A DNA stretch of 64,000 bases from Nodularia sp. NIES-3585 (lineage in GTDB: Bacteria; Cyanobacteriota; Cyanobacteriia; Cyanobacteriales; Nostocaceae). The stretch lies in the NCBI RefSeq assembly GCF_002218065.1, contig NZ_BDUB01000001.1, forward strand, positions 693,567 to 757,566, written 5' to 3'. Both the position numbers and the translations under genes were made by a program. Below are positions 1 through 64,000 of the stretch, piece after piece (position 1 is the first letter of the stretch; every line of letters begins with the position of its first letter). The notes below the pieces were generated by a model. It was not told where the DNA came from, searched no databases, and worked only from the letters and a program-made list of their open reading frames with translations.

Positions 1-12
1 ACTGGATCAATC

Positions 13-882
13 ATGACCAATCTCAATCTGCTATCAGAATATCAAAGCTTTGGCGGCAAACTCGGCTTTTACTCTCACCTGTCTTCAACCTGTAAAAGTG
101 AAATGCGCTTCGCTGTCTATCAACCACCACAAGCCACTCAACAGCCAGTACCCGTTCTCTATTTCCTTTCAGGCTTGACTTGTACTGAAGAGAATTTTAT
201 GGTCAAGGCTGGGGCGCAGCGTTATGCATCTGAGTACGGCTTGATATTAGTTACACCAGATACTAGCCCCCGTAACACTGGTATTGTGGGTGAAGATGAA
301 GATTGGGATTTTGGTACAGGCGCGGGCTTTTATGTGGATGCTACCGAGGAACCTTGGCATCAACATTACCAAATGTATAGTTATATTGTCGAAGAATTAC
401 CTGGGATAATTGCCGCAAATTTTCCCATACAACCTGATAGACAAGGTATTTTTGGTCATTCAATGGGAGGACATGGGGCGCTACTATGTGCCATGAGAAA
501 CCCGCAACTATATAAATCAGTTTCAGCGTTTGCACCTATTGCCGCACCGATGCGTTCTCCTTGGGGTCAAAAGACGTTCAATCGTTATCTAGGGAGTAAT
601 CAAGAAACGTGGCGTAATTATGATGCTAGTGAATTAGTCCGACAACTAGGATATCACAGTCTGATTTTGATTGACCAAGGAACTGCTGATCAATATTTAG
701 CTGAACAATTACTCCCAGAGGTGTTTGAACAAGCTTGTAAATCTGTGAATCAGCCTGTTAATTTACGTTATCAAACAGACTACGACCACAGTTATTATTT
801 TATCGCTAGCTTTATTGAAGACCATATCCGCCATCATGCGATCGCACTGAGTGAAAGTTACTCAAATTTGACAAAAAAATAA
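13..882 (+). CDS. fghA: S-formylglutathione hydrolase (esterase D family)
   Basis: A 289-residue cytosolic alpha/beta hydrolase expected to hydrolyse S-formylglutathione to formate and glutathione, the last step of glutathione-dependent formaldehyde detoxification. The nucleophile elbow GHSMGGHGA is visible with Ser150. The family signature YFLSGLTCTEENF lies near residue 50, and the acid and His regions (DQGTADQYL, DYDHSYYF) follow in the expected order. Length is normal for the family (about 280). The ATG at 13 gives a full N-terminus. The MFS gene follows 28 bp downstream on the same strand and may be co-transcribed. No glutathione-dependent formaldehyde dehydrogenase is visible in the 12 bp upstream, so its partner would lie outside the window. 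Confidence 0.93.
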   Translation: MTNLNLLSEYQSFGGKLGFYSHLSSTCKSEMRFAVYQPPQATQQPVPVLYFLSGLTCTEENFMVKAGAQRYASEYGLILVTPDTSPRNTGIVGEDEDWDFGTGAGFYVDATEEPWHQHYQMYSYIVEELPGIIAANFPIQPDRQGIFGHSMGGHGALLCAMRNPQLYKSVSAFAPIAAPMRSPWGQKTFNRYLGSNQETWRNYDASELVRQLGYHSLILIDQGTADQYLAEQLLPEVFEQACKSVNQPVNLRYQTDYDHSYYFIASFIEDHIRHHAIALSESYSNLTKK

Positions 883-910
883 TTAAAAACTAGGTGGTTA
901 TAAATCGCTG

Positions 911-2086
911 ATGAATCGAAATTTTTGGATTACCGCCTTAATTGCTTTTATTAACTCCCTGAGTTTGACCATTTTAATTCCCATTATCTATCTTTATGGC
1001 AAGCGATTTGGTCTCAGCGATTTCCAGACTAGTTTGTTATTTTCGACTTACTCTATAGCTCAATTTTTGGCAACGCCTGTTATTGGTAAACTTTCAGATC
1101 GCTTTGGACGTAAACCTTTATTGATTATCAGTTTAGCTGGGACTGTAATTGCTAACTTAATCGCTGGAACTGCGACAACAGCAGGGATTCTCTTTTTAGC
1201 GCGATTTCTGGATGGCATAACTGGAGGTAATGCTTCTGTTGCTCAGGCAATTATTTCCGATGTCACCACTTCAGAAAACCGAGCCAGAGGGTTTGGGGTT
1301 TATGGAGCAGCATTTGGTTTGGGTTTTGTATTGGGGCCAGTTACGAGTTTGCTAGCGCAGCAGATTTCTTTGGGGGCGGCTTTTTTAGTTTCGAGTGCCG
1401 TTGCATTTGTAGGACTTTTAGTAACAATCTTTCTTTTACCTGAAACCCTGGAACACAAAGCTGACAAGGCGCAAAACATTTTTGATCTAGGTTTAGGAAA
1501 CTTAATTAGCGGTTTGGCTATGCCGAAAGTTGGTGTACTTTTAGTAATCAACTTTTTTATTGGCACTACCTTCACCATTTTTACCTTTGCTTTTCAACCC
1601 TACTTTATTAATGTGTTGGGTCAAAATAGCGAGTCTTTGACGCTGATGTTTCTAGCCTTTGGAGTCCTGGGCGTAATCATGCAGACTTGGGGAGTTTCAA
1701 TTCTCAGTCAGAAATTTAATCTAGTAAATATATTATTTCTAGCTTTATTTATCCGCAGTTTGTCTTTTGTTATCATGCCAATTTGGCAGAATATCATTTA
1801 TTTTGTAGTAGTTTCCATCTTCTTTTCTCTATTCAATTCTCTAGTTCAACCCATGATTAATACACTAATTTCTCTGAATGCTAAAGCACAAGACCAGGGA
1901 ACTGCTATGGGTTTGAACGCATCTTATTTAAGTATATCTAATGGTATTGGTCCGGTGATTGCTGGCACACTGATTCATCAATCGCATCCCATAACCTATG
2001 GCTATCCTTTATATTTAGCCGGATTCCTGACTTTTTTAGTATTATTTTTAGCGATACTTGGTCGCAAAAAATATGCTCTAGAATGA
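911..2086 (+). CDS. MFS transporter, TetA/multidrug-efflux type
   Basis: A 391-residue, very hydrophobic protein with about twelve predicted membrane segments, the length of a standard 12-TM major facilitator. The loop 2-3 motif GKLSDRFGRKPLL is the classic MFS motif A (residues about 57-70), and a G-rich motif C-like stretch (GAAFGLGFVLGPV, about 138-150) points to drug/H+ antiporters of the DHA1/TetA type. It acts in the inner membrane; the substrate cannot be read from sequence. It follows fghA by 28 bp. A role in exporting a toxic small molecule is only inference. Confidence 0.85.
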   Translation: MNRNFWITALIAFINSLSLTILIPIIYLYGKRFGLSDFQTSLLFSTYSIAQFLATPVIGKLSDRFGRKPLLIISLAGTVIANLIAGTATTAGILFLARFLDGITGGNASVAQAIISDVTTSENRARGFGVYGAAFGLGFVLGPVTSLLAQQISLGAAFLVSSAVAFVGLLVTIFLLPETLEHKADKAQNIFDLGLGNLISGLAMPKVGVLLVINFFIGTTFTIFTFAFQPYFINVLGQNSESLTLMFLAFGVLGVIMQTWGVSILSQKFNLVNILFLALFIRSLSFVIMPIWQNIIYFVVVSIFFSLFNSLVQPMINTLISLNAKAQDQGTAMGLNASYLSISNGIGPVIAGTLIHQSHPITYGYPLYLAGFLTFLVLFLAILGRKKYALE

Positions 2087-2389
2087 ATGCCAGTAGTACA
2101 TCTACCTGATAATTTGGCAAAATCGTTTCAAAGTCCGGTAAATCGCGCCAAAAAAATAGGCTATACTTCTCGTGCGCTATTTGCCATATGGAACGTTAAC
2201 GTAGTTTGCCGTAGGCGTAACCCAATATTTGCAGGATTTGGTTGGGTAGAACCAAGTGAAACCCAACCTACAATTTTTTTAACTGAACCCTATTGGATTA
2301 TAGGTGATTTGATGGACATCCTCTTAGTCGTAAATTGGCACTAGAAAAACCATGAAAAATACCCCGTTCATATCATGGTTGAACGAGGT

Positions 2390-2625
2390 AAGGATAGGAG
2401 TAAATCAACAAGGACTTATGATTCTACTTGTCCCTTTTGCGAGAAGAAGGGATTGGTGGAGATCACTACAGAAAATCTAGCAGTAATCTTCAATTCATAG
2501 AGCATAAACCGCAGTCAATGCTCTTGAAGTGTAGTAAACCTTGGACTATTAAGCCCACAAGTCTTTTACAATCAATACTTTAGCAAAGATAATTTGATAA
2601 ATGTCGCCAAATTGGCGTTTTTTTT
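2390..2625 (+). ncRNA. Possible non-coding RNA ending at an intrinsic terminator
   Basis: The 408-bp gap between the MFS gene and the small secreted protein gene contains no convincing ORF but ends in a terminator-like hairpin at 2605-2625. An AGGACTT at about 2409 can pair, with one wobble, with AAGTCTT at about 2561. This gives a long-range closing stem around roughly 150 nt, the general look of a structured RNA such as 6S. I do not recognise the sequence. The terminator could instead end readthrough from the MFS gene. Boundaries are guesses. Confidence 0.22.
2605..2625 (+). terminator. Rho-independent terminator-like hairpin
   Basis: CGCC-AAATT-GGCG stem-loop (extendable to CGCCAA/TTGGCG) followed immediately by a run of eight T residues. 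It lies 260 bp after the MFS gene, so it may end that transcript or a small RNA in the gap. Confidence 0.6.
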
Positions 2626-2788
2626 ATTTATTTGTTTATACAAGTAATAATATCTGGTATTTTTTACAGAATCAATGTATCAAATTATAAATATATCAGT
2701 CTTTTCTAGGCGTAAAACTGCATAAATTAACATCAACAAACCTATACAGAAAATGATCCCAAAAAAGTTTCATAATTACGCCATAAGT

Positions 2789-3253
2789 ATGAAAATGAAT
2801 AAAATACTGACAAGTGTACTTTTAGCAATAACGGCTAGTTCTGTAATTTTAGCGCCAGGTGTTAACGCCACCACCTACGGACGGCGCAACCCTACGGATG
2901 TAATTCTCCCTGACTGGGCGGGAAAATGGAATTGCAATTTGGATGGTCGTCAAGCTGTGTTAGAACTTAATTTAGCGGATACCAGAGTATGTAAAAATGG
3001 TGTATGTACGACAACTGCCGGCACAAGAATTGCCGGACGTGTCAGCGATAATGGCGGTGCGTGGGTATCGATTGAACAGAGAGCTTTTGCTGCTGGTGAT
3101 CCCCAGTCTTCGCGGCGAGATCATATATTGCCCTTGCGGTATAAAAATACAGACAACTGGTTGCTGATTATGCACACCATGAATCGTAACATTGCTAGTG
3201 GTTATACTAGTTGGAATGGCATCCCCTTTGGGTTACAGTGCCGGAAATCTTAA
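2789..3253 (+). CDS. Small secreted protein of unknown function (DUF6006-like)
   Basis: A protein of about 154 residues when started at the ATG at 2789, which places a clean signal peptide (KMNK, hydrophobic LTSVLLAITASSVILA, then a VNA-type cleavage site) at the N-terminus. An upstream in-frame ATG at 2753 would add 12 residues ahead of the signal and is less likely. The mature part has a short WNCNLDG motif, several Cys (CNL, VCKNGVC, LQCRKS) likely to form disulfides, and a C-terminal GIPFGLQCR. It resembles small periplasmic cyanobacterial proteins grouped as DUF6006, but that assignment is from memory. Function is unknown. The caspase-like gene follows 36 bp downstream. Confidence 0.65.
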   Translation: MKMNKILTSVLLAITASSVILAPGVNATTYGRRNPTDVILPDWAGKWNCNLDGRQAVLELNLADTRVCKNGVCTTTAGTRIAGRVSDNGGAWVSIEQRAFAAGDPQSSRRDHILPLRYKNTDNWLLIMHTMNRNIASGYTSWNGIPFGLQCRKS

Positions 3254-3289
3254 TTTGTCTAGATTTACTAATTACCCATCAACTTAAAA

Positions 3290-6200
3290 ATGTCTCCACT
3301 CGGTATAGCTACCAGTCATTTAACCCATGTCCTAGAATTAGGAGAGGCACAATTTTGGCTGCTGTTGGTGGGTGTTAACCAATATCAAGATGATAGACTG
3401 CCCTCACTACGCTACTCGGCTGTTGATTGTCAGGGTTTAGCCGCAGCTTTAGCAGATGCAACCCAAAGATTTCCCCAAACCGAAGAAAGAGTTCACCACG
3501 ATTTAACTTCTCAACTGCCGACTCTTTCGACAGTGCGTGCTAGCTTACACGAAATTACTGCGGCTGCTCAACCACAGGATACGATTTTATTTTATTTCTC
3601 TGGACATGGGATGCTAGAGGCAAATTCCCAAGCCGCATTTCTGTGTCTAGCAGATACTCAAACAGACGACTTACTCAACACTGGTTTAGGTTTACAGGAA
3701 ATTTTGCAGTTGTTGGGAAATAGTCAGGCGCAGACTCAGTTAGTGTGGCTGGATGCTTGTCATAGTGGTAGCTTGACATTCCGAGGTGCTAGAAGTGAGA
3801 TCATTACACCATGTTTGCCTAACCCGACATTTCAAATGGTGGAATTGTTACGCCAAAGGGCAAAACAAAGTAAAGGATTCTATGCTTTGCTTTCCTGTGA
3901 TACTAATCAAAAATCTTGGGAATTTCCCGAATTGGGACATGGGGTATTTACTTATTATTTAATGCGTGGGTTGCGTGGTGAAGCTGCTGATTCCCAGGGT
4001 GTGATTGATGCTGATGGACTTTACAGATATGTTTATCATCAAACCCGCCAATATATTGAGCAAACTAATCAGCAATTACGACTGATTAATCAGCAAAACA
4101 AAAGTAGAGGCGATACTAGTCTGTATTCAGAATATCCCCAACAAACACCTAAGCGGATTGTAGAAGGAGTGGGGGAAGTTATTCTGGGATTAAAACCAGC
4201 CCTGGTAGAATCGTCTTCTGTGCGACAAGCATTAATATTGGAAGGACTGGCGACTAATCAGACTACTCTGGCTGTGAGTAAACTATTACGGGGTGTGGGT
4301 GGTTTTGAGTTAGAGTATTGGCCTCGCTCCCTAGAAGTTACCACTCAGGATTTACACTCGACTATTCAAACTTGTTTACAAACTACAGAATCAGCGCCGC
4401 AAAATCACCCCAGAATTTTTGCCACAGTCCTGTTATATTTACGTGGACGACTTGAGGAAACTGAAGCTGGTGAACCTGCCTTAGTTTTAGCAGAAAATAT
4501 TCGGCTGAGTCGTTCCTGGTTAAGGCAACAGCTGAGGCGTTCAAGTTATGCCCAGCAAATCATTATTTTAGACTGCCCGGTGGCAAATGAGTATGCACCT
4601 CTACAAGATTGGGTGGAAGATTTACAACTAGGATTTGAGCAAGGGCAATGTATAATTGCGGCGGCTTCACCGAAAAATTATCCCGAAAAATTTGCCCAAG
4701 GTCTATACTCTACCTTAAAAGCAGCCCAGCCCCTAGGTAGCCTATCAGCTGCGGCTTGGATTACTCAATTGCAATTGTCCTATAACCATGAATTGCCGCT
4801 GCATATCTGGCTATCTGGGACACAAGGGGTAATTGAAGTTATACCTACTAATTCTGGCAATAGAGGTGTTGAGTCAACGGCAGCTATTGATTTAGGGCTT
4901 TGTCCTTACCGGGGATTGCGGGCTTTTGGGGAAGAAGATGCTCAGTATTTTTACGGTAGAGAAATGGTGGTTCAGCAATTAATTAGTGACTTAGAAGAAA
5001 GGTCATTTATTGCTGTTGTGGGGGCTTCTGGGAGTGGTAAGTCTTCTGTGGTACAGGGGGGATTAGTTGCCCAATTACGACGGGGAAAACTATTACCAGG
5101 GAGCGCAGACTGGTTGATTAGAAGCTTTCGCCCTGGTGCAAATCCCCTGCAAGCTTTATCACGCCGCTTAGTGGATAGCGGGACTGAAAAAGAAAAAGTT
5201 TATCAGCAAATGCAAGTAGAGGCAATGTTGCGCCAGGGGGGAGAAAAATTTGCTCAGTGGCTGCGTCATCGCCCAGAAGCAATGGTAGTTTTGGTAGTAG
5301 ACCAGTTTGAAGAATTATTTACCGCTGCATCCTGTGAAGATAGACAGCGTTTTTTAGAAGTTGTTTTAGGGGCGTTGGCATATGCACCAGAAAAGTTTAA
5401 ATTAATTATTACCTTGCGGGCAGATTTTATCGCTCCCTGTTTAGAAGTACCAAAATTGGTGCAGTTGTTGCAGCAGTCGAGTGTACTTTTACCTCCCTGC
5501 TTAACTGAAGAGGAGTATCGCCGGATTATTATTAACCCGGCTGAAAAAGTTGGTTTAACAGTAGAGGCGGAATTGGTAGAAGTGCTAATACAGGAGTTAC
5601 ACCAATCTCCAGGGGATTTACCACTATTAGAATTTGTTCTGGAACAGTTGTGGGAATACCGCGAAAATGCTGCCATGACTTTACAAGCCTACCAACAACA
5701 TTTGGGCGGGATTAAAGGAGCGTTGGAAAGTCAAGCCCAAGCTGCTTACAACAGTTTAGACCCAGAGGCTCAAGAGTGCGCCCGGTGGATTTTTCTGTCG
5801 CTGACTCAGTTGGGTGAGGGTACAGAAGATACTCGGCGAAGGGTATTCAAATCTGAGTTAATTGTCAAAAAATATCCGGTTGCATTGGTAGAAAGAACTT
5901 TACAAGTGTTAATTGCTGCCAAATTGGTAGTTGTGAACTTGGAAGAAGAGGCAGAGGCGTTTGAGGAAGTGACAGGGATTAGTTTAGGAAAAACTTCTAC
6001 CTCATTTTCTCCTGTAACTATAGAAGTAGCTCACGAAGTGTTGATTCGCTACTGGTCAACATTGCGCTGGTGGTTGGAGGAAAATCGGGCTAGGTTGCGA
6101 TCGCATCGTCAAATTGCCCAATCAGCAGCTTTGTGGAAAAATGGTGGTGAACAACCAGACTTTCTTTTGCAAGGTGTTCGCCTCGCCGAAGCTGAAGAAA

Positions 6201-8425
6201 TTTATATTAATTATACTGACGAAGTATCTGCGGATATCCAACGTTTTATTCAAGCTTGTTTAATTGAAAGACAACGCCAACAAAAAATTGAAAAAAATCG
6301 CCTCAGAAAAGCTCAAAGAACTGTGGGAATTATGAGTATTCTGGGGCTGACTGCTTTCGGTTTAGCTGTTTTAGCTTATCAACAAACTCAAAAAGCCCAG
6401 TTACGAGAGATACAAGCTTTAAATTCCTTATCGGAAAACTTACTCCTTTCTGATCAGAATTTAGAAGCATTACTCACTAGCCTCAAAGCTGGGAGAGAAG
6501 TACAAAGAATTACACCGGGAATTCCTATAAATATTCAATCTCAAACGGCAACTATCCTCCAACAGGCAGTTTATGGAACTCAAGAACGTAACCGCTTAAC
6601 TCGTAATTCTTGGGTTACCAGCGTGAATTTTTCACCGGATGGTCAAATATTGGCTTCTGGTTATGCTGATAATAGTATCCAACTTTGGAATAGTGATGGC
6701 AGCTTACTGGCAACTCTTACAGATCATCAAGATAGTGTAAATAGTGTCAGTTTTTCACCGGATGGTCAAATATTGGCTTCTGCTAGTGGTGACAATACCA
6801 TTAAACTTTGGAGTCGTGATGGTAAGTTACTCACAACTCTCACTGGTCATCTTCATGGTGTAAATGATGTGAATTTCTCACCGGATGGTGAAATCTTAGC
6901 CAGTGGTAGCAATGACAATACCGTAAGAATCTGGAGTCGCAATGGCAAGTTACTCGCAAATTTTATCGGGCATAGCCGGAGTATAAATAGCGTCAGTTTT
7001 TCACCAGAAGGTGATACCATTGCCTCAGCTAGTAATGATGGCACAGTTAAACTTTGGAGTTTGGACGGTAGGTTGTTATCAACCTTACCAGCAAGTACGA
7101 AAGAGGTTTTGGATGTCCGTTTTAGCCCGGATGGACAGACTATTGCTTCCGCTAGTGCTGATCATACGATTAAACTCTGGAGTCGAGACGGTAAGTTGCT
7201 TAGAACGATAGAAGGGCATAGTGGTGGTGTTTGGCAAGTCAAGTTTTCTCCTGATGGTCAGATAATTGCTTCAGCCAGTGCTGATAAAACTATCAAACTT
7301 TGGACTCGTGCAGGTAACTTGTTAGGTACTTTGCCAGGACATAGCCATGAGGTTAATAGTTTAAGTTTTAGCCCAGATAGCACTAGACTCGCGTCGGCTA
7401 GTGATGACAATACTATCCGATTATGGAAACTAGAAAGAAATTTACCCAGAACTTTTTACGGGCATCAAGGTAGTGTCAATGATGTCAGCTTCACGGCTGA
7501 TGGTAATACTATTGCCTCTTTGAGTTCAGACAAGACTATGAAACTCTGGAATTTGAATGGTCAGTTACTTGAAACTTTGCCTTCGCCCATTGAAGATGTG
7601 ACCAGCATTAGTTTTACCAGTGATAGAAATACAGTGGCTTTGGCAAGTGCAAACCAAGCTATTCAGATTCGTCAACGAGATGGTACTATGCTGCATACCC
7701 TCAAAGGACATAAGCATTGGGTCAGGAGTATGAGTTTCAGCCCTGATAATCAAGTTCTGGCTTCTGCTAGTGCAGACAAAACTATCAAACTCTGGAGTCG
7801 AGACGGTCGTTTGTTGAAAACTCTTTCAGATCATAATGGTTGGGTGACTAATGTGAAATTTAGCCCGGATGGTAAAACTATCGCCTCTGCTGGTGCGGAC
7901 AAAACTATTAAACTCTGGAACCGAGACGGTAGGCTGCTGAAAACTCTGTCTGGACACAGTGCTAGTGTATGGAGTATTAATTTTGCTCCCGATGGTAAAA
8001 CTATTGCTTCAGCTAGTCAGGACAAAACGGTTAAACTCTGGGGTTTAGATGGTTCACTAGTTCAAACCTTTCAGGGACATGGCGATTTGGTGAATCATGT
8101 CAGCTTCTCGCCGGACGGCAAAATGATCGCTTCAGCTAGTGATGATGATACTATCAAACTCTGGAATATTAGCACTGGTGTTTTGCTAAAAAGTTTCTCT
8201 GGGCATAATGGCGGTGTTAAAAGCGTTAATTTCAGTCCTGATGGTAAAATGCTGATTTCTGGGGGTGAGGATGCCACTATTAAAGTGTGGAACCTAGAGG
8301 AGATAGAACTGCAAACATTAAACCTCGATCAGCTGTTGAATCATGCTTGCGATCGCCTGGGTGATTATCTGACCACGAACCCTGATATTACTACAGAAGA
8401 GTATGAACTGTGTTTTGGTGGCTAA
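3290..8425 (+). CDS. Caspase-like peptidase - STAND NTPase - 14 WD40 repeat protein
   Basis: A 1711-residue multidomain protein. Residues about 20-270 are a peptidase C14 (caspase/metacaspase-like) domain with the catalytic dyad readable as His106 in YFSGHGML and Cys157 in LDACHSG. Residues about 540-960 form a STAND-type NTPase: Walker A GASGSGKSS with Lys584, then a VVDQFEELF Walker B. A single membrane-like segment lies near 1013-1033. From about 1104 there are 14 WD40 repeats (FSPDG...IASAS.D.TIKLW), enough for two seven-bladed propellers. Such proteins are known in filamentous cyanobacteria and are thought to sense a ligand through the WD40 part and trigger proteolysis or cell death. The trigger and substrates are unknown. 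No toxin, immunity or phage-related genes flank it. Confidence 0.9.
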   Translation: MSPLGIATSHLTHVLELGEAQFWLLLVGVNQYQDDRLPSLRYSAVDCQGLAAALADATQRFPQTEERVHHDLTSQLPTLSTVRASLHEITAAAQPQDTILFYFSGHGMLEANSQAAFLCLADTQTDDLLNTGLGLQEILQLLGNSQAQTQLVWLDACHSGSLTFRGARSEIITPCLPNPTFQMVELLRQRAKQSKGFYALLSCDTNQKSWEFPELGHGVFTYYLMRGLRGEAADSQGVIDADGLYRYVYHQTRQYIEQTNQQLRLINQQNKSRGDTSLYSEYPQQTPKRIVEGVGEVILGLKPALVESSSVRQALILEGLATNQTTLAVSKLLRGVGGFELEYWPRSLEVTTQDLHSTIQTCLQTTESAPQNHPRIFATVLLYLRGRLEETEAGEPALVLAENIRLSRSWLRQQLRRSSYAQQIIILDCPVANEYAPLQDWVEDLQLGFEQGQCIIAAASPKNYPEKFAQGLYSTLKAAQPLGSLSAAAWITQLQLSYNHELPLHIWLSGTQGVIEVIPTNSGNRGVESTAAIDLGLCPYRGLRAFGEEDAQYFYGREMVVQQLISDLEERSFIAVVGASGSGKSSVVQGGLVAQLRRGKLLPGSADWLIRSFRPGANPLQALSRRLVDSGTEKEKVYQQMQVEAMLRQGGEKFAQWLRHRPEAMVVLVVDQFEELFTAASCEDRQRFLEVVLGALAYAPEKFKLIITLRADFIAPCLEVPKLVQLLQQSSVLLPPCLTEEEYRRIIINPAEKVGLTVEAELVEVLIQELHQSPGDLPLLEFVLEQLWEYRENAAMTLQAYQQHLGGIKGALESQAQAAYNSLDPEAQECARWIFLSLTQLGEGTEDTRRRVFKSELIVKKYPVALVERTLQVLIAAKLVVVNLEEEAEAFEEVTGISLGKTSTSFSPVTIEVAHEVLIRYWSTLRWWLEENRARLRSHRQIAQSAALWKNGGEQPDFLLQGVRLAEAEEIYINYTDEVSADIQRFIQACLIERQRQQKIEKNRLRKAQRTVGIMSILGLTAFGLAVLAYQQTQKAQLREIQALNSLSENLLLSDQNLEALLTSLKAGREVQRITPGIPINIQSQTATILQQAVYGTQERNRLTRNSWVTSVNFSPDGQILASGYADNSIQLWNSDGSLLATLTDHQDSVNSVSFSPDGQILASASGDNTIKLWSRDGKLLTTLTGHLHGVNDVNFSPDGEILASGSNDNTVRIWSRNGKLLANFIGHSRSINSVSFSPEGDTIASASNDGTVKLWSLDGRLLSTLPASTKEVLDVRFSPDGQTIASASADHTIKLWSRDGKLLRTIEGHSGGVWQVKFSPDGQIIASASADKTIKLWTRAGNLLGTLPGHSHEVNSLSFSPDSTRLASASDDNTIRLWKLERNLPRTFYGHQGSVNDVSFTADGNTIASLSSDKTMKLWNLNGQLLETLPSPIEDVTSISFTSDRNTVALASANQAIQIRQRDGTMLHTLKGHKHWVRSMSFSPDNQVLASASADKTIKLWSRDGRLLKTLSDHNGWVTNVKFSPDGKTIASAGADKTIKLWNRDGRLLKTLSGHSASVWSINFAPDGKTIASASQDKTVKLWGLDGSLVQTFQGHGDLVNHVSFSPDGKMIASASDDDTIKLWNISTGVLLKSFSGHNGGVKSVNFSPDGKMLISGGEDATIKVWNLEEIELQTLNLDQLLNHACDRLGDYLTTNPDITTEEYELCFGG

Positions 8426-8435
8426 TGGATTTTTA

Positions 8436-8595
8436 GGCGTTGCTGATTAAGAGTATGAATTTATTTCACGCAAAGGCGCATCAGCGAAGCGTTCGCGTAG
8501 CGTGCTGTAAGCTCTAGCACGAAGTGCGTTAGGCGCAAAGGTACGAAGAAAAACAAAGGTAATTTTGGCATTTCATACTTTGATTCAGCAACGCC
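8436..8595 (+). mobile_element. MITE-like 160-bp element with imperfect terminal inverted repeats
   Basis: The left end 8436-8458 (starting GGCGTTGCTGA) and the right end 8573-8595 (ending TCAGCAACGCC) are inverted copies matching at 18 of 23 positions. The interior carries the dispersed GCACGAAGTGCGTTAGGCGC motif, which also occurs near 53275-53295. No ORF is contained. It fills most of the gap between the caspase gene and msrB. Confidence 0.6.
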
Positions 8596-8644
8596 AATTT
8601 TTAAGGGTTCTGTAGCCAAAGTTGCTTAAGTTAAAATAGAGATC

Positions 8645-9139
8645 ATGAACAAACGCTATTTTTTAGAGGCCGGTGCCGCAATTATTGGCACTACCATTTT
8701 ATCTCGCAATATCAATTGGGGTTCCCAGAACATGACAACTTCTAAAAGCCAGTTTGCAATTACTAAACCTGAAGAAGAGTGGCGGACAATTTTAACGCCG
8801 GAACAGTTTCGCGTTTTAAGAAAACATGGTACTGAACCTGCCTTCACTAGCCCACTGGATAAGCAGTATGATGAGGGGACTTTTGTCTGTGCGGGTTGTG
8901 GACAAGCATTGTTTACATCTGACACCAAGTTTAACAGTGGTACTGGCTGGCCGAGCTTCTTTCAACCAATTGAAGGTGCGATCGCTGTGACTGTAGATCG
9001 GTCATTTTTTATGACTAGAACCGAAGTCCATTGTAGCAACTGTGGTGGACATCTAGGCCATGTGTTTAATGATGGTCCTGCACCCACTGGTAAGCGCTAC
9101 TGTATGAACGGTGTGGCGATGAGTTTTGAACCTGCTTAA
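8645..9139 (+). CDS. msrB: Peptide methionine-(R)-S-oxide reductase MsrB
   Basis: A 164-residue MsrB, reducing methionine-R-sulfoxide in oxidised proteins. The resolving-free family core is complete: zinc Cys pairs CAGC and [24 protein letters not shown], and the catalytic Cys153 in RYCMNG. The first 30 residues are an unusual N-terminal extension: [18 protein letters not shown] resembles a Tat or membrane signal with KR instead of RR, so this copy may be exported to the periplasm or thylakoid lumen. An internal ATG at 8732 would give a cytosolic form. The upstream start is preferred because the extension is patterned, but this is inference. Confidence 0.93.
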
Positions 9140-9142
9140 TTG

Positions 9143-9220
<78 letters not shown>

Positions 9221-9266
9221 TTCTTCACCCCTGCACTCTGCCCCCTGCACCCCTGCTTCTTCTCAC

Positions 9267-12200
9267 CTAGCTTGCTGAATTTTCCTGAGAAAATTTCTTC
9301 TGGATAGTTGTAGTCTGTTCTCCATTACCAGCAATTGCTGTCATCAGATAGTTAATTGAGTTCTCTGAGAAAGGAATCCGCAGGTGGAAAGTCCCATCTG
9401 ATTTGAGTGTGATGGGTTTACCAGCAATATTTACTGTTGCACCTGGTTCTGTTGATCCGTGGATAATTAATTCGGCATCGGCGACAAACCAAAAATCTGC
9501 TTGGGGACGACTGAAAACACGAATCCTTTCGGAACGGGCGATCATCTCCCAGCGCTCGCTGCGATCGCTTTGGATAAAATAACCTATTTCGGTAATATAA
9601 TCATGGTCTGTGGCGGAAATTGCCACATAGCGATCGCTGATGATTTCGTCGCATTCATACTGCTGCACCAGCTGGGGAGTTTGATAACTCAAGTCTAAAT
9701 CTGTGACGTTATACAATCGCAAATATAATTTAGAGATGTTGTGATTTTGCAGTGTTTGTTTTTGAGTTGTGGAAATATGCCAAGTAGCATAAGCCCACTT
9801 GGGAGTCCGGGATTTCAAAATCACATAACTCTCGTTACTTGTCTGGGGTAAATTTACCAATGTTGCGTCTACTGTTGGTAAAGATTCATCTGTAGTATCT
9901 GTTAAAGGTATACCAAAGACGCGAATCCTTTGGGAACGAGCAATTGTCACCCAGTGTTCGCCTTCTGTCACATAACCTATCTCTGCAATATAATCGCGAT
10001 CGCTTTGGGGAATGGCGATATACTTGTTTTCTAGTCCTGACTCTAGTTCATATTCCTGGACAAACTCTGGAGTTTGATAACTCAAGTCTAAATCTGTGGC
10101 ATCATACAGTCGCAGCGCTAATTGAGAAATGCCATTATTTTCTAATGCTTGGTGACCTGATTCACTAATGTCCCAACTCGCATAAGCCCATTCCGAATTC
10201 CGAGGCTGGAGGACAATACTTTGCTCCCCATCTAAATTAATTACTGATTCTGCTGTGGTATCTTCCACTGGTGAATCAAAGACACGAACCCTTTGGGAAC
10301 GAGCAATTGTCACCCAGCGATCGCCTGTAATCATATACCCGATTTCGGCAATATAATCGCGATCGCTTTGAGGAATGGCGATATAAAGTTCTATACCCGA
10401 CTCTAGTTCATATTGCTTCACAAACTCTGGAGTTTGGTAACTCAAGTCTAAATTTGTGACATCATACAGGCGCAGGTATAATTGAGAAATACCGTTCTTT
10501 TCTAATGCTTGGTGACCTGATTCACTAATGAACCAACTCGCATAAGCCCATTCCGGATTCCGAGGCCTGAGGACAATACTTTGCTCCCCATCTAAATTAA
10601 TTACTGATTCTGCTGTGGTATCTTCCACTGGTAGATCAAAGACGCGAATCCTTTGGGAACGAGCAATTGTCACCCAGCGATCGCCTGTAATCATATACCC
10701 GATTTCGGCCATATAATCGCGATCGCTTTGAGGAATGGCGATATAAAGTTCTGTAGCCGACTCTAGTTCATATTGCTTCACAAACTCTGGAGCTTGATAA
10801 CTCAAGTCTAAATTTGTGACATCATACAGCCGCAGATATAATTGAGAAATGCCGTTTTTTTCTAACGTTTGCTGACCTGATTCACTAATGAACCAACTCG
10901 CATAAGCCCATTCTGGATTCCGAGGTTTGAGAACAATACTTTGCTCCCCATCGAGATTAATTACTGGTTCTGCTGTGGTATCTTCCACTGGTGGATCAAA
11001 GACGCGAATCCTTTGGGAACGAGCAATTGTCATCCAGCGATCGCCCATGATTAAGTATCCGATTTCCGCAATATAATCGCTATTAGTTTGAGGAATGGCG
11101 ACATAGATTTCTATTTCTGAATCTAGTTCATATTGCTGTACAAATTGGGGACTCTGATAACTCAAGTCTAAATCTGTGACATCATACAGACGCAGATATA
11201 ATTGAGAAATATCGTTATTTTGTAATGTTTCGTGACAAGTGTCACTAATGTACCAAGTCGCATAAGCCCATTCTGCATTGCGAGACTTGAGAACAACACT
11301 TTGTTCACCACCTAGCTCAAGCAAAGCATCTATTGTGCTATTGTTCGGCATTTGACCTTCAGCATCCTGATTACCCCCATTGCCAGATGATGCAGCAATA
11401 CCTGTGCCTACAAAAGTGGCACTATCCGCAAAAATATCTATTTCCCCAGACAGATGAGAGTCTATCTCAGAATCGATTGGTTCAGCCGCATCTGCCACTA
11501 GATTAAATATAGCTTCATCTTCAGTAATAGTTGGGAGTGTAGGATGTAAACTTGTGACATCTGCTGATATTTGTTCATCCGATGCAGGTGCAATGATTTC
11601 GTCGAAATTGCTGAAATCTATTGTATCAACCGTATTGTCTACTTCAGACCAGACACTGGTTTCTGTTGCCAGATCGCCAGCCAATTCCCCAGTGTCACTT
11701 GAGGTCATATCCTCAATTAAATCCGGTTTTACCTGGGCTTGTGCTGATACTTCCTCACAAGAATCTGTAATTTCCCAATTTTCCCCATCCCCAACCTTCG
11801 ATTCTTCAAAGGGAACTTTAGGTATATCTGTTAATTGAGGGTATGGAGTATTTACCACTGCGGCTGGTGCTTCCATATCCCAAGGGGATACATTGTCATC
11901 CCAAAAATCTGTTTCAGTATAATTACTTGAATTATTAGTTTCCACCGCTTCTTGATGATCAACTTTTACCCCGGAATCCACAGACCCGATAGCAGTCGCG
12001 GCTTCTGGCAAAGTGGCATCATTGTCCACACCAGAAGAAACATTGGGATTATTTATTTCCATATCACTCTCTAAAGAAGCATTGAGGTTTGCATCTAGCG
12101 TGTCATTTTTAGCTTCAGTTGCCCATAGACGTGACCGAAAAATCCACATTAGCAAGCAAACAATCACAGCGGTAGGCAACAAAAACCACCAAGGCTGTAC

Positions 12201-13181
12201 TTGATCAGGACTAAAGCTAGTTTCTGGCTGCTGTTCATCGGATACATTTCTCAAATCTAGGTTCAAACTAGCTTCCCCTTGAGCGATCGCATTTGCTGCT
12301 GTGGCTCTTGCCGCTTCTATAGCTTGCTGTTCTGGTGATGCTAGGATAAAGCTGAGAAAACTGGTGACATTGCGGCTGGGATTTCGCCTGTAAGCATAAA
12401 CTAAAGGCTGAGAATAGAGATAGTCCGGCTCATCTGGCAAAACTTCATTTAACCGAATCACGCGTACATTTGGTAGTTGTGACACATGATGAGCCATTGC
12501 ATAGCTAATACCGTCATTGCCTAGTTGTTGGACAATTTGGGCGGTGTTATCCTCATTTATTTGGGTAGCATTAGCGCCTGTGGTAAATTCAGCACCCTTA
12601 AAGCTGGGATAAGTGCGAAATGTATTGCGGGTATCGCTGGTGTCCGGGCGATCAATGAATCGAATAGTCCCTTCAGGTGCGCCCAGTTCTGACCAATCTG
12701 TGATCTTTCCCCGGAAGATATCGGCGAATTGTTGATCAGTCAAACCACCCTGAAAAGGATTATCTGTACTAACTATGATGGCAATATTTTCTCGATAAAA
12801 CGGGACTTGTGCCAGACCTTGTGCTGCTTCCTCTGGAGTCAAACTACGAGCGATCGCGACGATATCAACCATTCCATCTATTAAAGCTGAAATTGCCACA
12901 TCAGCGCCATTCGCCGCCACTTCTAGATTCTGACCAGGAAACTCTTGCTCAAAACTTTGTTTTAAACTTTTGTTGATTGCAGCCAAACTCATAGAACCAT
13001 CAATCCGCACCGTAGCCCCATTTTCCACATTTTCCGGTAGTAGAAAAGATTCAGCATCAGTGGCAGATTGTGCCAGCACTGATGTCGGCATGAACAAAGG
13101 TACTGCCATAGGGGTAGTAGCTAAGGACAGTAATAATGCCAGACTGACTATTGCACTATCTTTTTTTTCTTGTTGCCACAT
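9267..13181 (-). CDS. PstS-like substrate-binding domain fused to five DUF4912 repeats
   Basis: A 1304-residue exported or membrane-anchored protein. It has an N-terminal signal sequence (residues about 10-38) and a phosphate-binding-protein-like domain (about 55-300; VRIDGSMSLAAINKSL, DIFRGKITDWSEL, TFRTYP). One membrane segment follows (PWWFLLPTAVIVCLLMWIF, about 330-350), then an acidic low-complexity region (about 360-620) and five DUF4912 repeats (about 625-1210). Each repeat has EWAYASWFIS, LYLRLYDVT.LDLSYQ, and IAIPQSDRDYIAEIGY...W..IARS.RIRVF. The C-terminus is an Ig-like all-beta segment (PGATVNIAGKPITL). Related proteins are common in cyanobacteria without known function. Repeats 2-4 are nearly identical even in DNA, a sign of recent duplication. 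No pst transporter genes are nearby, so phosphate binding is uncertain. Confidence 0.85.
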   Translation of the reverse strand: MWQQEKKDSAIVSLALLLSLATTPMAVPLFMPTSVLAQSATDAESFLLPENVENGATVRIDGSMSLAAINKSLKQSFEQEFPGQNLEVAANGADVAISALIDGMVDIVAIARSLTPEEAAQGLAQVPFYRENIAIIVSTDNPFQGGLTDQQFADIFRGKITDWSELGAPEGTIRFIDRPDTSDTRNTFRTYPSFKGAEFTTGANATQINEDNTAQIVQQLGNDGISYAMAHHVSQLPNVRVIRLNEVLPDEPDYLYSQPLVYAYRRNPSRNVTSFLSFILASPEQQAIEAARATAANAIAQGEASLNLDLRNVSDEQQPETSFSPDQVQPWWFLLPTAVIVCLLMWIFRSRLWATEAKNDTLDANLNASLESDMEINNPNVSSGVDNDATLPEAATAIGSVDSGVKVDHQEAVETNNSSNYTETDFWDDNVSPWDMEAPAAVVNTPYPQLTDIPKVPFEESKVGDGENWEITDSCEEVSAQAQVKPDLIEDMTSSDTGELAGDLATETSVWSEVDNTVDTIDFSNFDEIIAPASDEQISADVTSLHPTLPTITEDEAIFNLVADAAEPIDSEIDSHLSGEIDIFADSATFVGTGIAASSGNGGNQDAEGQMPNNSTIDALLELGGEQSVVLKSRNAEWAYATWYISDTCHETLQNNDISQLYLRLYDVTDLDLSYQSPQFVQQYELDSEIEIYVAIPQTNSDYIAEIGYLIMGDRWMTIARSQRIRVFDPPVEDTTAEPVINLDGEQSIVLKPRNPEWAYASWFISESGQQTLEKNGISQLYLRLYDVTNLDLSYQAPEFVKQYELESATELYIAIPQSDRDYMAEIGYMITGDRWVTIARSQRIRVFDLPVEDTTAESVINLDGEQSIVLRPRNPEWAYASWFISESGHQALEKNGISQLYLRLYDVTNLDLSYQTPEFVKQYELESGIELYIAIPQSDRDYIAEIGYMITGDRWVTIARSQRVRVFDSPVEDTTAESVINLDGEQSIVLQPRNSEWAYASWDISESGHQALENNGISQLALRLYDATDLDLSYQTPEFVQEYELESGLENKYIAIPQSDRDYIAEIGYVTEGEHWVTIARSQRIRVFGIPLTDTTDESLPTVDATLVNLPQTSNESYVILKSRTPKWAYATWHISTTQKQTLQNHNISKLYLRLYNVTDLDLSYQTPQLVQQYECDEIISDRYVAISATDHDYITEIGYFIQSDRSERWEMIARSERIRVFSRPQADFWFVADAELIIHGSTEPGATVNIAGKPITLKSDGTFHLRIPFSENSINYLMTAIAGNGEQTTTIQKKFSQENSAS

Positions 13182-13215
13182 AATGCTCTTTATCTAGGTA
13201 CAGAAAGCTGGACAG

Positions 13216-13238
13216 TCATGAATTTTATCTTTTCATGA
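13216..13238. promoter_or_regulatory. Inverted repeat upstream of the DUF4912 gene
   Basis: TCATGAA (13216-13222) and TTCATGA (13232-13238) form a perfect 7-bp inverted repeat 35 bp before the start codon of the minus-strand gene. It could be an operator or a 5' leader hairpin. The rest of the gap up to 13480 is AT-rich apart from a G-rich stretch at 13428-13480. Confidence 0.35.
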
Positions 13239-13480
13239 AAGAGGAGACGCGCTAATTATACATCTGGTCTTAAATTTCTTCTAATTTTCTGTTTCCGAAA
13301 ACTGTAAATTAACAAAAACAGAATCTACACACCCTATTGGGTATGAAAAAGTTATAAAAATTCATGACTTATGGCGAAATTACCGCTATTAGCAGTTGAC
13401 AAGATACTTAGTATAATAATTGATTTTGGGGCGGAGGGGGTAGTTTCACGCAGAGGTGCGGAGGCGCGGAGGGGGAGAGG

Positions 13481-14590
13481 TTAAGAGGTTAGGTGGCAGT
13501 GGCAGTCTGGTTTGGTGATTAGGGTTTCTAGTAGGGAGTTGAGGGTTGTGGCGGCTAGGAGTCCTCCTCCAAGGGTTCCTTCTATTGTTATGTAGGGTAT
13601 GGGTTGTTCCATGAGTCGGCGTTTGGCTGCGGGGGCGTGGCTGAAGCCTATGGGTAAGCCGATGATGAGGGCGGGTTGGATTTTTTTCTGGTCTATGGCT
13701 TGGCAGATTTCTAACAGGACTGATGGGGCGTATCCTATGACTAATATACTGTTTTTACTAATTTTGGTGAGTTTTTCTCGCCATTTCTGCTGTTGCCAAA
13801 ATTCTGTTTCGGCTTCTGGGGCGGTGGTAATATGGGGGTTGTCTATTAAGGTGATGGTTTGACAGCCGAGGTGGGTGAGTCTGGTTTGATCTAAGGCTGC
13901 GGCAACGGTGGGAATATCTACGACAATGTTACACCCTGTTTTTAGGCTTTCTCGACTGGCGGCGATCGCACCTTGACTGAGTTTGACAAAGGATACTAAA
14001 CTAACATCACCGCAGGCTAGCACTAATTGGGCAATTAAATCTTGTTCGATTTCCGAACGCTGAGATAAGTCGGGTAAAATTCTCTGCAATGATTCGGTGA
14101 ATGCTTCTGGATGATGATGCACTTCTGCATCTAAGCCACTCCACAATTGATTGAGTTCTCCTAGTCCGATTTGGGTTTCTACTTCTAGGTGTTTGAGTTG
14201 CGATAGGACTTCGGCTTGCATGATTTGACAATGGCGATCGCGTCCGAGTAAATTCTCTAATGCTGAGGCTGTTTGTCTCAGTTGGGTTATTTGCTGCATC
14301 ACAGCCCGATATTGCTGCTGGAGTTGTTCTATGAGGTTGTCTGTCTGTGGTTCGGTTTCTAAAATGTGGCGAATATGGTTGAGTTGGAAACCTTGATTTT
14401 TTAAGGCGACGATGCGCTGCAATCTGATTATATCTCTATCTGTGTACAGGCGGTAATTGCTAGGCGATCGCTCTGGTTGTGGCAGGAGTCCTAATTGATG
14501 GTAATGTCTCACCATGCGGGGTGTTATGCCTTCTCCGACTGCATCGGTCAGTTCTTTTATTGTTAAGCAACCAGTATTCATCGGCAGCAT
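13481..14590 (-). CDS. coaR: Cobalt-responsive MerR-type regulator CoaR (precorrin isomerase-like sensor)
   Basis: A 369-residue protein. Residues about 8-80 are a MerR helix-turn-helix (ITPRMVRHYHQLGLLP, SNYRLYTDRDIIRLQRI). After a coiled-coil dimerisation helix comes a precorrin-8X methylmutase-like domain (about 155-360). The C-terminus carries a CHCH metal motif (Cys363, His364, Cys365). This is the architecture of CoaR/CorR of Synechocystis, which activates the coaT cobalt-efflux gene. Where CbiC/CobH enzymes have a catalytic His in RMIH, this domain reads AQLVLACGD with Leu, which fits a sensor rather than an enzyme. coaT lies 1.75 kb away on the opposite strand. A second in-frame ATG three codons in (14581) is an alternative start. 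The GT-C-like gene ends 26 bp upstream. Confidence 0.93.
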   Translation of the reverse strand: MLPMNTGCLTIKELTDAVGEGITPRMVRHYHQLGLLPQPERSPSNYRLYTDRDIIRLQRIVALKNQGFQLNHIRHILETEPQTDNLIEQLQQQYRAVMQQITQLRQTASALENLLGRDRHCQIMQAEVLSQLKHLEVETQIGLGELNQLWSGLDAEVHHHPEAFTESLQRILPDLSQRSEIEQDLIAQLVLACGDVSLVSFVKLSQGAIAASRESLKTGCNIVVDIPTVAAALDQTRLTHLGCQTITLIDNPHITTAPEAETEFWQQQKWREKLTKISKNSILVIGYAPSVLLEICQAIDQKKIQPALIIGLPIGFSHAPAAKRRLMEQPIPYITIEGTLGGGLLAATTLNSLLETLITKPDCHCHLTS

Positions 14591-14616
14591 ATTAGCATTG
14601 TCAGTATCTCTTTACT

Positions 14617-16161
14617 TTATACTTTATCTACCCAATAAAGGTAAAATCGTTCATCATCTACCCAAGCTTTATCAAAATTTTTGAGCGGCACAATCTTTAA
14701 GTCCTCACGATTTACATTCAGTTTTTTATTTAAAATTAGCAAAATTTTGCTGTTGTCGGGTTGATTTGTTAACAAAGTAGTGATTTGCTGTAATATTTCA
14801 GGTTGTTCTACACCTTTACGACCTGCTTTAAAGAGTGTAAAGCTTCCCATTTCTTGCCTTTCAGGATAGTAAAATTTTCTGTTAAGATAACCCGACAATG
14901 CAGCCATGTTAGCATCTCGACTGGCAACGATAAATTTATCTTTGAACTGAAATTTCTGAATATACTGAGCCGTTGCATGACTAGCAGAAAAGGGTATAAT
15001 CAACTCTTTCGTAAAACCGTAAATTCCACCGAAAAGCTGCACATAAAGAATGAGCATAAAGGCTATACCTTGCCATTTTTCCGCCCAGTTAATTGTTTGT
15101 CGCTTTAAGGAAAACTTATCGATTAAAAATGTAGATCCTTGATATTGACTTCCCAGCCATAACCCGGCTATAAGAATTAAATAAAAATGTCCAAAATGTC
15201 GCGGCACACCTAAAAATCTCAAGTAGGTAAATGCCATGATTACAGAATTGCCTATGATGTAGAAAAACAACGCGAAGGGTTTTTTAGATAACTTAATTAT
15301 GGTTAAAGCTACGATAAATAAAATAATCACAGTACAGACAATTAAATCCAGCCATCTTTTGTGTGTGGGTATTATTAAGAAGTAGCTACCAAATAATCTA
15401 CCTAGACTTCTGAAGAAATGACGCAAATCTAATTGATTCATCCATCCATTATCTAACCCACCATGAAGATAACTATCTGCGGGAGGAATAATAATATACA
15501 GCGATACGACAAAACACAATATTATAATTCCCACACTTAAAAATAAATCGTATTTTTTGCTCTGACTCAAATACTGTTTTCGATGTTTATTATCAAAATA
15601 AAACTCTACTAGCAAAGTCAATAATAAAGAAAATGAGACAAGTAAGGCATAGACATTACTATTAGCCAGCAATCCTAATAAAATTGCTAAGTAAACATAT
15701 GTTGTTTTTCGGGATGAAAATAACTTACAAAAAGTAAAAATAAACAGCACACTAAAAGCATAATTTCGAGAGATAACTAGATATTCATGAAAAGTAAAGA
15801 AACCAAATGAAAATATAAGTTTTTGTCTATTATTAAAGGGACTATATAAGCAAAAAATTGCAATTGAAGCAATCGCCATAGCCCAATGAAAAATCTGCAT
15901 AATCAGGGGATTGTCAGCAATTGTTCTGAGTAATGCCAAACAAAAGTACCACAGCACGGGATGTCCTTCGTAATGGATATTGGCAATTAAATCTCTAAAG
16001 GATTCGCTATCTCTGACAATTAGCCAGGGGTTTAGTTCATCTCGCCACATCGAATGATTCAGAATACTTATTAAACTTAAACTGGAAAAAATGATGATAA
16101 TCAACCAAGGTGAAGGAAAAGATAATTTTGAAATCGGAATGATTGCTTTTTTTACTAGCAT
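14617..16161 (-). CDS. Polytopic membrane protein, GT-C glycosyltransferase-like
   Basis: A 514-residue protein with about ten membrane helices followed by a soluble C-terminal region of about 110 residues. Just after the first helix is WRDELNPW (Asp41, Glu42), then YEGHPVLWY. An acidic pair in the first external loop is typical of lipid-linked-sugar-dependent GT-C enzymes (GT39/GT83 style). It would act at the plasma membrane on a polyprenyl-phosphate sugar; acceptor and sugar are unknown. It sits between coaR and coaT, 26 bp from coaR in the same direction, so it may share transcription with coaR. That position separates the usual coaR-coaT divergent pair. Confidence 0.6.
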   Translation of the reverse strand: MLVKKAIIPISKLSFPSPWLIIIIFSSLSLISILNHSMWRDELNPWLIVRDSESFRDLIANIHYEGHPVLWYFCLALLRTIADNPLIMQIFHWAMAIASIAIFCLYSPFNNRQKLIFSFGFFTFHEYLVISRNYAFSVLFIFTFCKLFSSRKTTYVYLAILLGLLANSNVYALLVSFSLLLTLLVEFYFDNKHRKQYLSQSKKYDLFLSVGIIILCFVVSLYIIIPPADSYLHGGLDNGWMNQLDLRHFFRSLGRLFGSYFLIIPTHKRWLDLIVCTVIILFIVALTIIKLSKKPFALFFYIIGNSVIMAFTYLRFLGVPRHFGHFYLILIAGLWLGSQYQGSTFLIDKFSLKRQTINWAEKWQGIAFMLILYVQLFGGIYGFTKELIIPFSASHATAQYIQKFQFKDKFIVASRDANMAALSGYLNRKFYYPERQEMGSFTLFKAGRKGVEQPEILQQITTLLTNQPDNSKILLILNKKLNVNREDLKIVPLKNFDKAWVDDERFYLYWVDKV

Positions 16162-16282
16162 TTTATGGCGCAGTATTTGATTAAGGTTAATTATTGGGTT
16201 AAAAAGTTTTTTTGGAAATATTTTTTAACGCAAAGGTTCGCTGAGGTTAACGCAAAGGTACGCGGAGAGGTTTTTTGTGGGG

Positions 16283-16314
16283 TTGACATTAACATTGATG
16301 TCAAGGTTTAGGGT
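16283..16314 (+). promoter_or_regulatory. coaT operator-promoter, MerR type with 20-bp spacer
   Basis: A -35 TTGACA at 16283-16288 and a -10-like TAGGGT at 16309-16314 are separated by 20 bp, the over-long spacing that MerR-family activators act on. A perfect inverted repeat, TTGACAT (16283-16289) and ATGTCAA (16298-16304), overlaps the -35 and the spacer. It lies 28 bp before coaT and 122 bp before the divergent GT-C gene. Binding by CoaR is inferred from the known Synechocystis coaT promoter architecture. Confidence 0.75.
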
Positions 16315-16341
16315 GAGGGGGTTGTGATTTAGGCAATTTTT

Positions 16342-18273
16342 ATGGTTTATTCTCAGGGTTTGAGGCGGTTTACTCAGGAACATGGGGATACTTTGGCGGC
16401 TTTGTTTTGTGGAATGCTGTTGTTTTTGGGCTGGTTGGCTTTACATATTGGTTGGTTGGGATGGGCTTTGCTGTTTTTACCTGCTGCTTATGTGATTGGT
16501 GGTTATGACAGCGCCCGTGAGGGTTTGACTACTCTAATTCGAGAACAGGAGTTAGATGTTGATTTGCTGATGATTGTGGCGGCTCTTGGTGCTGCTAGTC
16601 TGGGTTTATGGCGTGGGGAGTATTATCTGATTGTTGATGGGGCGATTTTGATTCTCATTTTTGCTATTAGTGGGGCTTTGGAAGGTTACGCGATGCGGCG
16701 CACTGAACGCAGTATCAAGGGTTTGATGAGTTTGACTCCAGATACAGCTAGGGTTTTACTGGGGGGAGAGGAAGAAATCCTTCCCATTACTCAGCTGAAG
16801 GTGGGTGATGAAATTATCGTGAAACCAGGTGAGTTGATTCCTACTGATGGATTGATTGTTTCTGGTTATAGTACCCTAAATCAAGCGGCGATAACAGGGG
16901 AGTCTTTACCTATAGAAAAGTCGGTAGGAGATGAAGTTTTTGCAGGGACTCTCAACGGTTTTGGGGCTTTGAAACTTCAGGTACACAAACCAGCTTCTAG
17001 CAGTTTGATTCAGCGCGTGATTCGCTTGGTGGAACAAGCACAGACGGAAGCACCCCCTTCTCAACAGTTTATTGAACGATTTGAACGAATATACGCACGG
17101 GTAATTGTCGTAGCTGGTTTATTGTTAGTGTTTTTACCAACCTTTATTTGGGGTTGGAGTTGGGAAGTTACGATTTACCGCGCTTTGACTTTTTTGGTGG
17201 TGGCTTCTCCCTGTGCGCTAATGGCAGCAATTATGCCTACACTGTTATCAGGAATTGCGAATGGTGCGCGACAGGGGATTTTGTTTAAAAATGGGGCGCA
17301 GTTGGAAAAGATTGGTAAAGTTCGCGCGATCGCTTTTGATAAAACTGGTACTTTAACTACAGGTAATGTCCAAGTTTCTCAAGTAATTTCCACTAGTGAA
17401 TATTCGGAGAATGAAGTATTAAAAGCCGCAGCCGCTTTGGAATCTTGCTCAGAACATCCCATTGCTAAAGCCATTGTCCAGGCGGCTGGTTCAGACTGGG
17501 TGCGTGGGGTTGATGTCCAAGCTATACCCGGACAGGGAATTATCGGCTTTGTGAATAACGCACAGGTGTTTGTGGGGAATGCAGCTTTTATAAAGCAATA
17601 TGTGACCCAGTTCCCAGAGGAGTTACAAAAATCAGCGCAATCTCTGGAAAATGAAGGTAAAACTGTGGTTTGGGTAGCAAAGAAACCCATCCCGGAAGCA
17701 GAGAGGGGAATAGTTGTTATGGGTGCGATCGCTATTTCCGATATGCTCAGAACAGAAGCAAAAACCATGATTTCCCGGTTGCGAAAATTGGGAGTTGAGC
17801 AAATTGTCATGATTACCGGCGATAATCAACGCACGGCTGACAGTGTAGCTGAAACGGTGGGCATTGATCGAGTATATGCCGAACTCCTCCCTGAAGATAA
17901 GCTAGATGTCATCCGTAAGCTCCAGGAAGAGTATCAAACTGTGGCAATGGTGGGGGATGGAATTAACGATGCTCCAGCCTTAGCCCAGGCTTCTGTAGGT
18001 ATTGCTATGGGCATCGCCGGCAGTGATGTGGCTTTGGAAACCGCAGATATAGTTTTAATGGCAGATAAGTTAGAGAAACTCGCCACAGCCATAGAATTGG
18101 GCAGGCGATCGCACTCTGTAGTCAAACAGAATATAGTTGTAGCACTAGGCTTTATTCTCTTGCTGTTAATCGGTAACTTTTTAGGCAACATTAACCTCCC
18201 CATCGGCGTAATTGGACATGAAGGTTCCACAGTATTAGTAACACTCAGTGGTTTAAGATTACTGAAAAATTAA
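16342..18273 (+). CDS. coaT: Cobalt-efflux P1B-4-type ATPase CoaT
   Basis: A 643-residue P-type ATPase without an N-terminal HMA domain, normal for the P1B-4 group. Readable motifs: TGES actuator loop, SPC in the membrane helix (Ser289-Pro-Cys291, diagnostic of Co-type pumps in place of CPC), phosphorylation site DKTGT (Asp333), SEHPIAKAI nucleotide-binding motif, GDGINDAPAL hinge and HEGST in the last helices (His626). It should export Co2+ (possibly also other divalent ions) from the cytosol. The upstream MerR-type promoter at 16283-16314 implies induction by CoaR. The gene starts 28 bp after the -10 element. Confidence 0.94.
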   Translation: MVYSQGLRRFTQEHGDTLAALFCGMLLFLGWLALHIGWLGWALLFLPAAYVIGGYDSAREGLTTLIREQELDVDLLMIVAALGAASLGLWRGEYYLIVDGAILILIFAISGALEGYAMRRTERSIKGLMSLTPDTARVLLGGEEEILPITQLKVGDEIIVKPGELIPTDGLIVSGYSTLNQAAITGESLPIEKSVGDEVFAGTLNGFGALKLQVHKPASSSLIQRVIRLVEQAQTEAPPSQQFIERFERIYARVIVVAGLLLVFLPTFIWGWSWEVTIYRALTFLVVASPCALMAAIMPTLLSGIANGARQGILFKNGAQLEKIGKVRAIAFDKTGTLTTGNVQVSQVISTSEYSENEVLKAAAALESCSEHPIAKAIVQAAGSDWVRGVDVQAIPGQGIIGFVNNAQVFVGNAAFIKQYVTQFPEELQKSAQSLENEGKTVVWVAKKPIPEAERGIVVMGAIAISDMLRTEAKTMISRLRKLGVEQIVMITGDNQRTADSVAETVGIDRVYAELLPEDKLDVIRKLQEEYQTVAMVGDGINDAPALAQASVGIAMGIAGSDVALETADIVLMADKLEKLATAIELGRRSHSVVKQNIVVALGFILLLLIGNFLGNINLPIGVIGHEGSTVLVTLSGLRLLKN

Positions 18274-18411
18274 ATTGAGTAGGATTCCGGGTTTGATCAG
18301 CAATCACGCGGACATGATATAAGCTATTAAAATTAGCTAAAAATTCCCTTTGCTAGCACAATTAATTGCAGATAAATCAAGTAACTGGATACTCAGGAGG
18401 AATTAAAAAAA

Positions 18412-18849
18412 ATGGGATTGAGTGATCAGCTCTTAAGTCCAAACAAAAAGGCGATGGTTGTAGATGATTGCTGCAACATGATCGATCAGCAGCTGGCTTC
18501 CAAGTCAGGTATGAGTGGTATAGCCTTGAAAACCGCCTTCACAGCCTTAAAGGGAGTCAAACCCGGATACATCCCCTACGTTGTCGAACAGCTACTACCG
18601 CAGTTCTTGACAGCCCTTGACCCTCTCTGGAGTGAAGGCTTAGAAAAAGGTGATCCCGCCGCCCACCTCGTCGCCAGTCGTTCTGATACAGCAGATGCCA
18701 TGCTTGGCGTTACCGATGCTAGAATAAAGAACACACAGCGACAAATTATCAAAGGAACCTATGAAAAATTCCGTGGTTCCGCCAAAAAACACGTAGAAGA
18801 AGCAGTACCAGACTTAGCCAAGATAGTAGATAAATATACTAAAGTCTAA
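18412..18849 (+). CDS. Conserved hypothetical protein, 145 residues
   Basis: A soluble, mostly helical protein with no signal peptide, preceded by a strong ribosome site AGGAGG (18397-18402) 9 bp from the ATG. Recognisable stretches are VVDDCCNMIDQQLASKSG at the N-terminus and the central GVKPGYIPYVVEQLLPQF; the C-terminal half is basic and helical (KGTYEKFRGSAKKHVEEAVPDL). I believe relatives occur across cyanobacteria and actinobacteria as an uncharacterised family, but I cannot name a function. It is 139 bp downstream of coaT on the same strand, with no evidence of a link to cobalt. Confidence 0.7.
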   Translation: MGLSDQLLSPNKKAMVVDDCCNMIDQQLASKSGMSGIALKTAFTALKGVKPGYIPYVVEQLLPQFLTALDPLWSEGLEKGDPAAHLVASRSDTADAMLGVTDARIKNTQRQIIKGTYEKFRGSAKKHVEEAVPDLAKIVDKYTKV

Positions 18850-19004
18850 TCGAAAAATTACCGAATTTCATTGGTCAAAATCATTTTTTGTAGGGTGTGT
18901 TGTCGCGCAGCGCAACGCACCATCCTAGATTTTCGGTACATTAAAACTAACATCCAGAACCCACCCTACGGGAATAAAAAGCATATATCGGCGGTTTATT
19001 ATTT

Positions 19005-19511
19005 TTACAGATAAACCTCAATCGGCTTTACTGGCTGACCATCCGACCACTCGCCCATATGGAATTGTAAGTCATCAGCCCTAGCACCAAAACGGATAAC
19101 TTGGTCAAGTGCATCCCAGACATAACGCCAATTCAAATTATTTTCTCTACCCACACCATCTAAAGCCGCTTGTGCCAAAAAATCAGGGAAAAAGCTGGTG
19201 TCTATGGTCGCCTGTTCATGATTAGCATACATTGGTTCATAGCCATGCTGGTCAGTAAAGGAAAGATACATTTTCTTTTGAGGAGAGGCGATAAATTGGT
19301 TAAATGGTGTCACCCAATCTTGTTTGGGAATCACCGTATCCTCATTACCGTGGAGGATAGCAACAGGTACATTTAAACCAACGCCAGTTTCTTGAATATT
19401 AACTTGGTCTTTAAACCCTCCCACTTTATTAATTACACTACGCACAAAAGCAGGAATATTGGAATCTGAAGCGGGAATTGGGTCAGCCACAACGATTTGT
19501 TTTGGTAACAT
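19005..19511 (-). pseudogene. 5'-truncated alpha/beta hydrolase
   Basis: 168 residues corresponding to the C-terminal half of an alpha/beta hydrolase. The acid loop AILHGNEDTVIP and a histidine region (DQHGYEPMYANHE) are present, but the oxyanion strand and GxSxG nucleophile elbow are missing. The apparent start codon falls exactly at the left edge of the first copy of the 192-bp repeat (19510), which has replaced the 5' half of the gene. Probably non-functional. Confidence 0.7.
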
Positions 19512-19990
19512 ATTCAGGTTTTTGGGATAGGTTGTGCATAGTTATTTAATCAAATAAAGAACCTCACCCCTAACCCCTCTCCTTAGTAAGGAGAGGGGAG
19601 AATTAGATGTAAGTAAAAGCTAGGTGAAAACAATTTTTCAGCCAAAAATTCCATATTCCTGCTCCCTCTCCTTGATAAGGAGAGGGCTGGGGTGAGGTTT
19701 CATATTCAGGTTTTTGGGATATGTTGTACATGGCTATTTAATCAAATAAAGAACCTCACCCCTAACCCCTCTCCTTAGTAAGGAGAGGGGAGAATTGGAT
19801 GTAAGTAAAAAGTAGATTGAGAACAATTTTTCAGCCAAAAATTCCATATTCCTGCTCCCTCTCCTTGATAAGGAGAGGGCTGGGGTGAGGTTTCATATTC
19901 AGGTTTTTGGGATATGTTATGCATGGTTATTTAATCAAATAAAGAACCTCACCCCCAACCCCCTCTCCTTATTAAGGAGAGGGGAGAAGT
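19510..19990. repeat. 192-bp tandem repeat, about 2.5 copies
   Basis: Units begin with CATATTCAGGTTTTTGGGAT at 19509, 19701 and 19894, giving periods of 192 and 193 bp; the third copy is cut off near 19990. Each full unit contains two palindromic CTCTCCTT.A/TAAGGAGAG stems, one in each half. A single related stem occurs between devC and devA (26364-26386). No coding function. Confidence 0.9.
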
Positions 19991-20026
19991 TTAATTTCTA
20001 TCCATAACAGCTTTTTCAATATTATC

Positions 20027-20307
20027 TCACCTAGAGCGTAATAACTGCACAAACGTATTACTTACCGTATTATCTTTAGTATCAGCAGCGTATTGAATCA
20101 ATGCTTCCCGCAGTTCCTTGGCTGCATCTAAAGGTAATAAAGTCGCTAACAAAAAATAAACCCCACGAAATCGGGGGTCACTCATTCTATCAACTAATAA
20201 TCTTTCGGCTGCATCATTGTCACCGCTGCCGCACCTGAACGAACGAAGGAGTTTACCTTTTCATCCTTGAGGATATTGGCGATGTCAGGGAGATACTTGG
20301 TAGCCGC
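20027..20307 (-). pseudogene. HEAT-repeat protein remnant with frameshift
   Basis: On the minus strand, one frame reads EAATKYLPDIANILKDEKVN and SFVRSGAAAVT, a HEAT-repeat-like helix pair, up to about 20225. The neighbouring frame continues ERLLVDRMSDPRFRGVYFLL and DAAKELREALIQYAADT to a stop at 20027. One frameshift therefore joins the two halves. The upstream end stops at about 20310, exactly where a truncated hicB begins on the other strand. This is the degraded C-terminal end of a larger gene. Confidence 0.6.
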
Positions 20308-20314
20308 CTCTCCC

Positions 20315-20494
20315 ATGGAAAATAACTATTCGGCTTATGTGCCAGATTTACCGGGCTGTGTCGCAACTGGACAAACAATAGCAGAAGTTGAACAAGAAAT
20401 AAAAGCAGCTATTACTTTCCACTTGGAGGGTTTACGTGAAGAAGGTTGGCCGATTCCAGAAGCTACAACTCTATGTGAATATGTTGACGCTTAA
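20315..20494 (+). pseudogene. N-terminally truncated HicB-type antitoxin
   Basis: 59 residues matching the body of HicB-family antitoxins (NNYSAYVPDLPGCVATGQT, EVEQEIKAAITFHLEGL, then PIPEATTLCEYVDA). The usual first beta strand is missing. The junction lies immediately before the NNYS motif, next to HEAT-repeat debris. An ATG at 20315 or 20267 keeps it open, so a short product is possible. No HicA toxin gene is adjacent. Confidence 0.65.
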
Positions 20495-20663
20495 CTGCCA
20501 AGGCTTGGTACTCTGGTGCGTGAGATAATTTTTTAAACGCAAAGGAGCGCAAAGGTAAACGCAAAGGAGCGCGGAGGTTTGTTTGCTAAATTGGGGATGC
20601 TCCCAGGTAAACTGAGGGAATTTACTGATAAAGTTGAGCTACGCGTACTTAAAAGATTTTCCT

Positions 20664-20752
20664 ATGCCTGGGTTTTTATTAGAAGTTGGTACAGAAGAGT
20701 TACCTGCCAGTTTTCTCGGTGATGCTATATTATAATGGCGATCGCGCATTCC
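20664..20752 (+). pseudogene. Duplicated 5' fragment of glyS
   Basis: 89 bp matching the first 89 bp of glyS (21430-21518) with 11 mismatches, including the start codon and [26 protein letters not shown] to TAA change then stops the frame after 23 codons. It lies 766 bp upstream of the intact gene. Similarity ends abruptly after GCGCATTCC. Confidence 0.85.
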
Positions 20753-20968
20753 TCGCTGAACAAAGAAATCCCCGACTTCTTTGAGGATGCATCTGGTCAT
20801 TCATAAAGGAACCCTCACACTAACGCTTTTATAGGGTTTACGGCGCAATCTTCATCATGTAAGTCTACGCAAAACCTTTTTTTATTGTTAGGATGAGGGG
20901 TTTTCTGTCTATTCACCAAATGTATCTTTCAATAAATCGGGGATCTGAGTCTCTCGGTAAAGAGCTAA

Positions 20969-21073
20969 TCAGCCAGGATTGTTAGATATGTTGGTATTTT
21001 TTTTGTCCTTTTTTTTGTCTGCATCTTTTTTGGGTTTTTTAACTTCTTTATTGCTCTTTTTTTCTTTAGACAT
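20969..21073 (-). CDS. 34-residue lysine-rich small protein
   Basis: MSKEKKSNKEVKKPKKDADK followed by KKDKKNTNISNNPG and a TGA stop. A GGAG ribosome site lies 6-9 bp before the ATG on the minus strand (in the 21075-21090 region), which argues for translation. About 40 per cent of residues are lysine, suggesting nucleic-acid binding or a disordered peptide. I do not recognise a named family. It stands alone in the decayed region upstream of glyS, in the opposite orientation. Confidence 0.5.
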   Translation of the reverse strand: MSKEKKSNKEVKKPKKDADKKKDKKNTNISNNPG

Positions 21074-21429
21074 AATGACTCTCCAAGGTGGTGATAAATA
21101 AAGTAGCTATCGCGCCAGTAAACTTTTTCTCGGAAAAGATTCTTTTACAAAAATTATTTGTTTTCAAAATAAAGAATCTTCAAGTTTTCTCTTCAGCAAT
21201 AATAGATAATTTATTAAATCGTAAGCTCTTACTATAGCAGTTATATATACTAAATAATTGTATATAAGGAAAACGCATTATTTTGATACTTATCTGTTTT
21301 TTAGCTTTAAAGCTGAGTTGATACAGAATGCCACTAGTTAAAGACGGTGGCTGAATTTGGGTGAGGATGTGTCCCGCCTCGTGCCAAATGTTAGTAAACT
21401 GTGGGAACGCCAAGTTAAAACATTGTCCT

Positions 21430-23580
21430 ATGACTGCATTTTTATTAGAAGTTGGTACAGAAGAACTACCCGCAAGTTTCCTCAGTGATGCCATATTACA
21501 ATGGCGATCGCGCATTCCCCAAAGTTTAGCAGCCAATAGTCTCAGCAGCGTTTCTGTGGAGGTTTACGGTACTCCCCGGCGGTTGGCAATTCTCATCACA
21601 GGTCTTCCGTCCCAGCAACCAGACCGGGAAGAGGAAGTTAAGGGACCTCCCGCCCAAGCTGCTTTTAAGGATGGTCAACCGACACCAGCCGCTACAGGGT
21701 TTGCTAAAAAGCAAGGTGTGGATATCACTACTTTAGAAATTCGCCCCACTGAGAAGGGGGATTTTGTCTTTGTTAAGAAAAGTATTCCTGGTCGTCCTGT
21801 GGCGGAAATTCTCACAGAACTAATTCCTGAGTGGATTTCTGGTTTGGAAGGAAAGCGGTTAATGCGCTGGGGTAATGGGGATATGAAGTTTTCTCGCCCT
21901 ATTCGCTGGCTGGTGGCTTTGTTGGATGATACAGTTTTACCGATTGAATTGGTTAATGGATCAAAGACAATTACAAGCGATCGCATTACCTACGGTCATC
22001 GTGTCTTACATCCCGCCACTGTGACTATTCCTCAAGCGACAGATTATGTCAAGACTCTACGCGATGCTGCTGTCATCGTTGACCCGGAAGCACGAGCTAA
22101 TATTATTCAAGGAGAAGTAGAAGCCGCAGCGCAGAAAGCCGGCGGATTTACAGTATTTTACCCCGATTTGTTAGCGGAAGTCACCAATTTGGTAGAATAC
22201 CCTTCTGCCGTCGTCGGTAAATTTGAACCGGAATTTTTAGAGTTACCTACTGAGGTAATTACAGAAGTGATGGTGACACACCAGCGTTATTTTCCAGTAT
22301 TTAAAACTGCCGAAAGTAAAGAACTATTACCTAATTTTATCACAGTTTCTAATGGCGACCCCACGAAAGCAGATATTATTGCTGTGGGTAATGAAAGGGT
22401 AATTCGTGCCAGATTAGCTGATGGTAAATTTTTCTACAAAGCTGATTTAGCTAAACCTTTAGTCAGCTATTTACCGCAGTTGGAAACCGTCACTTTTCAA
22501 GAAGAATTGGGTTCAGTTCGTGATAAAGTAGATAGAATAGTCACCATTGCCGATTACATTAGCCGACAATTAGAATTAGAGCCAAACAAACGCGAAAAAA
22601 CCGAACGGGCGGCTTTATTATGTAAAGCTGATTTGGTTTCTCAAATGGTGTATGAATTCCCAGAATTGCAAGGCATTATGGGCGAAAAATATGCTTTAGC
22701 CAGTGGGGAAGATGCCGAAGTCGCCAGCGCCATTGTTCAACATTATTTACCCACAGGCGCAGGTGATATTTTTCCGGAAACTCTCACAGGTCAAGTTGTC
22801 GGTTTAGCGGATAGATTAGATACTTTAGTCAGCATCTTTGGCTTAGGTTTAATTCCCACAGGTTCCTCAGATCCTTTTGCGTTGCGTCGGGCTGCAAATG
22901 CGGTGGTTAATATTACTTGGTTTGCGAATTTGCCGATTAATTTAGATGAATTATTAACGCAAATAGCCACAGATTTTGCGGCGAAATACAATAAAGAACA
23001 AGACAAATTAATTGCCGCTTTGCAAGAGTTTTTCTTACAACGGATTCGCACCTTACTACAAGATGAAAAGCAAATTGACTATGACCTAGTAAACGCCGTT
23101 TTGGGAGAGAATGACCCAGAATACACAGAACGGGCGTTACAGGATTTGCTAGATGTGCGCGATCGCGCCTTATATCTGCAACAAATCCGCAAAGATGGTA
23201 CTCTAGATAAAATCTACGAAACTGTCAACCGTTCCACCAGACTAGCCGCCCAAGGTGATTTGGACTTCCAGCAGCTAGAACCCACAAGTTTAATTCAGCC
23301 AGAACTATTCCAAAAGCCCTCTGAGCAAGCATTCTACAACGCCCTAGTAGAATTAGTACCACAAACTCAAGCAGCAATGCGATCGCGCAATTATCAACTA
23401 TTGATAGCAGCATTAGCAAAAATTGCTCCCACCGTGGCTAGCTTCTTTGATGGCGAAGACAGCGTTTTAGTCATGGACTCCAATCCAGATATTAAACGCA
23501 ATCGGCTACACTTACTCAGATTACTACGGAATCATGCCCGTGTGTTGGCTGATTTTGGTGCTATTGTCAAAAATTTGTAG
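21430..23580 (+). CDS. glyS: Glycyl-tRNA synthetase beta subunit
   Basis: 716 residues; with the alpha subunit (not in this window) it charges tRNA-Gly in the cytosol. The N-terminal signature [15 protein letters not shown] begins directly after the ATG at 21430; an upstream in-frame ATG at 21361 would add 23 residues with no family match. Conserved core elements include [46 protein letters not shown], and the HD-like [20 protein letters not shown]. The C-terminal anticodon-binding helices are complete. It converges with chlB across a perfect palindrome. Confidence 0.96.
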
Positions 23581-23634
23581 CCTCCTGAATTTGCACGCTA
23601 TATGGAAAAATCGGCGTTGCTAAAACCAAGGTGT

Positions 23635-23658
23635 AGAGACGTTCCATGGAACGTCTCT
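23635..23658. terminator. 24-bp perfect palindrome between convergent glyS and chlB
   Basis: Arms AGAGACGTTCCA and TGGAACGTCTCT are exact inverted complements with no spacer. It lies 55 bp after glyS and 22 bp before the end of chlB. It may act as a bidirectional terminator, but it also belongs to a dispersed repeat type: a degenerate copy is at about 55692-55715. Confidence 0.5.
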
Positions 23659-23679
23659 ATATTATCGGCGTTAACTGAT

Positions 23680-25206
23680 TTAAGCGCCTACGGATTCTTT
23701 GGCTGCATAAAGCACTTCGGCGTTAATCTCTTTGAAGCCTCTCTCACGAGCAAATTTCTCGGTGTTGCGTTTGACTTTACCGCGCACAAATCCGGGAATT
23801 TTGTTTAATTCGGCTTGTCCGTCTTTCGACCAGTTGAGGTCTGAGTCGGCTGATATTCCTTTGGTAATTACTTCTTTGGTGTCGTGTCCACCGAAGATTT
23901 CTAAGAGGTGATCTTCCATTCCCAAGGTGAAGGAATTGTATATCAAGTCTGTGATCTGATTTGTGCCTTCGTAACCTAAAAATGGTTTGTATCCTATGGG
24001 GAAGTTCTGGACGTGTATGGGTGAAGCTATAACTCCACAAGGAATGTCTAAGCGTTTTCCTACGTGGCGTTCCATTTGTGTACCGAAAATGGCTGAGGGT
24101 TCGACGCGGGCGATCGCATCCCCAATTTCTCCGTGATCGTCGGTAATCAGTACTTCGTCGCAATATTCGCTCACTTGTTCGCGGAACCAGTCAGCATCAT
24201 ATTTACAGTAGGTTCCCGCCCAAACAACGTGTATCCCCATTTCTCTGGCTAAAATCTTGGTCATCGCCGCAGCGTGGGTATTGTCCCCAAAGACTACGGC
24301 TTTTTTACCAGTCAAGTTTTGACAGTCGATGGAACGGGAAAACCACACAGCTTGAGATACATTCAGGGTTTGTTCGCTGATGAATTCTTCATAGTTAGCT
24401 TCAGCACCTTGGGCGTTAATTACCTGTTGAATCTTACGGATACATCTAGCAGTTTCTACTACACCCATTGGGGTAATATCTACACAAGGCGTTCCAAATT
24501 GTTCTTCTAAGTAAGCCGCAGTGGCTAAACCCAGTTCTCGGTAAGGAACCAAGTTAAACCAAGCTTGGGGTAATTTTTTCAAGTCATGAACTGAAGCACC
24601 TTCAGGAATCATCGTATTAATTTCAATTCCCAAATCAGCCATTAGCCGTTTGAGTTCGGTGCAGTCGTGGTTATTATGAAAACCAAGAGTAGAATTACCA
24701 ATAATGTTAACAGAAGGTTTGGCGGTTTTACCTTCTGGTAATTCGCCCCGCTTCCGGGCTTTTTCGATGTAATACTGCACAATTTGGTGCAGGGTGCGGT
24801 CTGCGGCTTGCAGTTCGTTGAAGCGGTAGTGGTTGACATCCGCTAACATGACATCGCCTTTGGCTTCTAGCTGCGCCCGTTCCACAAAGTTGTGTAAATC
24901 TTCTTGGAGAATGCTGGATGTGCAGGTGGGAGTTAACACAATTAAATCTGGGTGTTCTTCACCATCTTTGCGGATGATGTTATCTACCACTTTTTCTTGA
25001 GAACCCCTGGCTAAAACGTTGCGGTCAACTACACTGGTGGTCACCGGGGTGAAGTTTTTCTCCCGTGATAACATGGAGCGCATGACGTTAAAGTAGTCAT
25101 CGCCTAGTGGGGCGTGCATAATCGCATGGACATTTTTAAATGAACTCGCAACCCGCAGTGTGCCGATGTGGGCTGGCCCTGCATACATCCAGTAAGCTAA
25201 TTTCAT
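23680..25206 (-). CDS. chlB: Light-independent protochlorophyllide reductase subunit B
   Basis: 508 residues. With ChlN it forms the NifDK-like catalytic component that, with ChlL and ATP, reduces protochlorophyllide to chlorophyllide in the dark. The start [20 protein letters not shown] is the family N-terminus; it is preceded by an AGGGAG ribosome site lying within a longer open frame from 25227, which therefore is not the start. [13 protein letters not shown] carries the conserved cluster-region Cys, and HNNHDCTEL and the Asp/His region near [16 protein letters not shown] are present. No chlL or chlN is nearby. The 328 bp upstream up to devA hold an AT-rich promoter region and nothing else I can define. 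Confidence 0.96.
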
Positions 25207-25534
25207 GAATGTGTTCTCCCTTTGCAAATGAAATAACTATAAGTGCTTGATTATGAAATCGCTTCTGATTGTCTCAAATGTTGGAGTCAGGATGAAAGGG
25301 GAGTTTTTGCTGATTGCGTTGGTAATTAATAGCTGAAACTGAGTCACTGATTGGGGTTTAGCTGCTGTTTTTAACAATATTTTTGTGGTTTAGTTAAATA
25401 ACTCTTAATGATTGGACAAATATTTTTATCATTTTTTGTTGATTGTTAAATTAATACTAAGAATGTTTTGAACCGCAGAGGCGCAGAGTATACAGAGAGG
25501 AGAAGAAAAGTATTTGTTGGGGGAGGCTGATCTT

Positions 25535-26278
25535 TTATACTTCTACTGTAGTCGGATTGCACACTTCTTCTTTAATTAATCGACCGTCTTCCATGTGAAT
25601 TATCCGGTCTGCTATGTCTAAAATGCGGTTGTCGTGAGTGACCATTAAAATAGCACAATTCTGTTCTCTAGCTAATTGTTGCATGAGGTTGACAACATCT
25701 CGTCCAGATTTACTATCTAAGGCGGCTGTAGGTTCATCGGCTAAGACTAGTTTGGGATGACTGACTAAAGCCCGCGCGATCGCTACCCGTTGCTTTTGTC
25801 CTCCTGAAAGGTCAGATGGATAGTAATTGACGCGATGTTCCAATTTTACAGCAGTAAGCATAGCTTCTGCTTGGCGGCGTGCTTCCCCAGGGGAAATGTT
25901 TTTATGTAACTCCAGTGTCATTTGGACATTTTGCCGGGCTGTTAAAAAATCTAATAAATTGTGCGCTTGAAAAATATAGCCAATATGACGACGGACTTTT
26001 ACTAATTGTTCATTGCTAGCACCATAAAGTTCTTGTTCTAAAAATTTGAGACTGCCATTTTGAATAGAACGTAAGCCACCAATTAAAGTCAGTAAAGTAG
26101 TTTTTCCTGAACCTGAAGGTCCAGTCATAATTACAATTTCTCCTGGTCTAATAGCCAAATTAATATCAAACAAAATTTGATGCTTTAAAGATTTTGTCCC
26201 CAAGTATTGGTTGAGATTTTCTATTCTGACAATATACTGTTTTTTCGCCTGTCTAAGTACAAAATTAGCTGTGTCCAT
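25535..26278 (-). CDS. devA: DevA-like ABC transporter ATPase
   Basis: 247 residues, the nucleotide-binding subunit of a MacB/DevA-type exporter. Walker A GPSGSGKTTLL, signature LSGGQKQRVAIARAL, Walker B LVLADEPTAALD and the switch His in VTHDNRI are all intact, so it should hydrolyse ATP. It is the last gene of a devB-devC-devA set reading on the minus strand, 132 bp after devC. That gap contains a palindromic repeat. In Anabaena the DevBCA-HgdD system exports heterocyst glycolipids; several paralogues exist per genome, so the substrate here is not certain. Confidence 0.88.
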   Translation of the reverse strand: MDTANFVLRQAKKQYIVRIENLNQYLGTKSLKHQILFDINLAIRPGEIVIMTGPSGSGKTTLLTLIGGLRSIQNGSLKFLEQELYGASNEQLVKVRRHIGYIFQAHNLLDFLTARQNVQMTLELHKNISPGEARRQAEAMLTAVKLEHRVNYYPSDLSGGQKQRVAIARALVSHPKLVLADEPTAALDSKSGRDVVNLMQQLAREQNCAILMVTHDNRILDIADRIIHMEDGRLIKEEVCNPTTVEV

Positions 26279-26363
26279 CTGCGTTAATCCTTTTCTATTG
26301 GCGTTTAATGCTTTCGGTGGATCTCACTTTTGTAGAGAAGAGCAATATAAAACCTCACCCCAA

Positions 26364-26386
26364 CCCTCTCCTTAGTAAGGAGAGGG
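26364..26386. repeat. Palindromic repeat between devC and devA
   Basis: Arms CCCTCTCCTTA and TAAGGAGAGGG around one central base. The same stem is found in the 192-bp tandem repeats at 19.5-20.0 kb. In the transcript it would form a stable hairpin that may attenuate or process the devC-devA message. Confidence 0.75.
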
Positions 26387-26410
26387 AGCAGGAATTTGGA
26401 ATTAAGCAAG

Positions 26411-27583
26411 TTAAAAAATATCTGCTGGGTCTACATTTCGTAGCTTATTTGTAGATAAAAAGCCAGAGAATAAACACATAATCATGGCTAGCACAAACAC
26501 AAAAATTGCCCTTTCTAAATTCATCATTACAGGTAACTTCGTCGCATTTTTGGCTATATCGTATAAACCCAGAGAAATAGTAAAGCCTGGAACATACCCT
26601 AAAGATGCTAGAATTATAGCTTGTTGAAAAACAATACTCAAAAGATATTTGTTTTTAAACCCCATAGCTTTGAGTGTGGCATATTCAGCTAAATGATTAG
26701 AAATATTACTATAGAGAATTTGATAGACAACAATCACACCAACCACAAAGCCCATAATCACCATGAAATTAAACACAAAGCCAATAGGTGTTCTCAGAGT
26801 CCAATAGTCTTTTTCTAATTTAATAAAATCTTCACGAGCAATTATTCTGACATCTTTAGGTAACTTAGCTGCTAAATCTGCTAAAACTTTTTGATGGTCA
26901 GCACCAGGTTTGAGTTTAATTAAACCTATGTCTATATTTTGTACAGAACGCTCTTGAAATATCCGCAGAAAACTTGAAGTACTAACTATTAAATTTCCAT
27001 CGACTCCAAAGGAAGGCCCTAAACTAAATAAGTTGCCAATTTGTACTTTGTAACCAACTAAGCCAACATAGCTAAAAATTTCAGCTTTTACTGTTTTTCC
27101 CTGGGTGAATTTTTCAGCAATTGGTCCAAATTCTGGACGAGAAGCGCGGTCAAATAAAACGTGGTCAGGAAGTTGTAATAAATGGATATTTTCCTGAACG
27201 TTTGGCAAGTTAAGAATTGATTTTACTGGATCAAATCCCAGTACATATATGGGATATTTAAAACCAGTCTGTGGATTCTTGAGTTTAGCAAATTGGACAT
27301 ATAAAGGGCTAACCGATTCGACATCTTCAAAACCTAAAATTTGGTATAAACGCTGACGAGGAAAACTTTGGTTAGATGTCAAAGATTGATATTGAATACT
27401 AATTAAAAATAATTGTCCATCCAGTGTCTTATGCAACTGTGTAGCACTGGCATAAAGAGCATCCTGGAAACCAATTTGCAGAAACATTAATACAGATACA
27501 AAAGCAATTCCAGCTAAAGCGACAACAAAGCGCACTTTTTGTTTGGCTAATTGTAGCCAAGCTAGAGGTATGTTGAGAATCAT
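26411..27583 (-). CDS. devC: DevC-like ABC exporter permease
   Basis: 390 residues with one N-terminal membrane helix (about 18-38), a large periplasmic domain and three C-terminal helices (about 270-375), the MacB/FtsX topology. Family features include the N-terminal LAWLQLAKQKVRFVVALAGI and the cytoplasmic coupling stretch EYATLKAMGFKNKYLL. It forms the inner-membrane channel for the DevA ATPase and contacts the DevB adaptor. Position between devB and devA matches the standard devBCA order. A 182-bp gap holding a heptamer repeat separates it from devB. Confidence 0.9.
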   Translation of the reverse strand: MILNIPLAWLQLAKQKVRFVVALAGIAFVSVLMFLQIGFQDALYASATQLHKTLDGQLFLISIQYQSLTSNQSFPRQRLYQILGFEDVESVSPLYVQFAKLKNPQTGFKYPIYVLGFDPVKSILNLPNVQENIHLLQLPDHVLFDRASRPEFGPIAEKFTQGKTVKAEIFSYVGLVGYKVQIGNLFSLGPSFGVDGNLIVSTSSFLRIFQERSVQNIDIGLIKLKPGADHQKVLADLAAKLPKDVRIIAREDFIKLEKDYWTLRTPIGFVFNFMVIMGFVVGVIVVYQILYSNISNHLAEYATLKAMGFKNKYLLSIVFQQAIILASLGYVPGFTISLGLYDIAKNATKLPVMMNLERAIFVFVLAMIMCLFSGFLSTNKLRNVDPADIF

Positions 27584-27639
27584 CTAGCGAACCTCAAATG
27601 TGAATTTTTTAAATTGCTTTTTAGAGCGAGTTTCAGTCC

Positions 27640-27741
27640 GGGGAGTGGGGAGTGGGGAGTGGGGAGTGGGGAATGGGGAATGGGGAGTGGGGAGTGGGGA
27701 ATGGGGAATGGGGAGTGGGGAGTGGGGAGTGGGGAGTGGGG
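27640..27741. repeat. Heptamer short tandem repeat (GGGGAGT/GGGGAAT)
   Basis: Fourteen or so GGGGAGT-type heptamers with GGGGAAT variants in the devB-devC gap. Same class as 9143-9220 and, inverted, 62143-62200. Confidence 0.95.
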
Positions 27742-27765
27742 TAATAACCTTATCTTTCTAGAAGT

Positions 27766-28959
27766 TTATATAGAAATGAGTACCTCCACCTGTAAATCAG
27801 TTAAAGTAGTCACTGGTTCGTTATCAGGTAGGTTATCAAGCCGGATTTTGACATCAACTACTTTGTTATCTGTATTCACTTGTGGATTGAGATCAAAAAT
27901 GTTTTGTCTACTAACTTGCAAACCAATATCTGTAACTTTTCCGCGTAATTCTCCCGAAAAAGCATTGCTAGTAATCATCGCCGACTGTCCTATACGCACT
28001 TTTTGAATATCAGTTTCATAGACCTCTGCAACTACATACATCTGTTGTGTGCGTCCTAATTCTGCTATGCCGGTGTTGCTAATAATTTCTCCTGGACGAG
28101 TATGAATTTTCAGTACTTGGCCATCGATAGGCGATCGCACTGAACTTAAATCCCAGTCGGCTTGAGCTTGTTTTACCGAAGCGATCGCACTCTCAACATC
28201 AGTCTGTGCGGCTTGTATATCAGTAGGACGGACTTCAGCAATACTCTGGAGTCTAGCTTGAGCTTCGTTTAACTGCTTTTGCAGAGTTTCTACAGTCCGG
28301 TTGAGAGCAGCTTGAGCTTCATTGAGCTGCTGTCGAACAGTATCATATCGCAACTGCTGACTATCTGAATTTGACGCTGAAACTGCACCTTCTTTATATA
28401 ACTGTTGATATCGTTGATTTTCACTATCAGCATTACGCAACTCAGCCTCTAGACGAGCAATCGTCGCTTCTTGTGCCGCAATTTCTCCCCTTAACTCAGC
28501 CTCTAGACGAGCAATCGTCGCTTCTTGTGCAGATATGTCTCCGGCTTTGGCTCCGGCTTTTACCTGATTGACACTAGCTTGAGCAACTAAAACCTGTTTT
28601 TGGGCTTTTTCTAAAGCAGCAAGCCGAGTATAATAATTGTCCAGAATTGCCACCACTTCCCCTTGAGTCACCCAGTCCCCTTTATTAACCAGAAGTTTCG
28701 CCACCCGAACCCCCGCTTGGGAATTAGCAGCAGATAACCGAATAACTTCGCCTTGAGGCTCTAAACGTCCTAAAGCTGCAACACTAGTTATATTAGAAGA
28801 ACTGCTTGGTGCAATAGCAGGTTCCACTGTAGGAGTTGAACGATTTCGGGAAAAACTGTAGAAGGAAATTGTCCCAGTACCTACAGATATAGAAATTGCC
28901 AAAATTATTGACCACTGACTTACAGGTTTTGTCAATGACTGCCTTTGTTTGGGTACCAT
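27766..28959 (-). CDS. devB: DevB-like membrane fusion protein
   Basis: 397 residues: an N-terminal membrane anchor (about 17-36), then a lipoyl/barrel-sandwich half (AALGRLEPQGEVIRLSA, VNKGDWVTQGEVVAILD). A long coiled-coil hairpin (about 105-265) follows, then the returning lipoyl half (VRSPIDGQVLKIHTRPGE) and beta-barrel domains. It links the DevCA pump to a TolC-type outer-membrane channel (HgdD in Anabaena). Within the hairpin AQEATIARLEAELR occurs twice, from a 54-bp DNA duplication at 28441-28548 that lengthens the coil by 18 residues. First gene of the devBCA set. Confidence 0.9.
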   Translation of the reverse strand: MVPKQRQSLTKPVSQWSIILAISISVGTGTISFYSFSRNRSTPTVEPAIAPSSSSNITSVAALGRLEPQGEVIRLSAANSQAGVRVAKLLVNKGDWVTQGEVVAILDNYYTRLAALEKAQKQVLVAQASVNQVKAGAKAGDISAQEATIARLEAELRGEIAAQEATIARLEAELRNADSENQRYQQLYKEGAVSASNSDSQQLRYDTVRQQLNEAQAALNRTVETLQKQLNEAQARLQSIAEVRPTDIQAAQTDVESAIASVKQAQADWDLSSVRSPIDGQVLKIHTRPGEIISNTGIAELGRTQQMYVVAEVYETDIQKVRIGQSAMITSNAFSGELRGKVTDIGLQVSRQNIFDLNPQVNTDNKVVDVKIRLDNLPDNEPVTTLTDLQVEVLISI

Positions 28960-29022
28960 AATTACTTTTTTCTAAATTAGAGAGATATCTACCTACAAGT
29001 CACTCCCGAAGTTTTTAATATC

Positions 29023-29113
29023 TATAGCAACCGCCAAAGAGGTTAAGACATAAACGGATAATCAAACTTAGACACCAAAAGGGTTTTAACCCACTCCCTA
29101 CTCCCCAGCTATA
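29023..29113 (-). mobile_element. 91-bp MITE-like element, copy 1
   Basis: Near-identical, in inverse orientation, to 45820-45910. Ends are TATAGC and GCTATA, consistent with a short terminal repeat TAGC flanked by a TA target duplication as made by IS630/mariner-type transposases. It lies in the 397-bp gap between devB and the 107-residue gene. That gap also holds an 11-bp inverted repeat, ATGAATAATGA (29184-29194) and TCATTATTCAT (29239-29249). Confidence 0.7.
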
Positions 29114-29356
29114 CTTGATGTGCAAATGTCTACGACAACCCCTGTGGAGTTGCCGTAACAGCTTTTACAGATTTTCTCTGCTGATGAATAATGAGGATAA
29201 AATTATCAAAGAAGTATTGATAAATCCGCTACAGCGAGTCATTATTCATGAGTTTTTACGCCCACGCAGGATATAATTTGAACAGAATGCTTAATCATTA
29301 TTGAGGTTTAGATTCATCACAACTAATGACTAATGAATACTTAGCAATATGTATTC

Positions 29357-29680
29357 TTACTTACTTAACACTACCTCTTTTTGATTTTTCACAATTGCTA
29401 AATATTCCCGCCGTGTTCCATCTATCCGGTAATGGTCACAAATTTGGCAGAGCTTCAAAATATCCAATCGGCTGAATAGTTTTTGATGCTCAATGCTGTT
29501 ATCCGTTCTCCACCGCCAAAAAGTTGTCCGATCAATGCGGCGATTACTCTCAGGCCATCTTCGTCGGGATAAGAAATCTACTATTTCTTGTTCATAAAAC
29601 GAGTAGCCTTTGGGCAATTTTAGCAGTTCTTCTCTTAACTCAGTTAGCGGTATGAGTGGATCTAACTCAGATAGTCTCAT
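29357..29680 (-). CDS. Small putative DNA-binding protein, 107 residues
   Basis: A basic, helical protein without signal or membrane segment. The stretch YSFYEQEIVDFLSRRRWPES followed by RIDRTTFWRWRTD looks like a helix-turn-helix with a basic recognition helix, and LKLCQICDHYRIDGTRREYL follows. An AAGGGA ribosome site lies about 10 bp before the ATG. I cannot assign it to a named family. It sits alone between the exporter genes and the lipid-synthesis cluster, which makes a local regulatory role attractive but unproven. Confidence 0.55.
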   Translation of the reverse strand: MRLSELDPLIPLTELREELLKLPKGYSFYEQEIVDFLSRRRWPESNRRIDRTTFWRWRTDNSIEHQKLFSRLDILKLCQICDHYRIDGTRREYLAIVKNQKEVVLSK

Positions 29681-30677
29681 GCCAGCAATCCCTTATAGTT
29701 TCGTGTCAGTCTAATTATGTAGAATGCTTGATGCAGCACGGTTTAATTATATGCAAGTGTCTTGTCATCCTGAGTGAATTGTCATAAATAGAGGAAACAG
29801 ATAATCAAGCAAGTTTATGTCTCTGTATTTCTCTATTCATAAAATTCACAGTTTCTAATTACATTTTCTATGACTTAGAATAAACATCATGATACTCAAT
29901 TGCAACCCATACGCAACATATTTAATCATGAAAAATCGGCAAAATGGCAGAGAATATTTCTATAAATAAGTTATGCAAAATAACTAGTAGGCTAAATTTT
30001 ATTTACTGAAATAGTCAATAGGCAATTAATTAGTAATTTACATTTTATGTCCAGTATAAAAATATTAGTAAATAAATTTACATCTCACCACAAAAAAATC
30101 ATTATTATTTAGCTAAACTTGTTTAAGTATATAAGATTGACAGCAAGTTTTAGGTAAATAAATTTGTGCTTTAGAGATACAGGAATGTTCCATATGGCAG
30201 ATGTAAGTCCAATAAATTCAAACTGCTGTATAGGGTGTGCGATCGCCATCTTAATACTCCTGACTATAGGGAACACCAACAAGTAAATTACCCCAAAATT
30301 GTAGGATGGGTATAGCCTACGCTAAAGCACAGCGTAACCCACCATTATCCTTCTCTTTAAGGTGGGTTACGGACTACCGTCTTAACCCACCCTACTGACA
30401 AGCCTAAAATAGAATCAATCTTTAGATAGATGGAAAAAATAGTGAAACAAATCATGTGAGCAATACTTATTTTTTTGCGACTTAGATATGCCACAACATA
30501 CAAAAGTTAAAATAAAATAAGCAACTAAAAAAATTGATTAAAACAAAGACGAAATACCACATATGCAATTCGTATGCAATTTTTATATATATATTTTAAC
30601 TGTATGACATAATAAGAAGTCAGACTGTAAATAACTATTAATTGAATAGTTATTGCCCTCCACAGAGCATAGATAAA
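29681..30677. other. AT-rich intergenic region with one small ORF and a dispersed repeat
   Basis: About 1 kb without a long ORF, strongly AT-rich. It holds a possible 30-residue ORF (30194-30286) and a dispersed GTGGGTTACG/TAACCCACC-type inverted repeat at about 30301-30404. A direct repeat TATGCAATT lies at about 30562-30581, followed by AT-rich promoter-like DNA (TATGACATAATAAG near 30602) just before the next gene. Confidence 0.5.
30194..30286 (+). CDS. Possible 30-residue membrane peptide
   Basis: Reads MADVSPINSNCCIGCAIAIL then ILLTIGNTNK and a TAA stop: a short polar head with three Cys (CCxxC) followed by a hydrophobic helix of about 13 residues. AGGA lies 9 bp before the ATG. No family recognised. 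Such a short ORF could occur by chance, so confidence is low. Confidence 0.3.
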   Translation: MADVSPINSNCCIGCAIAILILLTIGNTNK

Positions 30678-30959
30678 ATGAGATTACAGCGATTCATGCT
30701 CTCATTACCAAGTTTTGATAATCACAGGCTAATTTTTCATGCAGCTCGCCAGACTCTTCGGAAAGCGGAGATGGCACGCTTGGCGGTTCATGAATGGCTC
30801 AATCAGCATGATTTTGAGCTAGAAGAGTGGAAAAATAAAACCGCTTCTGAGCTTGGTATTAGTATTAGTGAGCTAGAGCAAAAATTATTAGCTGCTACTC
30901 AGAAACAGGTAATGAAGAGGAAAAAAGATGATCATGCTAACTCAGAAACCAATTCTTGA
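30678..30959 (+). CDS. Hypothetical protein upstream of the lipid cluster
   Basis: 93 residues from the ATG at 30678; a TTG at 30642 would extend it by 12 but gives a poor N-terminus. It is helical with a basic C-terminal tail (KQVMKRKKDDHANSET) and a central KTASELGISISELEQKLLAA that resembles a helix-turn-helix-like or rpn-like motif. No family is recognised. Same strand as the PKS gene that starts 554 bp downstream. Confidence 0.5.
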   Translation: MRLQRFMLSLPSFDNHRLIFHAARQTLRKAEMARLAVHEWLNQHDFELEEWKNKTASELGISISELEQKLLAATQKQVMKRKKDDHANSETNS

Positions 30960-31513
30960 TCCAGTTAGTGGTGTCAATACAAAACTATGTAACGAATCAC
31001 AATTGATCTGCCCACATTTACAAATTCATCAGGTTTTTATCTAGGTCAAAGATATTGAGTTGCATATAAGTTGCGATCAAGAATCAACCAGTCTAATATA
31101 ACGATAATTGGCAAACTAATAGGATTATATACATTAGAAACAGGTTCGATATCAAACTATCCTACCTGAAGTTGTTAAATAACTTCTATTGCAACTTTCT
31201 ATATATCTGTAATTTATTTGCCAAGAGCAATTCTTGACCCTCCGAATTTTAGATTTTAAATTTTGGATTTGGGATTATTTTTGGTACAAGTCGCACTCCT
31301 GGTGGGTGGAACAAATCTAAAATACTCGCTGCGCTGCGTACGCTTCGCTAACGTCAATCCAAAATCCCCAAGCTGCATCCCTTTATGGGTGCAGTCAATC
31401 TAAAATCTAAAATCCAAAATCTAAAATTGTTTGACTCAATACATTATTGCTGATTCTCTGATTGACAGAGGAACCAATCTCAAAATATATACATTTCATG
31501 TCAAATTGAAGTC
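30960..31513. other. Intergenic region upstream of the PKS gene
   Basis: No ORF. The distal half is AT-rich. The proximal half (31245-31429) is a dispersed element whose ends, AATTTTAGATTTT on the left and AAAATCTAAAATT on the right, are inverted copies; its core holds CGCTGCGCTGCGTACGCTTCGC-type repeats. Only about 84 bp remain between this element and the PKS start, so the promoter lies in or near it. Confidence 0.55.
31245..31429. repeat. 185-bp element with AT-rich inverted terminal repeats
   Basis: The left end (31245-31272) and right end (31397-31429) are made of ATTTTAGATTTT/TTTGGATTT blocks and their complements, giving a foldable MITE-like unit directly upstream of the PKS gene. Confidence 0.55.
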
Positions 31514-34500
31514 ATGGCTGCTTCTAAAATCGAAGCTGAATTAGAACAATTGCAAGATCAGATCAGCAATTGTGAAAAATCTCTGCTGAAGCTAATACAG
31601 GGGAAAAAAATTATGGTGACAAATGTACCGCTAAATACTAGCGAAATAAATAGACAATTGCGACATACACAGATTGCTATCGTTGGTATGGCTTCTATAT
31701 TTCCGCAAGCTAAAAATTTACAAGAATATTGGGAAAATATTATTCATAAAGTTGATTGTATTACGGATGTTCCGCCTTCGCGTTGGAGCATAGATGATTA
31801 TTATGATGCTAACCCCAAAACACCTGACAAAACCTACTGTAAACGAGGTGGATTTATCCCAGAAGTGGATTTCAATCCGATGGAATTTGGTTTACCACCT
31901 AATTTATTAGAAGTTACAGATATTTCCCAGTTGTTAGGTTTGCTAGTTGCCAAATCCGCCATAGAAGATGCTGGTTATGGTGAAACTCGGCAATTTAATC
32001 GTGAACGCACTGGTGTAGTATTGGGTGTGGCTATAGGTAGACAATTAGCTATGCCACTCGGTGCAAGATTGCAATATCCCGTTTGGGAAAAAGTTCTCAA
32101 AAGCAGTGGCTTATCTGATCAAGATACGCAAAGCATAGTTGAGAAAATCAAAAGCGCATATGTGCAGTGGAATGAGAACGCTTTCCCAGGGATGTTAGCT
32201 AATGTCATTACCGGACGAATTGCCAACCGCCTAGATTTGGGGGGAATGAACTGTGTAGTTGATGCTGCCTGTGCCAGTTCTTTGGGTGCGCTGAAAATCG
32301 CCATTAGTGAGCTTGTTGAGCATCGGTCTGACATGATGTTAACTGGTGGAGTTGACACAGATAACTCCATCATGGCTTATATGTGTTTCAGCAAAACCCC
32401 GGCTGTTTCTCCCAGTGAGAATGTCAAACCATTCGATGCTGACTCCGATGGGATGATGCTGGGTGAAGGTGTGGGAATGTTGGTTCTGAAACGCTTGGAA
32501 GATGCCGAGCGAGACAATGACCGCATCTATGCAGTTATTAAAGGTATTGGCAGTTCTAGCGATGGTCGCTATAAAAGCATTTATGCACCTCGTCCAGAAG
32601 GTCAAATCAAAGCCATATATCGTGCTTATGAAGATGCAAACTGTTCGCCTGCGAGTGTCGGTTTAATTGAAGCACACGGCACTGGCACTTTAGCTGGAGA
32701 TCCCACGGAGTTTTCGTCTATTAAAGCAGTTTTTAGCGAAAATAACCCCAAACAACAACATATTGCTCTGGGAAGTGTCAAATCACAGATTGGACATACA
32801 AAAGCGGCTGCGGGTGCGGCAAGTCTGATTAAAACTGCCTTGGCTCTACATCATAAAGTATTGCCACCCACAATTAACATTACTCAACCCCACCCTAAAC
32901 TAAATATTGAAAGTTCTCCGTTTTATTTAAATACCGAAACCAGACCTTGGATTACTACAAATGACCAACCTAGACGAGCTGGAGTCAGTGCTTTTGGCTT
33001 TGGTGGGACTAACTATCATGTGGTTTTGGAAGAATACAATAGGGAACATAACCAACCTTATCGCCTACATAATAGTTTCCAGTCGGTACTAATATCAGCT
33101 AAAACACCCGCAGAGTTGTTATCGCGCTGTGAACAAATCCAACATCAGCTACAATCTGATGCGGGAGAACGGGATTATGCAGAACTAATTGGGGTTGGTA
33201 AGGCTTTAGAAATACCAATCGCAGATGCCAGAGTGGGGTTTGTGGCTAATTCTCTGACTCAAGCCGGGGATTTGTTACAAAAAACCATTGACTTGCTGAA
33301 AAACAAGCTAGAAGCAGAATCTTGGGAGCATCCCCAAGGAATTTACTATCGTAAATCTGGCATCAGCGCAGACAAGAAAGTAGTGGCTCTATTTTCCGGT
33401 CAAGGCTCACAATACTTAGAAATGGGTCGGGAACTGGTAATTAACTTTCCTTGCCTACGGCAGGCTTATGCAGAGATGGATAGGCTGTTGTGCCAAGACG
33501 GTTTACAGCCTGTTTCCGAAGTGGTTTTCCCGAATCCTGTATTTAATCCAGAGCAAAAAGCAGAGCAAATGGCAGCTTTGCAACGGACAGAATACGCACA
33601 GCCAGCAATTGGGGCTTTTAGTGCGGGTCTGTACAAGATTCTCCAACAAGCTGGATTTAAACCAGATATGGTTGCTGGACATAGTTTTGGAGAGCTTACC
33701 GCTTTATGGGTTGCGGGGGTTTTGAGTGAGGAGGATTATTACTTCTTGGTCAAAGCTAGGGGTGAAGCTATGGCTACACCTAAAGACTCTGAGTTTGATC
33801 ATGGAACCATGTTGGCGGTGAAAGGGGATGTGACTCAGGTTAAAAAACTGATCGAAAATTTCCCTCTGGTGAATATTGCTAATTTGAATTCCCATCAACA
33901 GATGGTGCTAGCCGGGACAAAGGCTGAAATTGCCAAAGTTGAAGAGATGCTGACTGCTGAAGGGTTCCATACGGTATTGCTCAAAGTTTCCGCAGCTTTT
34001 CATACATCTCTAGTGGCTTATGCTCTCAAACCTTTTGCCCAGGCTATTGAAAAGGTGAGTTTGCAGCCGCCACAAATCCCGGTTTATACCAATTTTACTG
34101 GGACTCCTTACCCCAATCAGCAAAAAGTTATTCAAAATATTCTCAAAGAACATCTGGGAAGTCAGGTGTTGTTTCAAGAGGAAATTGACAACATTTATGC
34201 TGAAGGCGGCTATTGCTTTGTGGAATTTGGGCCGCGAAATACGCTCACCAATTTAGTTAAGGAGATTCTGGGCGAGCGCTCCCATATAGCTGTAGCATTA
34301 AATACTAATCCTCAAAAAGATAGCGATCGCACTCTCCGAGAAGCTGTTGTACAATTGCGTGTCGCTGGTTTACCTCTGCTCAACCTAGACCCCTATGAAC
34401 AGTCGCGCCCAATTCCAGCAGATGCTCAAACTAAACTCTTGAATGTTCGCTTAAATAGTACCAATTATGTCTCGGACAAAACCAAGCAGTTGTTTGAAAA

Positions 34501-37500
34501 GGCTTTACAAAATGGGCATCAACTAAAATTGCCTGTTAGCAATGGTCATCACCCAGCAACACCAAACTTTTTCACTTCCGAAAGCTTGCGGGACGAAGCC
34601 ATACCTACGGAGAACATAGCAGTCAATGGTGAGGCTAAATTACCTACAGAAAAGGTAGCAGTCAATGGTCGAACTAAATCTATGAAAAACGGGAAATCGG
34701 AACAACAAAATATCAAGTTTACACCAACCAATTCTGAAACATCTGTGGATTACCAGAGAGCCATAGATAACTTAGAATACACCCTGATTGAATTCAACCG
34801 CCATCAACGTCACATTTTGCAGGTTCATGAACAGTCTTTGAAGCATCAGACAGAATATACCAAAACCTTCTTCGGGCTGATGCAACAACAGCATATTTTG
34901 TGGGGAAATGGTAAATTCGTTGAGCAACAACCGCAAACCCAGCAACTTGCTATCTCCAGTACAGAGCGCAGCATTATGCGGTTCCACGAGCATCAAGCTG
35001 ACAGCCTCCGCATTCATGAGCAGTATCTGAACTATCAGCAAGAATATACTAATAACTTTTTCCAATTAGTTCAGCAACATCAACTGCCAACTTGTGACGA
35101 TACTATACAACACGGTTTGATTCCGTCGCTCAAATATCAAGATAGTTCTACTATTCCTGCTTACCCAGAATATCAGCCAGTTTCACTAGCCACAGCCGAT
35201 ACAGTGGCTACTCAACCTCAGCCAGTTCCAATTAACGGTAATGGTAACGGCACACATCATCAACCAACAGAAGTTCTAGATATTGTTACGCCCCAAAAGA
35301 ATCAAACTGCAACTGCAACCATAGTAGCTGCACCACCAGTAGTAATAGAGATTGATACAGCTACCCTGAGCCAAACCCTGCTAACCATTGTCAGTGATAA
35401 GACAGGCTACCCCAGCGAAATGTTAGAAATGTCGATGGACATTGAAGCTGATTTGGGGATTGATTCCATCAAACGTGTGGAGATTTTAGGCGCATTATTA
35501 GAAATATACCCCGATTTACCCCAACCGAATCCAGAGGAACTGGCACAGCTACGTACCCTAGCTGAAATAGCTGAGTATATCAGGACTTTAGCACCAGAAA
35601 ACTCAGTCACACCTGCTGCAACTAGCAATGAAGTATTAGAAGCAGAAACTCCCGAAGCAGAAACCGTAACATCTCTCTCACCTTCCCCAATTCCAGATAA
35701 TCTCAGCCAAATACTGCTCACCATTGTGAGTGATAAAACAGGCTATCCCAGCGAAATGTTAGAGATGTCGATGGATATTGAAGCTGATTTGGGGATTGAT
35801 TCCATCAAACGTGTGGAGATTCTGGGAGCATTGTTAGAGTTATATCCTGATTTACCCCAGCCAAACCCTGAAGAAGTGGCTCCACTGCGTACTCTGCAAG
35901 AAATACTTGATTACATAGAACAGACAGCGGAAGAAGCAGGGGCGCAGGGGGAAGAAGCAGGGGCGCAGGGAGCAGGGAGCAGGGGGGAAAGAGTAGAAGA
36001 GGCAGGGGCGCAGGGGGAAGGAGCAGGGAGCAGGGGGGAAAGGGTAGAGAGTAATTTCTCTTCTCATAGCCAGTCCCTAATTCGCCGCAGTCCGGTTAAA
36101 CTGAAATTTCTTCCTGAACCTGATTTTTTAGATTTCACCTTACCTGCACAGCATATTGCTTTGCTCACCGATGATGGTTCCCTGACTACGACAAAGTTAG
36201 CTGAGGCTTTAAGCAAGCGGGGCTGGAAAACTGTGGTTTTAAGTTTTCCTCAAACTCTGATTGGTAAACAATCGCCTTTACCTGACAGCATCAATCGCGT
36301 AGTTCTGTCAGATTTGAGCGAGGAGCATTTACAACAACAATTAGCGGCGATCGCTTCGGAATATGGTAAAGTTGCCGCATTCATTCATCTCAATCCCTCA
36401 AATCTGCAAAATACCAGTCATCAGGTCTGCTATCCGGAAACCGAAAAATCTATCCTGCGTCACGTTTTTCTCACCGCTAAATACCTCAAAGAATCGTTAA
36501 ATCAAGCAGCGGAGTCAGGACGCAGTTGTTTCTTGACTGTGGCGCGTCTGGATGGCGAGTTCGGACTAGGACAAAAAACTAACTTTGGCGCAATTAGTAG
36601 CGGATTATTCGGACTTACCAAAACTGTTAACCAGGAATGGTCACCTGTATTTTGCCGAGCCTTAGACATCAGTCCTGATTTAGATGCTCAAACTTCGGTA
36701 GAGCATATCCTGGCTGAACTTCACGACTATAATCGATTGGTTGTAGAAGTGGGATATACGGCACAAGGACGCACAACGTTAATCTGTGAACCAGAATCAG
36801 ATGATATTTTTGAGTCTGCAATTCCTGATCCCCAATCCCAAGTATTTCTCGTCAGTGGGGGTGCAAAGGGGATAACAGCTAAATGTGTGATCGAATTAGC
36901 ACAACGTTATCAATGCAGATTTATTCTCCTGGGTCGTTCTGCTGCTGAACCGGAACCTGTATGGGCGGAAGGTTACCTCGGCGAAGCGGAATTGAAAAAG
37001 CGGATTATGGAGGATTTCGTCGCTAAAGCAGATAAACCTACACCTGCAATGGTGCAGAAAAAGTTTCAAACTATTGCATCCAGGCGGGAAATAGCCGCTA
37101 CCTTACAAGCCATTGAGCAAGCGGGTGGACAAGCAGAATACTTGAGTGTGGATGTTACTGATGCGATCGCCCTTTCTGAGCAAGTGGCTGGTGCGGTTGA
37201 GCGTTTGGGTGCAGTTACAGGCATTATTCATGGAGCCGGGAATCTGGCTGATAAGCGGATTGAGAAGAAAACAATCCAAGATTTTGAAACGGTTTACGCG
37301 GCGAAGGTCAAAGGTTTAGAAAACCTGCTGCGGTGTATACCAGATGGTGAATTGCAATATTTAGTGTTGTTTTCCTCTGTGGTCGGCTTTTATGGCAATG
37401 TGGGACAATCAGATTATGCGATCGCTAATGAAATTCTCAACAAATCAGCCCATCTCTTCAAACGCAACCATCCTAATTGTCATGTAGTCGCAATTAATTG

Positions 37501-38527
37501 GGGTCCTTGGGATAGTGGAATGGTATCTCCAGAATTAAAAAAAGCTTTTGCTGAACGAAATATCGCAACAATTCCCCAGGAAATTGGAGCGCAGACGTTA
37601 GTTTCCCAACTGGGACAAAAACATCACCAAACCACACAAGTAGTAATTGGTAGTCCGCTTATCTACACTCCAGAAGCATTAAGCCCAGAGTTAAAAAGCT
37701 TTCGTATCCAGAGGCAATTAACATTAGCAGCAAACCCATTTTTATCTGACCATGTGATTGCAGGTAAACCAGTTCTTCCGGCTACCTGTGCCGTTGCCTG
37801 GATTGCTAATACCGGTGAACAACTCTATCCCGGTTACAAATTTTTTAGTTGCCAAAACTTCAAAGTTTTGAAAGGAATTATCTTTGATGGTGATCAAGCC
37901 AATGAATACATTTTAGATTTAGGAGAAACTTCTAAATCTGCTCACAATCAAATCGAATTTCAGGCTAAAATATGGAGTAACAATTCTGGAAAAATTCGTT
38001 ACCATTTCAGTGCTAATATCACATTGCGGCAACAAATTCCAGTAGCTCCCACCTATGAGTTATTTAACCCCGAAAGAACAAACCCCGATATCAGCACATC
38101 ATTTTATCAAAACGGGGCATCAAGTTTATTTCATGGTTCGGCTTTCCAGGGAGTACAAAGTGTTTTAAATCTGAGCCAGGAGATCATAACTATAGGTTGC
38201 CTATTGCCTAACTTAGACCCAACAAAACAAGGGCAGTTTCCAGTCCAAACATTCAACCCTTATATTGTTGATGTTCAGATTCATTCACTGTGGATTTGGG
38301 CGCAATATTTTCACCAAGTAGGTTGTTTACCTTCAGAAATCCATAATTTTGAGCAGTTTGCAAACCTGCCATTTGGTGAAAAAATGTATATCTCTTGCCA
38401 AGTTAAATCCAAGACGGAATCGGCAGTGGTTGCTGATGTAATCACACACGATTTCAACGGAAGAATATATTCCCGGATGATGGGTGCTAAAGGCATTATT
38501 TTACCTCGAAACTTAGGAACAGTTTAA
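31514..38527 (+). CDS. Iterative PKS, PfaA/HglE-like: KS-AT-ACP-ACP-KR-DH
   Basis: 2337 residues. KS, about 53-480: Cys253 in DAACASS, EAHGTGTLAGDPTEF, KSQIGHTKAAAG, all intact. AT, about 620-940: FSGQGSQY and GHSFGE with Ser724. Two His/Gln-rich helical repeats at about 1078-1215 (LQVHEQSLKHQTEYTKTFF, LRIHEQYLNYQQEYTNNFF). Two near-identical carrier domains with LGIDSIKRVEIL, phosphopantetheine sites Ser1318 and Ser1430. A low-complexity EEAGAQG stretch at about 1473-1512. KR (VSGGAKGITAK near 1778). A C-terminal double-hotdog PS-DH (SDHVIAGKPVLPAT, HGSAFQGV). The tandem DSIKRVEIL carriers and domain order are those of PUFA synthase PfaA and heterocyst glycolipid HglE. It should build a reduced long acyl chain iteratively. 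No thioesterase. Confidence 0.92.
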   Translation: MAASKIEAELEQLQDQISNCEKSLLKLIQGKKIMVTNVPLNTSEINRQLRHTQIAIVGMASIFPQAKNLQEYWENIIHKVDCITDVPPSRWSIDDYYDANPKTPDKTYCKRGGFIPEVDFNPMEFGLPPNLLEVTDISQLLGLLVAKSAIEDAGYGETRQFNRERTGVVLGVAIGRQLAMPLGARLQYPVWEKVLKSSGLSDQDTQSIVEKIKSAYVQWNENAFPGMLANVITGRIANRLDLGGMNCVVDAACASSLGALKIAISELVEHRSDMMLTGGVDTDNSIMAYMCFSKTPAVSPSENVKPFDADSDGMMLGEGVGMLVLKRLEDAERDNDRIYAVIKGIGSSSDGRYKSIYAPRPEGQIKAIYRAYEDANCSPASVGLIEAHGTGTLAGDPTEFSSIKAVFSENNPKQQHIALGSVKSQIGHTKAAAGAASLIKTALALHHKVLPPTINITQPHPKLNIESSPFYLNTETRPWITTNDQPRRAGVSAFGFGGTNYHVVLEEYNREHNQPYRLHNSFQSVLISAKTPAELLSRCEQIQHQLQSDAGERDYAELIGVGKALEIPIADARVGFVANSLTQAGDLLQKTIDLLKNKLEAESWEHPQGIYYRKSGISADKKVVALFSGQGSQYLEMGRELVINFPCLRQAYAEMDRLLCQDGLQPVSEVVFPNPVFNPEQKAEQMAALQRTEYAQPAIGAFSAGLYKILQQAGFKPDMVAGHSFGELTALWVAGVLSEEDYYFLVKARGEAMATPKDSEFDHGTMLAVKGDVTQVKKLIENFPLVNIANLNSHQQMVLAGTKAEIAKVEEMLTAEGFHTVLLKVSAAFHTSLVAYALKPFAQAIEKVSLQPPQIPVYTNFTGTPYPNQQKVIQNILKEHLGSQVLFQEEIDNIYAEGGYCFVEFGPRNTLTNLVKEILGERSHIAVALNTNPQKDSDRTLREAVVQLRVAGLPLLNLDPYEQSRPIPADAQTKLLNVRLNSTNYVSDKTKQLFEKALQNGHQLKLPVSNGHHPATPNFFTSESLRDEAIPTENIAVNGEAKLPTEKVAVNGRTKSMKNGKSEQQNIKFTPTNSETSVDYQRAIDNLEYTLIEFNRHQRHILQVHEQSLKHQTEYTKTFFGLMQQQHILWGNGKFVEQQPQTQQLAISSTERSIMRFHEHQADSLRIHEQYLNYQQEYTNNFFQLVQQHQLPTCDDTIQHGLIPSLKYQDSSTIPAYPEYQPVSLATADTVATQPQPVPINGNGNGTHHQPTEVLDIVTPQKNQTATATIVAAPPVVIEIDTATLSQTLLTIVSDKTGYPSEMLEMSMDIEADLGIDSIKRVEILGALLEIYPDLPQPNPEELAQLRTLAEIAEYIRTLAPENSVTPAATSNEVLEAETPEAETVTSLSPSPIPDNLSQILLTIVSDKTGYPSEMLEMSMDIEADLGIDSIKRVEILGALLELYPDLPQPNPEEVAPLRTLQEILDYIEQTAEEAGAQGEEAGAQGAGSRGERVEEAGAQGEGAGSRGERVESNFSSHSQSLIRRSPVKLKFLPEPDFLDFTLPAQHIALLTDDGSLTTTKLAEALSKRGWKTVVLSFPQTLIGKQSPLPDSINRVVLSDLSEEHLQQQLAAIASEYGKVAAFIHLNPSNLQNTSHQVCYPETEKSILRHVFLTAKYLKESLNQAAESGRSCFLTVARLDGEFGLGQKTNFGAISSGLFGLTKTVNQEWSPVFCRALDISPDLDAQTSVEHILAELHDYNRLVVEVGYTAQGRTTLICEPESDDIFESAIPDPQSQVFLVSGGAKGITAKCVIELAQRYQCRFILLGRSAAEPEPVWAEGYLGEAELKKRIMEDFVAKADKPTPAMVQKKFQTIASRREIAATLQAIEQAGGQAEYLSVDVTDAIALSEQVAGAVERLGAVTGIIHGAGNLADKRIEKKTIQDFETVYAAKVKGLENLLRCIPDGELQYLVLFSSVVGFYGNVGQSDYAIANEILNKSAHLFKRNHPNCHVVAINWGPWDSGMVSPELKKAFAERNIATIPQEIGAQTLVSQLGQKHHQTTQVVIGSPLIYTPEALSPELKSFRIQRQLTLAANPFLSDHVIAGKPVLPATCAVAWIANTGEQLYPGYKFFSCQNFKVLKGIIFDGDQANEYILDLGETSKSAHNQIEFQAKIWSNNSGKIRYHFSANITLRQQIPVAPTYELFNPERTNPDISTSFYQNGASSLFHGSAFQGVQSVLNLSQEIITIGCLLPNLDPTKQGQFPVQTFNPYIVDVQIHSLWIWAQYFHQVGCLPSEIHNFEQFANLPFGEKMYISCQVKSKTESAVVADVITHDFNGRIYSRMMGAKGIILPRNLGTV
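35931..36052. repeat. In-frame GC-rich tandem repeat inside the PKS gene
   Basis: Repeated GAAGCAGGGGCGCAGGGGGA-type units encode EEAGAQG...GSRGER between the second carrier domain and the KR. The same kind of sequence (GCAGGGGTGCAGGGGGCAGG) occurs as non-coding DNA after dedA at about 62090-62123, so an intergenic repeat type appears to have become coding linker. Confidence 0.8.
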
Positions 38528-38595
38528 TACTAATTATCTTTGATAGCTTGCGGGGCGTTCGATAGAACAAACCGCATATCGCTAAAGCGTTTACG

Positions 38596-38701
38596 TATAG
38601 CATTTCCTAGTCTAATAAAGTACAAAACCATCCGCGTTTATCTGCGTCCATCTGCGTTTAATTATTACTGCTTGTACCTCACTTGAATGGGAATTGCTAT
38701 A
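38596..38701 (+). mobile_element. 106-bp MITE-like element, copy 1
   Basis: Ends TATAGCATTTCC and GGAATTGCTATA form a terminal inverted repeat with one mismatch; the outer TA pairs look like a target duplication. A near-identical inverse copy is at 52857-52962. It occupies a third of the 303-bp gap between the PfaA-like and PfaB-like genes; the rest holds fragments of other dispersed repeats. Confidence 0.8.
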
Positions 38702-38833
38702 ACCGTAGGCTTTACGCGCAGCCTATGCCCCCACACAAAGACAGGAAAAGAAACAGGGAAATAAATTCAGTGCATTTCTTAATTAGAAAATATTACAACT
38801 GCCGTTTTACATTACAGTTTTAGGAGTTGGGTG

Positions 38834-41800
38834 ATGGAAAAATTCACGCAAAATCAAATACCTAAAATAGCAATTGTTGGGATGGAATGCTATTTGGGTG
38901 GTGGCTGCGAAGGATTAGATACTTTTGAACAGAGCATTTATGAAGGAACACAACATTTTATGCCCCTGCCTGATCAGCGATGGCAAGAAATAAAACAGCC
39001 AGAACTGCTACTTGAAAAATATGGGTTTAAAGGTGGTCAAGCACCATTAGGAGCATACATTCAAGATTGGCAAATTCCAGCAAAAGCCGGGGATCAATTT
39101 AATCCTCAAGAACTTTTGATGCTTCAGGTAGCTGATAATGCTTTGAAAGATGCGGGTATTCATCCAGGATCAAAAGTTGCCGTAGTAATCGTTAGTGCCG
39201 CAGAACTTGCTCTTTCTCAAAGTAGACAAATTGAATATCCATATATTGAGAATAAACTCGGTAATTATATTTCTCAATTATGGGAATTCACTGGAGCATC
39301 ATTTACATTTACTCCTGAACAAAGCTCTGTTTTCAAGGCTTTAGAATTGGCACAAAAGCTATTAAGTAACAAAGAAGTAGATGCTGTTTTAATCGGTGCA
39401 GTAGAGAAATCCGGGGATAGTGCGAGTGTTTTACTCCGCAATCAAACCACCCCAATCAACACAGGCGTGAATACTCTCAGTTACGACGAAAATGCTAATG
39501 GCTGGATGGTTGGTGAGGGTGCAGCCGCTATTGTCTTGAAGCTGCACGAAACGGCAAAACAACATAACCGCATCTATGCAGTAATTGACGCGCTTAGTCT
39601 TGTAGAAAATCCCACATCTCAAATTAACTCAATTCCTACTGCCATAAATGCAGAAACCATAACTCAAGCTTGTCAACAGGCGTTTCAATTGGCAGATATC
39701 AAACCAACAGACATTGGCTATTTAGAAGTTATTGGTAGTGGTATTCCATCACAAGACGAGTCAGAGATTCGGGGTTTGCTCCAAGCTTATGGGACTTGTG
39801 AAGCCTCTCTGAGTTGCGCCTTGGGTAGTGTCAAAGCTAATGTCGGTCATACCTATGCGGTATCGGGGCTGGTTAGTATAGTTAAAACAGCACTGTGTCT
39901 ATATCGCCATTATATTCCCGTAGTTCCCCAGTGGTCTAGCCCCAAAATGCCAGAGATTTGGCAAGATAGCCCCTTTTATGTGGCGGGGGAATCCAAACCC
40001 TGGTTTTCAGACCAAAGAATAGCTGCTGTTAACGGTATGGAGGTAGATGGGAGTTATGCACATTTAATTTTGTCAGGGGCAGTAGGTCAGCAAACCCATG
40101 GTAACAATTATTTAGCGCAAATTCCTTATTATTTGTTTGCGATCGCAGCTGATGATCAAGCCAGTTTATTAGAGCAGATCCACACTCTACAACAAACTAT
40201 CACTGATTGCTCCTCTTTGAAAGCTGCTGCCAGGGAAACTTTTAAAGCTTTTCAACAGCATCAACAGCCAACTTACACACTGTCTATTCTCGGACGCAAC
40301 CAAGATGAATTAAATCGGGAAATTCAGCGCTCCATCCAGGGTGTTAATATTGCCTTTGAAACAGGCAAAGATTGGCAAACTCCTGTAGGCAGTTATTTCA
40401 CAGCCAAGCCACTAGGCAAAGACAATGATATCGCTTTTGTTTACTCTGGTTCCTTCAATGCTTATGTGGGCATCGCCCGGTATCTCTTCCGGTTTTTCCC
40501 CCAAATTTATGATGACTTGCTAAATAGAGGCATTGATAACCGGGCTGCTAGTATAGAGAAATTGCTTTATCCCAGAAGCTTAACAAAAATCTCCAAAAGG
40601 CAATTAGAAACCATCGAAGAAAAATTGATGGATGATGCCGTAACATTATTGGAATTTGAAGTATACTTCACCGGATTCATGACAGCAATTCTCAGAGATT
40701 ATTTTCAAATTCAGCCGCACTCGGTATTTGGATATAGTCTAGGTGAAACTAGTATGATGTTTGCTCAAGGTGTCTGGAATAACTTTCAGCAAAGTAGTCA
40801 AAACTTGAACTCATCATCCTTGTTTAAAACTAGACTAGTTGGCTCCAAAAATGCCGTGCGCGAATATTGGAGATTGCCCCAAGATAATCATATTACAGAC
40901 CAAAATCTTTGGTCTAACTATGTTCTCTTATGCCCACTAGCCAGTGTTAGAGAAGCCATTAAATCAGAAAACCGCGTTTATTTGACTCTGATAAATACTT
41001 GCGATGAAGTTATAATTGGTGGTGAACCACAAGCCTGTGGAAGAGTCATTGAAAACCTCAAATGTGTTGCTTATCGCACTCCCATCAAGCACGCAATTCA
41101 TTGTGAGCCAATGCGCTCTGAGTACAATGAACTCGCCAAAATCAACACATTACCCGTTGAAAACATCAAAAACACTGTTTTTTATTCCGCAGCAGAATAT
41201 AAACCTATTCCTCTCGATAGTAATTCTATTGGTCACAACATTGCCAAAACGCTATGTCACGAGCTTGATTTTCCTCGGCTAGTGAACCGTGTCTACAATG
41301 ATGGTTCTAAAATCTTACTTGAAGTAGGAGTTGGCGGTAACTGTTCCCGTTGGATTAGTAAAATACTCCAGGGAAAAGAACACTTGACAGTTTCACTGAA
41401 TAGAAGAGGCATAGATGATCATATTTCTATTATCAGAGTATTAGCAAAGCTGTTAAGTCACAGAGTAGAGATGGATTTGTCGCCACTTTATGCTGTCTCA
41501 GAAGAAAATTTTAGCCCCAATAAATTAGCATTAGAAACTAGCAGACTAGGTAGTAATAAAACTGATCATATATCTTTGCCAGAGAATAGTCAGGAAAGAT
41601 TGAAAGAGATATTTCCTAGCTTATCAGTTACATCTCCTAAGCAGCCAGAGAAGTTATTGAAATTAAATGAATTTATCAAATCAACATATTCTGTGAATCA
41701 AAAATTGATGACAACTGAGCCAAAAGCATTTATGAGTAACTTAATCACCGAAAATGTACCAGAAGAAGCGGAGTTAGAGAATAGTCATACAACCACTAGT

Positions 41801-42145
41801 GTCTTGTTACGCGATTTTGCACCGCACATTTACGGAGGCGATCGCCTTATTTTCCCAGAAGAACAAACACTAGATAATCCTGTCGTCATCACAGAAAAAG
41901 AAAATCACCAAAACTTACTACCCAATAACGACATAGATGATAACTTTCATACCCAAAACCCGCAACCAAACCTACGCAGTCCTCACTATCAAAAACTAAT
42001 TCATAACGCTTCCCAGATGACAGAAACCCACTCAGTCTTACTAGAAGTCAGACAAGAATCACTACATCAAATCAGCGCCATCATACAACAACAAATAGAG
42101 TTGTATCAAAAACTCTTCGAGGAATCAAGCCCCTCAACCTACTAA
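38834..42145 (+). CDS. PfaB-like protein: inactive ketosynthase plus acyltransferase
   Basis: 1103 residues from the ATG at 38834 (a GTG one codon earlier is the alternative; TAGGAG precedes both). The N-terminal half is a ketosynthase fold without its catalytic residues: the nucleophile position reads PEQSSVFKALELA (Gln163 on the best alignment, as in chain-length factors). The first His motif is EVIGSGIPSQD instead of EAHGTGT; only KANVGHTYAVSG keeps its His. The second half (about 530-870) is an acyltransferase with FGYSLGE (Ser635) and AIHCEPM. This is the PfaB/HglD style of KS-AT protein. The last 230 residues are a low-complexity linker ending in a helical ETHSVLLEVRQESLHQISAI motif like the repeats in the PKS. 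It likely loads or selects acyl units for the PKS. Confidence 0.85.
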   Translation: MEKFTQNQIPKIAIVGMECYLGGGCEGLDTFEQSIYEGTQHFMPLPDQRWQEIKQPELLLEKYGFKGGQAPLGAYIQDWQIPAKAGDQFNPQELLMLQVADNALKDAGIHPGSKVAVVIVSAAELALSQSRQIEYPYIENKLGNYISQLWEFTGASFTFTPEQSSVFKALELAQKLLSNKEVDAVLIGAVEKSGDSASVLLRNQTTPINTGVNTLSYDENANGWMVGEGAAAIVLKLHETAKQHNRIYAVIDALSLVENPTSQINSIPTAINAETITQACQQAFQLADIKPTDIGYLEVIGSGIPSQDESEIRGLLQAYGTCEASLSCALGSVKANVGHTYAVSGLVSIVKTALCLYRHYIPVVPQWSSPKMPEIWQDSPFYVAGESKPWFSDQRIAAVNGMEVDGSYAHLILSGAVGQQTHGNNYLAQIPYYLFAIAADDQASLLEQIHTLQQTITDCSSLKAAARETFKAFQQHQQPTYTLSILGRNQDELNREIQRSIQGVNIAFETGKDWQTPVGSYFTAKPLGKDNDIAFVYSGSFNAYVGIARYLFRFFPQIYDDLLNRGIDNRAASIEKLLYPRSLTKISKRQLETIEEKLMDDAVTLLEFEVYFTGFMTAILRDYFQIQPHSVFGYSLGETSMMFAQGVWNNFQQSSQNLNSSSLFKTRLVGSKNAVREYWRLPQDNHITDQNLWSNYVLLCPLASVREAIKSENRVYLTLINTCDEVIIGGEPQACGRVIENLKCVAYRTPIKHAIHCEPMRSEYNELAKINTLPVENIKNTVFYSAAEYKPIPLDSNSIGHNIAKTLCHELDFPRLVNRVYNDGSKILLEVGVGGNCSRWISKILQGKEHLTVSLNRRGIDDHISIIRVLAKLLSHRVEMDLSPLYAVSEENFSPNKLALETSRLGSNKTDHISLPENSQERLKEIFPSLSVTSPKQPEKLLKLNEFIKSTYSVNQKLMTTEPKAFMSNLITENVPEEAELENSHTTTSVLLRDFAPHIYGGDRLIFPEEQTLDNPVVITEKENHQNLLPNNDIDDNFHTQNPQPNLRSPHYQKLIHNASQMTETHSVLLEVRQESLHQISAIIQQQIELYQKLFEESSPSTY

Positions 42146-42251
42146 CCCTCCGCGTACCTACCCTTCGGGAACGCCTAACGGCGAATGCGCTCACCTCCGC
42201 GCCCCTTTGCGTTAAAAATCATCCCCACATTGCCAAAAATCTAAAAACGTC

Positions 42252-43913
42252 ATGCTTACAAACAACCTCCTCAACCATAAACGCAATAATTCCCTTTTAA
42301 AACTTGCCAATTCCTTTGTCAGCCAAAATCAAGTTTGGCAAGGTTCCTTAAACACCATATCCTTTGATGGAAATGGCATCAAAGCCAAACTACTTAACTT
42401 AGATAAACCTTGTTACATTATCAGAATTGAAGATAAAATTGGTGTCAGCAACGAAGGAGAACTCCTTCATTCCCAGAATGGAAAAATAGGACAAGAACTG
42501 CTAATATCAGTTCCAGCCATGCAGATTCAACAATTAGGAGATCCAAATTTTCTAGATTTTCATCATGTAAAATATGCCTATACAACTGGAGCAATGGCGC
42601 ATGGTATCGCCTCTGAAGAATTAGTAATTGCTCTTGGCCAAGAGAAAATTTTAAGTTCATTTGGTGCTGGAGGTTTATCTCTAGACCGTGTTGAAACAGC
42701 CATTAACCGTATTCAGCAAGCCCTACCCCAAGGTCCTTACGCCTTTAACTTACTCCACAGTCCCAGCGAACCTGCTGTTGAACGGGGTGTCATTGATTTG
42801 TATTTGAAATATCAAGTCAGAACAATAGAAGCATCTGCCTTCTTAGACTTGAATGAAAACATTGTTTATTATCGGGCTGCGGGACTAAGTTTGAATGTAG
42901 CCAATGAAATCGAAATCAAAAATAAAGTCATTGCTAAAATTTCTCGCCGAGAAGTTGCCACAAAATTTTTAGAACCTGCTCCTTTTAAAATTCTCAAAAA
43001 ATTAGTCCAGCAAGGTCTTATCAGTGAATTACAAGCAACTCTAGCCGCCAAAATTCCCATGGCTGATGATATTACCGTAGAAGCTGATTCTGGTGGTCAC
43101 ACAGATAATCGTCCTTTAGTTTGTTTGTTACCATCCATTCTAGAATTAAGAGATCAAATTCAAGGCCAATATGGTTATGAAAGACCAGTCAGAATTGGAG
43201 TAGCCGGAGGAATTGCCACTCCCCAATCAGCCTTAGCTGCCTTTATGATGGGCGCTGCTTATGTTGTGACTGGTTCCATTAACCAATCCTGTATTGAAGC
43301 TGGGACTTCTCAATATACAAAACAATTACTAGCTCAGGCAGAGATGGCTGATGTCATGATGGCTCCAGCCGCAGATATGTTTGAAATGGGAGTGAAATTG
43401 CAAGTTCTTAAAAGAGGAACACTCTTTCCTCTCAGAGCGCAAAAACTATATGATTTATACAAAAACTATGATTCAATTGAAGATATACCTATTGCCGAAA
43501 GAGAAAAACTAGAAAAACAAGTTTTCAAAGCCAATCTAGATGCGATTTGGCAAGAAACAGTTAATTACTTATCTCAACGTAATCCCGATAAATTGCAGAA
43601 AGCAATCAATAATCCTAAGCTAAAAATGGCTGTAATTTTTCGCTGGTATTTGGGATTATCTTCTCGTTGGTCTAATTCGGGTGAAAAAGGTCGAGAAATT
43701 GATTATCAAATCTGGTGTGGCCCGGCAATGGGTAGCTTCAATAACTGGATAAAAGGTTCTTATTTGGCAGATTTAAATAATCGCCGAGTCGTTGATGTTG
43801 CTAATCAAATTATGACTGGCGCGGTATTTTTATACCGGATGCAAGTTTTAAAAATTGAGGGATTAGAAATGCCAACTTACTACAGTACCTATCACCCAGT
43901 TCATTTTAACTAA
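42252..43913 (+). CDS. PfaD-like FMN-dependent enoyl reductase
   Basis: 553 residues of the PfaD/nitronate-monooxygenase TIM-barrel family, the trans-acting enoyl reductase of PUFA and heterocyst glycolipid synthases. Recognisable elements: YTTGAMAHGIASEELVIALG, FGAGGLSLDRVETAI, the active-site EADSGGHTDNRPL, the FMN phosphate loop VRIGVAGGIATPQSALAAF, and GTSQYTKQLLAQAEMADVMM. It should reduce enoyl intermediates on the PKS carrier domains so that the product is partly or fully saturated. It starts 106 bp after the PfaB-like gene and is followed by the ferredoxin gene after 92 bp. Confidence 0.92.
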   Translation: MLTNNLLNHKRNNSLLKLANSFVSQNQVWQGSLNTISFDGNGIKAKLLNLDKPCYIIRIEDKIGVSNEGELLHSQNGKIGQELLISVPAMQIQQLGDPNFLDFHHVKYAYTTGAMAHGIASEELVIALGQEKILSSFGAGGLSLDRVETAINRIQQALPQGPYAFNLLHSPSEPAVERGVIDLYLKYQVRTIEASAFLDLNENIVYYRAAGLSLNVANEIEIKNKVIAKISRREVATKFLEPAPFKILKKLVQQGLISELQATLAAKIPMADDITVEADSGGHTDNRPLVCLLPSILELRDQIQGQYGYERPVRIGVAGGIATPQSALAAFMMGAAYVVTGSINQSCIEAGTSQYTKQLLAQAEMADVMMAPAADMFEMGVKLQVLKRGTLFPLRAQKLYDLYKNYDSIEDIPIAEREKLEKQVFKANLDAIWQETVNYLSQRNPDKLQKAINNPKLKMAVIFRWYLGLSSRWSNSGEKGREIDYQIWCGPAMGSFNNWIKGSYLADLNNRRVVDVANQIMTGAVFLYRMQVLKIEGLEMPTYYSTYHPVHFN

Positions 43914-44005
43914 GAGATGGAATTTTGCAATTTCACACTTCAATTCAGAAACGCCAAACTTGTTCTATCTGTTAACCCTGTTTCATAATTCCGAGGAGTT
44001 CAGAA

Positions 44006-44293
44006 ATGATCGCATCTATTCATTTTGAAGATGACAAAAAAACACTTCAAGTTGAAGCCAATCAACCCTTAACGAAGATTTGTGATGATCATCCTGTTTC
44101 AATCTTATTTGGTTGTCGTAGCGTTGCCTGTGGAACCTGCCTGATAGAAATTTTGAGTGGGATGGATAATCTCTCTTCCATTAGAGAGGAAGAGCGAATT
44201 TTACTAGATATTTTGGTTCCAGATCATCCCAATCTTCGTCTAGCTTGTCAATGCGTAGTGCAGGGTGATATTCGGATTCGAGTAGCTAATTAA
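44006..44293 (+). CDS. [2Fe-2S] plant-type ferredoxin
   Basis: 95 residues with the cluster motif Cys37-x4-Cys42-x2-Cys45 and Cys81 (GCRSVACGTC ... LRLACQC). This is closer to the FCRFGACGTC group than to photosynthetic PetF. GAGGAG lies 8 bp before the ATG. Its place inside the lipid cluster suggests it feeds electrons to a cluster enzyme, perhaps an oxygenase or the unrecognised 644-residue protein, but no oxygenase is evident and PfaD enzymes normally use NAD(P)H. The partner is unknown. Confidence 0.88.
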   Translation: MIASIHFEDDKKTLQVEANQPLTKICDDHPVSILFGCRSVACGTCLIEILSGMDNLSSIREEERILLDILVPDHPNLRLACQCVVQGDIRIRVAN

Positions 44294-44422
44294 CTTTCGG
44301 TTATTACCTAAAATTCTTTGTCTTTTGCAGATACAAATTAGTAGCAAAAGCTAATAATTTATTCTCATCTGTCTAACCGTGTACTTTTCCAAATTTTCTG
44401 CCAATTGGGAAATAATCAAACT

Positions 44423-45811
44423 ATGAGTACATCTAATATTTTACCAAGTCACACCCAAGAGGATGTTCAAAAATTGCGCGTAAATGATAGAAAATTGGGA
44501 TGTCTTGAGCAGGCTATGGAAAAGTTAAATAGCCGTGCTAAAACCTGGAACATAGTCACTACTAGTCGCATAAAAGGACCTCTAAGTGCAGAAATTCTCA
44601 GACAGGCTCTAGATATAATTCAGCACCGCCACCCCCGACTTAATTCACGAATTGTCCGTTTTAGAAATAGTCTGCGTTTTCAAACTGAAGGAACAGCAAA
44701 GATTCCTTTGCATATTGTGGAAAAGTTTGATCATCAGCAGTGGACAGAAGTCGTTAAACAAGAAATGAACCAAGCCATTGATAGCAGCAAATGTCTGATG
44801 CGAGCTATACTTGTACAAATCAAGAATAACAGTCATGAAAACTACTTAATTACAACCGGACATCATGCTGTTGGGGATGGTTTATCATCCATCCATCTGC
44901 ATTCAGAAATATTGACTTATTGTCAGCAAATTGTCTCTGGAAACCTGATTAAACCAGTTATTAGTTTACCCCCATTGCCTCCTGTAGAAGAACTATTACC
45001 TACATGGACAAGGAGGTTTAAAGGTAAAATACTCAGTACATTATTTATGTTGGAGTTGGGGCTAAAAAAAATTTGGCATCGACCACAAACATTAGGCTTT
45101 GAAAATTATGTCCCTATTTCCCAGCGTCGTTGTGATATTGTTCACAGGCAACTTGACAAAGAATTAACCCAACAGTTAATTAATTCTTGTCGGCAGGCAA
45201 AGACAACAGTAAATAGTGCTTTGTGTGCGGCAATGATGTTAATAATTGTCAGCCAAATAAGTCAAAATAATAGCAAAGGTATCAGAGTAAACTGCCTATC
45301 TTACCTTGATTTACGGAGACATCTAGAATCGACAATTAGCAATGAGCAGATGACTGTATTAGCTTCATCTATTATGGGGTTTTATACTATACAGAAAAAC
45401 ATATCTTTTTGGGAATTAGCACGGCAGGTGAAACAAAAGTTTGAAGCTAGTACAAAGAGCCGCGATATTTTTAAAATGATTTTAGTCGCAAAGCATCTGA
45501 TAGATTTTTCTCTCACCTACCCTAAGCAAGTAGCCGCCACAGTATCTGTATCTAATGCTGGTAGAGTCAATGTCTCCAAAGATTATGGTGAATTTGAATT
45601 AGAAGAAATAAGTTTTGTGGGTTCTCATGCTCTATATGCAGGGATGTTTATTACCCATGCTTCAACTTTTCAAGGAAAAATGCTGTTGAACTTTGTGTTT
45701 TCTGAACCTTCAATTAGTCGCCATACCATGGAGAATCTTGTGAATCAATTTATGTCCTATATTTCCCATGTTTGCCACTTAGAAGTTGAGCCAAGTTTAA
45801 CTAAAATTTGA
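44423..45811 (+). CDS. PapA5/condensation-superfamily acyltransferase, copy 1
   Basis: 462 residues from the ATG at 44423 (an earlier TTG is unlikely). The catalytic HHAVGDG motif (His147-His148, Asp151) of condensation-type acyltransferases is intact. The N-terminal RKLGCLEQAMEKLNSRAKTW, IKGPLSAEILRQALDIIQHR and RLNSRI recall mycobacterial PapA5, which esterifies phthiocerol diols with carrier-bound acyl chains. The solvent-channel-side NYGEFELEEISF-like stretch (DYGEFELEEISFVGS) is also present. Inferred role: transfer of an acyl chain from a carrier protein to a hydroxyl of the polyketide lipid, or chain release. A closely related copy follows after a 91-bp MITE. Confidence 0.85.
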   Translation: MSTSNILPSHTQEDVQKLRVNDRKLGCLEQAMEKLNSRAKTWNIVTTSRIKGPLSAEILRQALDIIQHRHPRLNSRIVRFRNSLRFQTEGTAKIPLHIVEKFDHQQWTEVVKQEMNQAIDSSKCLMRAILVQIKNNSHENYLITTGHHAVGDGLSSIHLHSEILTYCQQIVSGNLIKPVISLPPLPPVEELLPTWTRRFKGKILSTLFMLELGLKKIWHRPQTLGFENYVPISQRRCDIVHRQLDKELTQQLINSCRQAKTTVNSALCAAMMLIIVSQISQNNSKGIRVNCLSYLDLRRHLESTISNEQMTVLASSIMGFYTIQKNISFWELARQVKQKFEASTKSRDIFKMILVAKHLIDFSLTYPKQVAATVSVSNAGRVNVSKDYGEFELEEISFVGSHALYAGMFITHASTFQGKMLLNFVFSEPSISRHTMENLVNQFMSYISHVCHLEVEPSLTKI

Positions 45812-45819
45812 CCTGTATT

Positions 45820-45910
45820 TATAGCTGGGGAGTGGGGAGTGGGTTAAAACCCTTTTGGTGTCTAAGTTTGATTATCCGTTTATGTCTTAACCTCCTTGGC
45901 GGTTGCTATA
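45820..45910 (+). mobile_element. 91-bp MITE-like element, copy 2
   Basis: Near-identical inverse copy of 29023-29113, ends TATAGC and GCTATA. It lies in the gap between the two acyltransferase genes and includes a partial GGGGAGT repeat. It contributes the sequence just before the second gene, including its false upstream start region. Confidence 0.75.
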
Positions 45911-45943
45911 GCTCGGTGCTTAGAAAAGAGTAAAACACAAGCA

Positions 45944-47302
45944 ATGAAAACGCTTATAGATAAAAAAATGATTAGTAACAGAAAACTAGGACATCTTGAG
46001 CAGGTTATGGAAAAAGTAAATAGCCATGCTAAAACCTGGAATATAGTCACTATCAGCCGCATCAAGGGACCTCTGAGTGCAGAAATTATCAGACAGGCTT
46101 TAGATATAATTCAACTTCGCCACACTCGACTTAATTCTCGGATTATTTATTCTAAAAACGGTCTCCGCTTTCAAACAGAAGGAACAACAAAGATTCCTTT
46201 GCGTGTTGTTAAACATTTTCATGATCAACAGTGGCAAGAAGTTGTTCGTGAAGAGATGAACCAGGAAATTGATAGCAGTAAATGTCTGCTACGAGCTGTG
46301 CTTGTTAATATCCAGAGTGACAGCCATGTAAATTACCTGATTATAACAGGACATCATGCAGTTGGAGATGGACTATCATCTATCCGACTTCAGTCAGAAA
46401 TCTTGACTTATTGTGAGAAAATCGTAGCTGGAGACTTAAATAATTCAGTTGTTAGTTTGTTGCCTCTTCCATCGATAGAAGAACTACTACCACCAGAAAC
46501 AAAAGGGTTAAAAGGTAAGATAGTTAGCACATTGTTTTTTTTACAAGTAGCATTTAAAAAACTTTTTTATCCTCCAGAAACGTTAAATTTTGAAAAGTAT
46601 GCACCGATTAGTAAACGTCGTTGTGATATTGTCCATAGACAGCTTGACCAAAAGGTAACCCAACAGTTAATCCATCGTTGTCGCCAAGAAAAAACAACAG
46701 TGAATAGTGCTTTATGCGCTGCAATGATGTTTGCAGTAGCTAGCAAAATCAAGAAAGGTAATCGAAAAAAAATTCGCATGAATTGCCTAACGGCGATTGA
46801 TTTGAGAAAACGTTTAGAAACTAAAATTAATGAGCATCATATGGCTGTCTTAGTCTCATCTATTATGGGATCTTATACCATAAAAACCAACACATCATTT
46901 TGGGAATTAGCTAGGGAAGTAAAGCAAACTATTGAAACTAGTATTCAGCGTGGCGATATCTTTAAAACGATATTAGTATCCCGGCATATGATAAATTTTT
47001 GTTTAGCCTACCCTAAGCAATTAGCTGCTACAGTGTTGCTATCCAATATTGGTAAAGTAAACATACCTAACAATTACGGAGAATTTGAATTAGAAGAAAT
47101 CAGTTTTACTAGCTCACAGTCTTTGTACGCAGGTATGCTAACGAGTCATACTGCGACTTTCAGAGGAAAAATGTTGTTGAATTTTGTGTTTTCTGAGCCT
47201 TCAATCAGTCGCGATAAGATGGAGGAACTGGTAAACAATTGTATGCTTTATATTCTTCATGTTTGTCAGTTCAAAGTTGAGCAGAATTTAACGAGTGTTT
47301 AA
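45944..47302 (+). CDS. PapA5/condensation-superfamily acyltransferase, copy 2
   Basis: 452 residues from the ATG at 45944. The frame extends to 45896, but that part overlaps the MITE and is not conserved with copy 1. HHAVGDG is intact (His137-His138). It aligns with copy 1 over its whole length with long shared blocks (EQ.MEK.NS.AKTWNIVT, CDIVHRQLD, TTVNSALCAAMM, GEFELEEISF), so the pair arose by tandem duplication. Having both retained suggests two distinct acyl donors or two hydroxyl acceptors, which is inference. The carrier protein gene follows 247 bp downstream. Confidence 0.85.
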   Translation: MKTLIDKKMISNRKLGHLEQVMEKVNSHAKTWNIVTISRIKGPLSAEIIRQALDIIQLRHTRLNSRIIYSKNGLRFQTEGTTKIPLRVVKHFHDQQWQEVVREEMNQEIDSSKCLLRAVLVNIQSDSHVNYLIITGHHAVGDGLSSIRLQSEILTYCEKIVAGDLNNSVVSLLPLPSIEELLPPETKGLKGKIVSTLFFLQVAFKKLFYPPETLNFEKYAPISKRRCDIVHRQLDQKVTQQLIHRCRQEKTTVNSALCAAMMFAVASKIKKGNRKKIRMNCLTAIDLRKRLETKINEHHMAVLVSSIMGSYTIKTNTSFWELAREVKQTIETSIQRGDIFKTILVSRHMINFCLAYPKQLAATVLLSNIGKVNIPNNYGEFELEEISFTSSQSLYAGMLTSHTATFRGKMLLNFVFSEPSISRDKMEELVNNCMLYILHVCQFKVEQNLTSV

Positions 47303-47549
47303 TTTAGAATATTCCGATTGATTGCTGAGATAAATAATTACTTTTTGCTAATCAAGTAATTGTCAAATCTGTATTTTGTTTTTCCTTACAGCAGTTTTCA
47401 TTTAGATGAAGGACAGATTTAGCTACATTCATCTGTGGTTCATGATTTTTTGATCTACTAGACTCAATGCCAAACTGCTCTATGTTGAAAAATAAATCCT
47501 CTTTTATCACTTTCATCATCTAGATACTTTTCTTTTAAAGGTGAAAAAA

Positions 47550-47855
47550 ATGAACCAATCCAATCCTAACCCAAGTGCTATTCAATCTTATACTGTAGAA
47601 GAAATTGAAACTTGGCTAGTCTCCCAAATTGCTGAACAGTTGAATATTCAAACTGATGAAATAGATGTTAAAGAACCTTTAGATAGCTACGGGTTGGATT
47701 CAGTCCAAGCTATGATGCTGGCAAATAAAGCAGAGAAATTTCTGGGCTTTAAGCTGTCTCCTATGCTGATGTGGCATTACCCGACTATTGCATCACTATC
47801 CAAGCGTTTGGTCGAAGATTTGGAAGATTCCGAGTCAGATATATTTCAGATTTAA
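47550..47855 (+). CDS. Stand-alone acyl/peptidyl carrier protein
   Basis: 101 residues from the ATG at 47550, with AAAGGTG 5-11 bp upstream; a GTG at 47541 is an alternative. The phosphopantetheine site is YGLDSVQAMML with Ser51, followed by LGFKLSPMLMWHYPTIASLSKRL, typical of PKS/NRPS-associated carriers (Pfam PP-binding). It is unlike the two DSIKRVEIL carriers in the PKS, so it probably carries a different acyl group, perhaps the donor for the adjacent HHxxxDG acyltransferases. No phosphopantetheinyl transferase is in the window. Confidence 0.9.
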   Translation: MNQSNPNPSAIQSYTVEEIETWLVSQIAEQLNIQTDEIDVKEPLDSYGLDSVQAMMLANKAEKFLGFKLSPMLMWHYPTIASLSKRLVEDLEDSESDIFQI

Positions 47856-47939
47856 TTACTGACATTTTGGACTATTCTCAATAATCTTCAGGTGGGAACT
47901 TTCCAAAAGGTAAAAATAAGGGTGTGAGCGAATGGAAAC

Positions 47940-49874
47940 ATGAGCCACCCTACAAAATTTACTAATGTTTTGCAACAATTAGGGTATTTTGAAACTATGA
48001 AAGCATCAGAACTTGTGACAACTCTGACTCAAAAAGGTGTCTATCTTTGGGTCGATAATGGCAAACTCAAGATTCGTTCTCCCAAGGGTGTAATTACTCC
48101 AGAAATTCAAGCAAATCTCATGGCTTACAAAACAGAGATTCTGGCTTTTATCCGCGATAGGGATATCATTACACATACTGAAGTTATGCCTCTGGTACAG
48201 GGGCTAAATTTGCAAACTATTGGACGTTTAATTGGGGGCTTTGTGGGTAAAACCACTATGGAATATAAGCCACCTATTATTGACCCTAAAAAGATGGCTC
48301 AACAGTTAATGGTTACATTCAAACCTTTGCCTAAGAACTATAAAAATGCAGAAATTTTGCAATTCCGCCAAGAATTAGAAAATTATCTCAGGCAATATGG
48401 TGTCAAACTTATTCCTTGGGAGCAAGCCATTACAGAGTTTAGTTATGATATCTTACTGCCGATAATTAACCAAACAAAAAACTTTAAGGTTAAGGGAATT
48501 AAAGCGGCAATCAATGCTGTGATTGATGTAGAACATCCTCCTTCTTTGTGGAGAAAATTGGGAATTTGTGCTGCTGAAAATTGGTATAGTTTTTATTCCA
48601 ATTTTATCTTAAAAAAACGAAAAATGTCTGTGGTAAATATTGCCAAAGTTAGTAGTTGGGCTGAAGACCATGCAGCGAAATATGTGGAAGATCCTACTAA
48701 TACTCAGGTAATAGTTTTAACAAAAATAGATCATGATTTTATTAACCCAGACATACCATATCAAGAAAAAATCAATATCGGTTTAAACACTTTAATTAGA
48801 ACTTTTTCGGAAATTGTAATTGGAGTTGCTGTTGATAAGATTTCTATTTTAAATATGAATCTTTCAGACTCTATTTTTCCAAAAGAAGAGATGGGAGAGT
48901 TTGTTTTTAAATCACTAATTCCGAAAGTTTTTGTGCCAATTTCTCCACTTTTATTAAATCGGTTTGATATAGGAGAGTATCAACCAGAAGAATCTATCTA
49001 TGCTAAAAGATTAGTAAAATTGGGTCAAGACCTGGCATTAACAGGTCTATTTCCTCCTGGTTTTAAACTCAATGAAGTAATTAAAAGAAAGTCTCACAGA
49101 GATATTGTCAATGTGATTGTGAACGGTAGAACAGGTGTTTCTTATGGTTTTGTGGCTTATGCTGAACCTCCGCAATATTTTGGTGCTAAGGAAATAAATA
49201 TAACTGAATGGGAAAGTTTATCGCCTCTTGAGGGATTTAGCAGTAATGAACTCCGTCAAAATGAACAAGGTAGACGTTATCTCAAAACCAAAATACAAGG
49301 AGAAAATGTATTTAAGCAGATCCCGGATATTTGGCTGGTTAGCGCTCGTTCAGGGTCAAATAAAACCAATTTAAATCTTGCTAGTGATGTGATTAGAGTT
49401 GGTTTAAAAGAAAAATTATATCTGCAATTACCTGAAGGTATTCATACAAATAAGGTAGATATCAAACCTTCTTATGATATCTATGTGATGCTGGCTATTA
49501 GTCTCTCTGCGGCTTTATATACGCCAGATTTAATTCAAGATGGTGCGCCAATTGTTCATTTTCACGGCTATCCAGCTTTTGATTGGTTTAAACCAAATGA
49601 ATATTGTGTGGGAGTACATAACCCTTCTGTCCCTTGTGGTACTTATGAATCGGGAGTATTCAATTTTTTGGGTATTTCTAGTTTAGCAAATCAACCTATG
49701 GCAAAGATGTCGTTAATCAGCTTAGTGGAACCAGATCATGGGACAAATTTTATCGGACGTGATTTGGAGTACCTTGTGGAAAGGTTGAAAACTGGATGTG
49801 CAGAGGGGCAAATTGAGTTAGGTGGTAAGCATTTTGCTTCTCTGAAGGCTAAAGTTGAAAAATGTGGAATGTGA
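47940..49874 (+). CDS. TubC-type docking domain fused to an unrecognised 570-residue domain
   Basis: 644 residues. Residues about 18-75 match the TubC N-terminal docking domain of PKS/NRPS lines (SELVTTLTQKGVYLWVDNGK, LKIRSPKGVITPEIQANLMA, then AYKTEILAFIRD). The remaining 570 residues fit no family I know: soluble, no signal peptide, with LIRTFSEIVIGVAV, VNVIVNGRTGVSYGFVAYAE and a C-terminal DGAPIVHFHGYPAFDWFKPN, ...VPCGTYESGVFNFLG. The His/Cys-containing HFHGYP and VPCGTYESG stretches could be catalytic, but that is a guess. It is the last gene of the cluster, 84 bp after the carrier protein, and should dock onto another cluster protein. No HHxxxDG motif, so it is not a condensation domain. 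Confidence 0.8.
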   Translation: MSHPTKFTNVLQQLGYFETMKASELVTTLTQKGVYLWVDNGKLKIRSPKGVITPEIQANLMAYKTEILAFIRDRDIITHTEVMPLVQGLNLQTIGRLIGGFVGKTTMEYKPPIIDPKKMAQQLMVTFKPLPKNYKNAEILQFRQELENYLRQYGVKLIPWEQAITEFSYDILLPIINQTKNFKVKGIKAAINAVIDVEHPPSLWRKLGICAAENWYSFYSNFILKKRKMSVVNIAKVSSWAEDHAAKYVEDPTNTQVIVLTKIDHDFINPDIPYQEKINIGLNTLIRTFSEIVIGVAVDKISILNMNLSDSIFPKEEMGEFVFKSLIPKVFVPISPLLLNRFDIGEYQPEESIYAKRLVKLGQDLALTGLFPPGFKLNEVIKRKSHRDIVNVIVNGRTGVSYGFVAYAEPPQYFGAKEINITEWESLSPLEGFSSNELRQNEQGRRYLKTKIQGENVFKQIPDIWLVSARSGSNKTNLNLASDVIRVGLKEKLYLQLPEGIHTNKVDIKPSYDIYVMLAISLSAALYTPDLIQDGAPIVHFHGYPAFDWFKPNEYCVGVHNPSVPCGTYESGVFNFLGISSLANQPMAKMSLISLVEPDHGTNFIGRDLEYLVERLKTGCAEGQIELGGKHFASLKAKVEKCGM

Positions 49875-49967
49875 ACTACTCAGACTTGCCTAAGGCTTCT
49901 GAGCTTCTGCCCTCTGCCTTTCTGCTCCCAAATCAGCCGATAGATCAACTATTTTTCCCGATTTGAA

Positions 49968-50020
49968 GTCAGGGTAGGAATTCAGCCAGGGCAATCGCTC
50001 TCTACCCTGACTGGGCTGAA
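49968..50020 (+). terminator. Long hairpin after the lipid cluster
   Basis: GTCAGGGTAG (49968-49977) and CTACCCTGAC (50002-50011) are perfect inverted repeats; TTCAGCC (49981-49987) and GGCTGAA (50014-50020) form a second overlapping pair. There is no T-run, so termination or message stabilisation is only inferred. It lies 93 bp after the last cluster gene. Confidence 0.4.
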
Positions 50021-50090
50021 ACAGGACTAGTACAGCACGGCGTAAATAAAGCAATCATTCCAAGTCAATAAAAAGCCTATAGAATAAGCT

Positions 50091-50125
50091 TTTTGACTTT
50101 TGACTTTTGACTTTTGACTTTTGAC
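50091..50125. repeat. Heptamer repeat (TTTTGAC) x5
   Basis: Five exact consecutive copies of TTTTGAC, just before the 3' end of the DUF839 gene. Confidence 0.98.
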
Positions 50126-50139
50126 TTCCGCCCTGCGGT

Positions 50140-51456
50140 TTACCAGGGTCCCCAGATAGCAAAGGTTATTCCTGGTGTTTGCATATTTACAAACATCGTC
50201 TGACCATCGGGGGAAAAGCAGACCCCGGCGAACTCTGATGTGTTGAGGGCATTCTTGGCAAACTTGTAAAGACTACCACTGGGAGTGATACCCAGAATGT
50301 AATCCGTTCCATCCCCATCTTCACAGAGGAAGATATCTCGGTTGGGGAAAACCACAAGATTGTCTGGATTGTCTAGCACACCAGAATTGTTTGGCTCAAG
50401 ATAGAGTTCAACAGTATTATTAGCGGGCGAATAACGCCAGACCTGCCCATCTCCAGAACTACCCCCACTCTTGCAAGTGAAGTAGACATAACCACTGCCA
50501 TAAAAGATGCCTTCCCCACCTGAAAACCTGGCTGCACCGTTGTTATAGCCTTCTGTTCTGACGGTATCAGTGCTGGGATCAGGATTAATAATCTGGACCC
50601 ATTCCACCGCTTTCGGCGTATTTTTGGGGAAACTTGTAGCTGTGTTGATTCCAGACAACCCTGTAATCTTTAAGGCGTATAGCGTACCGCCAGCACTCAG
50701 GTTGCTGCTTTGGTTAGGAACAAAGCGGTAGAACAGCCCGTTCCCCCGGTCTTCCGTCATGTAGATATACCCTGTGTTCGGGTCTACGGCAGCAGCCTCG
50801 TGATTAAAGCGCCCCATAGCAGTTAGTGGTACGGGGGTGACAAAAGTAGTTGCGCTACTGGGAACTTCAAAAACATAACCATGCTTCTTACTGTTATTGG
50901 TTTCAAAGGTTTCCTCACAGCTTAACCAAGACCCTGAAGGCGTAGGGCCACCGGCACAATTGCGAATAGTTCCCGCTAGGACTCCCCGATGATCTAGCAA
51001 GGTGCGGGAAGAACTAACAACCAATTTAGTACAACCGCCTCTCCCCTTTGAGTTGTACTTCTTGTTATTAGGAGCGCCCAGACCATTGCTAGAAGAGGGA
51101 GTGAGTTCATGATTGCGAATTAGAATCGTACTGCCATCGGAACCTGGAAAAGCACCCATCCCATCGTGACCACCGGGTACTTTGTAACCATCATTCATCG
51201 TTTGACCTCTTTTGGACAGTTCGCGGTAGGTGAATCCAAATGGTAAATCTAATACTCCGTTGGGGTCGGTGACTAAATTGCCGTAGGGACCGGCAGCGAT
51301 CGCGGGTTTAGCATAAAATGCTTGCAAAGGAGATAGAAGGACAGCACCTGTAGCCGATGCCCCTGCCATTGTAAAAAACTCACGTCGCGATATATTCAAT
51401 GTATTCTTCCTGATGTTTTGGACGAGGCTTAATTTGTTGCAAATAGCCAGCCTCAA
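50140..51456 (-). CDS. Tat-exported DUF839 / PhoX-like protein
   Basis: 438 residues. A twin-arginine signal ISRREFFTMAGAS (Arg24-Arg25 region) precedes a hydrophobic stretch and a mature beta-propeller-like domain. Family marks include GGHDGMGAFPG, IRNHEL, WLSCEETFET, GRFNHEAAAVDPNTGYIYMTEDRG, EGIFYGSGYVYFTCK, and the C-terminal GVCFSPDGQTMFVNMQTPG. These fit the PhoX/DUF839 group, where members are Ca/Fe-dependent periplasmic phosphatases; E, H and D residues placed for metal binding are present. Length is shorter than classical PhoX (about 600-700), so phosphatase activity is uncertain. It is transcribed away from the lipid cluster. Confidence 0.82.
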   Translation of the reverse strand: MRLAICNKLSLVQNIRKNTLNISRREFFTMAGASATGAVLLSPLQAFYAKPAIAAGPYGNLVTDPNGVLDLPFGFTYRELSKRGQTMNDGYKVPGGHDGMGAFPGSDGSTILIRNHELTPSSSNGLGAPNNKKYNSKGRGGCTKLVVSSSRTLLDHRGVLAGTIRNCAGGPTPSGSWLSCEETFETNNSKKHGYVFEVPSSATTFVTPVPLTAMGRFNHEAAAVDPNTGYIYMTEDRGNGLFYRFVPNQSSNLSAGGTLYALKITGLSGINTATSFPKNTPKAVEWVQIINPDPSTDTVRTEGYNNGAARFSGGEGIFYGSGYVYFTCKSGGSSGDGQVWRYSPANNTVELYLEPNNSGVLDNPDNLVVFPNRDIFLCEDGDGTDYILGITPSGSLYKFAKNALNTSEFAGVCFSPDGQTMFVNMQTPGITFAIWGPW

Positions 51457-51771
51457 TTATCTAGGGAGAACAGGTTTTTCAAATTAATAAGAGGTTAAAA
51501 AAAGTTTATTAAAAGCATTAAGTTAATTTAGATTTAGCTACTTGTAATTCTCATCGCTTTTTGTACTGACTATAGATTTTTGGGAGTTGATTACCCCAAG
51601 CGATCGCGTCGCCGTTATTGCCACAAATCCCCTCACGGATTACGTACAACGGGAGAATTACTAGTATTTCAGGATAGTTTGCCCCTGAAGTTTAGGTAAA
51701 AAAGTCTTAAAGAACCCCACCCCGTAAACTTGAACTTCAAGGTGGAGTTCCAAATTTATGTTGTAGCAATA
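51457..51771. other. Intergenic region, nothing coding
   Basis: 315 bp between the DUF839 gene and the catalase remnant. It holds a GCGATCGC octamer near 51600 and an ACCCCACC...GGTGGAGTT-type inverted repeat at about 51713-51750 that could act as a terminator for the catalase remnant transcript. No ORF or RNA recognised. Confidence 0.5.
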
Positions 51772-52470
51772 CTAGCTGCGGATATTGATGCGGTCAACTA
51801 AAGGAGGGGCGCTGGAACCATTGCCGTCTGTTTGCCGATTTTGGGGCGTACCGTGCAGTTTCGGATCTGGCTGTGGTGGTTGTGGTTCTAAACCTAGAGG
51901 TTGGGGATGTTCGATATATTCAAATTCTCCTTTACCATCCATTGAACGCCCTTTTGCCCAACGACCTTCGGCGCTTTCATTACCTTCTGAGTGATTCCAA
52001 AACTGATAAGCAACTTCGCGTTTCTCTAATTCTAGCGGGAAGGAACTGGGAACCGGTGTACTTTCTAGTCCAGAATCTTTTAAATCCTCAATGGCTGCTT
52101 CCCACTGGTTTTGATGCATGGTGTCACGAGCAATCATAAAGCTTAAGGTATCTTTCACCCCAGGATCATCGGACATCTCATACAGTCGCACAGCTTGCAA
52201 ACGTCCTTGAGTTTCTGCATGGAGATTAGAGCGAAAATCTGCCATGAGGTTGCCGCTAGCGACGATAAAGCGACCATTCCAGGGGAAACCAACGCTGTCA
52301 GCCGGCATTGCACCTAAGCCTGAAACGATCGCGTGTTGAGGATTCATGGCTGCTGCCATAATCATCTCTCGTGGATTAGTACCACCCATCACTGCACCGA
52401 CTACAGCATCTTTCATTTGAGTAGGTAAACAAGGGCGGGCATCTTTGCCCTCCCCACAAGATTGATCATC
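51772..52470 (-). pseudogene. 5'-truncated manganese catalase
   Basis: 214 residues from the first ATG (52416), matching the C-terminal two thirds of Mn-catalases (MMGG-type GGTNPREMIMAAAMNPQH, SGLGAMPADSVGFPWNG, LHAETQGRLQAVRLYEM, MIARDTMHQNQWEAA) plus the Pro-rich tail. The Glu and His in HAETQGR and TMHQNQW are two of the Mn ligands. The N-terminal helices with the other Glu/Glu/His ligands are absent, so a dinuclear site cannot form. The family-like frame continues upstream of the ATG (GEGKDARPCLPTQ) until it meets the stop codon of the cupin gene, which marks the deletion edge. Probably inactive. Confidence 0.75.
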
Positions 52471-52812
52471 TTAATTCTCATCTCGTCCATGAATTTGAGC
52501 GGGTGGACTTGTGGCTTCAACTGCGGTAAATGGTTCGAGGATTTTGTAAGTATGATTTGCCCCTTTTGGTACTACCCAGGAACTTCCAGGTTCTAATAAA
52601 ATCATTTGCCCTTCTAGGTGCAATTCCGCCCGGCCTTTAATTGCATAACCAACTGTTTCATAGTCGCGGGAGGTAGGTTGTTTATCGGCGCTTGGTTGTT
52701 CATCTTCCCAAAGACGCATAGAAATTGATTTCCCAGAGGCTAGATATTTCTGACCGAGTTGACCTTTGGGGGAATGGCTAGAGTCTACTTTTTTAACACT
52801 TGTGTCTGTCAT
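52471..52812 (-). CDS. Small cupin-domain protein
   Basis: 113 residues, single cupin barrel. Motif 1 is degenerate (YETVGYAIKGRAELHLEG) and motif 2 reads PGSSWVVPKGANHTYKI, with one probable metal-ligand His in NHTY. Function of this family is unknown, possibly a stress or sensor protein. The C-terminal PPAQIHGRDEN looks complete. It lies immediately upstream of, and in the same frame as, the truncated Mn-catalase, separated only by its TAA stop. A MITE lies in its upstream region. Confidence 0.75.
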   Translation of the reverse strand: MTDTSVKKVDSSHSPKGQLGQKYLASGKSISMRLWEDEQPSADKQPTSRDYETVGYAIKGRAELHLEGQMILLEPGSSWVVPKGANHTYKILEPFTAVEATSPPAQIHGRDEN

Positions 52813-52856
52813 AATTAATTAACCAGTTTATGGTTTGAGTACAACTTTGATACAGT

Positions 52857-52962
52857 TATAGCAATTCCCATTCAAGTGAGGTACAAGCAGTAATAATTAA
52901 ATGCAGATGGACGCAGATAAACGCGGATATTTTTGTACTTGATTAGACTAGGAAATGCTATA
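52857..52962 (-). mobile_element. 106-bp MITE-like element, copy 2
   Basis: Inverse, near-identical copy of 38596-38701. Ends TATAGCAATTCC and GGAAATGCTATA; flanking TA pairs. It lies 45 bp upstream of the cupin start. Confidence 0.8.
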
Positions 52963-53009
52963 TCTTTTTTGGGTTTGAAAATAGTAAAGTTGACAGAGAA
53001 AAGATTTTT

Positions 53010-53252
53010 TTATCTCTTGTTCGCTTGTGGTCTATTTTCTTGGTAATATCCATGTCGAGTGCCAGTAATTGGCTCAACGGTATCTTCAACTTGGTTTTGG
53101 ACTGAATCTAAAAATTCTTTTGTGGCTCTAGGAGTGGGTTCATCGAGGTTGAGCTTTTGTCGAACGTTCTCAGCAGTTTCTTTGAGGTTCTTCTGAGCAT
53201 TATCAACCTGTTGGTCGTTTCTAATCTGGGTATTATTATCGGGAGTACCTAT
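53010..53252 (-). pseudogene. Small stress-type protein ORF lacking a start codon
   Basis: An open frame of 80 codons reading NNTQIRNDQQVDNAQKNLKE, TAENVRQKLNLDEPTPRATK, VEDTVEPITGTRHGYYQENR and ending at a TAA. The amphipathic helical composition resembles small cyanobacterial stress proteins. The expected first codon is ATA (53250-53252) instead of ATG, and a stop lies two codons upstream. A dispersed GCACGAAGTGCGTTAGGCGC repeat begins about 15 bp further up. Either the start has been lost or a rare ATA start is used. Confidence 0.5.
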
Positions 53253-53378
53253 GTCTCACGCATTAGCGCAGCAAAGCACGAAGTGCGTTAGGCGCAAAGG
53301 AAGAAAGAAATACAGATATCAGCCCATGGTCTAAATACATGAAAACTGCTGTAACTCGTTTTCTCGGTCTCCAAATAT

Positions 53379-54470
53379 CTACACAGCAGCCCCTGTGGTG
53401 GGCTTGGGAGGCTGAAGTGCAGTGCCTATGCGTCCCCGATATAACTCTGCTAATCGCTGCTCGTATTTCAGCAAATCGTGGTAAATTTCTGTGAAAATCG
53501 CGGTGGCTACTGGATCAGTGTACATAGCACACAAATTGCCAATATCGCCTATACCTGTTTGCACATCTCCCAAGGCGCAACGTAACTGATAGATATCGTC
53601 GCTACCAGTGAAGGCACTTTTGACTTTGGCATATTGATTGGCGATATTTGCCACTAGAGAAGGTTTTTCACCGAGTCTGTCCAGATAGGTTTCCAATTTC
53701 TGAACGTGGCGCTGTCTATGATTAATCATCTCTTGAAAGAGCGATAGCGCTTGGGTATCTGATTCTTTTTCGGCGTACTGTTCCAGGGCTTCTATTGAAT
53801 AACGCTCCCCACTCAGGGCTGTATTCAAGCCTTTAGCGATTTCACCTTTAGTAGAACCACCCCAAGCATCAGCTAGTTTCCACCACTCAGCGCTGGTGTC
53901 ATTCTCGTCTGGAAGTGCAGCATCTTTACCACCGTAACCCAGACGACTGAGCAGCGCTGTGGTAAAAATCGCCAAGTCTCCAGGTTCGCGAGAGGTAATT
54001 AAATTCCTGTCAACCACCAATGGGTGATCGAGATAATTTGCACCTGCATTGATCATGTCTTTGCGAATAGCACTAAAGCCGGTGGCTTTTCTACCTTTGA
54101 GCAAATCACCTTCAATTAATAGTTGTGGCCCGTGACAAACCGCAGCTATCCATTTTCCTTGTTGCATAGCCTCTTGTACGAAGCGGACTGTGTTGGGGTT
54201 CCGGCGCATTTTGTCTGGAGCCATACCGCCAGGAATTACCACTGCATCAAATTCGGCAGCTATGGCTTCTGTGGTGGTTGCGTCGGGTTGTACCGAAAGT
54301 TTACCTCGTTGACCTTTGTATTTCTCATTCATGCGTGAACCGAGGACAATTACCTCCATTCCAGCTTGTTTTAAGCCATGACAAGGGATGGTAAATTCTA
54401 TATCCTCAACTCCATTTTCAATGAGGATTGCAACTTTTTTTTTCCCAGAATGATTATTAGAGTTTGTCAT
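53379..54470 (-). CDS. DJ-1/PfpI-family protein with helical C-terminal domain
   Basis: 363 residues. Residues about 10-185 are a DJ-1/PfpI glutamine-amidotransferase fold: VAILIENGVEDIEF (conserved Glu), VVIPGGMAPDKMR, and the nucleophile elbow AAVCHGPQLLIEG with Cys, followed by SREPGDLAIFTTALL. Such proteins are proteases, chaperones or deglycases in stress. Residues about 210-350 form an extra helical domain (HRQRHVQKLETYLDRLGEKP, DVQTGIGDIGNLCAMY, IYHDLLKYEQRLAELYRG) resembling ferritin-like or DUF2383-like bundles. It lies in a group of stress-type genes on the minus strand, 69 bp before the DUF2267 gene in genomic order. Confidence 0.88.
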   Translation of the reverse strand: MTNSNNHSGKKKVAILIENGVEDIEFTIPCHGLKQAGMEVIVLGSRMNEKYKGQRGKLSVQPDATTTEAIAAEFDAVVIPGGMAPDKMRRNPNTVRFVQEAMQQGKWIAAVCHGPQLLIEGDLLKGRKATGFSAIRKDMINAGANYLDHPLVVDRNLITSREPGDLAIFTTALLSRLGYGGKDAALPDENDTSAEWWKLADAWGGSTKGEIAKGLNTALSGERYSIEALEQYAEKESDTQALSLFQEMINHRQRHVQKLETYLDRLGEKPSLVANIANQYAKVKSAFTGSDDIYQLRCALGDVQTGIGDIGNLCAMYTDPVATAIFTEIYHDLLKYEQRLAELYRGRIGTALQPPKPTTGAAV

Positions 54471-54539
54471 GAATTTTCCTAATTGTTAGAACTTAACCAA
54501 ATACATTCGCAAAAATACAATGCTTCTTTTAATTGCTGC

Positions 54540-54944
54540 TTAGATTGCTGGAACTTCAGTCGTTGGCGATGTCGTAAACAGTTCTTCGTAATCATGAGAA
54601 AAATAAGTATGAAACTTGGCAAATTTCTCAGGATTGATGGCGTTTTGTAAGACTGCAAACACAGCCCGAACATGAATTGCGGTTGTTGTTGGTTCTATAT
54701 TTTCTCTTTGACTAACACGTGTAATAAATTCTTGCAGGTTGAAAGATTCACTACTTTCTGCCTCTCGGCTTTGCAAATATTGACCTAGCTCTTGTGGTAA
54801 TTGTGCTGCTAAATCGTTGGCTTCATCGCGGGGGACACGCTCTTTGAGGGTTTCTAAAGTCGCACGGGTAGCACGTTCTGCCTCTTCACGAGCATTTGAT
54901 TGAGCTAGGCTTTGTACATGGGTGATAAATTCGTTATATTCCAT
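54540..54944 (-). CDS. DUF2267 protein
   Basis: 134 residues starting MEYNEFITHVQSLAQS, chosen because GGAGGT lies 6 bp before this ATG; the frame stays open ten codons further up. Two DUF2267-type helical halves are visible (EEAERATRATLETLKERVPR, DEANDLAAQLPQELGQYL; then FITRVSQRENI, AVFAVLQNAI). The function is unknown; these proteins are commonly found with Mn-catalases and other oxidative or desiccation stress genes, as here. Confidence 0.85.
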   Translation of the reverse strand: MEYNEFITHVQSLAQSNAREEAERATRATLETLKERVPRDEANDLAAQLPQELGQYLQSREAESSESFNLQEFITRVSQRENIEPTTTAIHVRAVFAVLQNAINPEKFAKFHTYFSHDYEELFTTSPTTEVPAI

Positions 54945-55262
54945 TTTTGACCTCCGCTTATCCAAATTAATCAAATTGCCAAAAAGCAGTATTTAAATTT
55001 TGAGTTTAAAAAATAGCTATGAGCAGAAGTGACTAGTTGAAGATTGCTGTGGCTCGATGACTCCTAACTCATAACTATATAGATTCAACTACTACTACTG
55101 GCTGGACTTTGAATTTATACTTACTAGATTATGAGCTAACAACTATTTTAGCTTCGTTCCCAGGGGATATATTTTTTATCACTAAAGTAATACATCTGTG
55201 GTGATATAGGGTTTTAATGTGCCAACGTTATGATGAATAGGTAAATAAAGTTTATATTTTTT

Positions 55263-55661
55263 ATGCTAGAAAATAATCATAATCCAGAAATTAATCCTGA
55301 TGATTTAGCACCAGAAATTACGGAATCCTACGGTACTGGTGTGAAAGAAATGCCAGGGTATAATATTGGTGGGCGATCGCTCAGGCAAAGAAAACGTCAA
55401 TATACACACACCAGTCCGGAAATTACTGGTGGCGATGTTGATGCTTATTGGCAACAAGAGGATACAGTCGGAGATGAGGCTGTAGGCGGTACTGCTCCTA
55501 CTCCTGATCAAAATGTGACTGACGAAATAGGTGAAGCAGTAGGATTACCTATGAATGACAGGGCTTTTCTTCACACTAACGATATTTTAGAGCAGCGTGA
55601 TAGTTCTCGCTGGGAATTAGATCCCATGTCTTCTGATGATTATCCAGAACGTAAAGAGTGA
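55263..55661 (+). CDS. DUF6335-like conserved cyanobacterial protein
   Basis: 132 residues, acidic and probably largely disordered. Marked by GTGVKEMPGYNIGGRSL, SPEITGGDVDAYW, VGDEAVGGTAPTPDQNVTDE, IGEAVGLPMNDRAFLHTNDI and LEQRDSSRWELDP. This is a conserved cyanobacterial family that I recall as DUF6335, with no known activity. It stands divergently from the DUF2267 gene (318 bp apart), the gap being AT-rich with no further features seen. The neighbourhood suggests a stress role. Confidence 0.75.
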   Translation: MLENNHNPEINPDDLAPEITESYGTGVKEMPGYNIGGRSLRQRKRQYTHTSPEITGGDVDAYWQQEDTVGDEAVGGTAPTPDQNVTDEIGEAVGLPMNDRAFLHTNDILEQRDSSRWELDPMSSDDYPERKE

Positions 55662-55857
55662 TATTCATTAGACATCTGGTAGAAAAGAATCTAGAGACGT
55701 GACATGGAACATCTCTACAAGGGTTAGAGGAAACGCACATTTAATTCTCACCAGATGTCTAATAGTTTAATCCGTCAGATTTTAAGGCCAGCATGGTAAA
55801 ACTTGCCTAGAAGGGAGTGGGGAACCATATTTCATCTCCCCACTAACCCGTTATGCC

Positions 55858-57141
55858 TTATGCTAAGGCTGGTACAGGAATTTGTAGATGTGGGTACAAG
55901 GGGAAGCGATCGCACAATGCGGCTACCCGTTGGCGACAATCTTGTGCTACTGTCTCAGAATCAGGAGAAAGCAGCCTGTCAGCGATAATATTCCCAATCT
56001 CAGTAAATTCTGTTACACCCATGCCCCGTGTAGTCATGGCTGGAGAACCTAACCTCAGACCACTGGTAACAAATGGTGATTGAGGGTCAAAGGGAACTGT
56101 ATTTTTGTTAGCGGTAATATTTACTCCACTCACCAGTTGATCAGCTTGCTTTCCGGTCAAGCCAATATTCTGTAAATCTACTAACATTAAATGGTTATCT
56201 GTCCCATTTGACACTAGCTTTAAGCCACGGTTTTGCAGTTGACTTGCCAAAGCACGGGCATTGTCAATTACTTGAGCAGAATAATCTTTAAAATCTGGTT
56301 TGAGTGCTTCCCCAAAAGCCACTGCCTTGCCGGCAATTACGTGTTCTAGGGGACCGCCTTGAGTGCCAGGGAAAACGGATTTATCTAGCTTTTTGCCTAA
56401 TTCTGCATCGCGGGTCAAAATCAAACCACCACGAGGTCCACGGAGCGTTTTATGAGTTGTGGTTGTGACCACATCACAGAAGGGCAGTGGGTCGGGGTGA
56501 AGACCACTAGCCACTAAACCAGCAATATGGGCAATATCTGCCAGTAAGTAAGCGCCGACTTCATCAGCGATGCTGCGGAACTTTTCAAAATCGATCACAC
56601 GGGGATAAGCTGAATATCCACAAATTAAGAGCTTGGGACGCTCCCTCAGCGCCTGCTCCCGAATTTGTTCGTAGTCTAGCTGTTCTGTTTCTTGGCTGAC
56701 ACCGTAGTGGCAAACTTGGAACCACTTACCCGAAACATTCACTGGTGAACCGTGGGTGAGATGTCCCCCATGAGACAAATCCATACCCATGATTTTGTCA
56801 CCGGGTTGCAGTAATGTCAGGAAAACTGCAAAATTTGCCTGAGCGCCGGAATGGGGTTGGACATTAGCATGAGCCGCACCAAACAGCTGTTTAGCTCGGT
56901 CAATAGCTATTTGCTCAACTTGATCGACAAATTCACAACCGCCATAGTACCGTTTACCTGGCAATCCTTCGGCATATTTATTGGTCAATGGTGAACCTTG
57001 TGCTGCTAGTACAGCAGCCGAGGTAAAGTTTTCACTAGCAATCAACTCTAAGTGGTCGCGTTGACGCTGTAGTTCTTGGTTAATTAACCCCGCGATCGCG
57101 GGATCGGAGTTAGCCAAAATTTCGGAATTCGTTCTAGTCAC
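55858..57141 (-). CDS. glyA: Serine hydroxymethyltransferase
   Basis: 427 residues, PLP enzyme interconverting serine and glycine with tetrahydrofolate in the cytosol. The N-terminus [31 protein letters not shown], the active-site Lys in [13 protein letters not shown], and the C-terminal [19 protein letters not shown] are all in place. Full length for the bacterial family. In cyanobacteria it supplies one-carbon units and takes part in photorespiratory glycine handling. The upstream 390 bp hold no recognised riboswitch. Confidence 0.96.
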
Positions 57142-57531
57142 TTAAAATTATCCTTGGTGGAAATTTGCACAACGGTGAATTGGGGCTTGCTATAGCACCT
57201 AACTTATTTTATGATTCTTCTGCTTTTTCCGTAATCTCAGATTTTACCTTTGATTGCGTACTCTGATCAAGTTAAGATTCAGCCTTTTTGTCTGATTTGT
57301 TACAGAAAATTCAATATTTGTGACAAATAACATAGAATAAATTAAAGTCCACTGTATTTCTCAGTGCGAACACTCCGGCTTTGAGTGTGATAGAAATGTC
57401 AACTACCTCCGGGAATTTGGAGCAGGCGGCCAAATGGGTCGTGTCAACTTGTGGACTGGATAGTGCCGACACTTCCTAGTTGAAGCAACAAGAAAATGTG
57501 AGCAATTGTTAGCATTTTTGGATCGGATGCG
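57142..57531. other. Intergenic region upstream of glyA with a possible transposase scrap
   Basis: 390 bp. On the plus strand at about 57352-57453 a short frame reads HCISQCEHSGFECDRNVNYL then REFGAGGQMGRV and a stop. This resembles the zinc-finger end of OrfB/TnpB transposases with several residues lost. The rest is AT-rich and should contain the glyA promoter. No RNA motif recognised. Confidence 0.3.
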
Positions 57532-57729
57532 ATGTTAGTCATTTTAATGGATAATCAAATCCTTGCCCCCGCGCAAGTTTGCCAATCTTGTTTACTTGCT
57601 GACGGTAGCGGTCAACCCCGTTGGCATGGAGGTCAATTGCGATGCGGTCAAGCAATTCGCCAAATAGCCGCACAGCAGCCAGTTCAGTATAAATGTCTGA
57701 TGGGTTTCCTAATTGCGTATATAGAATAA
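57532..57729 (+). CDS. Small cysteine-containing cyanobacterial protein
   Basis: 65 residues (or 60 from the ATG at 57547). Four Cys with a CxxC: QVCQSCLLADGSGQPRW, LRCGQAI, QYKCLMGF. The regular spacing suggests a zinc or iron-sulfur site. The opposite-strand frame over the same bases looks random, which favours this strand. I believe similar small proteins are conserved in cyanobacteria, but no function is known. It precedes the Tic20-like gene by 82 bp on the same strand. Confidence 0.55.
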   Translation: MLVILMDNQILAPAQVCQSCLLADGSGQPRWHGGQLRCGQAIRQIAAQQPVQYKCLMGFLIAYIE

Positions 57730-57811
57730 TCATAATCTATCAGCAAGACCAAGCAACTGCGTTATCCTAGGCTCAAGTAACTCTGAAATTTTAGCCCTAG
57801 GAGAACGCATA

Positions 57812-58285
57812 ATGACTTGGCGCGGGTCTGTAACAGTTTCTGACCGGATTTTTGCTTGTTTACCTTATTTGCTACCCCTGATTCAGGGTCTAAGCTTTGG
57901 TAGCTTTTTCTTCAGACAGTTTCCAGTTATTGGAGTGGTACTGATCCCTTTGAGTCCCATAATCGCAATTTATCAACTTCCCTTTGCCAGCCTGATTATT
58001 TTCTTTGCGTTGTTCCTACTAGTGGTGAGAAACGAAAAAATTAGTCACTTCATTCGCTTCAACACCATGCAGGCAATTCTTTTGAACATTGTGTTATTTT
58101 TGTGTGACATCCTGCGGCAAGTTTTGATTTCGGTTCCTGGTGCTGACTTTGCTTTAGAAACCATCTCTAACACCATCTTTATCGGTATATTGGCAGCAGT
58201 TGTCTATTCTGTTGCTCAATCCCTGTTTGGACGTTATGCAGAAATTCCGGCAATTTCTGATGCAGTCCATATGCAAGTGCGTTAG
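57812..58285 (+). CDS. Tic20-like membrane protein
   Basis: 157 residues with four predicted membrane helices and the family features DRIFACLPYLLPLIQGLSFG, NEKISHFIRFNTMQAILLNI and a C-terminal LFGRYAEIPAISDAVHMQV. Homologous to Tic20/Ycf60, a chloroplast inner-envelope import component; in cyanobacteria the role is unknown, possibly in membrane protein transport. AGGAG lies 9 bp before the ATG. Its stop codon overlaps the 3' end of the convergent FAH gene by 4 bp. Confidence 0.9.
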   Translation: MTWRGSVTVSDRIFACLPYLLPLIQGLSFGSFFFRQFPVIGVVLIPLSPIIAIYQLPFASLIIFFALFLLVVRNEKISHFIRFNTMQAILLNIVLFLCDILRQVLISVPGADFALETISNTIFIGILAAVVYSVAQSLFGRYAEIPAISDAVHMQVR

Positions 58286-59061
58286 TAATTACGCCTAGCC
58301 ACTTTGTTTTCTAGGCGACCAATACCTTCAATTTCCACCCGGACGCGATCGCCTAGGTGCAATTGCCCGACACCCAATGGCGTACCAGTTAGCACCACGT
58401 CTCCGGGTAATAGTGTCATCACCTGACTAATGTAGGACACTAGAACATCAGGGGGAAACACCATTTGATCAATACAGGCAGATTGCACAGGAATAGCATC
58501 GTCATTCAGAAAAGTCTGCAATCTCGCCCCAGGATTTAACTCTCGGACAATCCACGGGCCTAGAGGACAAAAAGTATCAAAACCTTTGGCGCGAGTCCAT
58601 TGGCTATCTTTTTGTTGTAAATCCCGCGCTGTGACATCGTTAGCGATTGTATAGCCCCAAATTTTGGTTTGGGCTGCTTCTATTGTGCAGTCACAAGTGC
58701 GATCGCCAATCACTAGGGCTAACTCACCTTCGTAGTCTACCCGTTGCGACTGGGGCGGATACATAATTTCTGTTTCCGTAGCAGTGATAGATGTCGGCGG
58801 CTTGAGAAATATTAATGGTTCATTTGGAACTGAAGTTCCCATTTCTTGGGCATGATCTGCATAATTCTTGCCTACTGCCACAACTTTTGAGGGAGCGCAG
58901 GGAGTCAGAATTTGGTAATTTTCGGGTTCTAGAATTAAATCTGTGGGTTGCCCTTCTAACCAGGGTGGAGCATCTAGCACCTGCACGTTGAGGGATAGTT
59001 GTAGCAAACCATAGTAAATTTTGCCTTCTAGATTTTGAACTCGCACATAGCGCTGCGCCAT
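58282..59061 (-). CDS. Fumarylacetoacetate hydrolase family protein
   Basis: 259 residues, YcgM/FAHD1 type. Seen: KVVAVGKNYADHAQEMG, FLKPPTSI, the metal-binding DYEGELALVIG, GYTIANDVTARDLQ, and TGTPLGVGQLHLGDRVRVEI. Members hydrolyse or decarboxylate 3-acylpyruvates and oxaloacetate using Mg2+. The exact substrate cannot be told. Length is typical when the small N-terminal domain is included. It converges with the Tic20-like gene. Confidence 0.9.
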   Translation of the reverse strand: MAQRYVRVQNLEGKIYYGLLQLSLNVQVLDAPPWLEGQPTDLILEPENYQILTPCAPSKVVAVGKNYADHAQEMGTSVPNEPLIFLKPPTSITATETEIMYPPQSQRVDYEGELALVIGDRTCDCTIEAAQTKIWGYTIANDVTARDLQQKDSQWTRAKGFDTFCPLGPWIVRELNPGARLQTFLNDDAIPVQSACIDQMVFPPDVLVSYISQVMTLLPGDVVLTGTPLGVGQLHLGDRVRVEIEGIGRLENKVARRNY

Positions 59062-59275
59062 AACCTTGATTAATATCCTTGTGTCTGCGATTAAAAGCTG
59101 TTTGTGAGAAATGCGAATTTGGCGAATTTGACAGATTTGGCTGATGATTCAAATTGAAAACTGGTAAGATTATAGTTCCTTGTTGCTTAGATGTTGATTA
59201 TTGCTAGTGTCCTTTGTGGTCTTCCAGTATAAAATCACATCAGCAGCCCCTTCGTCCATAAGGTGACCTAAAATT

Positions 59276-59614
59276 ATGTCCATAGTTTACGAAACTCTTT
59301 ACATTCTGCGTCCAGATATAGGAGAAGAACAGGTAGAGCAAGCAATTGCTAAATACCAAAACCTGCTGACTGAACAGGGCGCTGAGAATATGAAAATTCA
59401 AAATCGTGGTAAACGTCGCCTAGCTTACGAAATTAACAAGCATCGTGATGGCATCTACGTTCAAATGGATTACACTGGGCCAGGAACTGCGATCGCTCCT
59501 ATGGAACGTGCTATGCGTTTGAGTGAGGAAGTAATTCGTTACTTGACAATTAAGCAGGATCTACCAGAAGAAACAGTAGAAGAAGTAGAAGAAACCGTTG
59601 CTGTTTCTGCCTAA
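59276..59614 (+). CDS. rpsF: 30S ribosomal protein S6
   Basis: 112 residues. [20 protein letters not shown], the basic [20 protein letters not shown], and a short acidic tail ([14 protein letters not shown]) are typical of cyanobacterial S6, which binds S18 on the 30S platform. GGTGA precedes the ATG by 9 bp. Here it stands alone, without ssb or rpsR, as is usual in cyanobacteria. A CCCCGTC/GGCGGGG hairpin at about 59688-59708 follows and may serve as its 3' end. Confidence 0.96.
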
Positions 59615-59885
59615 GAAAAGTTCTGAGTAAGCAGTTCTGAGTGTTGACTTTTTACCAAGTAACTGCTAAAAGCAGGAACCAATAATCCCCGTCGATTTAT
59701 GGCGGGGAGTGTCAAAACTCAACACTCAGGATCGAAAATAGTTAATTTTTAAAATTTTTTTTACCATGAGCCTTTTTTCGGTTAAAGTGGGGAATCCTAA
59801 ATTAACAACTAACTGCTAAAGGCAGTACCATCGCAGTTATACCTAAGATTGGACAAGCATTCGTCAATGGGAGCTGTAAGCCACT

Positions 59886-60452
59886 GTGAGCCAAACTGAC
59901 ACACCCAACATCCAAGCTCTCTCTACCGAGGTATCGCAGTTGCGCCAAGAATTGCAGCTTCGTGATCAATTAGTGCAGCAGCTATCGCAAGAACTTTTCC
60001 GGCTGGTCAAGGGTAATACTAACTTTATGCCCCAGCGCGCTGAACCTGAATATGATTCGAGTCAGTTACAAGCATTACAAGAACAATTGCAAGCGGTTGA
60101 GCAGCAGGTAACGTTCTACCAAGAACAAATTACCACTCGTGACACCGAAATTTACCAATTGCGGCAGTCAGTGCAAGAACTCACTGATCGCAGTCGAATG
60201 TTGGAGCAGGTTGTACAAGAATTACCTCAAATTTATCGTCGTAAGTTCGAGGAACGTATGGCTCCAGTCAGAGAAAAAGTGGCAATGCTACAACGAGAAA
60301 ACCGCAAACTTCAGGCAGAACTGCAAAGTGTAAGTTACCGTTTGGCCATAAAAACCCGCACAGCTAGTCACAGTGGCATTGATTTACCAAATTTTGCCCG
60401 CCCAGATGCTGTTCCAAATCAAAATAATATTTCTACCGTTCAAAATGCCTGA
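59886..60452 (+). CDS. Coiled-coil protein of unknown function
   Basis: 188 residues from a GTG start. Residues about 10-45 and 60-150 are heptad-rich coiled coil (LRQELQLRDQLVQQLSQELF, LQEQLQAVEQQVTFYQEQIT, REKVAMLQRENRKLQAELQS), ending in a polar tail. No membrane or catalytic motif. I recall similar proteins as cyanobacterial hypotheticals, possibly structural or scaffold elements. It lies 271 bp after rpsF. Confidence 0.75.
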   Translation: MSQTDTPNIQALSTEVSQLRQELQLRDQLVQQLSQELFRLVKGNTNFMPQRAEPEYDSSQLQALQEQLQAVEQQVTFYQEQITTRDTEIYQLRQSVQELTDRSRMLEQVVQELPQIYRRKFEERMAPVREKVAMLQRENRKLQAELQSVSYRLAIKTRTASHSGIDLPNFARPDAVPNQNNISTVQNA

Positions 60453-60680
60453 TGGCCATTGATCCCAATAGGGATAATATCGCCAATTTGCGACAATAAT
60501 AAACCACTTGCCCCTATGGAAGTGGTAAATTTTTGCGCGTTATTAGTCGCAATATCAGATTTTTAACTGGGTGCAGTTCGGGTAGCAAGCAATTGAAAAA
60601 ATTTGCTTTTACCTAGTTCGGCGATTTCCCACTGCACCTGCTTCAACCGACTTCCGTATCTCATGGACGGACACGGGAAA

Positions 60681-61028
60681 TTATGCGATCGCTAGATTCC
60701 GCTCATTGGTGTTGGTGAAAATATCATCGTAAGTATCGAAGATTTCAAACACTGAGTCCAGTTGTGTTAGTTCCAAAATTAACCTAACCGCAGCCTGCAC
60801 GTTACATAACACTAGACGACAACCACTTTCACGTGCTGATGTTAGTCCATTGATTAGAGGGACTAATCCAGAACTGTCCATGAAATCTACTTCTGACAGG
60901 TCAATAACCCAGAGTTGATCTGGCTGGGGTATTACTTCGAGCATCTGTTTGCTAAAAGCCATTCCACCCTGCAAGTCTATGCTGCCTTGGGGCTTAAATA
61001 ACACCACTTGATCTTGTGAGATAATCAT
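60681..61028 (-). CDS. STAS-domain anti-anti-sigma factor-like protein
   Basis: 115 residues from the ATG at 61028 (MIISQDQVVLFKPQGSIDL). The open frame reaches 61139, but the extra Cys-rich stretch has no family character. The STAS core has LWVIDLSEVDFMDSSGLVPL with the phosphorylatable Ser in DSSGL, then GCRLVLCNVQAAVRLILELT. It is expected to bind an anti-sigma or switch kinase in a partner-switching pathway; no partner is adjacent. The 427 bp up to dedA are AT-rich with no further feature called. Confidence 0.88.
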   Translation of the reverse strand: MIISQDQVVLFKPQGSIDLQGGMAFSKQMLEVIPQPDQLWVIDLSEVDFMDSSGLVPLINGLTSARESGCRLVLCNVQAAVRLILELTQLDSVFEIFDTYDDIFTNTNERNLAIA

Positions 61029-61455
61029 GAATTTAACAAAGTAGTTGGAACAGGTAATAAAACAGCAACTTGACATCAAACAACAAAAATACTGTTTTAT
61101 TTTCAGACTTATGCAGTTACAGCAGTCCTTTTGAGACAATTAGCTTCAGTATTTATGTCGTATAATTTATGTTAACTTCCTTAAATATAGGCATAATGGC
61201 ATAAGAATTTCGGTATCAACCGTATCTTTTACGATATTTTTACATTTAACCAGGATTGTGATAAATTTTTCATAAAAATACTTGACAAATGAGCATGAAA
61301 TGTGAAGTTATAGCGACAATTGCTAAATAGTCAACATGATGAGTTTTTTGTGGTGCATACCCCACTTCCCACTCTGAAGTGGATTGATTGACACCCCAGC
61401 CATAGAAGAGCCAAGATATATGAAAGGTAAAAAATTGTAAAGGCGGCGGTGCGGG

Positions 61456-62085
61456 ATGTCTCTTGAGCTGATTTCACTAGAAAACATCCAGGAATTTGCC
61501 CACCAATATGGTTACTGGGCGATTTTTTTGGGAATTTTGCTAGAAAATTTGGGCATTCCCCTTCCTGGTGAAACCGTGACTTTGGTCGGCGGATTTCTAG
61601 CTGGCAGTGAGGAATTGAACTATTGGTTAGTTCTCAGCGATGCCGTTGCAGGTGCTGTGATTGGCGGTGCTTGCGGTTATTGGATTGGTAAAATAGGGGG
61701 CTGGCCTTTTCTGGTACAAATAGGTAAACTCTTTCGGATTTCCGATGAGCGGTTATTGAATATTAAAAATCAATTTAGTGAAAATGCTACTAAAGCTGTA
61801 TTCTTTGGGCGCTTCTTCGCATTATTGCGAATCTTTGCAGCACCATTAGCTGGTATAGCTGAAATGCCGTTCAGAAAATTCTTTTTGTACAACTTAGCAG
61901 GAGCAACCACTTGGGCTAGTGTGATGGTCACGTTAGCTTTCTTTGCTGGCAAAGTTGTATCCCTAGAACAACTAGTGGCCTGGGTAGGTCAATTCGCGAT
62001 CGCGGCTTTACTTATCCTTGTGGCCTTGATTGCTATACCCATCTGGTTAGAGTCCCGCCAAGTCAAGCGGGCAGCAGGTGAGTAG
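61456..62085 (+). CDS. DedA-family membrane protein
   Basis: 209 residues with four or five membrane segments and the DedA/VTT signatures FLGILLENLGIPLPGETVTLVGG, the FFGRFFALLRIFAAPLAGIAEM glycine/arginine motif, and NLAGATTWASVM. DedA proteins act as lipid or small-molecule transporters (for example C55-phosphate or phosphatidylethanolamine flippases) and affect envelope integrity. The substrate here is unknown. It converges with argG across a heptamer repeat. Confidence 0.9.
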   Translation: MSLELISLENIQEFAHQYGYWAIFLGILLENLGIPLPGETVTLVGGFLAGSEELNYWLVLSDAVAGAVIGGACGYWIGKIGGWPFLVQIGKLFRISDERLLNIKNQFSENATKAVFFGRFFALLRIFAAPLAGIAEMPFRKFFLYNLAGATTWASVMVTLAFFAGKVVSLEQLVAWVGQFAIAALLILVALIAIPIWLESRQVKRAAGE

Positions 62086-62142
62086 GAAGAGGCAGGGGTG
62101 CAGGGGGCAGGGTGCAGGGGGAAGAAAATTCTCCATCTCAAT

Positions 62143-62200
62143 CCCTACTCCCCACTCCCTACTCCCTATTCCCCACTCCCCACTCCCCACTCACTACTCC
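62143..62200. repeat. Heptamer short tandem repeat (ACTCCCC/ACTCCCT)
   Basis: Eight or so heptamers, the reverse complement of the GGGGAGT class, directly between dedA and argG. The preceding 62090-62123 is a GCAGGGG/TGCAGGG repeat. Confidence 0.95.
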
Positions 62201-63403
62201 CTAACTTCTACCTTGTTGCGCCCAAATCCGAGTTGGTAACCCCCAAACGTAAATAAAGCCTTCAGCTGCTTTGTGGTCAAATTGGTCTTCAGATCCATAA
62301 GTTGCCAAGTCTGGGCTATAAAGTGAATGGTCACTCCAACGCCCGACTACATTGGCATTACCTTTAAAAAGTTTTACTCGTACAGTTCCTAAAACTCGTT
62401 CTTGTGTTTTTTGAATAAAAGCATCTAGTGCGCCTTTGAGTGGACTATACCAAAGACCGTTATAAACGATTTGGGTGTAAGTCTCTTCAATACCTCGCTT
62501 GTAATGGCTGACATCTGCTGTCAAAGTCAGGCTTTCTAAATCCCGGTGTGCTTGAATTAGCACTAACATAGCAGGTGATTCGTAGATTTCCCTAGATTTA
62601 ATTCCTACTAGGCGGTTTTCCATCATGTCGATCCGCCCAATACCGTGATTTCCTACTATCTGATTGAGTTGTTCAATTAGCTCAACTGGGTTTTTAGGTG
62701 TACCGTTGAGGCTGGTAGGAATACCTCGTGTAAAACCAATTTCAATGTACTCTGGTTCATTGGGCGTATCAGCGATCGCCTTGGTCATTTCATAGATTTC
62801 TTCTAGTGGCTCAACGGCTGGATCTTCGAGTATGCCAGCTTCAATACTACGACCGAGTAAATTTTTATCAATGCTATAGGGAGAAGATTTTTTGACTGGT
62901 GAGGGGATGCCAAATTGCTCACCATAAGCAATGGTTTCCTCACGGCTCATCCCCCATTCTCTAGCTGGTGCGAGGATCTTCAGATTGGGATTTAGAGCAG
63001 CACAAGCCACATCAAAGCGAACCTGATCATTACCTTTACCAGTGCAACCGTGAGCGATCGCATCAGCACCATATTTATGGGCAGCTTCTACTAATATTTT
63101 GGCAATTAACGGACGAGCTAGGGCTGTTCCCAAAGGATACCGATTTTCGTATAGGGCATTTGCTTGAATTGCGGCAAAAGCATAATCCTTAACGAAAGTA
63201 TCTTTAACGTCAGCCACTAGAGACTCACTTGCACCCGACTTCAGCGCTTTTTCTCGGATTGGCTCTAATTCATCTCCCTGACCTAAATCTGCTGCGAGGG
63301 TAATTACTTCCTCTACACCCCATTCATTTTTCAGGTAGGGGATACAAACGGAGGTATCCACTCCCCCAGAATATGCCAAGACAACCTTTTTAGCGCGACC
63401 CAT
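62201..63403 (-). CDS. argG: Argininosuccinate synthase
   Basis: 400 residues. Condenses citrulline and aspartate with ATP to argininosuccinate in arginine synthesis. The N-terminal ATP loop [69 protein letters not shown] and [13 protein letters not shown] are all intact. Normal family length, type 1 bacterial. Confidence 0.97.
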
Positions 63404-63482
63404 TGGTTTCTCCAGTTAGAAAAACAAAGAATGAGTCATTATTATAAGATATGTAGGTTTAATCCCCAGAAAAAAGTTAGGA

Positions 63483-63617
63483 ATGAAAAATTTACTGAAT
63501 ACAATTATCTCACTAATTATTGGTGCTGGTATAGGTAGTGGTGCTACTTACTATTTCATGCCCAAACCTAGTGCAACCATAGAGACGACATTTATCGTCA
63601 CGCCGAATTGCTGTTGA
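63483..63617 (+). pseudogene. Truncated small membrane protein
   Basis: A 44-codon frame: KNLLNTIISLIIGAGIGSGA followed by TYYFMPKPS, an N-terminal membrane helix. At about 63580-63590 it runs into sequence that in another frame is transposase, then stops. The 3' part of this gene appears to have been replaced by the insertion-sequence remnant. Confidence 0.45.
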
Positions 63618-63789
63618 ACACATGATATGTCAAGTAAAAATATTTCGAGTAGCTAGTGACAGATTCCGTCTAGCTCGTTATCGCAGATTCCGTCTAGCTC
63701 GTTATCGATATAGTCAAGTGATTATGGCAGTTTGTGGACTGGTCAGATTACGGATTAATCGGTTATTATCTTTAACCCTTAATACTTAA
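63592..63789 (+). pseudogene. C-terminal remnant of an insertion-sequence transposase
   Basis: The frame reads RRIAVEHMICQVKIFRVASD then RFRLARYR twice and YSQVIMAVCGLVRLRINRLL, the typical end of an IS5/IS4-like DDE transposase. A 24-bp exact direct duplication (starting AGATTCCGTC) at about 63661-63708 repeats the residues RFRLARYR. No inverted ends or DDE residues remain. Confidence 0.65.
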
Positions 63790-63889
63790 TTTTCTTTCTT
63801 TAAATTGATAGACACGCGGTGTGTATGGGGTCTGCGACTGGTATCACCAGTCTATGCTGTAGGCGATAGCTCTAATTTTTTATTGCTTG

Positions 63890-64000
63890 TCAACTTTCAT
63901 CTTTATATACCTCGCTACGATGTCCGACTGACACAACACTTACCAATACAACATCATCGAAAATATCGTAGACAACGCGATAGTCGCCTACTCTAATCCT
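63890..64000 (-). CDS. RelE/ParE-type toxin, partial (5' end beyond window)
   Basis: The last 36 codons of a RelE-family mRNA interferase: RIRVGDYRVVYDIFDDVVLV, VSVGHRSEVYKDES, stop. The RVGDYRVVY strand and the VGHRSEVY C-terminus are the usual family hallmarks. The N-terminal part and any antitoxin lie outside the window. Confidence 0.8.
   Translation of the reverse strand, partial: RIRVGDYRVVYDIFDDVVLVSVVSVGHRSEVYKDES

Follow-up and report, generated by a model that had tools for sequence, protein, structure and literature searches.

An orphan TubC_N protein and a carrier with a putative docking tail at the HglB position of an hgl-like island in Nodularia

Introduction

Which protein releases the acyl chain that is built by a Pfa-type gene cluster without thioesterase and thioester reductase genes? 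This question is raised by eight plus-strand genes in the window, that is, the whole 64,000-nucleotide stretch of Nodularia sp. NIES-3585 DNA analyzed here. The initial annotation had inferred release or decoration of the lipid by esterification, with two PapA5-type proteins in the cluster, and had regarded this arrangement as probably undescribed.

Results

Gene content of the cluster

The features of the locus are listed in Table 1. All eight open reading frames (ORFs) were present at the coordinates given and free of internal stops; in 4 of 8 cases the start was TTG or GTG and was possibly set too early. Profile matches (Pfam/NCBIfam) supported the domain assignments of all eight proteins, including a chain builder of the PUFA-synthase/Hgl type. 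The reported absence of PfaC, thioesterase, thioester reductase and glycosyltransferase genes from the cluster was confirmed. No glycosyltransferase, and hence none of the hglT type, was detected among the 18 window proteins scanned, no thioester reductase was found in the cluster, and none of the eight proteins had the FabA-like dehydratase/isomerase domains of the PfaC expected in a PUFA (Pfa) synthase.

Table 1. Features of the hgl-like island and its upstream region (window coordinates).
Feature	Position	Strand	Evidence
DevA-type ABC exporter ATPase	25535..26278	-	TIGR02982, 374.5 bits (cut-off 295.8)
DevC/HgdC-type permease	26411..27583	-	TIGR01185, 470.3 bits (cut-off 290.35)
DevB/HgdB-type membrane fusion protein	27766..28959	-	TIGR02971, 357.9 bits (cut-off 129)
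Conserved 107-aa protein	29357..29680	-	In 18/20 upstream regions of related islands, 81-94% identity
PfaA/fused HglE-F-G-type synthase, KS-AT-ACP-ACP-KR-DH	31514..38527	+	TIGR02813, 2262 bits (cut-off 1010)
PfaB/HglC-type CLF-AT subunit	38831..42145	+	TIGR02816, 144.3 bits (exactly the cut-off)
PfaD/HglA-type enoyl reductase	42252..43913	+	TIGR02814, 665.8 bits (cut-off 449)
[2Fe-2S] ferredoxin	44006..44293	+	Fer2 match
PapA5-like acyltransferase 1	44405..45811	+	PapA_C + Condensation, HHAVGDG
PapA5-like acyltransferase 2	45896..47302	+	PapA_C + Condensation, HHAVGDG
Stand-alone acyl carrier protein P0007	47541..47855	+	PP-binding
C-terminal tail SDIFQI of P0007, putative docking motif	47835..47852	+	Conservation of tail pattern
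Orphan P0008, TubC_N + ~560-aa body, putative chain-release enzyme	47940..49874	+	Position swap with HglB; body without credible family
TubC_N (beta-hairpin docking) domain of P0008	48009..48155	+	PF18563, 64.5 bits (cut-off 26)

PfaA contained the motifs DAACAS, EAHGTGT, GHSFGE, LGIDS (twice) and HVIAGKPVLPA, and in sequence comparison it covered both the hglE- and the hglG-type ORFs of the same genome. The assignment of the second protein as a PfaB-like KS*-AT stood as far as the PfaB-type match is concerned, whereas its "KS" had to be corrected. The active-site Cys was missing from the KS-like domain, with TPEQSSVF at that place, and this domain aligned at 46% with the CLF-AT part but at 26% with the KS part of the HglC-type protein encoded in the same genome. 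PfaB is therefore a CLF-AT subunit. PfaD aligned at 72% with the PfaD of the canonical island in the same genome.

The ferredoxin was rejected as a core part of the island. In relatives, its gene adjoins a gene for a 432-aa diiron-motif protein, which was not found in the window genome. Among 120 loci that were retrieved with the orphan as query (its own presence there therefore proves nothing), the full diiron-motif gene occurred in 18, and L120 had a broken piece of it; a ferredoxin was present in 15 named loci, namely 14 of those 18 and L120. The window ferredoxin is probably the leftover of a lost ferredoxin-diiron pair.

Upstream genes and relation to hgl-like islands

The initial annotation had missed the divergent DevB, DevC and DevA genes and the conserved 107-aa ORF upstream of the cluster. 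In the upstream regions of 20 related islands, the DevC/HgdC-type permease and the DevB/HgdB-type protein were each present in 20 and DevA in 19; the 107-aa protein had no Pfam or NCBIfam match. The window DevBCA set was rejected as the main heterocyst exporter, with its DevC ranking sixth by score of the seven in the genome (470.3 bits; best 712).

In the accessible text of PMC11804610, hgl-like islands are described as compact sets of hgdC, hgdB, hglEA-F-G, hglC and hglA homologues of unknown product, found in genomes that also have a larger hgl island apart from them; 259 of 494 hgl-island cyanobacteria have additional islands, many of them hgl-like. The window cluster fits this description. 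The DevC and DevB models scored over their cut-offs divergently upstream (the hgd names are those of PMC11804610 for related proteins), and homologues of hglEA, hglF, hglG, hglC and hglA are contained in few ORFs. The genome carries a second, larger hgl island of the canonical type, with HglB and HetI (C1:3187813-3212843); whether one exists had been raised as a question by the initial annotation. The cluster is also kept in other Nostocales, where the initial annotation had suggested looking for it. The claim of an undescribed arrangement, however, fails, since hgl-like islands and a related class (PMC8406957) have been published.

Exchange of the orphan and HglB

The orphan takes the last-step position after PfaD in an hgl-type island, as HglB does. 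The distribution of both was determined at 99 PfaD sites in 100 genomes, the sole count free of orphan-query bias, with HglB taken as near within 12 kb of PfaD and the orphan within 20 kb (19 kb in G016), and with HglB places of <60% identity, mostly long NRPS-type frames, left out. HglB only was found at 56 sites, the orphan only at 28, both at 3 (G004, G076 and G078) and neither at 12. This near-exclusion gave a Fisher p of 4e-12, a value that overstates independence because the 99 sites group by related island type. HglB and the orphan are not strictly interchangeable, because three sites have both.

Exchange occurred in both directions, with the neighboring genes remaining syntenic. The canonical-type hgl islands of G037, G039 and G040, and that of G019, which was seen in part, carry ACP and orphan replacing HglB. 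Conversely, the hgl-like island of G020 has HglB replacing ACP and orphan; here, residues 1004-1394 are missing from the PfaA match, and the branch that holds PfaD is long and unsure. No HglB orthologue was found in the four genomes with orphan-type canonical islands, which contained only NRPS-type reductase domains or none. In G039, no thioester reductase domain was detected at E <= 1e-30; this genome has kept its canonical-type hgl island, and its nifD scored over the cut-off.

The orphan body and its predicted docking to the carrier

The P0008 body had no Pfam match up to E = 10, a single chance match in NCBIfam (E 0.07) and none in PHROGs, and the PDB sequences gave only chance matches outside the docking domain. 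TIGR01746/NAD_binding_4 matched neither the whole orphan nor the body alone up to E = 10. The structure model of the orphan had a mean pLDDT of 81.3. Five of 80 orphan rows (L073, L074, L133, L138 and L146) were left out because a stop codon directly preceded the start of the gene; 61 of the remaining 75 entered alignment A2 and 16 entered A3, each together with the window sequence. More than 100 positions were invariant across the 62 sequences of A2, and the orphan was more constant than the PapA5-like genes. One relative, on a plasmid record, is annotated as 'hypothetical protein'. Neither the orphan nor its docking was named in the literature found by keyword search, outside of which subscription papers mostly lie.

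In all 120 loci, a carrier-protein match preceded the orphan by no more than 3.5 kb in the same orientation. These loci represent two unrelated assembly-line contexts, as the carrier and orphan pair also terminates modular FAAL-PKS clusters. The named and unnamed locus sets overlap, with identical PfaD in L063/L134 and in L068/L142. The HT-58-2 locus (L140) falls in antiSMASH region 5, 'T1PKS, carbamidocyclophanes', in the accessible text of PMC8073705, in which no product was seen to be assigned to it.

P0007 was 54% identical over 83 aa to the ACP domain of the genome's own HglB. The tail pattern (last three residues [FIL][EQH][ILMFV]), defined after the tails had been inspected, was found in 117 of 120 loci versus 0 of 22 other free ACPs, the carriers compared being related by descent. 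In the three misses (L033, L072 and L097), reading began at a stop codon, and L072 and L097 show the tail otherwise. A TubC_N domain and a conserved tail on the partner carrier, the two sequence elements of a SLiM-bhD pair, are both present. The docking strand of the orphan was mostly basic (K42 in 54/62 and R46 in 49/62 sequences), with S47 and G50 in 62/62, and charged partners are used by known SLiM-bhD pairs, as stated in the accessible text of PMC9113145. Conservation and charge pattern suggest that the SDIFQI tail docks on TubC_N of P0008.

Discussion

We consider it probable that the window holds an hgl-like island in which a Pfa-type chain passes to P0007 and is released by docked P0008 in place of the HglB reductase. 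Judging from their families, PfaA, the CLF-AT subunit and PfaD would iteratively assemble a long hydroxyacyl chain that is for the most part saturated. This chain would be handed to the stand-alone carrier, whose tail would hold it at TubC_N of P0008, and the body would free it instead of the HglB thioester reductase; the positional replacement is observed, and the catalysis is what we infer. The PapA5-like enzymes would probably esterify a hydroxyl with an acyl group, and the divergent DevBCA-type exporter may carry the lipid to the cell envelope. The island probably builds an exported long-chain lipid, presumably a reduced hydroxy-lipid, as the initial annotation had proposed. The part that looks new is the 3' end, i.e., the carrier with its putative docking tail and the orphan at the HglB position.

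The orphan could instead be a carrier-docked tailoring enzyme, acting on the ACP-bound chain by, for example, oxidation, cyclization or branching, with another enzyme releasing the chain. Two consecutive steps would fit the three PfaD sites with both HglB and orphan, and bhD domains also stand before methyltransferases and halogenases in the accessible text of PMC9113145. We nevertheless regard tailoring as unlikely, with thioester reductases as the release enzymes looked for outside the islands, given the 28 sites with the orphan and no HglB, the canonical-type island of G039 in a nifD-bearing genome without a detected thioester reductase domain, and the modular orphan clusters, where a PapA-like gene was seen in 0 of 18 in the sequence examined. 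It is very unlikely that the HglB of the canonical island serves the window island in trans, leaving the orphan as an accessory or scaffold: the genome does encode an HglB, and P0007 resembles its carrier domain, but HglB orthologues are absent from the four genomes whose canonical island is of the orphan type, and so many invariant positions would be unusual for a scaffold.

Release by the acyltransferases themselves, through direct esterification of the carrier-bound chain to an alcohol, appears distinctly unlikely. PapA5 (phthiocerol/phthiodiolone dimycocerosyl transferase) esterifies mycocerosic acids onto an alcohol, straight from the carrier. The window cluster has two HHAVGDG proteins, 66% identical to each other. 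Of the 55 named PfaD loci, 44 showed PapA-like genes, and one such gene also lies with HglB in the hgl-like island of G020. However, the two HHAVGDG proteins scored 75.9 and 67.1 bits with the curated PapA5 model, far under the cut-off of 396. In the sequence examined, a PapA-like gene was unseen in 11 of the 55 PfaD loci and in 18 of 18 modular-PKS orphan loci, whereas carrier plus orphan and HglB swap position; esterification as the defining release step is thus unsupported. In G020 and G004, PapA-like genes are no stand-in for HglB, because both coexist there.

Release by P0008, if correct, would give hgl-like islands an identifiable last step. The step that creates the attachment point for the head group of heterocyst glycolipids would then have a non-homologous replacement, and the enzymes of PKS chain release would be joined by a family that is as yet unassigned. 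More broadly, and tentatively, the orphan may represent a new class of terminal release enzymes that dock on a carrier and have no relation to thioesterases, condensation domains or thioester reductases. Such enzymes would have taken the place of HglB in heterocyst glycolipid synthesis itself in some cyanobacteria that fix nitrogen, and would often move, together with a dedicated short-chain dehydrogenase, between modular FAAL-PKS lines and iterative lines of the Pfa type.

The window island shares with the canonical hgl island the same kind of chain builder, the place after PfaD and a related carrier domain. In contrast to HglB (carrier protein plus thioester reductase), the orphan has no TIGR01746 match, and the window genome retains both island types. 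The acyltransferase pair resembles PapA5 in PapA_C and Condensation domains, the HHxxxDG motif and the adjoining lipid synthase, but lies below the curated cut-off, and relatives carry 0-3 copies per PfaD locus. Like the SLiM/TubC-type pairs of NRPS and PKS-NRPS in the accessible text of PMC9113145, the window pair combines an N-terminal TubC_N with a carrier whose C-terminal tail is short and conserved; unlike them, its docked body has no recognized condensation, cyclization, thioesterase, thioester reductase, methyltransferase or other domain. The main text of PMC11804610 never mentions an acyltransferase, PfaD, ferredoxin or condensation, nor was any mention of the carrier and orphan pair, the tail or the HglB exchange encountered in the accessible text. 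The 'nitronate monooxygenase-containing' CylC clusters in the accessible text of PMC8406957 share a PfaD-type gene, a type I PKS, a ferredoxin, an ACP, occurrence in Nostocales and the lack of a known product with the window cluster, which differs in having no diiron-motif (distant CylC-like) gene and keeping the ferredoxin alone. These three clusters would represent the same island type as the window cluster.

Gene content of the window cluster

All eight genes listed by the initial annotation were present as uninterrupted ORFs, and their labels were backed by family searches. The PfaA-like synthase contains KS, AT, two ACP, KR and DH motifs (motif search; the Ser-Tyr-Asn of the KR was seen by eye). 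In the PfaB-like protein, an AT with GYSLGE accompanies a KS-like domain that lacks the active-site Cys, so the KS of PfaA is the only one in the cluster that carries this Cys. The PfaB-like protein matched an HglC-type protein of 1556 aa from the window genome, at 46% over its CLF-AT part and at 26% over its KS part.

Homologues of DevB, DevC and DevA, all above curated cut-offs, lie upstream on the minus strand, together with the gene for a 107-aa protein; none of these was in the initial annotation. Upstream of PfaA and divergent from it, DevB and DevC were found in all 20 members of a set of related PfaABD and orphan islands (19 genomes, chosen for enough contig); DevA was found in 19 of them, the 107-aa gene in 18. 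The set includes one canonical-type island, L168, with a more distant DevB (53%). Because the window genome has seven devC matches, the Dev-type pump in the window is probably the island's own. The 107-aa protein is 81–94% identical beside hgl-like islands and was matched in 24 of 60 genomes; a second copy (73%) had no island genes within the 20 kb inspected.

In relatives, the gene before the ferredoxin encodes a protein of 432 aa with the diiron-like motif DEARH (seen by eye); this protein matched AurF weakly (E 0.035) and an AurF/CylC-like protein of a modular cluster with a BLAST E of 5e-4. Locus L120 keeps a broken piece of this gene. Since sequence searches did not find it in the window or in the remaining window genome (the genome-wide search being run without a positive control), the window ferredoxin probably remains from an oxidation or halogenation step that has been lost. 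Separately, a manganese catalase homologue in the window matches only positions 103–263 of a 268-position model; its N-terminal third is missing and its score is below the cut-off.

Coordinates of features in the window, its genome and related loci
Feature	Location	Strand	Remarks
107-aa protein without family	window 29357-29680	-	upstream of PfaA
107-aa gene, second copy	G000:C1:2633746-2634063
Manganese catalase homologue	window 51772-52416	-
Canonical hgl island	C1:3187813-3212843		hgdA/B/C-type genes, HglE/G/C-type synthases, PfaD, HglB, HetI
Decayed hgl-like island	L178 = G045:C20:10000-29999		fragments of PfaA, PfaB, DevA, DevB; PfaD whole; HglB and orphan absent
Second-kind SDR behind orphan	L130:11876-12739, L184:2186-3043 and others
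432-aa DEARH-motif gene	L077:6268-7563 and 17 other loci		between PfaD and ferredoxin
Partial nifD match	G037:C1:458751-459650

The orphan and HglB exchange position

The canonical hgl island, which the initial annotation had proposed to look for, is present elsewhere in the window genome. Its HglB combines an ACP with a thioester reductase (TIGR01746, 364 bits), and its HetI scored 422.5 bits with NF042922 (cut-off 370). The hgdA/B/C-type genes are named by position and family.

To escape the bias of orphan-based fetching, PfaD was searched in 100 genomes (that of the window and 99 relatives) and was found in 63 of them, at 99 sites. HglB only was present at 56 sites, the orphan only at 28, both at 3 and neither at 12. 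The last group includes the decayed island of G045 and, at or close to the start of their contigs, the sites G011:C198 and G019:C39. Genome G020, without the orphan, has an island with DevB, the 107-aa gene, PfaA, PfaB, PfaD and a PapA-like gene, and with HglB where the carrier and orphan otherwise sit. Since its PfaA match omits residues 1004–1394 and its PfaD lies on a long, uncertain branch, the hgl-like label of this island rests on its neighbours.

The exchange extends to canonical-type islands. A 39-row tree of PfaD had one canonical HglB-type row, the canonical PfaD of the window genome, and the PfaD proteins of genomes G037, G039, G040 and G019 (loci L052, L053, L056 and L055) grouped with it (SH-aLRT 100). 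The first three islands were compared with the canonical island in full, and that of G019 in its downstream part. PfaD matched at 85%, HglC at 66–73% and the HglG-type protein at 71–73% in G037, G039 and G040, and HetI at 72–73% in all four; for the hgd genes, which the G040 contig does not reach, the values in G037 and G039 were 74–84%. The stretch from PfaD to HetI holds HglB and an SDR of 267 aa in the window genome, and an ACP, the orphan and another SDR in the four others. In three genomes, this other SDR matched the 267-aa SDR at 26–30%, but the SDR behind the orphan in one modular cluster at 58–62%; the partial match in G019 was 89% to the SDR of G039. The second-kind SDR was present in 42 of 120 orphan loci, including 17 of 18 modular ones, and is possibly a working partner of the orphan. 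It lies further downstream in L133, and in L136, the 18th modular locus, the contig stops after the orphan.

No close HglB relative was found in G039 at E <= 1e-90, nor a thioester reductase domain in a family search at E <= 1e-30. G037, G040 and G019 gave HglB matches of 44–47% only, in long NRPS-type frames, and one or two thioester reductase domains each, in long frames. The nifD match was above the cut-off in G039, G040 and G019; the best match in G037 was partial (positions 1–295) and below it, which may reflect a nifD excision element. Canonical-type hgl islands are among those in which the orphan, an uncharacterised and presumably docked terminal protein, exchanges position with HglB.

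Spread and docking of the carrier and orphan pair

A search of 84,980 species genomes for relatives of the orphan gave 140 stretches, of which the best 80, all cyanobacterial by title, were kept. These 80 divide into 55 loci with PfaD, 18 with a modular type I PKS and 7 without either. Within ~10 kb on each side, PapA-like genes occurred in 44 of the PfaD loci, in none of the modular ones and in 4 of the remaining 7. In a wider set of 120 loci (80 named and 40 unnamed, in overlapping sets), a carrier, either free or as a PKS C-terminus, was matched within 3.5 kb upstream of the orphan on the same strand in every case. In 117 of the 120 loci this carrier ended in a tail of the SEIFEI or SDIFQI kind, compared with 0 of 22 other free carriers of the same loci. 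The carrier and orphan form the more constant part. TubC_N-type domains are known to bind the five terminal residues of tails of this kind by charged as well as hydrophobic contacts (PMC9113145), and the corresponding strand of the orphan mostly reads K-L-x-I-R-S-P-K-G.

Of 146 genomes sampled from the cyanobacterial phylum, 16 contained a full-length orphan, further matches covering the docking domain only. The orphans from modular PKS clusters, 13 of the 62 in a phylogenetic tree, formed one group (SH-aLRT 99), so a single transfer between iterative and modular assembly lines, with no direction implied, would be enough in this sample. In an AlphaFold model built with 62 sequences (mean pLDDT 81.3, pTM 0.81), an N-terminus of low confidence is followed by a large body of mixed alpha/beta structure. 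On the 880-kb plasmid Cy782201 of Gloeothece verrucosa PCC 7822 (L171), genes for a FAAL, an ACP, a hypothetical protein, two PKS, the orphan, an oxidoreductase and a sulfotransferase lie together.

Proposed pathway

Starting from the established gene content, motif conservation and positional exchange, the chain builder would make a long saturated 3-hydroxyacyl chain, and the tail-bearing carrier would dock onto the TubC_N domain of the orphan. The orphan body would then release the chain, taking the role of the HglB reductase, possibly with the SDR where one is present; in the window, the gene directly behind the orphan encodes not an SDR but a PhoX-type phosphatase on the opposite strand. 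The PapA5-like enzymes may acylate a hydroxyl, and the Dev-type pump may export the lipid. In heterocyst glycolipids the sugar sits at C-1, which hints that release may be reductive, but no cofactor site was found in the orphan sequence.

Comparison with known systems

The initial annotation had proposed a hydroxy-lipid released or decorated by PapA5-type esterification, a logic thought undescribed for PUFA/Hgl pathways. Its observation of the cluster holds and its interpretation stands in part, but the island type is not novel. PMC8406957 describes three 'nitronate monooxygenase-containing' clusters with a PKS, ferredoxin, ACP or glycosyltransferase, and the window arrangement was not found in the sections of PMC13291983 and PMC3098273 on other cyanobacterial Pfa-like clusters. 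PMC11804610 (2025) gives the name 'hgl-like islands' to extra islands of compact form that hold homologues of hgdCB and hglEAFGCA; according to this study, additional islands occur in 259 of 494 genomes bearing an hgl island, and their products are thought not to be meant for heterocytes or akinetes. In Gloeocapsopsis crepidinum LEGE 06123 the same study detected C24 1,3-diols and glycosides of these; locus L134, assigned to this strain by record title, contains both an HglB-type ACP-TR and the orphan. The window island matches the description of hgl-like islands, and its type is already known; its new element is the docked terminal protein.
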